Below, piece after piece: positions 1-34,618 of a DNA stretch of 34,618 bases; positions within the stretch are counted from its first letter, which is position 1; every line of letters starts with the position of its first letter. The DNA comes from a virus: IMG/VR virus record IMGVR_UViG_3300027721_000042, positions 1-34,618 of that record. One strand, written 5' to 3'. A model generated the notes under the pieces. It was not told where the DNA came from, made no database searches, and saw only the letters and a list, made by a program, of their open reading frames with translations. Position numbers and translations under genes: made by a program.

Positions 1-195
1 TTTAAATAATAATCTAGCTCTTTTATCGGATGAATTTAATAATGATGAAAGTATATCAATCATTTTTTTTCTTTGATCTTCTGAGGCAAATGATTCGTCT
101 CTAAGTACTCTTATAAGACCATTAATCTTTTTGTCATACCATTCTGGAGTACTATTTAGATCATCTTCTATAAAATGTCTTTTGTATCTTTTCAT
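1..195 (-). CDS. Tagged small protein, 3' end outside window
   Basis: The frame starts with ATG at 195 and stays open for 65 codons to the window edge, so the C terminus is missing. The protein begins MKRYKRHFIEDD, which matches the shared N-terminal tag of this phage and resembles the T4 capsid-targeting peptide in layout (Lys2, Tyr4, a Phe/Ile pair, then Glu). The rest is charged and probably helical, with no domain I recognise. It is the last of six tagged genes in a row in the direction of transcription, 7 bases after the stop of the gene before it. The likely role, inferred only from the tag, is a protein carried inside the head. Confidence 0.7.
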   Translation of the reverse strand, partial: MKRYKRHFIEDDLNSTPEWYDKKINGLIRVLRDESFASEDQRKKMIDILSSLLNSSDKRARLLFK

Positions 196-202
196 AAAAT
201 AC

Positions 203-433
203 CTATTTAAAATCTTCTATTTTAAGACTTGATGTAAAATCATTAATCTGTTTAAGAAATTCATCTCCATGTTTATTATCTGCAAATATAAGACCTTTAA
301 TAAGAGCCATAAATTTACCTTGTTCTTCTTCTGTATCAATAGATTTCATATCTATTAAATCTTTTATAGCTTTTAAAGATTTATCCTCTTCCGCATCTTC
401 TTTTATTTTATAGACTGGTTTGTATCTTTTCAT
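203..433 (-). CDS. Tagged small protein (76 aa)
   Basis: A 76-residue protein starting MKRYKPVYKIKEDAEEDK. The first five residues are the shared tag, followed by an aromatic residue and an acidic run. The body is a charged, leucine/isoleucine-rich helical sequence with no recognisable domain and no cysteines or membrane segment. It sits in the tandem run of tagged genes, with 22 bases to the gene upstream, and an AGGTG-type ribosome site precedes the ATG. Length and composition resemble internal head or scaffold-core proteins of T4-like phages, which are also short, charged and helical. The function is inferred from the tag alone. Confidence 0.75.
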   Translation of the reverse strand: MKRYKPVYKIKEDAEEDKSLKAIKDLIDMKSIDTEEEQGKFMALIKGLIFADNKHGDEFLKQINDFTSSLKIEDFK

Positions 434-455
434 AATTATTCACCTTTATTATATA

Positions 456-734
456 TTATAGTTGTGCATTTTTTCTAAAATTAACTGGATCAATATGTAT
501 ATCTAATTTATGCGGCATTTCTAATACTTTAGCTAGTATTTCTTTAGGATCATTTGAATCCGTATGAAGACAGTTTACTTCCATATAATTAAGTACTTTA
601 GCCATACCTTTAAAATCATTATGAAAATAAGTGTTACCACAACTTGTACATATATAAAATAGTCTTTTGGTTGTATCATAACAAAGAGTTACCTCTATAT
701 TAGATTCTATAAATTGTCTTTTATATCTTTTCAT
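456..734 (-). CDS. Tagged small protein with cysteine pair (92 aa)
   Basis: A 92-residue protein starting MKRYKRQFIESN, one of the clearest tag copies (Lys2, Tyr4, Phe8, Ile9, Glu10). After the tag comes a compact part with CTSCGNTYFHND, a CxxC pair near residues 32-35, and another Cys and His near residues 55-57, so a small metal-binding fold is possible. No family is recognised. It lies between two other tagged genes, 6 bases after the stop of the one upstream, consistent with co-transcription. The tag suggests head packaging. The cysteine pair makes it more than a simple scaffold helix. Confidence 0.75.
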   Translation of the reverse strand: MKRYKRQFIESNIEVTLCYDTTKRLFYICTSCGNTYFHNDFKGMAKVLNYMEVNCLHTDSNDPKEILAKVLEMPHKLDIHIDPVNFRKNAQL

Positions 735-740
735 AATTAT

Positions 741-1172
741 TTAAGCCTCTTTTTTTAATTCGTCCTTAAATAATTGTTGATCATAATACGTTTTATTTTC
801 AGCATAATGATCAGATGATATTTTTGTTTCATATATTTCTTGAATAGCTTTTATGACTTTATTATCTTCATATTTTTTATCAAGTTCTACATGTTCTTTT
901 TCTATTTGTAATCCTATTTTAAGTTGATCTTCGGTTATTTTAGAGGTATTCCCTTTAGATTTTCCTCCTGTGATTATAACCGTAAGAAAGGCATAAGCAT
1001 ATTGTTCTACAAGATCCGGCTCATAACCATTATCTTCTGCGAACTTATGCAAAATTTCATCTTTTGGAAAGGGGTTTTCTTTAATAAAATTAATTAAATT
1101 TTCTGTTAATTTAATATCTGTTAAATTATTAGTAGAATTTTCTTCTTCAAAATATCTTTTATATCGCTTCAT
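741..1172 (-). CDS. Tagged small protein (143 aa)
   Basis: A 143-residue protein starting MKRYKRYFEEEN, a clean tag with an aromatic pair and three glutamates. Here the tag is spelled AAG CGA TAT AAA, unlike the AAA AGA TAC AAA of its neighbours, so the peptide rather than the DNA is conserved. The rest is acidic and helical with no known domain. Its ATG lies inside the last codons of the homing endonuclease gene upstream (14-base overlap), and the ribosome site AAGGT is encoded by the endonuclease C terminus. It is probably packaged in the head, inferred from the tag. Confidence 0.75.
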   Translation of the reverse strand: MKRYKRYFEEENSTNNLTDIKLTENLINFIKENPFPKDEILHKFAEDNGYEPDLVEQYAYAFLTVIITGGKSKGNTSKITEDQLKIGLQIEKEHVELDKKYEDNKVIKAIQEIYETKISSDHYAENKTYYDQQLFKDELKKEA

Positions 1173-1902
1173 TTTTAAATACCTTCATTCTAGTATATAT
1201 TACTTTATAGCTACAATTTAATTCTTTCATAATATCTTTTATCGATAATCCATTATTTATAAAGTCTAATATTTTATCTATAGTTATATCATCTCTCCTA
1301 TTATGATGATTTTTACTTTTATTAAGCTTCCATTCATCTGAATGAGTTTTTCCATAAAAAGGATTATTAACTCCACTCTTATTTTTCATATTAGCTTTAC
1401 GTTCTTCTGAAAATGGTCCATGACATAATTTTTGTTTTTGTTCTTCTGAATATTCCATTCCTTTATTCCAAGGTATTCTACCTTTTTCTGAATCACTAAT
1501 TTTTTGTTTTGTTTCTTCAGATAATGGTGATCTTTTTTTACCTTTATGTATTTGACTAATTTTTTGCTTAGTTTCTATTGTATGAGGTCTGCCTATTCTT
1601 GTAGCTCCCCCATTACCCCCCTCAGTCATATTATACCCATATAAAGCATCATTTGATTTATACAGCCAAACCCATTCTTTTTCTTTTTCATTTAGCTCTT
1701 TTTTAGAAGAAGCTTCATCAATAATTTCCCAAATAAAATTTTCTTCTTTATATAAACGAATAGCATTATAAAAATATGTTATATTGTTACGGGATACATT
1801 TTTATAATGTTCAGAAATTCTTGCATCTATTGATTTTATAGTTTGTCCTATATAACATTTATTATTAATAATATTTGTTGCTTTATAAATAATACCGAAC
1901 AT
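1159..1902 (-). CDS. GIY-YIG homing endonuclease with NUMOD repeats
   Basis: A 247-residue free-standing homing endonuclease of the T4 Seg type. The GIY-YIG nuclease is at the N terminus (GIIY at residues 3-6, CYIG at 16-19, and ELNEKEKEW supplying the likely catalytic Glu). NUMOD3-like DNA-binding repeats follow (TIETKQKIS, LSEETKQKIS, FSEERKANM), then a C-terminal helix-turn-helix with GLSIKDIMKELNCSYKVI. Such enzymes cut a site in related phages lacking the gene and spread by repair. It sits between two tagged genes. Its 3' end overlaps the start of the downstream gene by 14 bases, and a 31-codon tagged gene lies just upstream. The catalytic motifs look intact. Confidence 0.93.
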   Translation of the reverse strand: MFGIIYKATNIINNKCYIGQTIKSIDARISEHYKNVSRNNITYFYNAIRLYKEENFIWEIIDEASSKKELNEKEKEWVWLYKSNDALYGYNMTEGGNGGATRIGRPHTIETKQKISQIHKGKKRSPLSEETKQKISDSEKGRIPWNKGMEYSEEQKQKLCHGPFSEERKANMKNKSGVNNPFYGKTHSDEWKLNKSKNHHNRRDDITIDKILDFINNGLSIKDIMKELNCSYKVIYTRMKVFKNEAI

Positions 1903-1905
1903 ATG

Positions 1906-2001
1906 TTAACCTAATTGTACAAATTTATCTACAAGATCAACATCAGTTAAATCTGATAAAGAATCCGCTTCTTTAAATTTATATGGTTTATATCTTTTCA
2001 T
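1906..2001 (-). CDS. 31-residue tagged peptide gene
   Basis: A short frame from ATG 2001 to TAA 1906 encodes MKRYKPYKFKEADSLSDL and a further acidic stretch, 31 residues in all. The tag is nearly identical to that of the 127-residue tagged protein at 32642-33025 (MKRYKPYKFEEK). An upstream AGGTGATATG context gives a plausible ribosome site. It ends 3 bases before the homing endonuclease start. It may be a real minimal tagged peptide, or the 5' remnant of a longer tagged gene cut off when the endonuclease gene arrived. The tag makes chance unlikely, but I cannot tell these two apart. Confidence 0.6.
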   Translation of the reverse strand: MKRYKPYKFKEADSLSDLTDVDLVDKFVQLG

Positions 2002-2010
2002 ATCACCTCG

Positions 2011-2292
2011 TTATATTCTATAATGAGAACCAGCTATGCCTTTATAATCAAAATTTTTTGAAATTAATGAATCTATGGTTACAAAATCTGTAAGAAGACA
2101 TTTTAATTTTCTGAGTATCTTTTTTTTATCTTCACATTGTTCTTTTTCTAATTCTTTATACATATTTATTATATTATAAAAAGATTCAAATGATGTTGCA
2201 GCAATATTAGAACAAGATTCTTTTAATTCAATGGTTTCAATTAAATTATCTATATTAAGAGATTCTTCAAATTTGCGTTCATATTTTTTCAA
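2011..2292 (-). CDS. Tagged small protein (93 aa), TTG start
   Basis: A 93-residue protein read from a TTG start at 2292, with an AGGT ribosome site a few bases before it. It begins MKKYERKFEESL, a diverged tag that keeps Lys2, Tyr4, Phe8 and two glutamates. The remainder is helical and rich in Glu/Lys, with several cysteines and no known domain. A late-promoter-like motif lies 15 bases upstream, so this is probably the first gene of the last transcription unit in the window, which then runs through the other tagged genes toward position 1. The function is inferred from the tag. Confidence 0.7.
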   Translation of the reverse strand: MKKYERKFEESLNIDNLIETIELKESCSNIAATSFESFYNIINMYKELEKEQCEDKKKILRKLKCLLTDFVTIDSLISKNFDYKGIAGSHYRI

Positions 2293-2307
2293 TCTTTTTA
2301 CCTATTA

Positions 2308-2318
2308 TTTATTAGTAA
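2308..2318 (-). promoter_or_regulatory. Late-promoter-like motif
   Basis: On the minus strand this reads TTACTAATAAA, one of seven copies of WTACTAATAWW in the window. It is intergenic, 15 bases before the TTG start of the tagged gene ending at 2011. Its role as a promoter is inferred from recurrence and placement. Confidence 0.45.
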
Positions 2319-2338
2319 TATAAAAATTTAAAATATAT

Positions 2339-3100
2339 TTAATTATTGAGGGTATATTTTTTTCCGATTAGTTTAGAGACTTCATTTTCAAAATCTTCTT
2401 GCATAATTTTGACTTTGGTTTCTTTTTCTATTGATATTGTTCTAGCAGTATCAAAACAATCATGTAATGCAGATCTAATAAGAGGATTTATTGCTTCCAT
2501 TCTACTAAAGTTTTTTATATATAACCTTTGTATATATCGTTTTCTAAATAATTCGTTAATATTACCTTCTATAATAGATATATTTCTATTAACTAATTCT
2601 TTATATTCAGAATTAGTATATTTAGAAAAATGGTTTTCTTTACACATTCTTCTAAAAATAGTTAAACTTTGTGATTCTACTATTTCCATAAAATTTTCAA
2701 AATTATTAAAATAAGTTCCAAAATGAACATCATCTAAGTCTGCATCTTTTAATAATCCTACAATTACATTTGATGTACTTATTTTTATTGCCTGTACATG
2801 TTTAAAATAGTATTCCATTTGATCCCGTAAAATATCTGATTTCATATCATACATTGCTTTAAGTACTTTCCCTTGTTCAAAGAATAATGCCATAAATCTA
2901 AATATAAAATCATCTTCATTTTTAATGGTAGGGGTATTACCAACATTTACAACAACAGAATTTTCTTTTTGTTTTTCTACTTTTTTAGTTATTAAGTCTT
3001 TTAAAGCAGTATATATATTTTGTATAATTTTAAAAAAGGAATATGCTACTGCAATACCATAAGCAGCATACTCCCCTATTTGTTTTGCATCATAACTCAT
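2339..3100 (-). CDS. Unknown phage protein, possibly membrane-linked (253 aa)
   Basis: A 253-residue protein of unknown family. The N terminus (residues about 8-30, QIGEYAAYGIAVAYSFFKII) is a hydrophobic or amphipathic segment that could anchor it in a membrane. The rest is a long charged helical region with many Phe, Lys and Glu residues. It is third in a run of three genes with hydrophobic segments (3976 down to 2339), and its start overlaps the gene upstream by 11 bases, which points to coupled translation. Placement after the tail-fibre module suggests a late role such as lysis, membrane attachment or a tail component. Sequence alone does not decide between these. Confidence 0.7.
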   Translation of the reverse strand: MSYDAKQIGEYAAYGIAVAYSFFKIIQNIYTALKDLITKKVEKQKENSVVVNVGNTPTIKNEDDFIFRFMALFFEQGKVLKAMYDMKSDILRDQMEYYFKHVQAIKISTSNVIVGLLKDADLDDVHFGTYFNNFENFMEIVESQSLTIFRRMCKENHFSKYTNSEYKELVNRNISIIEGNINELFRKRYIQRLYIKNFSRMEAINPLIRSALHDCFDTARTISIEKETKVKIMQEDFENEVSKLIGKKYTLNN

Positions 3101-3497
3101 TGATCGTACCTCGTATTGAATTTATTATATTTTTAGCTTGATTTATCTTAGATAATATTTTTATTTTATCATATCTTGCTTCTTTCCAAATTAAAAAACA
3201 AGCACTAAGAAAATATAAACTTTTACCGTGTTCTGCAATATTATATAACGTCAAACTAAGTTCTTCTGCTCCAAATAATATATTGTTTTTTATCCAACTA
3301 TAAAGAGCAGCGAGGAATAGAGATTCAATAATAAGTACACCATCTAAAAATCTTATTGTTTTCTTTGAAATTATTTGAGCACCATATTGTTTAAAAAATA
3401 AATAATTAGAAAATCTTAAATATATAACAAAAAAAATATTTAGGCTAATACAGCCTAAATTAACATAATCTAATATTCTCTCTAATGAAAAAATCAT
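3090..3497 (-). CDS. Small membrane protein (135 aa)
   Basis: A 135-residue protein with three or four hydrophobic segments: residues about 11-28 (NLGCISLNIFFVIYLRF), 48-66 (RFLDGVLIIESLFLAALYSW) and 90-104 (LYFLSACFLIWKEA). The tail is basic and probably cytoplasmic. It is the middle gene of three membrane-type genes. Size and layout would fit a holin-like or accessory membrane protein, but I recognise no family. Its 3' end overlaps the next gene by 11 bases. Confidence 0.7.
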   Translation of the reverse strand: MIFSLERILDYVNLGCISLNIFFVIYLRFSNYLFFKQYGAQIISKKTIRFLDGVLIIESLFLAALYSWIKNNILFGAEELSLTLYNIAEHGKSLYFLSACFLIWKEARYDKIKILSKINQAKNIINSIRGTINEL

Positions 3498-3502
3498 TAT
3501 TC

Positions 3503-3976
3503 TTATACCTGATTATTAGAGTCTTTTTTAGAATCATCATTAAATTCTTTAATATAATTTTTCTTATTGTTATTATATAATAGAATTAAAGATGATATAA
3601 ATCCTAAAACAACACCAAGATCAGCAGTACTAATCATTTCTGGTGTAAAGGTATTAGTTTTAATAGCTACTGAAGCTGCATGTATTTTTGTATATAGCAT
3701 AGAAGCAGCGAGAAAACAAAATAAAGTAACCATAAAATATAATGGTTGAAATTTACCGCCTCCATAGCAAAAAGAAAAAGGGAACCATGATTGCCATTTA
3801 GGTTCTTTTTTAGTTTTAACGGGTTGTAATTCTTCTTTTATTTTCTTAATTTGTTTTACAGGAGCACTTACTTTATCTACGGTTTTTTTAGTCATATTTA
3901 AAATATCCTTTATATTTATTTTTGAAGCTATTGATATTGTTTGTGATTTAGTAAATTGCCACAATAAATTAAACAT
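3503..3976 (-). CDS. Membrane protein, two hydrophobic segments (157 aa)
   Basis: I place the start at ATG 3976 (MFNLLWQFTK) because AGAGG lies just before it. The ATG 15 bases further up would make that ribosome site part of the protein. The N-terminal 70 residues are basic and helical (repeated Lys, PVKQIKKIKEEL). Two hydrophobic segments follow near residues 80-100 (LYFMVTLFCFLAASMLY) and 120-135 (LGVVLGFISSLILLY), and the tail is charged. Two closely spaced membrane spans with a charged tail are typical of small phage membrane proteins including holins. That reading is a guess from topology and context. Confidence 0.7.
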   Translation of the reverse strand: MFNLLWQFTKSQTISIASKINIKDILNMTKKTVDKVSAPVKQIKKIKEELQPVKTKKEPKWQSWFPFSFCYGGGKFQPLYFMVTLFCFLAASMLYTKIHAASVAIKTNTFTPEMISTADLGVVLGFISSLILLYNNNKKNYIKEFNDDSKKDSNNQV

Positions 3977-3977
3977 A

Positions 3978-4445
3978 TTATTCCTCTTCATTTATCATAA
4001 ACGATATACTTATAAATTCATTGGCAGTAACATTTTCAGGTATATCGGAATTATTTAATTTTATAAAATCAATATTTATATCTTCTTCCATAAATATTTC
4101 AAATTCTTTTATTTGTTTTTCTCTCTCTTGTACTAATTCCTTTGATTCACTTATAAGAAGATCATATTCAGATGTAAATTTATTCATATCATTCATAATA
4201 TAATTATTATCTATAATAATAGGTTCTCCTGCATCATCTCTTTTAGCATTAGATATTTGTAGTTCATTCAATTTCTGTTGAAACAATACAAACTCTTCAG
4301 AAGGTTTAATTATATCCTTAATAGCTTCTATTTCATTATCTAGTAATTTCATATTTTTACTATAAGCATATCTAAATTTTAATCCCGGTTGTGTACCAAG
4401 TTTAGTTAAATCTGTTTTAAATACATTGATATCTTTTCTCTTCAT
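3978..4445 (-). CDS. Phage structural-module protein (155 aa)
   Basis: A 155-residue, strongly helical, acidic protein starting MKRKDINVFKTDL. The pattern (KFRYAYSKNMKLLDNEIEAI, then IIKPSEEF, then GEPIIIDNNYIM, and a glutamate-rich coiled coil) resembles a small protein found beside tail genes in many tailed phages, sometimes grouped near DUF1617. I am not certain of the family. The N terminus lacks the Tyr4 tag, so I do not count it as tagged. A late-promoter-like motif lies 30 bases upstream, and the gene heads the unit that contains the three membrane proteins. One base separates it from the next start. Confidence 0.7.
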   Translation of the reverse strand: MKRKDINVFKTDLTKLGTQPGLKFRYAYSKNMKLLDNEIEAIKDIIKPSEEFVLFQQKLNELQISNAKRDDAGEPIIIDNNYIMNDMNKFTSEYDLLISESKELVQEREKQIKEFEIFMEEDINIDFIKLNNSDIPENVTANEFISISFMINEEE

Positions 4446-4475
4446 ATGTTGAAAACTCCTTTTTAGTTTTTAATA

Positions 4476-4486
4476 ATTATTAGTAA
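4476..4486 (-). promoter_or_regulatory. Late-promoter-like motif
   Basis: The minus strand reads TTACTAATAAT followed by TATTAAAA, 30 bases before the ATG at 4445. It is one of seven copies of WTACTAATAWW and lies in the short gap after the tail-fibre module. Confidence 0.5.
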
Positions 4487-4490
4487 ATTT

Positions 4491-4787
4491 TTATTCTATT
4501 GGTTGATTTGCTCTTTCTAAAGTATCTTCATCTGCTACATCATCCGTAATTTTAAGGATATCTGTCATCAAACTTCCAAATTTAGGTTGAGTGGAAAGAT
4601 ACGCATGATGTCTTGTTATTCTTCTTGAGATATCCATATTCTGTACTTGACCTACTTCATTCTTCCATACATTATGTCTTTCCCATTCCATTGTAATTTG
4701 TCCATTGACATCTATATACAAACAAATTTTTGTACATCGTTCTTCTCCTGTTAATTGTAATGTCTTATTTCCTAGTGGTTTTGCCAT
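4491..4787 (-). CDS. Unknown tail-module protein (98 aa)
   Basis: A 98-residue protein of unknown family. It starts MAKPLGNKTLQLTGEE and shows a beta-rich first half (KICLYIDVNGQITMEWERH) and a helical, acidic second half. It has no signal peptide, membrane segment or catalytic motif. It is the last gene of the fibre module before a late-promoter-like motif, 12 bases after the stop of the gene before it. A minor structural or fibre-associated role is likely from position only. Confidence 0.65.
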   Translation of the reverse strand: MAKPLGNKTLQLTGEERCTKICLYIDVNGQITMEWERHNVWKNEVGQVQNMDISRRITRHHAYLSTQPKFGSLMTDILKITDDVADEDTLERANQPIE

Positions 4788-4799
4788 ATAAATACCCTC

Positions 4800-5012
4800 T
4801 TAATAGATTTTAATTTGTTTTACTATATTCCATACATTATCTTTTTTCACAAAGATGTTTTTAACTACTACCCAATTAGTACCTTGTTTAATCCAACATT
4901 TTATAGTAGATACAATATTTTCAAAAATTGATTCTTTTATAAGTTCAAATATAGTATCATTATCAAAATTATTTGAACTCACCTCAATTGGATTGTAATT
5001 TATGTTTCTCAT
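4800..5012 (-). CDS. Small tail-module protein with W-x-x-V repeat (70 aa)
   Basis: A 70-residue protein. The second half holds two imperfect copies of a short beta repeat, GTNWVVVKNIFVK and DNVWNIVKQIKI. Repeats of this kind (Gly/Asn-x-Trp followed by valines, then Val-Lys) are common in small phage tail or fibre-associated proteins. The first half is acidic and helical. Its ATG overlaps the TGA of the 267-residue structural protein upstream (ATGA), so translation is probably coupled. The exact function is unknown. Confidence 0.7.
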   Translation of the reverse strand: MRNINYNPIEVSSNNFDNDTIFELIKESIFENIVSTIKCWIKQGTNWVVVKNIFVKKDNVWNIVKQIKIY

Positions 5013-5812
5013 GCTTTTAATATATCAATTGATCCCATAAGTAATCCTGATGAAGTTGTGGAAGTTAATACTGAAAACATTATACAACTATCAGAAGAAA
5101 TTTCAGGTAAACCTAATCCAGCATAATCAACTATACTCCCTGTATTAGCAAGTATAATAGGAACTTCTGCTATTTGTTTTATTGCTGTTACTCCAAAATT
5201 TCCTGCTGTTCCTGTAGTAGCTGAAAGAGTAACTGTTTGAATAGACTTAATCCCTAAATCTCCAGAAGCAGGTAATATTGGTAACATACAGCTTATAGGT
5301 CTTGTTGCTGCTAGAGCAACTGTAGTTGTTCTTCCAGTTACATCATTATAATTTGTATAATTTATAGTAGCGGTAACTGCCGTAGCTCCTGTAGCTGCAT
5401 ACCATTCTAAATACCATTGAACATTACTACCATTAGCTAAACATCTATTTTGTGATACTGGTGTAGCTATATCTAAATTTACAGTTTGAGCAGTTGCTAT
5501 GTTTCCAACTAATCCACCCCTATGCGCAAGTCTGTCCATTATAAATATGTTACCCGCAACTCCTAAAGATAAAGAAGCTTTACCTATATATAATTTTTCG
5601 GTAGTAATAGAAGGTAATATAAAGCTTCCTAATAAGCCATTTGTACATACTGCTGAAGTAGTTGGTATTGCTCCTTGAGTAGGATTACCTAATGTTCTCC
5701 ATAAAGAAGAAATAACACCTGCTGTTAATGATGCATTTGAAGCTTTAAATATTTTATAATTTACTGATGCTGCCAATGCATTTACTAAAGTATCTCTATT
5801 TGTGATTGCCAT
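5009..5812 (-). CDS. Phage structural protein (267 aa)
   Basis: A 267-residue protein beginning MAITNRDTLVNALAAS, rich in Ala, Thr, Gly and Ser, with the look of a beta-rich virion protein. Patterns such as SLWRTLGNPTQGAIPTT, TINYTNYNDVTGRTT and TLSATTGTAGNFGVTA recur in a group of large-phage structural proteins I recognise in general form but cannot name. It has no catalytic motif or transmembrane segment. It lies in the fibre/baseplate module with a translationally coupled gene downstream. It could be a capsid decoration or fibre-associated protein. Virion proteomics would place it. Confidence 0.75.
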   Translation of the reverse strand: MAITNRDTLVNALAASVNYKIFKASNASLTAGVISSLWRTLGNPTQGAIPTTSAVCTNGLLGSFILPSITTEKLYIGKASLSLGVAGNIFIMDRLAHRGGLVGNIATAQTVNLDIATPVSQNRCLANGSNVQWYLEWYAATGATAVTATINYTNYNDVTGRTTTVALAATRPISCMLPILPASGDLGIKSIQTVTLSATTGTAGNFGVTAIKQIAEVPIILANTGSIVDYAGLGLPEISSDSCIMFSVLTSTTSSGLLMGSIDILKA

Positions 5813-5814
5813 GA

Positions 5815-5967
5815 CTATATCTCCTGTATATATTTAAAATCAAAAGCTGATTCTAACTCTTCTAATAATACAAAAGTATTATTCTCATCTACTTCTTTAA
5901 TGGTATATTCCAAATCAAATTCTATATTGAATGGTTCTTTTATTTTTACTTTTTGTCCTATTTGCAT
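5815..5967 (-). CDS. Small acidic protein (50 aa)
   Basis: A 50-residue frame from ATG 5967 to TAG 5815, encoding MQIGQKVKIKEPFNIEFDLE and an acidic C terminus ending KYIQEI. An AGAGGTAG ribosome site precedes the ATG. Its last codons, CAG GAG ATA TAG, supply the ribosome site for the structural gene starting at 5812, so it fits the operon tightly. The first 30 residues look like a small beta-barrel (VKI-KEP pattern, as in SH3-like folds). The function is unknown. Confidence 0.7.
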   Translation of the reverse strand: MQIGQKVKIKEPFNIEFDLEYTIKEVDENNTFVLLEELESAFDFKYIQEI

Positions 5968-5976
5968 ACTACCTCT

Positions 5977-6222
5977 TTATATTTGAAAATAAATCGTCCC
6001 TTCTTCATACGTATTAGTTGCTGGAGGTTCTGATGTTCCATATACTACTTTACTATTATGTTTAATAATCATTTCAACTATTGTAGCTAATATAGCACTA
6101 TTATCAGGATTTAATAAATCAGTAGTTCTTAAACTATCTTTAACAGTATCTCTATCAATTCTTAAAACACCTTGAGGAGTTACTTTTGTTTTTATATCTA
6201 GTAAATCTGTTTGATTTGACAT
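5977..6222 (-). CDS. Small fibre-associated protein (81 aa)
   Basis: An 81-residue protein. The C-terminal stretch VVYGTSEPPATNTYEEGTIY followed by FQI matches a pattern common in phage tail-fibre or baseplate proteins, GT-x-EP-x...EGTIYFQ, where a short beta motif ends a fibre-linked protein. The first part is hydrophilic and helical. It lies between two other 50-81-residue genes just downstream of the giant fibre. A role in fibre attachment or as a minor tail protein is likely from motif and position. Confidence 0.7.
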   Translation of the reverse strand: MSNQTDLLDIKTKVTPQGVLRIDRDTVKDSLRTTDLLNPDNSAILATIVEMIIKHNSKVVYGTSEPPATNTYEEGTIYFQI

Positions 6223-6230
6223 ATCATCCT

Positions 6231-6476
6231 CTACTCTTCTAAATCAATATCGTCAATAGTTATACTACTGATTGCTTGCTGCTGTTTTATATGCCTCTCT
6301 TGATTACCTACAAAACTTTTTAGATAACCTTTCACCATAATAGTTAAATGGTCTATTATTTGTTCATTAGTATCAAGTATAATCTGATTTTCTTCACCTA
6401 TCTCATACTGTGATAATATGACATTCTTAAATCTTTGTAAATCTTTGTTCTTTATATCTATTTTTAGTTTAGCCAT
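6231..6476 (-). CDS. Small helical tail-module protein (81 aa)
   Basis: An 81-residue protein, MAKLKIDIKNKDLQRF onward, mostly charged helix with an acidic C terminus (TIDDIDLEE). No known domain is visible. Its ATG overlaps the stop codon of the giant fibre gene (TAATG), so it is translated straight after it. T4-type phages often place a small chaperone or adaptor gene directly after a fibre gene. That is only an analogy here. Confidence 0.65.
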   Translation of the reverse strand: MAKLKIDIKNKDLQRFKNVILSQYEIGEENQIILDTNEQIIDHLTIMVKGYLKSFVGNQERHIKQQQAISSITIDDIDLEE

Positions 6477-9400
6477 TAGTTTAATACCTCTATAACTGAA
6501 TTTGTACTTGTAATTGTATTTCCTGCTCTTGCATCACTCCATTGATAAGTTACATTTAATTGCCCTGTTGCTGTAGTATCTATTGTTACAGCAGAAGTAG
6601 TTACTATTTGTCTTCCATAGACTGTCATATCTGCTGAAGAAGCCGCATATATAGTAGTTGAACCTTGTACAAATATAGTACCCGTAGCACCTGTAGTTCT
6701 ACAAGTCATTATAAGTTCTCCTATAAATAGACTATTTGTAAGAGTTACTGGAAATGCATCACCAATAGAACTTGCTACAGTAACACTTCCAACTTTCACT
6801 CTTATAGAAGCTGTATCTAAAGCAGTACACGAAATATGCCCGTACATTTTTAAACGTATAGTCTTACCAGCAACCCAGAAATTCGCTGGTAATAAAGTAA
6901 CTCCTACACCTGTTCCAACCATAGTTGTTTCTGTAGTTGTATTACCAACTGTAGCACTTGCTGTTTGTGTAAAGATAACACCCGATAAACTTTTAGTTAT
7001 TCCTGAAGATTGTGATCTTATACAAGCTTGTGTTGAATCATTCCATATATCTCCAGCAACTGGTGCTGTTGGAGCTGTTCCTGAAGCTAAACATAAGGAT
7101 GCTCTTACTGTAGAACTTGCTCCTATATGAACCAAAGCTGTTGGAGCTGTTACATTTACCCCTAGATAACCTGCATTAGAAATACGCATTCTTTCTGCAC
7201 CATCTGAAGTAAAGTCTCCTACTGTATTAGTCTTAAAGTATATAAATCCTTTAACTAAATGTTCTGTTGCTGCATCATTTTCAACACCACCACCAAATCC
7301 AGCAGCAGGAACCCACTCTGCAGCTCTTCCAGAAGGATCTGGTTTTTCATCTTTCCAACCGTAGAAATAAAATAATCCTAAATTGTCACCTTGATTAACT
7401 ACTACTGGAGATGCTGAGCTTCCCCTAGACCTTCTAAAATTAAAGTATGGTGATGCACCTGCGGATGCTGCTGTATATCGTGTTGCCTGAACACCCGTTG
7501 TAGAGGCTGTTCCTTCTATATCTAATGCCATTGCTGGTATAGTTGCACTACCAATACCTAACTTTCCAGCAAGATAATTATCGGCTGTCCCTGCCATATA
7601 GATATTCCATCTATTTGTTGCAGATGCTAAAGACCCATAAAAACCATAATTACTTGTTGCTCCAGTCATAGTAGATGGAACATGATATCCTATTTGGTTA
7701 GTAATAGATGAGCCTGAACCAATTGTTGGATTTAATAACGAATAATGATACATAAGATTTAAAGCAAATGATGCAGCTTCTGTTAACGGTGCTGATATAA
7801 AAGAATAAGCACTTGCAGTAACATCTGATTTAATTGTTGCACCTTGGTAAAGTCCATATTGTGTTGTAGCTCCGGTCATTGCTCTTGCAAATGTTGCACT
7901 AACTGCAGTAGAAGCACTAGTACCTTGCGCAATTCTTCCATCACTATAAAAACGAAATTTCTCTGATATATCTGTTGTTCCATCTGCTGTGGATATTTTT
8001 ATGTCTGCTTTAGGATAAACGCCGGACTGAGTTCCATTTGCTACCGATTCAATACTAGAGCAAATATTTCCTGTGACATGGTCAGAATCGTTTGAATACC
8101 ATTGTATCGTTCCATAGACATTAGTTGAAGCTACTATGGTGTCATTTCTTTGTAATGTTATTGTTGGATAAGTACCCTCTGTCATTCCAGATAAATGTAA
8201 TCCTATAGATGATCCAAATGTTAATGGGGTTGAAGTGCCTATACCTATATTTCCTAAATTATCTATTCTCATTTTCTCAGTTAATGTCCCTGAAGTTAGA
8301 GTTGATAATGATAGATATCCTTTAGTTGAGGTATCTGTAGCGTCTGATTTTCTTCCTGCTATACTTGCAAAAGGTACTTGAGTTGTACTAGTATAAACAC
8401 CACCTAGTGCTAAATGTCCACCTTTATCAATTGCTTGAGAATCAGTAGTTCCAATAAAAACATTACCAAATGAATTTGTAATAGTATTGGCATCATTTAT
8501 AGCAAGTTTTTGTACAGGGGAAGTAATACCAATACCAACATTCCCACCGAAATAATTTGTCCCGCTTACTGAATAAATAGAATAATTGTTTGTACTAGCT
8601 CCAGATATTCCTCCAATATAAATACCATATTTACTTGCTCCAGTTGCATTGGTGTTTGCGAATAGTTGTATTCCATATGACACTGTACTCGCATCTGAAT
8701 GATATCCGTTCATGCTACGGACAGCCAAACCAGCTATTGTTCCAAATTTACCACCACCAGTTCCGAAGATACCTATATCAGCACCATAGTAGTTTGTCAC
8801 ATTTCCTGTTCCTAGTATTCCACCAGTAAATACAAGACCTGACATATTGGTTATAAGACCTGATCCGTTATTATAAGCAGAGCCAGTCATTGCTCGAATA
8901 TTTGCATGATCATATGCAGATAACCCTGTAGTAGTTACGGTAACAGTCGTAACACATCCAGTAGAACCTGTATCTATAAATGAATTAGTTCCTGTCTTTG
9001 CCTCTGCAACTTTTGCTGTTAATGTAACCGTAGCAGAAGCAACCGTAACAGTCCAATTTGTAGTTATAGTTGTATCAAGATTAAGAGCTGTATTGATAGC
9101 TGTTGCAAGAAGGTCAACCGTAGTCTCTGTCAAATTACTTACCGCTACAACTGAAGAAACACCTCTAATAGAAAATGTAATATTACCAGCACTTGTTGGA
9201 ACTACAGTTGCAACAATTCTAATTACTTCTGCTGTTGGTGTATTTGTAGATGCATAAGATACAAAGTTTACCCCATCTTCTGCTACTGTAACAGCACCTG
9301 TAGTTGCTCCAAAAGTAGATATAAGTGCATAACCTTTTGAAGCAATAGTTGAATCATTTACAGTTGTTGTTGCATCTATCTGGCTAGTTGGTGATGATTT

Positions 9401-12400
9401 TCCTGCTCCAATACCCACTGGTTTTGCTAAGTAAATCTTGTCCCCATGATATTCGGCTACTGTTGCAGATGTTATTGTGTTTAATGGTGTTGCTGTAAAT
9501 CTAATATATGTTCCATGATTTGTTGGAGTCCATGCACCACTTGAGTATGATCCGAAGCCAGCTTGGTTTGCAGCTCTAGCTGTTCCATCATAAGCACCCA
9601 TTTGAAAGTTGAAGAGAGTATCAGAGTCAAGAACCGCCTTTGGGCTTGCGATAGTCCCTCTGTATTTTATAGACCTAATTACATTTGATGTATTGTTATC
9701 ATAATAGTCAGACATTTCAAATACTTGAGCATTTCCCTCTTTTACAAAATCAATATTTCCGGTGACGAACGCCGAAGATCCGAGCAACAAGTCTCCAGCT
9801 TCATTTATCTGAAATTTTACTCCCTGCTCTATAACACTAATATTTGTTATTGATCCATCAAAAGTTGAGGTTGGTTGAAATGCTATATAAGTATCGTCCA
9901 CAGCAGCAGTTATGGCTGACATATAATTTCCAGCACCCATAGTAACGCTCACAGTAGCTCCGTTTACTGAGCCGATCTTAGGTATAATAGTTCCTGCAGT
10001 ATTTCCAGCTACTGTAAAATAAATTTTGTATCTCTTACCGGCTTTAATTGATCCAGAAGTCAAATTTACATTTGCAAGAATTGCATTGGCTGTTGAGCCT
10101 ACGGTGTGGACAAGTGTACCTCCAGAAGTAGTCCAATTAGTCCCTGTCCAGTTATTAGCACCTGAAAAATCCCTATCAACTTGATTTATTATAAGCTCAG
10201 AACTTTCAGCTTTAAATACTTCAAACTTACCTGTTGGAGACGATGTACCTATACTAAATTTTCCTGCTGAAGTAATCCTTGCACGTTCATTAGCTGCAAG
10301 TGTTCCACCTGTAAAGAATGTTAAATCTTTTCCAGCAGTAGCTGTACCTATAGACAATACTCCTGAATTTGTATAAAGATAACCATCATTAGGTCCATTG
10401 ATAGTCCAAGGAACCCCTGAAAATCCTGAACTATTTATTCCCATATCTATAAATCTTGTAGTATCAGAACCATTATCAGCAGTAGCAATCCAATCACTTG
10501 AGGCTGAATTTCCATTACTTAAATTTTGTATATTATTTTGAACCCAACTATCAGTTGAATCCCATGACTGAAGCATTACATTTGAAAGACCGGCTGGAGT
10601 CCCCGCTCCTTGTGCTACAATATGACCAGCATATAAATCCCCACCAACTCCAACACCACCAGCTACTTGTAAAGCCCCAGTAACTGTATTCATACATTGT
10701 GTACCAGCATCTATTATCACTGATCCTGTTGTTGTATCAGCTTTATTAGGCTGTATAGTTAGATTCTCGGTTGTAAGAGTACCTCCATAAATAGTCTGAC
10801 CACCTGCTTTACCTGTAATAAGATCATTGGATACGGCATTTCCTATTTTTGTTACACCACTCCAAAAAGTATTATCACCTGTATTTGTACCACTCGTATT
10901 AGCAACCACTGTGGCTTGTGCAGAAGTTATATGGTAATACTCATTTGTTGTTCCACCTTGTAAACCTGCTAAATCATTATGAAGAGCTATAAGAGGGGTA
11001 GTAAAATGAGAATATCTTGCAGTACCATTATGTGCAAAATAAACAGTTCTACTACCATCAGATACTCCAAAAAAAGCAGAAGCTAATGTATCCGTTGTTT
11101 CTACTGTAAATGAAGGTTGAGCTGAAGTTACAGTATAAAGTTGTAATCCTGCGAATAGAGGAGAAGTTGCTGTATTGTTTATCTCCCCTGTATTAACACT
11201 AAATAATTTTTTATGTACTGAATAGGCTACATCTGATTGGTTAGTATATGTTGTAGGAGTTTCTATAGTAATTTCTGTATCAGAAACTCTAGATAGTATT
11301 CTGAAAAATCCTGTTGTTGTTTGTAGATAAGAATCTGAGTCACTCGTTCCTCCTACATCTATTTTAGCAGTTGCAAAAGGTGTTCCAGTAGAAGCAGTTG
11401 CTGTTCTTGTTGTTAATGTACCTGTAGTTGTAATTGTACCTATTTCAGGTCTTACCCTATAAACACCTTGAGTAATAGATGTTACATTTACCGCAGAAGA
11501 TACTCCTGCCCATATTTCAAAACTCCATATACCACCATCAATAAGAGTTTTACCTATTGCAGCAGTATTCAGGTATGTACCATAAAGAACCGGGGAAGTA
11601 GCCGCTGTACATATAATTGAATCAACATCCTCTGTTGTAGTTACAGGTGTTTTTGAAAGTGTTTTAATAGGATAAGTTGATTGTGTTCCAGATGCTATAA
11701 TTGTTGTATCATCAGGAAACATTGTTACTGCTGATCCCGCTGATGCACTTGAGAAAGAATACTCCCTAACCATATTTACAAAGATTCTTCCGTTAACTGC
11801 ATCTTTCAACATTACTCTTGCAACTCTTGTATCATATGAACCAGTATTAGGTTTTATATTTGTTAACGCCCCTGCAATAGAGGCATCAAGATATAGTTCA
11901 TCATTAAGATTCCAAGCTGAAGTATCTATTTTATTTACATGACCCCTAACTGTACAATAGCCATATCTTGTATCATCTATTGTAAGAGAGGTAATAACAC
12001 CTAAAACTTTTGAAGTAGTTTCAGTATCCCCTTTTGCCAAAGATACCGAGGGAATACCATCCTGAGTTCCTGAGATATAAACTACATTACCCTGTACTAG
12101 TTGAGAACCGGTTCCATTATATACATAGGCCATTGTTTCTTGACCTATTTGTAAAGTGACATCATCTTCAAGTTCACAAGCTGGAGTTTTCCAAGCTGCA
12201 TCCCAGAACATTTTCCCACCAGTTCCATGAGTTCCTACTGTTGGAGTTAATCCTAATTGAATTGGTTCATTTACAGTTAATATACCACTTAATGTAACAC
12301 TATCAGTAATAGTATGAGGATATAATGTTGTAGACACTCTATCCCATAAATTCTCAGCTCCTACTGAATCATCAACATATTTTTTTGTAGCTGGTTCATA

Positions 12401-15259
12401 ATCTGCATCTGGAGTAAAAGCGGTTGTATTATTTAATTCAAGTACATTTGATTTATCAGCTTTAAGGAATAGATCAATGTCATATTCATTTTTTCTTATA
12501 GCATGTGTTCCTGATGTTGCTATATTACTTAATACAACTTGTAGAGATTCATTTGTTCCATCTTTAGAAAATTTTTGAGTTGCTGGTCCAGATCCAAATT
12601 GAAGTTCAACTTTTTTAGATAAGTCATTATTTCTTATTAAAGCTATATCTCCAGTATTTCCAAATGTCTCAGAACCTGCACCACCATTATATCTATTATT
12701 TATATCAGCCACAGATATTTCTGTATCATATACTACAAATTCGTCTACCTCTACAGTAGTCATTGCAGTACTTGATCCATTTAAACCTGATATTTGAAAT
12801 GGTGTAGCAGTAATTAAAGTTTCTCCTCCAGTTAATGTATTTGTGGAAACAGTTGGAGTTTGAAGTACATTATTAAGATATATATTCATACCAGCAAGAT
12901 TTCTACTACCATCATATGTTACTGCAATATGAGAATATACATCAATTAAAGAAGTCCAATTTAAACTTCCAATTGTTTTTCGAATGTATCGTAATGTTAC
13001 AGGATCTCTCATCATAAAATCAATATTACCTGTTGCAGAGGGTATTATTGATACATAATAACCAGCAGTTAATGCAGTAGCCTTAGAAAATACAACTTTT
13101 TGTGCTGCTACTAATACAGTTGGTTTTATCCAACATTCTACTGAAAAAGGTGTATCAAAATTAAAACCGAATTCGGTATTATTAGAATTTTCTAATCTCT
13201 CACCTATTGGAGAAGCGTTTATTAAAATAGCACTTGTTCCTAATTTTGGAGTTAAAGTATCCCATACTGGAGAATTTACAAGATTTAGATTTCTTCCTCC
13301 ACCAGATATATTATATGCAATAGTACCTGTTCCCTCATTTAAATGATACCATGCATAAGGTAATACAGTATTTTGTGTACCTAATACAATTCTTTTATCA
13401 AAATCTAATTGTATTTCCCCTTGATGTATAAAAACATTTTCTACATAAACCCCATCACCAAGAGTTTCTTCACTTATAGAATTTATTTTTAAAGTATCTC
13501 CTGATATATAAGGAGATATCTCTGTTCCAGTTTTAGACCATATCTTTTCTTGTTTATTATTAAAAGTATTCCAATCATCTCCAGATAATGCACCAGGAAC
13601 TCCTGAAGCAGATAGACCTAAAGATAATTGTTGAGTTAAAAGACTTAATCCATTAGCTGTTCCTAAAGTTACTGCATCATGTCTTGAAGCAGTATTAAGT
13701 GCTATATCTGAATGAGTATAAGTACTATTATGAGTTGCCATATAACTTGTAGCAACACCTGAATTTTCTTTTAATGCTAATTGATCATATGCTAGTTTTT
13801 CACTTATATAATGTGTATCATCAGGAGTTATTTGAAAGGATGTTATTTTATTTATTATATTTTCTGGAGTATATCCTATAGTTGGTTCAAATCCAGTATG
13901 ACCTGCTGAAGCATAATCAAGTCCAGTTAAAGCACTATGAACAGTTACACCACCACTAGGGAGAATCCAAGATCTAACTCCTCCTGTAGTAGAAGATAAT
14001 ATTTTACCTGTTACATCTGGATTACCTAATGAATTTTCTTTATTATCTAATGAATCTTTTGCTAATTTTTCTGAAATATAATGTGTATCATCTGGTACTA
14101 CTTGAAAAGTGGTTCTAAGATTAGCTATATTCTCAGGAGTATATCCTAAATTGACTTGAGCACCTATATCAGAAAGTACCTCTGAATAAGATCTCCCCTC
14201 TAATCCTGTAGCAGTGAATTTAGCATAATCATGATCAGCAACTCCTGACACTGTAATTTTTACAGCATTCGTATCTTCTATTCCAAAAGTTAAAGTATTT
14301 TGTTTTAAATTTATTTGATCATATAATAGTTTTGCTGAAGGATATTGTATATCAGTTGAAGCCCCTGAAATAGAAGTTACTTTATTTGCTGAATCTTCTG
14401 GTACATATGAAATATTTGTATTTAATGAATCCCAATTAGAAGCGGTTTGTCCAGGAGTATCTACTTTAGATATTATATAATCACCTACATGAACTACACC
14501 ACTTCCAAGAATTCCTTGTACAGATATAGCCCAAGTATCCCCAACTAAAATAGTTCCTGATGCTCCAGAACCTCCTGCTGAAGGATATAAATTACTAGAA
14601 GCATCATAAGCACCCCTATAATCTAGCAATCCCCCAACCAAGCTATCAGCATAAGTTTTAACTGCTTTCACACTAGGGTATTTTATATCTGAAGATGCAT
14701 CAGTAATAATATTTATACTTTTATTTACTATATCTTCAGGAGTGTAACCTAATGAAGCTTGAAATCCAGTATGACCAGAAGTTGCATAAGATAAGTTATT
14801 AAGTGTTGCGTGATCTAATGTTCCACCTCCTATACCAATCCAAACATTTCCATCCCATACAAAATTTATAGCACTACCTGGAGCAATTACTATTGTATTG
14901 ACTGTAATACTATTAGAAGAAGTATCATTATTTATAACTAAAAAAGATTTACCTGATAAAGAAGAAGTTGGATTTTGTAATGTTTGTGAATTTCCTGTAG
15001 TAGTTAATGTTATTACTGTACCTGAATAAGCATCTATTTTTAAAGTGGTTACAGCTGCATTAACTGCTGGATCTGTTATAGCGTCTAATGTTAGAGCTGC
15101 TGTAGGAAAATAAACTAATGTATTCCAATCACTAGTTCCATTTCCTATTTTCATTTTATATGTATTTGTTTCATATCCCATTTCCCCTTGTGCTAAGGTA
15201 GGATTAGTTAATCCCCAGTTAACAGAAGTGTCTCTTCTTATTTGAAACTGAACTGCCAT
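6476..15259 (-). CDS. Giant modular tail fibre (2927 aa)
   Basis: The start is ATG 15259 (MAVQFQIRRDTSVNWG), with GGAGGAG just ahead. The ATG 18 bases further up would translate that ribosome site. Residues 1-50 form an Mtd-like N-terminal module (QIRRDTSVNW, LAQGEMGYETNTYKMKIGNG). Then come repeated fibre units of the type GYTPEDIVNKS...YPSVKAVKTYADS, seen near residues 180, 290, 390 and 475. About 630-865 is a LamG/jelly-roll domain (WYHLNEGTG, FSVECWIKP, HIAVTYDGSRN). The middle and second half carry many fibre repeats of the type GNVGIGITSP and GKLGIGSATIP. The last 160 residues are a beta-rich tip, possibly receptor-binding. No C-terminal autocleaving chaperone is recognised. Confidence 0.92.
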   Translation of the reverse strand: MAVQFQIRRDTSVNWGLTNPTLAQGEMGYETNTYKMKIGNGTSDWNTLVYFPTAALTLDAITDPAVNAAVTTLKIDAYSGTVITLTTTGNSQTLQNPTSSLSGKSFLVINNDTSSNSITVNTIVIAPGSAINFVWDGNVWIGIGGGTLDHATLNNLSYATSGHTGFQASLGYTPEDIVNKSINIITDASSDIKYPSVKAVKTYADSLVGGLLDYRGAYDASSNLYPSAGGSGASGTILVGDTWAISVQGILGSGVVHVGDYIISKVDTPGQTASNWDSLNTNISYVPEDSANKVTSISGASTDIQYPSAKLLYDQINLKQNTLTFGIEDTNAVKITVSGVADHDYAKFTATGLEGRSYSEVLSDIGAQVNLGYTPENIANLRTTFQVVPDDTHYISEKLAKDSLDNKENSLGNPDVTGKILSSTTGGVRSWILPSGGVTVHSALTGLDYASAGHTGFEPTIGYTPENIINKITSFQITPDDTHYISEKLAYDQLALKENSGVATSYMATHNSTYTHSDIALNTASRHDAVTLGTANGLSLLTQQLSLGLSASGVPGALSGDDWNTFNNKQEKIWSKTGTEISPYISGDTLKINSISEETLGDGVYVENVFIHQGEIQLDFDKRIVLGTQNTVLPYAWYHLNEGTGTIAYNISGGGRNLNLVNSPVWDTLTPKLGTSAILINASPIGERLENSNNTEFGFNFDTPFSVECWIKPTVLVAAQKVVFSKATALTAGYYVSIIPSATGNIDFMMRDPVTLRYIRKTIGSLNWTSLIDVYSHIAVTYDGSRNLAGMNIYLNNVLQTPTVSTNTLTGGETLITATPFQISGLNGSSTAMTTVEVDEFVVYDTEISVADINNRYNGGAGSETFGNTGDIALIRNNDLSKKVELQFGSGPATQKFSKDGTNESLQVVLSNIATSGTHAIRKNEYDIDLFLKADKSNVLELNNTTAFTPDADYEPATKKYVDDSVGAENLWDRVSTTLYPHTITDSVTLSGILTVNEPIQLGLTPTVGTHGTGGKMFWDAAWKTPACELEDDVTLQIGQETMAYVYNGTGSQLVQGNVVYISGTQDGIPSVSLAKGDTETTSKVLGVITSLTIDDTRYGYCTVRGHVNKIDTSAWNLNDELYLDASIAGALTNIKPNTGSYDTRVARVMLKDAVNGRIFVNMVREYSFSSASAGSAVTMFPDDTTIIASGTQSTYPIKTLSKTPVTTTEDVDSIICTAATSPVLYGTYLNTAAIGKTLIDGGIWSFEIWAGVSSAVNVTSITQGVYRVRPEIGTITTTGTLTTRTATASTGTPFATAKIDVGGTSDSDSYLQTTTGFFRILSRVSDTEITIETPTTYTNQSDVAYSVHKKLFSVNTGEINNTATSPLFAGLQLYTVTSAQPSFTVETTDTLASAFFGVSDGSRTVYFAHNGTARYSHFTTPLIALHNDLAGLQGGTTNEYYHITSAQATVVANTSGTNTGDNTFWSGVTKIGNAVSNDLITGKAGGQTIYGGTLTTENLTIQPNKADTTTGSVIIDAGTQCMNTVTGALQVAGGVGVGGDLYAGHIVAQGAGTPAGLSNVMLQSWDSTDSWVQNNIQNLSNGNSASSDWIATADNGSDTTRFIDMGINSSGFSGVPWTINGPNDGYLYTNSGVLSIGTATAGKDLTFFTGGTLAANERARITSAGKFSIGTSSPTGKFEVFKAESSELIINQVDRDFSGANNWTGTNWTTSGGTLVHTVGSTANAILANVNLTSGSIKAGKRYKIYFTVAGNTAGTIIPKIGSVNGATVSVTMGAGNYMSAITAAVDDTYIAFQPTSTFDGSITNISVIEQGVKFQINEAGDLLLGSSAFVTGNIDFVKEGNAQVFEMSDYYDNNTSNVIRSIKYRGTIASPKAVLDSDTLFNFQMGAYDGTARAANQAGFGSYSSGAWTPTNHGTYIRFTATPLNTITSATVAEYHGDKIYLAKPVGIGAGKSSPTSQIDATTTVNDSTIASKGYALISTFGATTGAVTVAEDGVNFVSYASTNTPTAEVIRIVATVVPTSAGNITFSIRGVSSVVAVSNLTETTVDLLATAINTALNLDTTITTNWTVTVASATVTLTAKVAEAKTGTNSFIDTGSTGCVTTVTVTTTGLSAYDHANIRAMTGSAYNNGSGLITNMSGLVFTGGILGTGNVTNYYGADIGIFGTGGGKFGTIAGLAVRSMNGYHSDASTVSYGIQLFANTNATGASKYGIYIGGISGASTNNYSIYSVSGTNYFGGNVGIGITSPVQKLAINDANTITNSFGNVFIGTTDSQAIDKGGHLALGGVYTSTTQVPFASIAGRKSDATDTSTKGYLSLSTLTSGTLTEKMRIDNLGNIGIGTSTPLTFGSSIGLHLSGMTEGTYPTITLQRNDTIVASTNVYGTIQWYSNDSDHVTGNICSSIESVANGTQSGVYPKADIKISTADGTTDISEKFRFYSDGRIAQGTSASTAVSATFARAMTGATTQYGLYQGATIKSDVTASAYSFISAPLTEAASFALNLMYHYSLLNPTIGSGSSITNQIGYHVPSTMTGATSNYGFYGSLASATNRWNIYMAGTADNYLAGKLGIGSATIPAMALDIEGTASTTGVQATRYTAASAGASPYFNFRRSRGSSASPVVVNQGDNLGLFYFYGWKDEKPDPSGRAAEWVPAAGFGGGVENDAATEHLVKGFIYFKTNTVGDFTSDGAERMRISNAGYLGVNVTAPTALVHIGASSTVRASLCLASGTAPTAPVAGDIWNDSTQACIRSQSSGITKSLSGVIFTQTASATVGNTTTETTMVGTGVGVTLLPANFWVAGKTIRLKMYGHISCTALDTASIRVKVGSVTVASSIGDAFPVTLTNSLFIGELIMTCRTTGATGTIFVQGSTTIYAASSADMTVYGRQIVTTSAVTIDTTATGQLNVTYQWSDARAGNTITSTNSVIEVLN

Positions 15260-15260
15260 A

Positions 15261-15593
15261 TTATGCTCCTCCTCCATCTAAAACTTGTGAGATTAAATAT
15301 ATACTTGCTGCTGCTCCACCATCTAGTTGAGTTAAACTACTTCCACCACTTATACTTATCCAAGTATTTGGCATAATAGTTTTAAGCCATAATACACCAG
15401 CACTTTGCATAAATGTACTTCCGATTAACATACTAATTAGTTTATCTTCCCCATCTGAGTGTGATGGTACTGCTGTATTAGGATCTGCATCAAAAAGCAT
15501 TGAAGAAATTGTATCATCCAATGTAGAGTTTTTGGACCATTGAAATCCTCTCCGTTGAATTTCAAAATATAATTGATCATTATTTAGAGACAT
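15261..15593 (-). CDS. Tail-module protein upstream of the fibre (110 aa)
   Basis: A 110-residue protein (MSLNNDQLYFEIQRRG) with a helical first half and a glycine/serine-rich hydrophobic second half (WISISGGSSLTQLDGG). No family is recognised. Its start lies inside the end of the homing endonuclease gene (14-base overlap), which also supplies the ribosome site GAGGT. Its last codons, GAT GGA GGA GGA GCA TAA, in turn supply the ribosome site of the giant fibre. It is probably a minor tail or fibre-linked protein. Confidence 0.7.
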   Translation of the reverse strand: MSLNNDQLYFEIQRRGFQWSKNSTLDDTISSMLFDADPNTAVPSHSDGEDKLISMLIGSTFMQSAGVLWLKTIMPNTWISISGGSSLTQLDGGAAASIYLISQVLDGGGA

Positions 15594-16266
15594 TGGTTAC
15601 CTCTTTAAATACATTTGAGTTCTTATCAGAATAATAAGACCAACTATATCCTCCAGCAATCTTTCTATTTTGTTTTTTTGCACACACTGCAAAAATATCA
15701 CTAATCCCTATATCATAATATCTACTAGCTTCTGATATTGATTTAAATATTTTACCTGTTGTTAAATTTATAACTGATCTTCCTTTTCTCGGACCAGTGC
15801 TAATACCTTTCCTTAATTTAGACGTATTTAACCCACTAGTTTTCAATCTTTCATCGGTTTCTTTAGTTAATCCTTTGCTCCAAGGTATAGTTTTCTTTCT
15901 CTTTTCATAGAATAAAGCCACTCTTTCATCTGTCTCTTTAGTTAACCCCTTATTCCAAGGAGCAATGTATTTTCTATTTCTAAATTGTCCTCCACCAGTT
16001 GTTTTATTGTATCCTTTATTATAAGAATCATATTTAGAAATATAAAAAATTTCTCTCTCATCTAATCTTTCGTATGGACATTCCTCTAATATTGTAAAAT
16101 TAAAATTTTCAATTCCATGTTTTTCTATGGAATTTTTTAAATGTATATTTGAAGCTTCCTTTTTGTGTCTGGCCCATCTTGTAGGAATATTTGTACTTTG
16201 ACCAATATAAATTTTACCATTTATAATGTTTTCTATTTTATATATTCCACAAATCTTCTTTTTCAT
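15580..16266 (-). CDS. GIY-YIG homing endonuclease with NUMOD3/NUMOD1
   Basis: A 228-residue free-standing homing endonuclease. It has GIY at residues 7-9, YIG at 20-22, a conserved Arg near 30 and Glu in DEREIFYIS. Then come three NUMOD3-like repeats (PWNKGLTKETDER, PWSKGLTKETDER and a shorter RKGISTGPRKG) and a NUMOD1-like segment (VINLTTGKIFKSISEASRYY) for DNA contact. It splits the fibre module between the 551-residue and 110-residue genes. Like the other such gene in the window, its 3' end overlaps the next start by 14 bases, and it begins right after the stop of the gene before it. It looks intact and active. Confidence 0.94.
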   Translation of the reverse strand: MKKKICGIYKIENIINGKIYIGQSTNIPTRWARHKKEASNIHLKNSIEKHGIENFNFTILEECPYERLDEREIFYISKYDSYNKGYNKTTGGGQFRNRKYIAPWNKGLTKETDERVALFYEKRKKTIPWSKGLTKETDERLKTSGLNTSKLRKGISTGPRKGRSVINLTTGKIFKSISEASRYYDIGISDIFAVCAKKQNRKIAGGYSWSYYSDKNSNVFKEVTNVSK

Positions 16267-17922
16267 TTATACTAACTCCTCTATTATAACTGTTGTGGGA
16301 ACACTACTAGAATTGGTTGCTGCTGTATCCAAAATAATAGCAGTTGTTGGATTTATTGAAAGTGCATCAATACTCCAAGAATTTGCATCCGGTACAGTAC
16401 TTGTTCCAACTACTCTCTTATTAGGTAATGCTTTAACTGACCAAGTAAAAGTTAGTTTAGCATAATCAATAACTTCTGTATTAAAAACAATAGTATTCGT
16501 ATATGCAGGGAGTGTTATAGTTCTTGAAACAAAACCACCTATTGTATAAGTAGAGTCACCTGTAATAACTACAGTTTGTATTCCAGCTAAATTAGTTCCA
16601 GAAATACTCCCCCAACTACAAACTTGTTTGACCATTGTATCGGTAACTTGTAATGATCTTGTCCAAGTTGTTCCAGAACCTGCAAATCCTGCTCCTTGAA
16701 ATACACCCTCTGCTCCAGCAACTAAAGTTGGAGCTGAATATAAGTTTTGATTTGCTGTAATAGTTATAACATGATTTTGTGCAGAAGTACTATCATTTCC
16801 ACCACTTCTTAATCTTGAAGCAGGTTCTGTTACTGTAAGAGTACAAGCTACATGAGCTATATAGATAACTGTTTGTGTTGTAGATATTGCATTATTAGCA
16901 GTTCTTGTAGCGGTTATTCTAAAATTATTTGTGGATATATTATAATTACCTGAAAGTCTTGTAACTGTTTTTGGTGTTTCAACAGTCGTAGCATTTGTTA
17001 TTGTTAAATCTCCATTAGGAGAATCATATAAGACTGTATCATAATTTGTAACTGTATTTACTATTGTAGCTGTTTCACTGTCTTTTAAAGCTCCTTGAGA
17101 TGCTGGATATGTTTTAGTTCCTGTAGAAACAGTAGGATATAGATTATTTAATTTAACTAAATTTGTACCATCTACACTACCATCATCTTCAGTTAAATAA
17201 TAGGTAGACCATGAGCCAGTTGATTTTTGTACTCTTACTTTAGCACCTAAACTTTGAACCGTTGTACCTCTATTTGCTATTACACCTATAACAGTATGAT
17301 TAGTTCCAGATACTACTGAAAATGATTGAGCAGAATAAGCACCATAATCATCAAGTTGTACAGCTATAATTGGTATATCAGATACTATATTTAAAGAGAA
17401 AGTATCTGCTAATTTTAATTCTGTTTGAGTTCCAGGATATCCACCAGTAAAGTTTGCAGAAGATATAACAGGAGGGGAATCTAATGCTATAGTACAAGAA
17501 GTAATTGCTCCATCTTCATGTTCTATTGATAGGTTAGTTTCTCCTGCTAAGTTTATTGCAGTTGATCCTATAAATAGAGGTTTATCTGCTTGAGCTGTAA
17601 GAGTAACTACTTGACTATGTGTTCCCCATCGTAATGACATAATTGGTTTATAATGAGTATTTCCTGTAATTCCTAATGTTGAAACAGTAACTAATTGAGT
17701 ATCACTTACACAAGATTGAAGTACTATTCCATCGCTATCATATACTTTAGTTCCAACATTTCCAGTACTTGTAGGAATTATATCCGTTATAAATGCACCA
17801 CCATTAACTCCTGATACACCTGAAAAAGATACCCATGTAGCATTCTTTCTACCATAAGTAAATCCATCAATAGGGGCTTCTGGAATACCCCCACTAGATA
17901 ATGATGATATTTTAGTACTCAT
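16267..17922 (-). CDS. Large tail/baseplate structural protein (551 aa)
   Basis: A 551-residue protein rich in Thr, Ser, Val and Gly, predicted nearly all beta. The N terminus (MSTKISSLSSGGIPEAPIDG, then FTYGRKNATWVS) resembles the start of phage fibre or collar proteins. The body looks like successive Ig-like or fibronectin-like beta modules (patterns such as TLTVTEPASRLRSGGND, AQNHVITITANQNLYS). It has no enzyme motif. It is the first large gene of the fibre module, 13 bases after the tagged gene at 17936. It could be a fibre base, wedge or adhesin. The exact place in the virion is unknown. Confidence 0.78.
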   Translation of the reverse strand: MSTKISSLSSGGIPEAPIDGFTYGRKNATWVSFSGVSGVNGGAFITDIIPTSTGNVGTKVYDSDGIVLQSCVSDTQLVTVSTLGITGNTHYKPIMSLRWGTHSQVVTLTAQADKPLFIGSTAINLAGETNLSIEHEDGAITSCTIALDSPPVISSANFTGGYPGTQTELKLADTFSLNIVSDIPIIAVQLDDYGAYSAQSFSVVSGTNHTVIGVIANRGTTVQSLGAKVRVQKSTGSWSTYYLTEDDGSVDGTNLVKLNNLYPTVSTGTKTYPASQGALKDSETATIVNTVTNYDTVLYDSPNGDLTITNATTVETPKTVTRLSGNYNISTNNFRITATRTANNAISTTQTVIYIAHVACTLTVTEPASRLRSGGNDSTSAQNHVITITANQNLYSAPTLVAGAEGVFQGAGFAGSGTTWTRSLQVTDTMVKQVCSWGSISGTNLAGIQTVVITGDSTYTIGGFVSRTITLPAYTNTIVFNTEVIDYAKLTFTWSVKALPNKRVVGTSTVPDANSWSIDALSINPTTAIILDTAATNSSSVPTTVIIEELV

Positions 17923-17935
17923 TTAATTCCTTATA

Positions 17936-18247
17936 TTATACTAAAGATTTTCTATATGAGAGAAGTGAACGTAATATGGTTTTAACAACTATTTGTTTTT
18001 TCTTATTCTTTAGATTTTCATCCTCTATATTTTCAAACATAGAATCTAATCCTGTAATCAAAGATTCTCCTATAATATTTCCACTTAAATATGGTTGTGG
18101 TTTAATTTTAGATATAAGTTCAATTATACCTATTAGATTATTTTGAGCTGAACCAATATTATTAACTGTAAATGAAGCTTCATTTATTTTTTCTTTTGTT
18201 TTAACTATAATTTCTTCTTTCTGTATTTGAGATTTGTATCTTTTCAT
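17936..18247 (-). CDS. Tagged small protein (103 aa)
   Basis: A 103-residue protein starting MKRYKSQIQKEEI, carrying the shared N-terminal tag but without the aromatic residue after it. The rest is helical with no known domain. A late-promoter-like motif lies 32 bases upstream, and a terminator for the previous unit lies just beyond that, so this gene heads the long fibre transcription unit. The tag suggests packaging in the head even though the following genes are tail genes. Confidence 0.7.
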   Translation of the reverse strand: MKRYKSQIQKEEIIVKTKEKINEASFTVNNIGSAQNNLIGIIELISKIKPQPYLSGNIIGESLITGLDSMFENIEDENLKNKKKQIVVKTILRSLLSYRKSLV

Positions 18248-18279
18248 TTATGATTTCCTCTTAATTAAAAGTTTATTAT

Positions 18280-18290
18280 ATTATTAGTAA
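18280..18290 (-). promoter_or_regulatory. Late-promoter-like motif
   Basis: The minus strand reads TTACTAATAAT, then ATAATAAA, 32 bases before the ATG at 18247 and just past a strong hairpin terminator. This is the best-placed copy for starting a transcript (the fibre unit). Confidence 0.55.
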
Positions 18291-18300
18291 TCAAAATGCT

Positions 18301-18338
18301 GGAAAATAAAAAACTACCAGATTTTACTTGGTAGTTTT
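18301..18338 (-). terminator. Hairpin terminator
   Basis: A 10-base-pair stem, AAAACTACCA at 18310-18319 with TGGTAGTTTT at 18329-18338 and a 9-base loop, is followed on the minus strand by a T-rich run. It lies between the unit ending at 18417 and the fibre unit that starts at 18247. Confidence 0.8.
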
Positions 18339-18416
18339 GTAGTGAATAACCTTGTCGGGTATTTCATTTAACCTGCACTTTCGGTGCAATATATAGATAT
18401 AGACCTCGGTGAAGTC
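18339..18416 (-). other. Structured non-coding leader/trailer with hairpins
   Basis: This stretch follows the stop of the gene at 18417 and precedes the terminator. On the minus strand it can fold AGACTTC-ACC-GAGGTCT (7 pairs, using one G-U that exists only on this strand, partly overlapping the stop codon) and TGCAC-CGAAA-GTGCA. A weaker AATACC/GGTTATT pairing follows. No reading frame with a ribosome site is present. It could be a stable mRNA end, a processing site or a small RNA. The function is unknown. Confidence 0.4.
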
Positions 18417-18797
18417 TTATCTTAAACTGGGACGATAAGAAATAAATTCTACAATTAAATCTGATGTTGATGTAGCTTCGTATCCTTTTACAATAAATTT
18501 ATAACATCTACCTAAAGATGTAAAATTATCTTGTAATACATTATTATTTGGAAGTCTTACAAAAGTAAATAAAGAGGGATCTGCTACATATTCTGCATAT
18601 TCTTCTGCTGAAGAAACAAGTTGCCATTCTACCCCTGCTGCACAATCATTTATTATTTGAATTTCTATAGGATATAAATATCTTACATCAGTATTTCCTA
18701 TAGGAGAAGTAATAGTTTTAGTTAATTCAACATCTAATACAACTGCTGTCATAGCATTTATTTGAGCAGATGTTATAATAAACCTTTTATTTATCAT
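18417..18797 (-). CDS. Small beta-rich structural protein, paralogue A (126 aa)
   Basis: A 126-residue protein (MINKRFIITSAQINAMTAVV) with alternating hydrophobic strands. It has the same length and layout as the protein at 19375-19755: both start with Lys-(Lys/Arg)-Phe-(Thr/Ile), have YPI or YPN after an R-x-x-Y-P-like turn near residue 40, an E-E/E-Y...D segment near 65, and an (I/E)(G/S)YxP end. They appear to be duplicates. Its start overlaps the stop of the coiled-coil gene (ATGA). It is probably a virion protein. No family is recognised. Confidence 0.7.
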   Translation of the reverse strand: MINKRFIITSAQINAMTAVVLDVELTKTITSPIGNTDVRYLYPIEIQIINDCAAGVEWQLVSSAEEYAEYVADPSLFTFVRLPNNNVLQDNFTSLGRCYKFIVKGYEATSTSDLIVEFISYRPSLR

Positions 18798-19369
18798 TTA
18801 TGAAATAACCTTCTAAAGAATCCTTTTTTAGTTTCTTTAATTTCTTTAATTTCTAAATTTTCATTAACTTCTATTTTTGGTTTTTTTAGTTCTATTATTT
18901 CATTTTCTAATTCTGTAATTTTATTGAATATTTTTTCTAAATTTACATTAGAATCTAAATCACATACAGTCATAAAATTACTTGTTTCTAGTATTTTTTG
19001 TTGTTGAGTTACTTCTTTAATTTGTTCTAATATTCTATATTCTATAGCAATTATATTACATTTAATATCTTCTAATGCTGTAGAAAGATCTATTATATCA
19101 AGTTGAAGAAAGGTTGACATTTCTTGTAATCTTTTTCCATAATCATCATTCATATCTCTATAATTATTTAAAAAGAATTCATTTAGAAAATCTATTCTAA
19201 ATGAAAGATCTTTTAAAGATACTTCTATAGGAATAAATTTTTCAAGACAAATATCATCTACTTGAGATATAGTTTTTGTTTTTACATCTATGCCTATATT
19301 ATCAATTTTAGAATATAAGTTTTTAAATTCATCTTCATAAATAGGTATTACTTTAAATAATTCATCCAT
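18794..19369 (-). CDS. Coiled-coil protein (191 aa)
   Basis: I start it at ATG 19369 (MDELFKVIPIYEDEF). The frame extends 20 codons further up, but that part lies over the end of the previous gene. The 191-residue protein is almost all charged helix with heptad-like Leu/Ile spacing, for example KIFNKITELENEIIELKKP. It ends in a short basic tail, GFFRRLFHK, that could be amphipathic. It sits between two paralogous beta-rich genes and overlaps the second by 4 bases. A structural or connector role is likely. Confidence 0.68.
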   Translation of the reverse strand: MDELFKVIPIYEDEFKNLYSKIDNIGIDVKTKTISQVDDICLEKFIPIEVSLKDLSFRIDFLNEFFLNNYRDMNDDYGKRLQEMSTFLQLDIIDLSTALEDIKCNIIAIEYRILEQIKEVTQQQKILETSNFMTVCDLDSNVNLEKIFNKITELENEIIELKKPKIEVNENLEIKEIKETKKGFFRRLFHK

Positions 19370-19374
19370 TTCAA

Positions 19375-19755
19375 TTAAAATCCTTTTGGCTGATAACCAA
19401 TACAATCTATAGTAAGAGCAACGGAACAAGTTCCTGAAGGTGATACAACTGCTATTTTATATGCTGTAGGTAAAAGACTTTGTGTAGTTAATGATACTGC
19501 TGTATTATTTAGAATAGTAAACATATCATAATTAGTTGAATCTAAAACATAATCATCATATTCTCCTTGTGAACTAAATATATTAGCAAGAATATCTTGA
19601 CCTGTTTTATTTATAAATTGAACTTTATTAGGATAATTTCTTCTAGTTTCTACTGTGCCTGATGTAGAACTTTGTAGATCTAAATATGTATCTATTATTT
19701 GTATTGCATGAGTATCAAGATTTGTAGTTGATACAGTAAATTTTTTATTTTTCAT
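19375..19755 (-). CDS. Small beta-rich structural protein, paralogue B (126 aa)
   Basis: A 126-residue protein (MKNKKFTVSTTNLDTHAIQI) with the same length and strand pattern as the protein at 18417-18797, for example RRNYPNKVQFINKTG against RYLYPIEIQIINDCA. The pair probably arose by duplication with the coiled-coil gene between them. A late-promoter-like motif lies 33 bases upstream, so it heads a three-gene unit that ends at the terminator near 18310. It has no signal peptide or catalytic motif. Confidence 0.7.
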   Translation of the reverse strand: MKNKKFTVSTTNLDTHAIQIIDTYLDLQSSTSGTVETRRNYPNKVQFINKTGQDILANIFSSQGEYDDYVLDSTNYDMFTILNNTAVSLTTQSLLPTAYKIAVVSPSGTCSVALTIDCIGYQPKGF

Positions 19756-19788
19756 TTTTTATATAGTCCTCTTTATACTTAATAATTA

Positions 19789-19799
19789 TATATTAGTAT
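19789..19799 (-). promoter_or_regulatory. Late-promoter-like motif
   Basis: The minus strand reads ATACTAATATA, then TAATTATTAAG, 33 bases before the ATG at 19755. It is the most diverged of the seven copies (last bases TA instead of AT or AA). Confidence 0.42.
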
Positions 19800-19814
19800 T
19801 TTTTAATATAAAAG

Positions 19815-19961
19815 TTAATTTTGATCAAAATCAATTTTTCTATTTAATTCTTTTATTCTTGCAATAGTCTCATGATATTCTTCTAGTTGATCTATATGAA
19901 TAGCATAATCTTTAGTAATATGTTTTAACTTCTCATATTCTTTGTTTAATTGTTCTTTCAT
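19815..19961 (-). CDS. Small helical protein (48 aa)
   Basis: A 48-residue frame, MKEQLNKEYEKLKHITKDYA onward, from ATG 19961 to TAA 19815. It is highly charged and probably one coiled coil. Its ATG overlaps the TGA of the ParB-domain gene upstream (ATGA), which supports real, coupled translation. No tag and no domain. It is the last gene of the tagged-gene unit before the late-promoter-like motif at 19789. Confidence 0.65.
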   Translation of the reverse strand: MKEQLNKEYEKLKHITKDYAIHIDQLEEYHETIARIKELNRKIDFDQN

Positions 19962-21160
19962 TTTTTAGTTAAACCCATATATTTCTTAATCATTTGCCTC
20001 ATTTGAGGTATATAGAACTTTATTGAATTTACAACTCCAGCAGTATGCTTGTCAAGAAATTGGTCTGAATTATGGTAGTCATTCCAATGTTTAGGTTCTA
20101 TGTCTGTAGGGTATAAAGAAGCATCGAACATACCCATATTATAATTCATCCCCATCCAATGAAATGCGGGTACATTAGACCATATTTGAATATCACAAAC
20201 ATTAAAGACATCTTCTATATCTTTATTTGTAAAGTCACCGTTCGGTTTAGTGTGTAGTAATTTAAAAAAATCTAAAATTTTAATTTCAATAGTGTACACT
20301 CTAGCAGATTTTAAAGAAAAATCTGCTTTAGGATCAACTACTTTCATTGGAGTTCCTTTATCATATTTAGGTGTTCTTTTTGTTTTCCATACAAAAATTA
20401 TATAGTCTTGTTTTTTATTTACTTTCATACTTTTTAATTTTGTATGTGTAGTAGGAGCACCCATAAGTTTATTTGTTTCTTTTGCAAATCCTTTAGTAAA
20501 ATCTGACATAGAAGCCTTCTTCATTAAATCAGTAAATCTAAGATTTTCACTAAACTTAGATTCTTGTATAAGTCTAAATTTTGTACCACTAATTTCTTTA
20601 CCGGTATCTGTTACTAATATCAAATCCCCTTTTTCATTAACATACGAATGATCATATATAGCTTGTTTATTTTTAAATTTTCCATATTTAAAAGGCATTC
20701 CTTTTTCTAGTGGTATTACTATATCTTCATTCATTTGTTTTTTAAGTTTGATGATATCATCTATACTTTTAAATCCTAGTGCTAGTATGGGATTATCTTT
20801 TATGTCTTCTATTTTTACATCTATATTTTTTAATTTTAATTCTTTAGCATAACCGTATCTATGATGTCCATCTTCTATATAAAATTTACCTTTATTATAT
20901 GATACTTCAATTGGGGGTAGTTTACTAAAAGGTTTATTTTTAAAATAATCCTTCATACTAAATCCAGTAACATTATCCATATCACCTTTATACTTTATTT
21001 TAATATTTTTTAAAGGTATAGATATAATATCATCTTGACTAAATCCAAAGGCTATTTTATCCCAATCATAATTAACTATTTGAGATACTGATAAATCTTT
21101 TATTATGCTCTTTATTTTATCAATATCTATATCTTCAAAGAATGGTTTATATCTTTCCAT
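19958..21160 (-). CDS. Tagged ParB-like domain protein (400 aa)
   Basis: A 400-residue protein starting MERYKPFFEDID, a clear tag copy with Lys2 changed to Glu. Residues about 40-115 hold a ParB/sulfiredoxin-type domain: SIPLKNIKIKY, LPPIEVSYNKGKFYI, then DGHHRYGYAKEL with Gly98-His-His-Arg-Tyr102. In other proteins such domains bind or cut DNA or hydrolyse nucleotides. Residues about 210-395 form a second conserved region (WSNVPAFHWMGMNYNMGMFD, ASLYPTDIEPKHWNDY, FLDKHTAG) that I recall from uncharacterised structural proteins of large myoviruses. Tag plus both domains suggest a DNA-related protein carried in the capsid. It is followed by a coupled 48-residue gene. Confidence 0.82.
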   Translation of the reverse strand: MERYKPFFEDIDIDKIKSIIKDLSVSQIVNYDWDKIAFGFSQDDIISIPLKNIKIKYKGDMDNVTGFSMKDYFKNKPFSKLPPIEVSYNKGKFYIEDGHHRYGYAKELKLKNIDVKIEDIKDNPILALGFKSIDDIIKLKKQMNEDIVIPLEKGMPFKYGKFKNKQAIYDHSYVNEKGDLILVTDTGKEISGTKFRLIQESKFSENLRFTDLMKKASMSDFTKGFAKETNKLMGAPTTHTKLKSMKVNKKQDYIIFVWKTKRTPKYDKGTPMKVVDPKADFSLKSARVYTIEIKILDFFKLLHTKPNGDFTNKDIEDVFNVCDIQIWSNVPAFHWMGMNYNMGMFDASLYPTDIEPKHWNDYHNSDQFLDKHTAGVVNSIKFYIPQMRQMIKKYMGLTKK

Positions 21161-21418
21161 TTATTTAACCCATATCCAATAATAATCATCTATATGTTTC
21201 TCAACTCGTAGCCCTTTCTGTTTTAATAAAGATAATACCCTGTAAGTATTTCTACTTGAATCCGGAATATATGTATATAGAATATTTCTTTTTTGATTTA
21301 ATCTATCGGTAGGATTATTAACTAATTCTACATTTAACTGATCTTTAATAAAATCAACAATATCTTTTTTATTTTTTATTATTTTATTATCTTCAAAGAA
21401 TGGTTCATATCGTTGCAT
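21161..21418 (-). CDS. Tagged small protein (85 aa)
   Basis: The start is set at ATG 21418 so that the protein begins MQRYEPFFEDNK, matching the tag and especially the next gene (MERYKPFFED). The frame continues 8 codons upstream inside the previous gene. The 85-residue protein has a helical middle (KKDIVDFIKDQLNVEL) and a possible small winged-helix or DNA-binding-like end (TYRVLSLLKQKGLRVEK, then DDYYWIWVK). No family can be named. It is the middle gene of three adjacent genes that each carry RY(K/E)PF. A packaged role is inferred from the tag. Confidence 0.72.
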   Translation of the reverse strand: MQRYEPFFEDNKIIKNKKDIVDFIKDQLNVELVNNPTDRLNQKRNILYTYIPDSSRNTYRVLSLLKQKGLRVEKHIDDYYWIWVK

Positions 21419-21614
21419 TATATCTACACTCACTAAGTTCATTTATAGCATGTTTAAGTTCTTCATTTTTAGTTGCATGATATCTGTCTTGTAAAATGAG
21501 TATAACCATAGTAAGATCTTGTAATGACATTTCAAGTCTTCCTAAATGAATTTTATACTTTTTACATTTAATATATTTTTGTATAATTTTCTGAGTTTCA
21601 CTGGTTATATACAT
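21405..21614 (-). CDS. Small helical protein (69 aa)
   Basis: A 69-residue protein (MYITSETQKIIQKYIKCKKY), basic in the first half and helical throughout, with no tag and no known domain. Its ATG overlaps the stop of the gene before it (TAATG), and its own end overlaps the start of the next tagged gene by 14 bases. It is therefore embedded in the unit and probably co-translated. The function is unknown. Confidence 0.65.
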   Translation of the reverse strand: MYITSETQKIIQKYIKCKKYKIHLGRLEMSLQDLTMVILILQDRYHATKNEELKHAINELSECRYNATI

Positions 21615-21787
21615 TATTCCTCTGAAAAATTAAATGGCTTATATCTCTCAGATATAACTTTTTCTTCTACAGTTTCCCAATCTTTATCCCATACCCATTT
21701 GAATTTTTCAGGGGTATCCGCTTTGGTATTATATTGCCCTCTTTTAGCAAAAATAAATTTCTGCTGCTGTCTGCTTGATGATGGCAT
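21614..21787 (-). CDS. Small protein with the tag motif at its C terminus (57 aa)
   Basis: A 57-residue frame from ATG 21787 to TAA 21614. The N-terminal part (MPSSSRQQQKFIFAKRGQYN, then a Trp-rich KFKWVWDKDWE) resembles a small protein found in many large phages that starts with a Q-x-K-(F/Y)-(I/L)-F-A-K pattern and has no known function. The last residues are ISERYKPFNFSEE, a close match to the tag (compare MERYKPFFED) but at the C terminus. It has no N-terminal tag. The stop overlaps the next ATG. The C-terminal copy may be a targeting or cleavage signal in reverse position. Confidence 0.7.
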   Translation of the reverse strand: MPSSSRQQQKFIFAKRGQYNTKADTPEKFKWVWDKDWETVEEKVISERYKPFNFSEE

Positions 21788-21789
21788 AA

Positions 21790-22011
21790 TTATTGACCTT
21801 TTATAGCGTCTAGTTGAAGTTTCTTTTTAACTATTTTATTTTCTATACTATTGATTTGATTTTTTATTTTTTGTTTATCTTCTAATGACATATTTTCTGT
21901 ATTAGATGATTTATCTCTTAGTTTTGTTATTTGATCTTGAAAATCTTTTATTTGAGATTGTATTGTTTCTTTTTCATCCTCTTTAAAAAATGATTTATAT
22001 CGTTTTGTCAT
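21790..22011 (-). CDS. Tagged coiled-coil protein (73 aa)
   Basis: A 73-residue protein starting MTKRYKSFFKEDEKE, with the tag shifted by one residue (a Thr inserted after Met). The rest is one long charged coiled coil (IKDFQDQITKLRDKS, KQKIKNQINSIENKI). Small, highly helical, tagged proteins are what internal head proteins of T4-like phages look like. A late-promoter-like motif lies 22 bases upstream and a terminator lies just beyond it, so this gene heads the unit that includes the ParB-domain protein. Confidence 0.75.
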   Translation of the reverse strand: MTKRYKSFFKEDEKETIQSQIKDFQDQITKLRDKSSNTENMSLEDKQKIKNQINSIENKIVKKKLQLDAIKGQ

Positions 22012-22033
22012 ATAATTACCTCAAATAATTTTA

Positions 22034-22044
22034 ATTATTAGTAA
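22034..22044 (-). promoter_or_regulatory. Late-promoter-like motif
   Basis: The minus strand reads TTACTAATAAT, then TAAAATTATT, 22 bases before the ATG at 22011 and 5 bases past the terminator hairpin. It is placed as expected for a promoter of the next unit. Confidence 0.52.
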
Positions 22045-22048
22045 ACAA

Positions 22049-22076
22049 AAATCCCTAGATTTTTTTCTAGGGATTT
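22049..22076 (-). terminator. Hairpin terminator after Hsp20 gene
   Basis: AAATCCCTAG at 22049-22058 pairs with CTAGGGATTT at 22067-22076, extended by one A-T pair inside, with a short A/T loop. On the minus strand the stem ends in TTTTTG. It lies 32 bases after the Hsp20 stop codon. Confidence 0.8.
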
Positions 22077-22108
22077 AAGAACTCATTTTACACATGGTAG
22101 ATGAGATA

Positions 22109-22642
22109 TTATTTGTTAATTTTGAATTCTTGTTTTATAGGTTTACATTCTTCTTTCATTGGTATAAAAATTGACAATATACCCCTGCTTATTTTAGCTT
22201 CTAGTTTATCAAAATCCCATTTAGTGCTGCCTTGATAAGATACCGAGAAATCTCTTTCAGCAATATTTCTATAGAAATATTTTCTCTTGCATTCTTTATC
22301 TTTGTTTTGTTTCCCTTCTACAATTAGTTTAAGATCATCTCTTTTTACAGAAATTTCTTCTTCAGAAAATCCTGAGACAGCAATTTCTATTATTGAATTC
22401 ATATCTTCATCTACATAATAATTACTTACAGGGTAAGTTGGTGTGTAAATGGTAGGATAAGTAAATTCTTCTACAAGTTGCCAAAAATTATCTTTTACTT
22501 TTGGGAAACTGTAATAAGTAAAATCACATACCGATGTTCCTGAAGTAGATGAAGGTGATGTGATAGTATAGATTGAATCTACTACATCATTGAAAATACT
22601 GGAGAGACTTACTGAATTTTGAGAATAATTGTGTTTAGACAT
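22109..22642 (-). CDS. Hsp20 / alpha-crystallin small heat-shock protein
   Basis: A 177-residue protein read from ATG 22642 (MSKHNYSQNS), with AAAGAGG just before it. A longer frame from 22663 would read through that ribosome site and spell a false KRYK. The alpha-crystallin domain covers residues about 76-158: YYVDEDMNSIIEIAVSGFSE, LKLIVEGKQ, and the family signature AKISRGILSIFIP (A-x-x-x-x-G-x-L). Small heat-shock proteins hold unfolded proteins. Phage copies, as in T4-like cyanophages, are late genes thought to help assembly. It stands alone between a late-type motif at 22720 and a terminator. Confidence 0.9.
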   Translation of the reverse strand: MSKHNYSQNSVSLSSIFNDVVDSIYTITSPSSTSGTSVCDFTYYSFPKVKDNFWQLVEEFTYPTIYTPTYPVSNYYVDEDMNSIIEIAVSGFSEEEISVKRDDLKLIVEGKQNKDKECKRKYFYRNIAERDFSVSYQGSTKWDFDKLEAKISRGILSIFIPMKEECKPIKQEFKINK

Positions 22643-22716
22643 TTTGTACCTCTTTAGTGCCATTAAAGGTCACTGTAAATTATATTTCTAACCCCTTTAG
22701 GTATTAGATGCAACAT

Positions 22717-22875
22717 TTATTTATTAGTATTTTTAATTTCTTTAAGTTTATAACTTTCAACTTTTTCAAAGATTCTCTTACATTTATAACATTCATATGA
22801 TTCAACTTTCATGGAAGCAATTACATAGCCACTTTTGAAAATTAAATTTTCACCACATTTACATATGTAACTCAT
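22717..22875 (-). CDS. Small zinc-ribbon protein (52 aa)
   Basis: A 52-residue frame from ATG 22875 to TAA 22717, starting MSYICKCGENLIFKSG. CxC at residues 5-7 and CxxC in SYECYKCKRIF form a likely single zinc ribbon. The start overlaps the stop of the gene upstream (ATGA), so it is translated in a coupled way. Small zinc ribbons of this kind are common and mostly unexplained in large phages. Its last codons carry the late-promoter-like motif of the following Hsp20 gene. Confidence 0.72.
   Translation of the reverse strand: MSYICKCGENLIFKSGYVIASMKVESYECYKCKRIFEKVESYKLKEIKNTNK
22720..22730 (-). promoter_or_regulatory. Late-promoter-like motif (Hsp20)
   Basis: The minus strand reads ATACTAATAAA, 77 bases before the Hsp20 ATG and overlapping the stop region of the small zinc-ribbon gene. 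The distance is longer than for the other copies. A TATAAT within the leader near 22677-22685 is an alternative -10 element. Confidence 0.4.
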
Positions 22876-23324
22876 TTCGACTCCTTGAATGCAAGTTTAT
22901 TATTAACTTCTACACATTCAAATACTTTTGGATTTCTAAGAATTTCGCCAGCTATATCACGTAATAATAGCAGACTACCACTTACAGGTCTCATCATAGC
23001 TGTACTAAGTTGTAAAGGAGGGGTTAATTTCATAGGTTTTAAATGTGTATGTACTGCTTTTCTTTTTACTTTTCCAAACCAAGTAGATTTTATATTTTTT
23101 ACTCTAACAGCACTTAAATTTACATTAGGATATTTACTGTTGAAAGTAATTAGATAAATCGGCAATCCAATTCCAATTACTTTCTGTATAGTAACATTCC
23201 TTCCAAAGCGACTTAGCCCAAGGTCTGCCTGCAACTGCCGACCTGCCGACATTAAAAATTCATCCGTAGTGTAGTCGTGAATCGGATTGAATGAGAATTC
23301 TGGTTCGGTTTCTATGAGTTTCAT
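22872..23324 (-). CDS. Unknown basic protein (150 aa)
   Basis: A 150-residue protein of unknown family (MKLIETEPEFSFNPIHDY). The middle is basic and beta-rich (NLSAVRVKNIKSTWFGKVKR, HTHLKPMKLTPPL). It has no tag, signal peptide, cysteine cluster or clear catalytic motif. It is coupled by ATGA overlaps to a coiled-coil gene upstream and a zinc-ribbon gene downstream. Base composition is slightly richer in G and C than its neighbours around 23150-23300. The function is not inferable. Confidence 0.68.
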   Translation of the reverse strand: MKLIETEPEFSFNPIHDYTTDEFLMSAGRQLQADLGLSRFGRNVTIQKVIGIGLPIYLITFNSKYPNVNLSAVRVKNIKSTWFGKVKRKAVHTHLKPMKLTPPLQLSTAMMRPVSGSLLLLRDIAGEILRNPKVFECVEVNNKLAFKESK

Positions 23325-23497
23325 TTTCCACCCATTTGAAATTTTTTAATTTTATTTTTGAGTAGATTTATTTCTAAAAGAATATTTCCATAAGCAGTTA
23401 TAAGACCTTTATTTTTTGCATCTAAGGCTTCATTTTCTTTTTTCTTTATTGATTTTTCAAGTTTTTCTAATTCCTTTAATTCTTTAATTTGACTCAT
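23321..23497 (-). CDS. Small coiled-coil protein (58 aa)
   Basis: A 58-residue frame from ATG 23497 to TGA 23321 (MSQIKELKELEKLEKSIKKK onward), nearly all Lys/Glu/Leu coiled coil, with AGGTATAAATG as start context. The stop overlaps the next ATG (ATGA). It follows the tagged metallopeptidase gene directly. It may be a small scaffold or partner protein. No family is recognised. Confidence 0.68.
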   Translation of the reverse strand: MSQIKELKELEKLEKSIKKKENEALDAKNKGLITAYGNILLEINLLKNKIKKFQMGGK

Positions 23498-24331
23498 TTA
23501 TACCTCGTAAGAATCTTTAAAAGGTATTTTCATACTTTTACCTAATAAATTTTCTCTGTTCATTCTTTTAATTAGTGTTTGTAACCATATGTCTACAATA
23601 GCTTTTCCATAATCTTTAACATCTGTATATACAGAATATAGTGAAGGATAAATAGTAAATAGTTGTGGTATATTTATTTTATCCCATTTTAATTTATTAT
23701 CTTTGTATACTTGTTTTAATCCATGAATCTGAGCATCTATTTCAAAATGAGTTAAATTTATATCTTTTGTTTTTAATTTCAAAAGTTCCGGGTTATCATA
23801 TTTTTTAGCAAGGTAAACAACTTTTTCAATATGATCATTATGTAATGTATTATTTAACCAATGAGATAATTCATGATAAATCATTGATTTTACATAACTT
23901 TCTTTTAACATATTCTTAGCTATCTGAATTTCTTTTTCAGATATAAAATTTTTCATTTTTCTAAAATCAAAATCACTTTTAATATATATTTCAATTAGTT
24001 CTTTATTTAAAGATATAATAATATAGTTTCTATCTTTTATTTTTTTATCAAAAATTATTTTAGATTCAGTAGTAAATACTCCTCCAAAGATATAAATAGG
24101 TTTTAATTCATTTGCTAATTTAGATTCCATACACTTTAATTTATTAGAATCTAAATATTCAAAAACACAACCTCTTTCATTTATCACTGGCCATCTTTTA
24201 TTTAAATCTTCATTGAAAGTTTTATCTTTTAATTGCTCCATATAAGACTTAAAAATAAAAGAATATATATAATTAACATCATCATCTATATCAAAAGTTC
24301 TTTCTAAAAAATAAGATTTATACCTTTTCAA
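23498..24331 (-). CDS. Tagged HExxH metallopeptidase-like protein (277 aa)
   Basis: A 277-residue protein read from TTG 24331 with AGAGG upstream, starting MKRYKSYFLERTF, the shared tag. Residues 153-157 are HELSH inside VKSMIYHELSHWLNN, the zinc-binding HExxH motif. About 40 residues later FEIDAQIHG offers Glu197 as a likely third ligand, a spacing and E-I-D-A pattern seen in gluzincin-like peptidases. Key residues look intact. No signal peptide or membrane segment is visible. A protease with a capsid-targeting-like tag could be injected into the host, or could act in the prohead. It is followed by a coiled-coil gene and preceded by the primase. Confidence 0.82.
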   Translation of the reverse strand: MKRYKSYFLERTFDIDDDVNYIYSFIFKSYMEQLKDKTFNEDLNKRWPVINERGCVFEYLDSNKLKCMESKLANELKPIYIFGGVFTTESKIIFDKKIKDRNYIIISLNKELIEIYIKSDFDFRKMKNFISEKEIQIAKNMLKESYVKSMIYHELSHWLNNTLHNDHIEKVVYLAKKYDNPELLKLKTKDINLTHFEIDAQIHGLKQVYKDNKLKWDKINIPQLFTIYPSLYSVYTDVKDYGKAIVDIWLQTLIKRMNRENLLGKSMKIPFKDSYEV

Positions 24332-24340
24332 ACTACCTCT

Positions 24341-25300
24341 CTAAAACAAACTTTTGATATTATATTTTATTAAGTTCTTCCCTATATATTCGGAAGCTGT
24401 TAATATATTAGTATTTTGAATATCAAAAATATATTGTTCATCTGTATCTTCTGATTCTATATCAATAACTTGTAAATTAGGAATAGATTCTCTTAGTTTA
24501 TTTACACAATTAAATCCAGCTTCATCTGGATCAGGTATTATTATAATTTGTTTAAATTGTTTTAAATATATAAGTTGTGGATCTATTATTTGAGAACCAA
24601 ATGTACAAGATACATTCTTAGATATATTATGCCATATTTTAGGTATAGATCCTACTCCTTCGCATAGATATAATATATCATTTCTATTAAGATTATCTAT
24701 ATTAAAAATAGTTTGTTTTAATCTTGAATTTATTTCGTATTTAACTTTTTTATCATTGAGATATATTTCTGTTTCATAAGTAGGTAATAATTGTTTGTAT
24801 TCATGTACCATAAGTTTTCTAAATTCACATTCTCTAATATCTTTTGAAGTATCTATTATAGAAATTGCCATATAATCTTTATATGGAAAACTAAAGCACC
24901 TAACTATATTAAAGTAATCTATAAATTCTTGTGTAAACCCCCTTGTTCTTGTATAATAATAATCATCAGGATTTATTTTCATATTAACAAAATTGTATTT
25001 CATTTGTTCTGAAAGTTTTGGATTTACTTTTTTAACTTCTTCAGATTTTCGTTCTTCCGTATAAGTAAAGTTAAGATTGGTTTTACTGTCTAATAGATTA
25101 TTTATATGATTTGATCCACATACCCAACAATTTATTATTCCTGTATTTATATTTATAGAGCATGAACCATAATGTTTATCATTATGTGTAGGACATAAAA
25201 TACTTAACCAACTTTTATGATTTGGTTTACCTTTATATTTTATATTTAATCTATTAAGAGCATCGTAGATATTAAATTCTGTTTGAATATTATCAAACAT
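24341..25300 (-). CDS. DnaG-type primase, CHC2 zinc finger plus Toprim
   Basis: A 319-residue primase that makes RNA primers for lagging-strand synthesis. The N-terminal zinc finger has Cys36, His39, Cys58 and Cys61 (LCPTHND...IINCWVCGS). The Toprim domain has Glu214 in LYLCEGVGS and the DxD pair Asp257/Asp259 in IIIIPDPDEAG. At this length it resembles T4 gp61-size primases without a fused helicase, so a separate helicase should lie outside the window. The start overlaps the gene upstream by 8 bases, and the next gene, the tagged metallopeptidase, begins 9 bases after its stop. Metal-binding and active residues are all present. Confidence 0.9.
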   Translation of the reverse strand: MFDNIQTEFNIYDALNRLNIKYKGKPNHKSWLSILCPTHNDKHYGSCSININTGIINCWVCGSNHINNLLDSKTNLNFTYTEERKSEEVKKVNPKLSEQMKYNFVNMKINPDDYYYTRTRGFTQEFIDYFNIVRCFSFPYKDYMAISIIDTSKDIRECEFRKLMVHEYKQLLPTYETEIYLNDKKVKYEINSRLKQTIFNIDNLNRNDILYLCEGVGSIPKIWHNISKNVSCTFGSQIIDPQLIYLKQFKQIIIIPDPDEAGFNCVNKLRESIPNLQVIDIESEDTDEQYIFDIQNTNILTASEYIGKNLIKYNIKSLF

Positions 25301-25688
25301 CTATTTCTCCCGTATAAATATCTAGCAAACAATTTAAATAACAGCATTCAGTAGATGTTAATAAATGTAATTGATAATTTTTAAATTCATAAAATGTTTT
25401 ACCATTTCCTGCTGCTATACCGTCCTCATAAGGCATAATGAGTCTCAAAAATGAACATGTCTTTTTATTCAATTCTTCAATGGCCCGATGAATGAAGGTT
25501 GAAAACGCAAGAGTATTTTCATAAATATTTGAGATACAATGTCCTATTGTAATACTATTAAATTTTACTGTAAACCAATTATTAGAGCTAATCCCATTAT
25601 CTATAAATTCAAACCCTTCTGCAAGATTACACATCCATTTTATAAACTCTGGAGTACATCTTTCTTTTAATTCTTTTTCCGTTATCAT
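25293..25688 (-). CDS. Unknown phage protein (131 aa)
   Basis: A 131-residue protein of unknown family (MITEKELKERCTPEFIKWMC), rich in Cys, Asn and aromatic residues. It lacks a CxxC pair but has a CCYLNC cluster near the C terminus. It sits between a 78-residue unknown gene and the primase, overlapping the latter by 8 bases, in a unit that starts at the early-type promoter near 25985. Ribosome site AGGAGAAAGC is good. The role is probably in early metabolism, by position only. Confidence 0.7.
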   Translation of the reverse strand: MITEKELKERCTPEFIKWMCNLAEGFEFIDNGISSNNWFTVKFNSITIGHCISNIYENTLAFSTFIHRAIEELNKKTCSFLRLIMPYEDGIAAGNGKTFYEFKNYQLHLLTSTECCYLNCLLDIYTGEIDV

Positions 25689-25697
25689 AGCTTTCTC

Positions 25698-25934
25698 CTA
25701 ATAGAAAGTAATCTGCATTCTAATGAACAATTCATTCATAATGTATTCTGCTAATTTCCATTCATTACGAAACTCTAAATCACTATCAGAATCCCATAGA
25801 CAGGAATCTCCATATGTTATATATTGTTTTTTACCTGTTGAAACAAATTTAACTTCATATTCTGATTTTATTTTTTCAAGATTATTATTAACTTCTTCTA
25901 CAGCTACATTTGCAATAATTAAATTCAATAACAT
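25698..25934 (-). CDS. Unknown small protein (78 aa)
   Basis: A 78-residue protein, MLLNLIIANVAVEEVNNNLE onward, with a short hydrophobic N terminus and a beta-rich middle (VKFVSTGKKQYITYGDSCLW). An AGGAG site lies ahead of the ATG, and the conserved early-type promoter element lies about 40 bases upstream, making this the first gene of the primase unit. No domain is recognised. Confidence 0.68.
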   Translation of the reverse strand: MLLNLIIANVAVEEVNNNLEKIKSEYEVKFVSTGKKQYITYGDSCLWDSDSDLEFRNEWKLAEYIMNELFIRMQITFY

Positions 25935-25964
25935 ATTTATTATTCTCCTATGAAGTTTGTTTTC

Positions 25965-26002
25965 TTATTTATAATATAATTAAAAAATCTTAGAAAGTGC
26001 AA
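25965..26002 (-). promoter_or_regulatory. Early/middle-type promoter element
   Basis: On the minus strand TTGCAC (26002-25997), 18 bases, then TATATT (25978-25973) followed by ATAAATAAG. It is the copy nearest the sigma-70 pattern among four near-identical elements (others near 27555, 32000 and 33605), each just upstream of a gene. Confidence 0.65.
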
Positions 26003-26014
26003 TCTTTTTTTAAT

Positions 26015-27346
26015 TTATCCAATAGTTTGTTCTTCTATATCAACTTCTCCTTTGTCCATTTGTAAACTTTCAAAATTTCTAAAAGCAAATGATTTTGCTT
26101 TATATACATCAATATCATTTACTTCTCTTCTAATACATACTCCTTCAGAAGGTACTTTTGATTTACAAATATTACATTCTTTTTCTAAATAATTATTTTT
26201 TATAATATCTAAAAATTGATTTTGATAATTTTCATTATCTATAAAACTACCATTATCTCCTGAAGATAGAATAAAATTTTTAACTGTTCCATAATATAGA
26301 AGAGGTACTGCTTTTATCCCTTTTTCTAAGCACCAATCTTGAACTTGTTTCATAGACCACTCAAACACTTTCCCCGAAAAATCAGTATAAGTTATTCTGT
26401 ATACATATATATCATGCTGTCCAATATTGCATCCATAATCATATGGTTTTTGAATAAATCTACCATCTTTAAGATATCCGCAGACTTCTCCATAAATAGT
26501 CATACCATTATTTAATAAATCTTTAAGTTCTGAATTAACTACTCCCCAAATATCTTCATTATAATAATGAGTAGGTTTATTGTCTTCAAATTCATTTTTA
26601 ATGACTCGTCTTGAGGAATATATATTATCATATTCAGTTTCAATAACATTGACACCAAGAAATTTTGCAATCTTATCCTTTATAGTCAATTTTCTTTTAC
26701 ATAAAATATTAGATGAAATAAAACTACAACCGTGTATCTTTGTAGTTATGGAGATTAAATCACCAAGTTTAAACTTATTAAGATTCTTGCCAAATTGCTC
26801 AGTATCAATATGTAGTCTGAAATAACCGTCAAGTAGTTTTGATATTTTTTTAATATTACTTTTTTTATCTTTTTTAGATACATTTTGAACTTGTTTAGAT
26901 TTAACAATATATTTTTCACATATCATTTGTCCATCTATATGATCAAAGTCTGTACCAACTTGTATTGTATGTATATCCCCAATTTTATTACAAAAAGAAA
27001 TTAAACATTGTAAAGGTAAAAATAATCCCTCAGATTTAAATCCTCTTAATTTCATGCAGCGAACTCGACCATTTATCTCAAAAAACCCCGCTTTAGTTTG
27101 ATCTACATTTAGAGTTTTTTCTCTATAAAGATTATTAACTTTTAAAAAATTATCTTTTATTGAGCATTCAACAGGAAAAAATACACCCGTATCCCCAACT
27201 TTAATATCTTTAGATATAATTACATGATTACCTTGTATAGTAGTTCCTTGTATATTTTGACAACTTTCTAATTCAATTATATTTTGAATTTCTACTATAG
27301 ATGCACAATAATTTTTATTACCTTCAACAGATAGTTTAATAGACAT
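26015..27346 (-). CDS. Rnl5-like RNA ligase (DraRnl family)
   Basis: A 443-residue nucleotidyltransferase ligase. Residues 1-150 are a beta-rich domain fused in front (VGDTGVFFPVECSI, RVRCMKLRGFKSEGLF), as in the DraRnl/DRB0094 group. The catalytic part follows: motif I Lys203-Ile-His-Gly (ITTKIHGCSF, the KxHG form of this group), motif III IYGEVCGY, motif IV GVCIRRE and motif V YKAKSFAF. The lysine would take AMP from ATP and seal nicks with RNA at the 3' side. A CxxC pair (ECNICKSKV) lies near residue 395. Phage RNA ligases often repair tRNAs cut by host defences. It follows a 41-residue zinc-finger gene. Confidence 0.88.
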   Translation of the reverse strand: MSIKLSVEGNKNYCASIVEIQNIIELESCQNIQGTTIQGNHVIISKDIKVGDTGVFFPVECSIKDNFLKVNNLYREKTLNVDQTKAGFFEINGRVRCMKLRGFKSEGLFLPLQCLISFCNKIGDIHTIQVGTDFDHIDGQMICEKYIVKSKQVQNVSKKDKKSNIKKISKLLDGYFRLHIDTEQFGKNLNKFKLGDLISITTKIHGCSFISSNILCKRKLTIKDKIAKFLGVNVIETEYDNIYSSRRVIKNEFEDNKPTHYYNEDIWGVVNSELKDLLNNGMTIYGEVCGYLKDGRFIQKPYDYGCNIGQHDIYVYRITYTDFSGKVFEWSMKQVQDWCLEKGIKAVPLLYYGTVKNFILSSGDNGSFIDNENYQNQFLDIIKNNYLEKECNICKSKVPSEGVCIRREVNDIDVYKAKSFAFRNFESLQMDKGEVDIEEQTIG

Positions 27347-27389
27347 TACTATTCTCCTTTATATCCCAAAAATTTTATATACATATAGT

Positions 27390-27515
27390 CTAACAACAAT
27401 TATTATGATAAATTTCATCTTTATTAAATATAGTATATCTATCACCAATAATCTTTTTTTTACACTTTGTACATACAGATATCTTTTCTATTTTAATAAT
27501 AATCTTATATTTCAT
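27390..27515 (-). CDS. Tiny zinc-finger protein (41 aa)
   Basis: A 41-residue frame from ATG 27515 to TAG 27390 with AAGGAG ahead. The sequence MKYKIIIKIEKISVCTKCKK is followed by a His and two Cys near the end (IYHNNCC), giving a CxxC...HxxxC(C) zinc site. It lies directly after an early-type promoter element and upstream of the RNA ligase gene, so it is probably the first gene of that unit. The MKYK start lacks the Arg3-Tyr4 order of the tag, and I do not count it as tagged. Confidence 0.7.
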   Translation of the reverse strand: MKYKIIIKIEKISVCTKCKKKIIGDRYTIFNKDEIYHNNCC

Positions 27516-27536
27516 TTTTAATTTCTCCTTTAATTT

Positions 27537-27577
27537 CTTATTTATAATATAATTAAAAAATCTCAAGAATTGTATAA
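27537..27577 (-). promoter_or_regulatory. Early/middle-type promoter element
   Basis: On the minus strand this is nearly identical to the other three copies from GATTTTTTAATTATATTATA through AATAAG. The -35-like part is weaker (ATACAA). It lies 22 bases before the ATG at 27515 and overlaps the last codons of the GT4 glycosyltransferase gene. Confidence 0.58.
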
Positions 27578-28693
27578 TTTTTTTATTTGTTCTATAAAAA
27601 CTTCTTGTCCAAATTTTCTAATTATTTCATTATTATTTTTTGCTACAATACTATAATATTCTTGTTTATCTTTTTTCCATAGTTCATAATTATCTTTAAG
27701 AGCTTTAATCATTTCTTTAATATATGGAACAGCGTATAGAGAGTTTGATTCATATGCATAATGAGCCATACCTTGTGCAGTATCAAGTACACATCCTATG
27801 GCTTTATTACCTTTAAATTTTGCTGTTTCAGTAGTAGCAGACCAATCTGTATATATAATAGGTAATCCAATCATTCCAGCTTCTATACAAGGTAATCCAT
27901 AGCCTTCTCCTCTTGAAGGAAAAAGTAATACAGAAGATTCTTTATACAGAGAATATATATCATCTTTTGTAAGATCATTTACCACTTCAAATATTTGACT
28001 TTTCATTTCTTTTGTATTTGTTTTAACTATTGTTTCTATAAGTTTTGAAACATCTATTTCAACTTCTGATAATTTATGATATTTTAATATAAGTCTACAA
28101 TCATCATATTGTGATAATGCATGAGTAAATGCAATTATAGCATCTTCCATACCTTTACGTTTAGTATATTGTCCCATATATAGAACAGTAAAAAAAGATT
28201 CATCTATTTTATTTTCAGTTATTATTTTATAGTCTGTAAAATCATTTTTAAATGTTGGAGAATATACTAAATGATTTTCTTTATTAGAATTTTTAATTTC
28301 TGAATTGATTATATCTTGTATAAATTTAGATGGAGAAATAAATCCAGTAAATAGATCAGATTTCCATAACCATTTCCATGTAATAGGGAATATTGATGTT
28401 TCCCAAAATATTTCTAAATATCTTTTATTACAAAAAGAAAATAAATATTCAATATTTCTTTTAAACATAGGAGTTTCAAAACTTATTGGATGAGTAAGTA
28501 ATATACATATATCATAACGATTTAGTTTTTCAGTAACTGGATTAGTACCTAATACATTTATATTTACATAGTCTACTTGAACATCATCTATTATATCAAA
28601 CATTCTTTTAAATGATTCTGCTATAACTCCATAACCACCATTAGTTGCTGCTGTATTTTCTGCATAGGGTGAAATGTATAATACTCTAGCCAT
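27563..28693 (-). CDS. GT4-type glycosyltransferase (376 aa)
   Basis: A 376-residue GT-B fold glycosyltransferase. The N-terminal Rossmann half starts MARVLYISPYAENTAATNGG with the glycine loop. The C-terminal half has FTVLYMGQYTKRKGMEDAI and the family E-x7-E motif, Glu263 to Glu271, in PSRGEGYGLPCIEAG. Such enzymes move a sugar from a nucleotide sugar to an acceptor. In phages the acceptor is often modified DNA, sometimes a virion protein or host glycan. With the second glycosyltransferase at 33635-34522 it may build a two-step sugar on DNA bases, which is my inference. It directly follows a 71-residue unknown gene. Confidence 0.88.
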   Translation of the reverse strand: MARVLYISPYAENTAATNGGYGVIAESFKRMFDIIDDVQVDYVNINVLGTNPVTEKLNRYDICILLTHPISFETPMFKRNIEYLFSFCNKRYLEIFWETSIFPITWKWLWKSDLFTGFISPSKFIQDIINSEIKNSNKENHLVYSPTFKNDFTDYKIITENKIDESFFTVLYMGQYTKRKGMEDAIIAFTHALSQYDDCRLILKYHKLSEVEIDVSKLIETIVKTNTKEMKSQIFEVVNDLTKDDIYSLYKESSVLLFPSRGEGYGLPCIEAGMIGLPIIYTDWSATTETAKFKGNKAIGCVLDTAQGMAHYAYESNSLYAVPYIKEMIKALKDNYELWKKDKQEYYSIVAKNNNEIIRKFGQEVFIEQIKKLYNS

Positions 28694-28909
28694 TTATATT
28701 ATCCTATAATTTTTAGATTTAAACTTCAATACAAAATCATTAAAAGTATCTGTTGAAAAAATCAGTAGCAGATGTTTATCATAGATATTTTTATTATTAT
28801 AACCTATGTAATCTTTTCTATATTTATAGAATATCTCTGCTAGATATTCTAATGATATTTCCTTAGTATACTCATCAATATTTTTCTTTGCTTTTCTTTT
28901 GAAGAACAT
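28694..28909 (-). CDS. Unknown small protein (71 aa)
   Basis: I start it at ATG 28909 (MFFKRKAKKNIDEY) because AAGGAGAG lies 6-12 bases upstream. A longer frame would include that site and run into the gene before it. The 71-residue protein is basic at the N terminus and Tyr/Phe/Asn-rich after it, with no known domain. The stop abuts the start of the glycosyltransferase gene, so the two are probably co-translated. Confidence 0.7.
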   Translation of the reverse strand: MFFKRKAKKNIDEYTKEISLEYLAEIFYKYRKDYIGYNNKNIYDKHLLLIFSTDTFNDFVLKFKSKNYRII

Positions 28910-28920
28910 TAATACTCTCC

Positions 28921-29841
28921 TTATTCCCAATTTATTCCTTGTAAGTTATTTATATTTAAAATCATATTATTTTTAGTATCTACTTTTATTTCTTCTTTTT
29001 TATTTTCAGATGAATATATAATCATTTCTTTACATAATTCTTTTCTTAGTATTTCTAAAGTTTTCATAGAAATTTCTTTTCCTTTTCTACCAAAGGCTTG
29101 AAAGATTTTATCGAAAGCAATTTCTCCTTTATTAAAATAAGCATATAAACTTATTGTTCTTATATAATCCTCATAAGGATCTTCACAATATTCTTCAACA
29201 CCTTCTATTAGTTCTATTATTTTTTTATGTAAAAATATTTCATCTTCACTTTCTTCTATTTTTTGTATGACATCTTTTCTTCTATCGGCTATTAGTTCAT
29301 GAAGATTATTACCATCTTCAAATTGAAAATCAAATGATGTATGTTGTCCAACAAATTGTTTTGGATTATAAATTGCTTGTCTTATTTTATGTATTAAAAA
29401 TCCACCAAATGATAGACCAATTGCAAATCCAGGTTTACTTAAATATTCTTCAACCATAATTGTAATTGTTTCATTACTATAATAATCTAGTGATCCATAA
29501 AATTTTAAAGCTTTACTATAATTTTTCTTTATCAATGATTGTGTATATTTATACATCAATCTAAGTAATGGAATAAAATCTTCTTCTGTTCTTGTTAATA
29601 AATATTTATCTTGTAAATATCTTAATTCTCTTTCTGTAGGGGGTAGAATACAAAAATGTTCTAAACATATAGGACAAATATAATTATCTATTTTCCATTC
29701 TTCTTTTTCTTTTTTATTTGCAATTTTAAAATTTACATGACAATACTTACAAGTAATAGGCTTGCCCCTAGTTTCAATTTTATCAAACTCCTCCTCTAAT
29801 AAAATATCGTCTTCTAATATAACAACTTCTTCTACTTGCAT
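28921..29841 (-). CDS. Sigma-factor-like protein with N-terminal zinc ribbon
   Basis: Read from ATG 29841 (MQVEEVVILEDD) with AGAGG ahead. A frame from 29889 would start inside a terminator hairpin. The 306-residue protein has a zinc ribbon with Cys31, Cys34, Cys56 and Cys59. Then comes a helical part resembling sigma-70 region 2 (RLMYKYTQSLIKKNYSKAL, GGFLIHKIRQAIYNP), then the tell-tale TSFDFQFEDGNNLHELIADR, a pattern like the S-L-D...D-G...L-x-D linker of sigma factors. The C-terminal helices could be a region 4-like reader. By analogy with T4 gp55 it may direct RNA polymerase to late promoters. The assignment is moderate, as the similarity is judged by eye. Confidence 0.55.
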   Translation of the reverse strand: MQVEEVVILEDDILLEEEFDKIETRGKPITCKYCHVNFKIANKKEKEEWKIDNYICPICLEHFCILPPTERELRYLQDKYLLTRTEEDFIPLLRLMYKYTQSLIKKNYSKALKFYGSLDYYSNETITIMVEEYLSKPGFAIGLSFGGFLIHKIRQAIYNPKQFVGQHTSFDFQFEDGNNLHELIADRRKDVIQKIEESEDEIFLHKKIIELIEGVEEYCEDPYEDYIRTISLYAYFNKGEIAFDKIFQAFGRKGKEISMKTLEILRKELCKEMIIYSSENKKEEIKVDTKNNMILNINNLQGINWE

Positions 29842-29860
29842 TACAACCTCTTTTTGAAAA

Positions 29861-29897
29861 AAATAAAAAAAGATCATTCTATATTTCAAGAATGATC
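29861..29897 (-). terminator. Hairpin terminator
   Basis: GATCATTCT at 29872-29880 pairs with AGAATGATC at 29889-29897 (9 pairs, 8-base loop). On the minus strand the stem is followed by TTTTTTTATTTTTTTC, a strong T run. It ends the unit containing the small HTH gene and separates it from the sigma-like gene. Confidence 0.85.
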
Positions 29898-29917
29898 CAT
29901 ATCTTTAAAAAATTAAA

Positions 29918-30097
29918 CTATCTGTAAGATCCTTCAGAATATCTTGAGAGTCCTTGTGATTCAATAAAAAACATTACTTGTCTATTAGGAAGACTTAGAT
30001 GCTCTGAAATTGTTCTTGCATTTTTACAAGTCTTCCAAGATTTTAGAATAGATGCTTGTTCTTTTTTTGAAAGATTTACTGATGTTAGTTTTGCCAT
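29918..30097 (-). CDS. Small helix-turn-helix-like protein (59 aa)
   Basis: A 59-residue frame from ATG 30097 to TAG 29918, with AAGGAG ahead. After MAKLTSVNLSKKEQASIL comes KTCKNARTISEHLSLPNRQV, which reads like a helix-turn-helix (A-R-T-I-S-E-H-L-S-L-P-N-R-Q-V), and then a short hydrophobic end. It lies between the DUF932 remnant and a terminator. It could be a small regulator. No family can be named. Confidence 0.7.
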   Translation of the reverse strand: MAKLTSVNLSKKEQASILKSWKTCKNARTISEHLSLPNRQVMFFIESQGLSRYSEGSYR

Positions 30098-30162
30098 TTG
30101 AAGCTCCTTATTATTTTATAATAGAAGATATCTAACTAAAGATACCTAATATTGACCATTGA

Positions 30163-30333
30163 TTATATAAATCTTTTAGTTGATCTGAAGGTCTCCATCA
30201 TCTGCCATAGAAACATATTAAGTTTAATATCTCTATCAGCATTTTTAATTGCTTTTGTTCTTCTTATAGTTTGTCTATGTGGATGCAAATATTCAACACC
30301 ACCCTTAATTATATATTCCTGAACAACATTCAT
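30163..30333 (-). pseudogene. C-terminal fragment of a DUF932 gene
   Basis: A 56-codon stretch (MNVVQEYIIKGGVEYLHPHR and on through TRRTK-like and DRDIKLNMFLW segments). The pattern N-x-x-x-E-x-x-I-x-G-G, then a basic RRTKAI, then D-R-D-(I/V)-(K/R)-L-N-x-x-L-W matches the C-terminal end of DUF932 (LGT_TIGR03299-type) phage and plasmid proteins. The matching N-terminal fragment lies on the other side of the TnpB gene at 31660-31941. The start codon here has no good ribosome site. About half of a normal DUF932 protein is missing between the two pieces, so the gene looks broken. The original function of DUF932 is not established. Confidence 0.68.
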
Positions 30334-30335
30334 TG

Positions 30336-30387
30336 TTGTGAACTAACACAACTCTAAAGAGTTGTATCTTCCTGCTTCATAGTTCAC
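30336..30387 (-). repeat. TnpB element right end, nested hairpins (candidate omega-RNA 3' part)
   Basis: GTGAACTA at 30338-30345 and TAGTTCAC at 30380-30387 are a perfect 8-base inverted repeat enclosing a second hairpin, ACAACTC at 30348-30354 with GAGTTGT at 30359-30365. On the minus strand this covers the last TnpB codons and runs to TAGTTCACAA. IS200/IS605-type elements end in such hairpins, and the TnpB guide RNA is made from this region. A related copy is at 32488-32519. Confidence 0.6.
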
Positions 30388-31587
30388 ACTTACAAAAGAT
30401 TTTAAATAATCTATTGCAGAGGTATTAAACTCCACAGGCTTAAATTTCCTACATTCCATAGGTATTGTTTCTAAAAGAATATTTTTTGCAGAATGAATAT
30501 CTCTGTCCTGAGAATACCCACAGTCACAAAAGTATATTCTTTCGTCTAAACCAATTTTATTAAGACAGCCACATTCAGGACAAAGTTTTGTACTTGGAAA
30601 AAATCTATCAACAATATGTGTCTGCGGAAGTTGTTTTAATTCCGAAATTATTCCACCTAAAATTGATTGCTGTACTTGTTTTCCAAATAATCCTGCATGC
30701 CATCCTTTTATATTTTCATTTTGAATTGCTATATGAGAATAATTATTTTTTAAATAACTTACAATTTTATTTTTGCAATCTTGTTTTTTATTATTTTGTT
30801 TCTCGTAAACTAAGGCAACTTTATTTTTTTGTTTCCAATAATTATGACTGCCTTTTTTCTTTTTAGCTAATTTTCTCTGCTCTCTTTTAATTTTAAAAGA
30901 TGTTGGAAATTTAGTTTGAAATTTAATTCCATTGCTCAAAACTAAATCATCTTTAATTCCAAAATCAATACCTAATATTTCTTTACTTATGTTTTTATTT
31001 TCTTTAGGAAGAAAACAGGTAACCTTGAGATAATATCCAGAAGATTTTCTAATCAAATTAGCATTTGCAAATTCAGCTTCTTTTGGAATTTGTTTTAATC
31101 CTTTAATTTGAAATAAGAATTTACAATTTTGTATTTTTAAACCACCATCTTGAAACTTATAAGTTATTCCATATTGTTTTAATGGGATAGAGTTTATTTG
31201 ACTTTTAAATTTAAGTCTACCCACTTGTTTTGTTTTACCTTTTTTCTTTTTAGTAGATAACGACTTAATAGAACCCCATGTTCTTTGTAATATTTCTTGT
31301 TTAATCTGACTACCTAAAACTTTTAATTCTCTTATTTCCTTTTCTTTCTCTTTATTTAGAATTTCTACTTCTTTCTTTTTGCAATCATAGTTTTTTAAAT
31401 CATTAAAATTTAAAATATCATTATATACCCATTTTGCTTCAAGGAAAATTCTATGCAAAAAATCAATTTGTTTTAAATTGAACTTATTTTCAGACAACTT
31501 CAACTCATAAACTTTACAGGTTTGTGTTTTACGTTTTTCCCTTGTAATTGAAAGAGAATCCTTTATTTGTTGGTTTTTAGTTATCAT
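30343..31587 (-). CDS. tnpB: TnpB RNA-guided endonuclease (IS200/IS605 type)
   Basis: A 414-residue TnpB, of usual length. The RuvC-like active site appears complete: Asp208 in LGIDFGIKDD, Glu291 in AIQNENIKGW and Asp363 in DRDIHSAKN. The zinc ribbon has Cys336, Cys339, Cys354 and Cys356 (LCPECG...FCDCG). TnpB cuts DNA guided by a short RNA from the element's right end, keeping the element in place or copying it into empty sites. No TnpA transposase is visible, so this is an orphan TnpB. It lies between two pieces of a DUF932 gene. The gene ends in a nested hairpin typical of a right end. Confidence 0.93.
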   Translation of the reverse strand: MITKNQQIKDSLSITREKRKTQTCKVYELKLSENKFNLKQIDFLHRIFLEAKWVYNDILNFNDLKNYDCKKKEVEILNKEKEKEIRELKVLGSQIKQEILQRTWGSIKSLSTKKKKGKTKQVGRLKFKSQINSIPLKQYGITYKFQDGGLKIQNCKFLFQIKGLKQIPKEAEFANANLIRKSSGYYLKVTCFLPKENKNISKEILGIDFGIKDDLVLSNGIKFQTKFPTSFKIKREQRKLAKKKKGSHNYWKQKNKVALVYEKQNNKKQDCKNKIVSYLKNNYSHIAIQNENIKGWHAGLFGKQVQQSILGGIISELKQLPQTHIVDRFFPSTKLCPECGCLNKIGLDERIYFCDCGYSQDRDIHSAKNILLETIPMECRKFKPVEFNTSAIDYLKSFVSVNYEAGRYNSLELC

Positions 31588-31659
31588 AATTTTCTTGTGA
31601 TTTTATATATTCCATAATTTCCATAATTTCCATCTTTTTGATATATAAAAGTAAACTGT

Positions 31660-31941
31660 TCACCTTTCTGGTGTAAGTGATCCAACTTCTTTCATCATTG
31701 GTTGAAATTCTGGATTAGATAATCTTACAATATGTTTTCTTTCTGAAACATCGTCTTTTTTAGTTTTACTTTGAAATGCTTTTGTAACTTCCCAGCCAGC
31801 TTGATTAAATCCTGTAATTATTTTATCCGTTGCTACAAATGAATATCTATCTGTCATTGTAGCTTTAGGTGTAGTTGCATATACTGCTGGTGCTGATTTT
31901 TTTATTTCTTCTTTTGTTAATGTTTGAATTTGATTGTTCAT
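31660..31941 (-). pseudogene. N-terminal fragment of a DUF932 gene
   Basis: A 93-codon frame with AAGGAG ahead of ATG 31941. The segment DRYSFVATDKIITGFNQAGW, then EVTKAFQSKTKK and ERKHIVRLSNPEF, follows the N-terminal pattern of DUF932 proteins (Y-x-F-V-x-T-x-x-V-I-x-x-L-x-x-x-G-W, then Q-S, then K-H-x-V-R-L). The frame stops after GSLTPER, where intact relatives continue into a conserved VLINSHDG-like segment. The TnpB gene and then the DUF932 C terminus follow. An early-type promoter element lies 40 bases upstream, so the fragment is probably still transcribed and may make a truncated protein. Confidence 0.72.
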
Positions 31942-31980
31942 TTTAGAACTCCTTATTTAATTTATAAAAATACTTTTATA

Positions 31981-32015
31981 TCTATAATATAATTAAAATA
32001 GATATAAAAGTGTAA
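31981..32015 (-). promoter_or_regulatory. Early/middle-type promoter element
   Basis: On the minus strand TTACAC (32015-32010), 18 bases, then TATATT followed by ATAGATATAAAAG. It is a close copy of the other three elements and lies 40 bases before the DUF932 start. Confidence 0.62.
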
Positions 32016-32019
32016 CTAA

Positions 32020-32241
32020 TTATAATTTATTCCAATTTTTTAACTTTTCAAGCCATAATTTTTTTATAGTTTGTCTCATAAGATTTTCATCTTGTTTTGG
32101 AATATATTTTTTTATTAACCCTGAAAATTCATCAATTAAATTATTTATAGCATCTTCACAAGAAGGTCCATTTAAATCAGTATCCTCATACTTAATAAAT
32201 AAATTTTCTAATTCTTCTAATTTTTTTTTGTAAGTTTTCAT
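32020..32241 (-). CDS. Small acidic helical protein (73 aa)
   Basis: A 73-residue protein, MKTYKKKLEELENLFIKYED onward, all charged helix. The MKTYKK start is close to the T4 packaging peptide in Lys2 and Tyr4 but has no following aromatic/acidic pattern, so it may be chance. It has no cysteines and no domain. It lies 28 bases after the zinc-ribbon gene and before an early-type promoter element. The function is unknown. Confidence 0.65.
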   Translation of the reverse strand: MKTYKKKLEELENLFIKYEDTDLNGPSCEDAINNLIDEFSGLIKKYIPKQDENLMRQTIKKLWLEKLKNWNKL

Positions 32242-32269
32242 TCTATACCTTTTTATATTAAAAATTTTT

Positions 32270-32467
32270 TTAGAAAAGAGTCATTTTTTCGTAATCTTTT
32301 CCTTTCTGACATACACTACATTTTGTAAGTGTTATATCTATATTACCCTGTAATTTTACCTCACAACCACATTTACAAATAAATATTCTTGATAATCTAT
32401 TTTCTTGAACTATTTCTTTCTCTTCAGTATTTATAGAAAGACTTTTTTCACTCTTAATTGCTTTCAA
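32270..32467 (-). CDS. Small zinc-ribbon protein (65 aa), start uncertain
   Basis: A frame of 65 codons from a TTG at 32467. CxC in FICKCGCEVKLQG and CxxC in TKCSVCQKG form a zinc ribbon. Before the TTG there is no good ribosome site and a stop lies two codons upstream, directly downstream of the TnpB remnant. The gene may have lost its original start when that element inserted, or may begin at TTG with weak expression. A resemblance to the small zinc-ribbon protein at 22717-22875 is limited to the cysteine spacing. Confidence 0.55.
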   Translation of the reverse strand: MKAIKSEKSLSINTEEKEIVQENRLSRIFICKCGCEVKLQGNIDITLTKCSVCQKGKDYEKMTLF

Positions 32468-32649
32468 TCTTTAAATCCATCCTTAGCTTGTGAACTACTA
32501 CAAGTCTTTAGACTTGTAGATTCTTGTTTCATTGAAAATTGCTTATCAAAAACAAAGGTTTTTTCTAAGTCTGACATCTTCTCCACAAGCATTGAATTTC
32601 TAAGTTCTTTAGAAATTTTTAAGCCCTGATTTAAAATATTTTTAATCAT
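32464..32649 (-). pseudogene. Decayed TnpB C-terminal remnant
   Basis: A 61-codon frame whose first part, IKNILNQGLKIS, matches the AKNIL segment after the last RuvC aspartate of TnpB (intact copy: SAKNILLETI). The part near its end, SMKQESTS, fits the usual TnpB C terminus. The nuclease core and zinc ribbon are gone. It ends in a hairpin (CTACAAGTC at 32498-32506 with GACTTGTAG at 32511-32519) followed on the minus strand by TAGTTCACAA, as in the intact element. The remnant overlaps the end of the tagged gene upstream by 8 bases. Confidence 0.62.
32488..32519 (-). repeat. Second TnpB-type right end
   Basis: TTGTGAACTA at 32488-32497 is identical to 30336-30345 beside the intact TnpB gene. 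It is followed in both places by a hairpin with a four-base loop and related arms (CTACAAGTC here, ACAACTC there). This marks the two elements as relatives and leaves a possible guide-RNA scaffold at this site. Confidence 0.6.
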
Positions 32650-33025
32650 CTATAGAATATTCTATGTACCACAAAATATCTGAGTCTTCATTCCACTGAA
32701 GTTCCCCAGAATTTATAGCATCTAAAACTTCAGCGAATACTTCTCCTGAAGGTATTTTACTATTCAATTTTTTCATAGCTTTTAAAACTAATTGTTTTAA
32801 TTTAGCTTGTTGATTAGGTCCAATACTAATTCTACCCTCTTTAAATCCACCATTAGCTTTCAATTCATCAAGAACATATTCCTGATCTCCATCAGAAAGT
32901 TTTTTAAAATCTGAATCCTTTTTTAGAAGTTTAAATGATCCATATTTAGCTTTAAATTCACCTATAAGTTCATTTAAATCTTTTTTATTTTTTTCTTCAA
33001 ATTTGTATGGTTTATATCTTTTCAT
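32642..33025 (-). CDS. Tagged small protein (127 aa)
   Basis: A 127-residue protein starting MKRYKPYKFEEKNKKD, a good tag copy almost identical to the 31-residue peptide at 1906-2001. The rest is charged and helical (LKQLVLKAMKKLNSKI) with an acidic C terminus. No domain is recognised. It lies among early-type genes, yet it has its own late-promoter-like motif 25 bases upstream. That supports late expression and a packaged role. The TnpB remnant begins at its stop codon. Confidence 0.74.
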   Translation of the reverse strand: MKRYKPYKFEEKNKKDLNELIGEFKAKYGSFKLLKKDSDFKKLSDGDQEYVLDELKANGGFKEGRISIGPNQQAKLKQLVLKAMKKLNSKIPSGEVFAEVLDAINSGELQWNEDSDILWYIEYSIDD

Positions 33026-33050
33026 TTTTTTACCTGTTTTTTTATTTTTA

Positions 33051-33061
33051 ATTATTAGTAT
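33051..33061 (-). promoter_or_regulatory. Late-promoter-like motif
   Basis: The minus strand reads ATACTAATAAT, then TAAAAATAA, 25 bases before the ATG at 33025. It is the only late-type copy in the metabolic part of the window, and it precedes a tagged gene. Confidence 0.5.
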
Positions 33062-33066
33062 AAAAA

Positions 33067-33561
33067 TTAGCTATAAAATATTTTTATATCTATTCCATTT
33101 TCATTACAGTAATTCACGATAAATTCGGGTACTCTATGAGCTGGCCATTTACAAAAACCTAGTTTTTCTCCTAAATAATACTGTCTATAAGATTTTACAG
33201 CATCTATACATTTGTATTGTTCCGGCATAGCTAATTTAAATTTAGTTATACCAATTGATTTTAATTTTGGTTGATTAAGATTATGAATTACTTGTTCACT
33301 TTTATGAATCCTACCATATCTATGAGTATATTCTTTACAAAGTCCTAATGTATATGTTTTAAGCCATTCAAAATTATCCAAGCTTTCCCTTGTCCATACA
33401 CAACAAGGATGATTATAATGTGTCCTTCTATAGGGTACTTCTGATTGATCAAAACAATTACATAAAATTTGGACGCCTTCCAATAGCATTTTTAGAGTAT
33501 GTTTATTACAGAGCATAACAGAGTTATCTATTGGATTTTCATTTAATACAAAAATATTCAT
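33067..33561 (-). CDS. Endonuclease-V/Pyr_excise-like phage protein (164 aa)
   Basis: A 164-residue protein with a pattern I recognise from many phages: N-I-F-V-L-N at the start, CNKHTLKMLLEGVQIL (usually D-K-H-x-x-K-M-x-x-E), then THYNHPCCVWTRESLDNFEW, HRYGRIHKS, and LAMPEQYK with AVKSYRQYY. Such proteins are often labelled pyrimidine-dimer glycosylase-like, after T4 DenV, though the match is loose and activity is unproven. It may act on DNA bases or repair. An early-type promoter element lies 26 bases upstream, and the glycosyltransferase gene precedes that. Confidence 0.6.
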   Translation of the reverse strand: MNIFVLNENPIDNSVMLCNKHTLKMLLEGVQILCNCFDQSEVPYRRTHYNHPCCVWTRESLDNFEWLKTYTLGLCKEYTHRYGRIHKSEQVIHNLNQPKLKSIGITKFKLAMPEQYKCIDAVKSYRQYYLGEKLGFCKWPAHRVPEFIVNYCNENGIDIKIFYS

Positions 33562-33586
33562 TTTAAATAGAGTCCTTATTTAAATT

Positions 33587-33624
33587 CTTATTTATAATAT
33601 AATTAAAAATCTTTAAAAGTGTAA
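33587..33624 (-). promoter_or_regulatory. Early/middle-type promoter element
   Basis: On the minus strand TTACAC (33624-33619), 17 bases, then TATATT followed by ATAAATAAG. It lies in the 73-base gap between the glycosyltransferase stop and the ATG at 33561. Confidence 0.63.
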
Positions 33625-33634
33625 TTATTTTTTA

Positions 33635-34522
33635 TTATTTTACGCGTTTTAATATCATTCCATAATTATTTACACCTTCTTTAACTATATAATCATCTTT
33701 TAATAGAAGTTTATTTTGTTTAAAGGGTAGATAATTTACATGATGATGCCATCTACTAAATTTCCAAACTACTTCTGTTACATCTGGGTGCATATCTTTT
33801 AGCATTTTTGATTTAGGTAATGTACCTTCTTGAGAATAAAAATCAGCATTATTTCCACCATGTAATACTTGCGTAGTTAGTTTTTCTTGAAGAAATGCAT
33901 TAAATTGAACTGTACACCATCCATCTTTTAACATACATAAGGATAGATCAGTATCTTCATTATAACGTCCTCTCCATCTATAAGGTGTATCGTTTCTTAT
34001 AAGATTACATGAATATATTCTGGTATTTATTACATAAGGAGGTAATTTTTCCTTACGAGGTACAAACATATAATAATTAGGTCCAGCCATAGATACATTT
34101 GAATATCTTAAACAAAAATCTTCCATAGCTTTAAACATAGCTCCGGAAGTTGTTTTTATTTGTCTATTATCATTAAATATTTTAAATGACATTATATTAT
34201 CATCCATAACCCAATGCCAAGTAAATCCATTTTGAATAGAATGATCCCATGCAAAATTTCTAGCTGCTCCTGGACCTTTACTTTTTGTATTTCCAAGATC
34301 ATCAAATGTTAAATATTCATCTTGATATTTAGGATCAAGTATAAGAAGTGTTACAAATTTATTATCTTTATGAGCTTCATAATATAAATCATATTGTTGT
34401 TTTTCTACAATTATATAATGAGGTATTTCCATAACAGTAAGATTATCGCTAGTATATCCTTTTATATCATGTCTACCCTTAGATGGGAGATATATTGGGA
34501 ATTGTGGATTATTCGTTAACAT
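33635..34522 (-). CDS. TET-associated-type glycosyltransferase (TAGT)
   Basis: A 295-residue protein matching the TAGT pattern along its length: IYLPSKGRHDIKGYT at residues 10-24, GPGAARNFAWDHS at 83-95, WHWVMDDNI at 102-110 with the metal-binding Asp107-Asp108, then MAGPNYYMFV, INTRIYSCNLIRND, and WRGRYNEDTDLSLCMLKDGW from residue 183, then FNAFLQEK. In phages this family is predicted to add sugars to 5-hydroxymethyl pyrimidines made by TET/JBP oxygenases, giving hypermodified DNA that resists host nucleases. Key residues are present. No TET/JBP gene lies in this window. The ATG overlaps the end of the gene upstream by 14 bases. Confidence 0.85.
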   Translation of the reverse strand: MLTNNPQFPIYLPSKGRHDIKGYTSDNLTVMEIPHYIIVEKQQYDLYYEAHKDNKFVTLLILDPKYQDEYLTFDDLGNTKSKGPGAARNFAWDHSIQNGFTWHWVMDDNIMSFKIFNDNRQIKTTSGAMFKAMEDFCLRYSNVSMAGPNYYMFVPRKEKLPPYVINTRIYSCNLIRNDTPYRWRGRYNEDTDLSLCMLKDGWCTVQFNAFLQEKLTTQVLHGGNNADFYSQEGTLPKSKMLKDMHPDVTEVVWKFSRWHHHVNYLPFKQNKLLLKDDYIVKEGVNNYGMILKRVK

Positions 34523-34618
34523 ATCTTAAATCCTTTACTACATCAATTTCTTCTTTTGGATACCATAAAGATTTTGTACTGTTTGTTATAGGTTGATTTA
34601 TAAGTTTAGAAAATTCTT
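34509..34618 (-). CDS. C-terminal end of an unknown gene, 5' part outside window
   Basis: An open frame enters at the window edge and stops with TAA at 34509-34511. The visible 35 or so residues include EFSKLINQPITNSTKSLWYP and the end DVVKDLRYVNE. It overlaps the start of the glycosyltransferase gene by 14 bases, so the two are likely co-expressed. The piece is too short to assign. Given the neighbour, a base-modification gene is possible but not shown. Confidence 0.5.
   Translation of the reverse strand, partial: EFSKLINQPITNSTKSLWYPKEEIDVVKDLRYVNE

Follow-up and report, generated by a model that had tools for sequence, protein, structure and literature searches.

A shared start on unrelated proteins

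Twelve genes in one stretch of viral DNA encode proteins that open with MKRYK or a close variant and are otherwise unrelated, which raises the question of whether this short start is a real signal and, if so, where it sends the proteins that carry it. The window (the whole stretch analysed, 34,618 nucleotides) is the reverse complement of positions 24729–59346 of a 71,016-bp IMG/VR contig, here called G001, at 99.997% identity, so that a G001 position p corresponds to window position 59347 − p. The GC content of the genome is 28%. A search with the capsid protein returned six further contigs (18–156 kb, capsid identity 71–74%). Three pairs of contigs are near-duplicates, and the seven contigs, G001 included, therefore represent four lineages. 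We note that all seven are fragments, so our tag counts are lower bounds. No relatives were found in the bacterial genome assemblies searched, and tblastn against phage isolates gave no match with either a 400-aa tagged protein (19958–21160) or the prohead protease described below. The portal family PF07230 gave no match in the window, and the controls gave no match either. One window protein is similar to a 'tail sheath' protein of the PhiKZ group.

The tag is real and does not arise by chance. Searching the seven contigs of the four lineages for KRY-like starts yielded 113 ORFs in 61 BLAST families, or about 54 families once seven evident non-tags had been taken out by eye. A short N-terminal leader common to otherwise unrelated proteins is thus present across about 54 families. 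By contig, the tag was present in 25 of the 113 genes of G003, 16 of the 106 of G001, and 27 of the 243 of G007. A profile of the tag matched 102 of 8,346 N-terminal-zone positions in the seven contigs versus 20 of 104,450 internal positions, and only 1.65 matches per pass were obtained on shuffled proteins. Several of the 20 internal matches are miscalled starts. The three-residue pattern RYK occurred at the N terminus of 11 of 105 G001 genes, with six the maximum for any such pattern in 20 shuffles, and in a related contig 17 of 112 genes had KRY there. In an unprompted pattern search, RYK or KRY came out on top in G001, G003, and G007 and ranked third or better in the small combined set of G002 and G006. 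The same search in T4 gave no pattern exceeding shuffles, because the T4 clients are too few.

Conservation acts on the peptide. Codons for the Arg, Tyr, and Lys of the tag follow the genome background (AGA 0.79 versus 0.75; TAT 0.82 versus 0.86), and no conservation was found in the DNA just upstream of tagged genes, which together indicate selection on the peptide and bear out an initial claim that conservation lies in the peptide and not in the DNA. The T4 late-promoter sequence TATAAATA was no more frequent upstream of tagged genes (7/111) than of others (28/523). Tagged proteins are seldom large, with 5 of 101 reaching 300 aa versus 114 of 541 untagged proteins, and almost none of the large replication and tail proteins carries the tag.

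Tagged genes in the window

A first-pass annotation, made from sequence alone, had listed twelve tagged gene starts. All twelve held, each coordinate being the 5′ end of a minus-strand ORF that opens with the tag. The list was incomplete, as it overlooked a C-terminal copy (21614–21787) and a weak tag at the start of an HSP20 gene. All genes described in this section lie on the minus strand.

The final tagged gene of a run (1–195, MKRYKRHFIEDD) is truncated at the window edge. Its full 88-aa form lies at G001 59152–59418, its orthologues in G005, G006, and G007 start MNRYIRYYSEDEDD, and beyond it lie first a gene for a homing endonuclease and next the prohead protease. The next gene (203–433, 76 aa, MKRYKPVYKIKED) has orthologues in G003 and G007, and the G003 orthologue is fused behind a second tagged protein with its internal tag retained. 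Genes at 456–734 (92 aa, MKRYKRQFIES) and 741–1172 (143 aa, MKRYKRYFEEE) follow, the latter DUF5661-like at a score below cut-off and with its tag retained in the G006 and G007 orthologues. A 31-aa tagged ORF (1906–2001), which starts MKRYKPYKFKEAD / MKRYKPYKFKEADSLSDLTD..., ends at a GIY-YIG homing endonuclease gene and resembles the N termini of family 8 in G006 and G007. It is likely a 5′ remnant from the same family as the 741–1172 gene. The gene at 2011–2292 (93 aa, MKKYERKFEES) has a TTG start and an orthologue in G003/G004 that reads MQRYISHFKEDF.

Further tagged genes are found across the rest of the window. The gene at 17936–18247 (103 aa, MKRYKSQIQKEE) keeps Leu/Ile/Met-x-Glu before its mature domain (KINE/AS), and the Glu is aligned in four of four orthologues despite differing linker length. 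The 400-aa protein at 19958–21160 (MERYKPFFED) has a ParB-like N-terminal region (phrog_1033, E 8e-6) and tagged relatives in G002, G003, G006, and G007. Next to it, an 85-aa gene (21161–21418, MQRYEPFFED) was taken to start at 21418, with a longer ORF beginning at 21442. Its match to phrog_7673, 'internal head protein' (E 0.08), was dropped, as phrog_7673 fails on T4 too. The 73-aa gene at 21790–22011 (MTKRYKSFFKED) has a G007 homologue that reads MNRYKPFVFSED. The 277-aa protein at 23498–24331 (MKRYKSYFLER, TTG start) contains a HELSH zinc-metallopeptidase-like motif, read by eye from the sequence, and a family search with it gave no family match. The last of the twelve is a 127-aa gene at 32642–33025 (MKRYKPYKFEE). 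A 73-aa gene at 32020–32241 (MKTYKKKLEELE) is a possible tag variant, on resemblance only.

The tag is usually N-terminal, is C-terminal in one family, and is once kept inside a fusion. The C-terminal copy belongs to a 57-aa protein (21614–21787) that ends ...ISERYKPFNFSEE at the stop (tag codons 21614–21649). Members of the family in G002 and G006 end ...IKERYTPFNFKK, so this copy is conserved across at least two lineages. The HSP20 protein (22109–22663; PF00011, E 1.1e-11) starts MALKRYKMSKHN (MALKRYK). We note that its tag is weak or degenerate, with no hydrophobic-x-Glu nearby.

Two-part layout of the tag

The tag spans about ten residues with the consensus M-(0-5)-[KE]-R-Y-K-x(1-5)-hydrophobic-x-E, in which the Tyr is invariant only by selection of the set. 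A hydrophobic-x-Glu motif lies within Y+3 to Y+12 in 49 of 54 families versus 29.9% of control windows from the same proteins. With nothing excluded, 51 of 61 families have it (binomial p 5e-18), and the Glu falls mostly at Y+5 to Y+7. The resulting leaders of about 10–40 residues end in hydrophobic-x-E. We note that this motif is short and has a background of 30%.

In family 1 (seven divergent members; FLNEAV, MFEMV, MLEMV, LIEMV) and family 6 (four members; RLKEAS, KMQEIS, ILTEAS, KINEAS), the Glu stays in one column of the alignment, immediately ahead of the mature domain. The linker that joins it to KRY differs in both length and sequence. A fixed Glu behind a variable linker is what separate jobs for KRY and the motif would produce. 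We consider it likely that KRY is the targeting half and hydrophobic-x-Glu a cleavage half of the T4 gp21 type, with both targeting and cleavage inferred. The T4-like arrangement of an aromatic at residue 4, a hydrophobic near 7–8, and a Glu near 10 is present. The tag does not meet the description of a secretory signal peptide, as its position table consists of Lys, Arg, Phe, and Glu with no hydrophobic run.

A head protease beside the tagged run

A head-targeting signal of the T4 type predicts a head protease, for which the first-pass annotation had suggested a search. One was found, directly downstream of the tagged run and about 1 kb past position 1 of the window. This 654-aa protease-scaffold ORF, g86 (G001 60340–62304), lies just outside the window, one homing endonuclease gene after the run, and is followed by the major capsid gene (G001 62557–64014). 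Over residues 1–190 it matches phrog_207, 'head maturation protease', in four of four lineages (E down to 1.2e-7). A Foldseek search with the predicted fold returned the T4 gp21 structure 5JBL as all top three matches (E 1.9e-7), followed by herpesvirus proteases, and matches among viral models were prohead core proteases. We note that the pLDDT of this model is only 68. An hhalign comparison with T4 gp21 was collinear and aligned H95, S146, D172, and an N-terminal LLIE. The E-value of that alignment was modest (0.0039), with low probability and a shallow alignment. The three catalytic residues are invariant across the four lineages. Since a Pfam search found no match and a PDB sequence search (P0001 or profile A1) found chance matches only, the case rests on phrog_207, the fold, and hhalign. 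By sequence and fold comparison g86 is a gp21-type prohead protease, with the T4 gp21 fold and catalytic His/Ser/Asp; its activity is inferred.

The rest of g86 is scaffold-like in appearance, with a coiled coil and an acidic region, and contains 6.4 hydrophobic-x-Glu motifs per 100 residues versus a median of 2.25 in other proteins, an excess due in part to high Glu content. The N terminus of the protease is itself tag-like, clearly so in one lineage (MNKYKTLQEQ) and loosely in G001 (MSRYRYLEDK); no tag was found there in G002 or G003. The capsid protein is similar to a protein annotated as 'major head protein' (E 1e-6) and, weakly by hhalign, to T4 gp23 (E 0.046). No single clear cleavage site was found in it, and an invariant [LIM]-G-E-A near residues 27–30 is a candidate only. 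An AlphaFold model of the capsid protein was set aside (pLDDT 38).

Six contigs (G001, G003, G004, G005, G006, and G007) include this region, and in each one the protease has small tagged genes directly upstream of it, in the place of T4 genes 67 and 68. The T4-type order of core proteins, protease, scaffold, and capsid is thus met, with protease and scaffold fused.

A probable T4-type targeting and processing signal

These observations largely support the first-pass reading of the tag as a T4-like capsid-targeting sequence with respect to the protease, the motif, and the gene order; packaging, cleavage, and injection remain inferred. On our reading the tag is likely a T4-type signal that both targets proteins to the capsid and marks them for processing, with a consensus peculiar to this lineage and unusually many clients; targeting, cleavage, packaging, and ejection are inferences. 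Sequence and fold comparison show the tag itself, its terminal confinement, its spread over many families, the protease, the order of the genes, and the conserved motif at the borders of domains. In the proposed mechanism, the KRY part would bring a protein to the prohead core, putatively the scaffold-like part of g86. Once the shell had assembled and closed, the gp21-type protease would cut after hydrophobic-x-Glu. The mature protein would then remain inside the head with the DNA, and many clients may enter the host at infection. Some small clients encoded just upstream of the protease would probably be core components like T4 gp67 and gp68. As a point against this reading, there is no virion proteomics for this phage.

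Alternative explanations

The main rival, which remains possible, is that the tag marks only core or scaffold components degraded in maturation, like gp67 and gp68, and not injected cargo. In its favor, runs of small acidic tagged genes directly precede the protease in every lineage with the region, in the position of T4 67 and 68. However, the tag is carried by more than 50 unrelated families, on both strands and far from the head cluster, with enzyme-like members included, and in families 1 and 6 a cut at the Glu would free an intact conserved domain that follows it closely. The enzyme-like members and the placing of the Glu speak against this rival for the set as a whole.

A second alternative is that the tag sorts proteins elsewhere in the infected cell, such as to a phage nucleus or the membrane. 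A short common basic-aromatic N terminus on unrelated proteins is the typical look of any sorting signal, and the resemblance of a window protein to the PhiKZ-group 'tail sheath' protein could also be cited. However, the hydrophobic stretch for membrane export is absent, and this explanation gives no reason why tagged genes should be linked to the gene for the head protease or contain a motif of its cleavage type. We regard it as improbable and not closed.

A third alternative treats the repeated starts as a DNA or translation element, such as a recombination seam or an initiation enhancer, with the peptide as a by-product. The core ATGAAAAGATATAAA is A-rich and sits at the start codon. However, codon use is at background and the upstream DNA is unconserved, the tag can be offset by several residues (MNKTKKRYQ, MKEKQCERYQ, MEKKVERYQ), and it also occurs at a C terminus and inside a fusion, which make this explanation hardly credible. 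A promoter or DNA-element reading was rejected on codon use. Finally, the tag could reflect chance or compositional bias, as Lys, Arg, and Tyr codons abound in this genome and its GC content is 28%. This possibility is virtually ruled out by the far fewer matches in shuffles and at internal positions.

Relation to known systems

The kind of system to which we assign the tag is already known from the T4 capsid-targeting sequence (CTS), the ejection proteins of PhiKZ and SPN3US, and P1 DarB (PMC9026906, PMC5694885, PMC7411985, PMC9024508). The T4 CTS (MKTYQEFIAE; IPI, IPII, IPIII, and Alt; cut by gp21) is likewise an N-terminal leader of about ten residues on unrelated proteins, with Lys2, an aromatic at 4, a hydrophobic near 7–9, and a Glu at about 10. 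Its targeting and processing parts are separable, as in the bipartite tag here: in T4 IPIII, targeting depends mainly on residues 4 and 7 and processing on 8 and 10 (PMC9026906). The gp21-type protease, scaffold, and capsid order also resembles T4 (67-68-21-22-23). In contrast, the consensus here is [KE]RYK and not KTYQEF, and a test against T4 MKT[YF]xEF was not met, so the tag is a separate sequence family that would work like the T4 CTS. There are also about 54 client families over seven contigs versus a handful in T4, the linker can be extended and the Glu moves with it, protease and scaffold form a single ORF, and the C-terminal tag family has no counterpart among T4 CTS proteins.

In PhiKZ and SPN3US, many head proteins similarly have leaders cut by a gp21-related S80 protease (gp175/gp245) and are ejected into the host. 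Most leaders there exceed 100 residues and are cut at A-x-E, compared with about 10 residues and hydrophobic-x-E here, and long A-x-E propeptides of the PhiKZ type were not met. In P1, an N-terminal signal (the first 30 residues suffice) directs the anti-restriction protein DarB into the head. However, the signal was shown for DarB alone in that paper, which describes no tag over tens of proteins, and a separate scaffold is apparently absent in P1. New features are the consensus, the client number, the drift of the linker, the fusion of protease with scaffold, and a C-terminal tag conserved in two or more lineages.

Two uncultured phages, LR756502 (642 kb) and LR756501 (735 kb), and Vibrio phage SRILMA also show lineage-specific leaders on many unrelated proteins (MKYLKIFED / MKHLKKFES; MIKSFKLFES / MKKFSQYINE; MKFKEYLNE), with a consensus different from that of our tag, and each encodes a phrog_207 protease. 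We observed these leaders in genome samples only, and found no description of them in the open-licence literature searched. Because such unrelated huge phages with phrog_207 show leaders of their own, the short-leader principle may be general. A family-16 match to huge and Vibrio phages was rejected as a tag-swap orthologue, as it covers a C-terminal repeat region only.

Client proteins and implications

T4 injects a few internal proteins that disarm the host. In a bolder reading, towards which we lean with reserve, the lineage studied here has a modular injectome: a portable ten-residue tag on 10–20% of its genes would bring upwards of 50 unrelated proteins into the head, from which they would be delivered. 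Unrelated huge phages would do likewise with other tags, and injected proteins could be read from the genome. Loading and delivery are inferred. If this is true, the lineage delivers dozens of proteins that can be listed by sequence alone, and hundreds of 'hypothetical' small phage proteins become predicted virion cargo and candidates for proteins acting ahead of any phage gene expression. The tag would also provide a second, sequence-distinct short signal for the study of cargo loading into phage heads.

For most of the set, the claim of an anti-host role is no more than a guess. By analogy, some of the small tagged proteins by the protease may be core components like gp67 and gp68 and may be degraded. 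Tagged families are mostly without known relatives, and clients are encoded on both strands, also far from the head cluster. Besides the ParB-like (19958–21160) and HELSH metallopeptidase-like (23498–24331) proteins, recognizable clients include DUF4160-like proteins (four in G001), an AbiEii-like nucleotidyltransferase, and a phosphoribosyltransferase-like protein.

Tag-like leaders beyond the window

All four DUF4160-like proteins encoded within 6 kb on the minus strand of L010 (8239-14267), adjoining the capsid gene, carry ERYxxFFEMAN-type leaders. In the 642-kb and 735-kb uncultured phages (LR756502.1 and LR756501.1), many unrelated proteins start with MKYLKxFE / MKHLKKFES or MIKSFKLFES; the stretches examined were L052 (LR756502.1 75001-125000) and L050 and L051 (LR756501.1). 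Both genomes encode a phrog_207 protease. The shared protein starts suggest the same sort of leader as the MKRYK tag, with a different consensus.

Mobile-element-like genes at and away from the tag

A GIY-YIG homing endonuclease gene (window 1159-1902) is flanked by a 31-aa tagged remnant (1906-2001) and a full tagged gene, which probably belong to one family. At 1159-1172 the final codons of the endonuclease gene overlap those encoding the tag of the gene that follows, and it could represent an insertion at or near the tag. Of two additional GIY-YIG-like endonuclease genes, one lies amid tail genes (window 15580-16266) and the other immediately before the prohead protease gene (L010:2975-3844). 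We judged the product of window 30343-31587 by eye to be TnpB/OrfB-like (C-terminal CPECG...CDCGYSQDRDIHSAKNIL). In L007, an insert carrying a homing-endonuclease-like ORF interrupts DNA polymerase A (8346-12587), and the second part of the polymerase starts with a sequence resembling an intein C-terminal end (...GNNICIHN/S).

Putative tail-related proteins

The 2,933-aa tail-fibre-like protein (window 6476-15277) matches phrog_6049 over residues 1-57, and its N-terminal 25 residues are identical in the related contig G007. A 551-aa protein (window 16267-17922) resembles the PhiPA3 'tail sheath' gp165 (47% identity, 81% of length). The annotation 'sheath' for this domain is possibly incorrect. 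The phage otherwise appears dissimilar to the PhiKZ group.

Follow-up and report, generated by a model that had tools for sequence, protein, structure and literature searches.

The window, i.e. the whole stretch of 34,618 nucleotides that was analysed, encodes a protein of 277 aa that is a member of a previously unnamed, zinc-protease-like family of phage proteins, as judged from the pattern conserved among its relatives. The protein is best read as a zincin-type (HExxH...E) metallopeptidase, with zinc binding and catalysis as predicted properties. Since it opens with a T4-style packaging tag, the enzyme is probably among the proteins that the phage packs into its capsid, and we infer, as the best account, that it is delivered with the DNA. 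It appears rather probable to us that this phage zinc metallopeptidase is an internal head cargo, which is ejected with the DNA and acts early in infection by cleaving a single host protein or a few.

A preliminary description had reported a HELSH motif, a downstream FEIDA stretch and a TTG start for this gene, and all three were recovered when the open reading frame was re-read on the minus strand. Its features are:

23498..24331, minus strand: zincin-like metallopeptidase with an N-terminal capsid-targeting-like tag, 277 aa, TTG start (from sequence, homologues and AlphaFold2)
24336..24340, minus strand: AGAGG, ribosome-binding-like, 4 nt ahead of the TTG (from sequence)
24302..24331, minus strand: tag MKRYKSYFLE, residues 1-10, with putative prohead-protease cleavage after E10 (E10 invariant, tag enriched)
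23861..23875, minus strand: HELSH, residues 153-157, predicted to supply two zinc ligands and the catalytic Glu (H153, E154 and H157 invariant in 36 homologues)
23741..23743, minus strand: E197, predicted third zinc ligand, within FEIDAQ (ExxAQ; FEIDA is residues 196-200), on helix 195-211 of the model (invariant in 36)
23552..23566, minus strand: R256-x-x-R259-E260, C-terminal motif (invariant in 36)

No upstream in-frame start other than the TTG was found for this ORF. The next one is Met30, and a protein starting there would lose the region to which the N-termini of all homologues align; the TTG is thus the only start that keeps the homologue-conserved region. The window is wholly contained in a 71-kb IMG/VR contig (G001), which carries the same gene and more tagged genes.

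The HExxH motif on its own is weak evidence: by shuffling, 0.14 occurrences are expected in the proteins of the window (P=0.008 for the metallopeptidase alone), and conservation is therefore the real test. Alignment searches identified about 50 IMG/VR loci with homologues, some of them redundant. The family has about 40 distinct members, all unannotated. Among 50,697 phage records, tblastn found homologues in five, namely Microcystis phage Mel-JY01 and the Vibrio phages PVA8 (two records), PC-Liy1 and F86, all annotated as hypothetical. In 84,980 bacterial and archaeal genomes a single pattern-confirmed relative was present, on an apparently phage-derived contig (5.8 kb) of an Izimaplasma MAG, and this was also the only copy in 195 genomes of that phylum. 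The family thus appears to be phage-borne and essentially phage-only.

An alignment of 36 homologues, which share 20-38% identity with the window protein, showed nine invariant columns: E10, I81, H153, E154, H157, E197, R256, R259 and E260. The invariant residues therefore include the putative zinc ligands as well as the glutamate at the putative cleavage site. None of the 36 lacks the HExxH residues, an absence that had been put forward as a possible refutation, and the zinc site is believable, as was proposed, in that both histidines, the intervening glutamate and E197 form an invariant, gluzincin-type HExxH...E pattern. Known families did not account for the protein. Scans of the protein and its homologues against Pfam, PHROGs and NCBIfam yielded sub-threshold noise only, and PDB sequence searches with two profiles gave no match. 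The Pfam model of MPTase-PolyVal (PF18818) matched none of 14 members scanned at E<=1; nor was there a match to the S77 serine protease (PF03420), the Pfam scan of the protein being empty.

AlphaFold2 predicted the structure with a mean pLDDT of 82.6 (14-sequence input) and 86.3 (35-sequence input). In the models the HExxH lies on helix 144-163, preceded by one helix and several strands, and E197 lies on a downstream helix (195-211), as expected for the third ligand of a gluzincin. This order (N-terminal helix, strands, HExxH helix, Glu helix) is the order of elements given for the zincin core in PMC5512222. Foldseek searches against PDB and BFVD returned nothing at E<=0.001 (best PDB E 0.67-0.71). 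With the first model, VIA gave weak matches (Z<=3.9), which included BlaR1 (3.9), an M48 protein (3.4) and another zinc peptidase, and with the second model the matches were helical-bundle noise with no zinc peptidase among them. A weak profile alignment by hhalign was obtained with three MPTase-PolyVal sequences (Prob 21.6%, with the reversed control at 0.2%), in which HELSHW and HELSHA are in register at the catalytic helix, whereas with three M48 sequences (Prob 3.8%) the catalytic helices were not aligned.

HExxH is found in non-peptidases too, and no confident structural match to any peptidase was obtained. One could therefore regard the site as a structural zinc site, as that of another metalloenzyme, or as part of an inhibitor that binds a host defence protein, in line with T4 IPI, a head cargo that acts as a pure inhibitor (PMC9026906). 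We consider this very unlikely, as the catalytic Glu154 is invariant together with both histidines and the residues around E197, ExxA(Q), resemble the EExxAE that MPTase-PolyVal members have. The metallopeptidase reading is retained in the following.

The second line of evidence is the tag. The pattern 'M + 0-3 residues + RY[KE]' opens 10 of the 49 window genes where about 0.04 would be expected (RY[KE] was seen twice in 10,336 internal residues of the window proteins). The tag is thus real and far above chance, and the early suggestion that the protein starts with a packaging-type tag proved to be right. Besides the metallopeptidase gene, the tagged genes of the window, as found by tag motif, are:

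203..433, minus strand: tagged (MKRYKPVYKIKE) protein of 76 aa
456..734, minus strand: tagged (MKRYKRQFIE) protein of 92 aa
741..1172, minus strand: tagged (MKRYKRYFEEE) protein of 143 aa, weak DUF5661
2011..2292, minus strand: tag-like start (MKKYERKFEE), 93 aa, by tag similarity
17936..18247, minus strand: tagged (MKRYKSQIQKEE) protein of 103 aa
19958..21160, minus strand: tagged (MERYKPFFED) protein of 400 aa with a ParB-like N-terminal domain (DGHHR), also by domain scan
21161..21418, minus strand: tagged (MQRYEPFFED) small protein, counted from an internal ATG
21790..22011, minus strand: tagged (MTKRYKSFFKE) protein of 73 aa
22109..22663, minus strand: tagged (MALKRYK) Hsp20-like protein, also by Pfam scan; with its apparent tag possibly a head-packaged chaperone
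32642..33025, minus strand: tagged (MKRYKPYKFEE) protein of 127 aa

Beyond the window, at 64738-70766 of the 71-kb contig, a second group of small genes carries the tag in the form RYxxFFEM(A) and lies on the strand opposite to that of the contig's other tagged genes. Other genes of the window were noted in passing. At 30343-31587 a TnpB-like protein with a C-terminal CPECG...CDCG zinc finger (identified by eye) is encoded, apparently by an insertion-sequence gene inside the phage. A TET-associated glycosyltransferase (TAGT, PF20691, E 6e-39) at 33635-34522 suggests that the phage DNA is modified. The 2933-aa protein at 6476-15277, which adjoins a tail-sheath-family protein (16267-17922, phrog_15433), is probably the giant tail fibre of a myovirus.

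In T4 a stretch of about 10 residues at the N-terminus targets the internal proteins; positions 4 and 7 are important for this targeting, positions 8 and 10 for the processing, and cleavage by gp21 follows L/I-x-E (PMC9026906). The tag of T4 IPIII reads MKTYQEFIAE/A and that of the window protein MKRYKSYFLE/R; the best match of the latter is the T4 capsid-targeting sequence with its gp21 cleavage motif, as far as can be judged from sequence. All 36 aligned members have Glu at P1 (E10), and 35 of them have L/I-x-E ahead of the putative cut; in the window protein this is F-L-E, with Phe instead of L/I at P3. Some homologues have longer tags (MKKLIKKLLRE...LLxE), unlike those of T4.

The tags differ among phages: MKRYKxxFxE in the window, MRLKQYLTE in G003, MxKFxQ(F/Y)(L/I)xE in G002 and MRLQQYL in L127. 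Because a loose T4-like tag expression was too permissive (1.6-4.5 occurrences expected per genome), a genome-specific similarity test was used instead. The tag of a homologue was found to resemble those of its own neighbours, with a mean best neighbour score of 25.7 over 35 loci against 15.7 when permuted; the maximum in 20,000 permutations was 20.3, so none reached the observed value (p<=5e-5). In several loci (e.g. L018, L053, L055) no similar tag occurs in the 5 kb flanks. A tag profile built without window and T4 sequences, when run on 64 T4 genes, ranked gp22 1st, Inh 2nd, gp21 4th and gp24 7th; gp22, gp21 and gp24 are head-maturation proteins of T4.

In the other carriers the metallopeptidase gene often belongs to a row of tagged genes, which numbers five in L127 and four in G003. 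The five adjacent genes at L127:1430-5017, whose contig was assigned to an Izimaplasma MAG, all open with MRLQQY or MRLQTY and are probably a phage fragment with an effector cassette. Among the tagged neighbours in carriers are a zeta-toxin/AAA_33 protein, a methyltransferase, a poly(A)-polymerase/tRNA-nucleotidyltransferase, and ParB-like and DUF5662 proteins. An ADP-ribosyltransferase identity, suspected by eye for tagged neighbours, found no Pfam, PHROG or PDB support and was dropped.

These neighbours bear on the meaning of the tag, which might only contact the scaffold, the protein then being a component of the prohead core or assembly that is not ejected. We find this highly doubtful. 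The same type of tag does occur on T4 gp22, gp21 and gp24 and on the S77 prohead protease of G006 (MRPSQILTE), but the metallopeptidase has invariant catalytic residues, its tagged neighbours comprise diverse enzymes without structural relatives, and in the genomes examined the gene lies outside the S77/scaffold/capsid cluster. An ejected cargo remains our preferred reading.

The preliminary description had offered a prohead-maturation enzyme as an alternative. This must be downgraded because a separate S77 prohead protease is present in 8 of the 13 carrier genomes searched, all three isolate genomes included, in each case encoded by a gene distinct from that of the metallopeptidase; moreover, the tag marks cargo and is shared with unrelated enzymes. 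No S77 protease was found in the 71-kb fragment to which the window belongs. The main alternative to an ejected enzyme is that the tagged protease is packaged but works within the prohead or head, where it would process itself or other tagged proteins packaged with it and leave the host untouched. Autoprocessing has been proposed for the zincin domain of P1 DdrB and N4 vRNAP (PMC5512222), and PMC7824862 suggests a maturation role for an extra zincin in one jumbo-phage group. In line with this, L041:4059-5705 encodes a 548-aa fusion protein with a tag-like start, in which a ParB-like DGHHR region precedes the metallopeptidase domain and an LTE/K site is kept internally, between the two. Most members of the family are stand-alone proteins, which leaves nothing for autoprocessing, and the carriers just mentioned have their S77 protease; T4 lacks the family, so that maturation can do without it, and the sparse spread (five of the 50,697 phage records) fits an accessory effector better than an assembly factor. 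Processing inside the head is unlikely on these grounds.

For the ejected cargo we propose the following course of events. The first 10 residues would act as a T4-type capsid-targeting sequence that recruits the metallopeptidase to the prohead core, where the S77 prohead protease of the phage probably cuts it after Glu10. The mature enzyme, of about 267 aa, would be retained in the head beside the other tagged cargo enzymes, and after ejection with the DNA it would, early in infection, cleave one protein of the host or a few. We infer each of these steps, from zinc binding and catalysis to packaging, cleavage, ejection and the host target. For the family as a whole, it is possible, at somewhat less than an even chance, that its members form a widespread group of stand-alone proteases which the head delivers, which cut a regulator or a defence protein of the host at the moment of infection, and which reside in interchangeable tagged-effector cassettes of T4-like and other large phages.

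Most of what is known about injected phage enzymes comes from a small number of models (T4 Alt, P1 Dar and N4 vRNAP). The family provides a specific injected-protease candidate in the isolated phages PVA8 and F86 (Vibrio) and Mel-JY01 (Microcystis). The rule for the tag, a genome-specific N-terminal motif ending in L/I-x-E and common to neighbouring genes that are otherwise unrelated, gives a generally applicable means of reading the injected arsenal of a phage from its sequence alone. In the open-access literature searched, we found no description of a tagged stand-alone phage metallopeptidase.

Several known systems share part of these properties. The T4 internal head proteins IPI, IPII, IPIII and Alt (PMC9026906, PMC3012670) have a similar N-terminal tag of about 10 residues, with an aromatic residue at 4 and 7 and Glu at 10, the same prohead-protease logic, and unrelated mature parts with only the tag in common, as is the case for the tagged proteins of the window; they differ in that the cargo here is an HExxH metallopeptidase, absent from T4, with Phe at P3 of the window tag. 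T4 is not alone in targeting injected cargo through the N-terminus, since P1 DarB, which is also packaged in the head, has a capsid-targeting sequence of fewer than 30 residues at that end (PMC9024508). S77 prohead proteases such as T4 gp21 (PF03420) are likewise phage proteases that take part in head assembly and carry a tag of similar kind at the N-terminus, but they are serine proteases of unrelated sequence. The SprT-like and ArdC-like zincins of jumbo phages are phage HExxH proteins for which cleavage of host proteins has been proposed, in passages of PMC7824862 that describe no packaging tag for them; in our scans the family did not match their Pfam models. The MPTase-PolyVal domains (PF18818) of P1 DdrB, N4 vRNAP, ArdC and TraC1 have an HExxH followed by a Glu on the next helix, are thought to be delivered with the DNA, and adjoin or are fused to ParB-like domains (PMC5512222), as in the L041 fusion, which is reminiscent of P1 DdrB. 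The metallopeptidase described here stands alone instead of forming a single domain within a giant protein, is tagged and matches them weakly in profile-profile comparison, and because the Pfam model did not match it we keep it apart from PF18818. By analogy, the best reading is that the metallopeptidase works like T4 head cargo combined with the polyvalent zincin domains.
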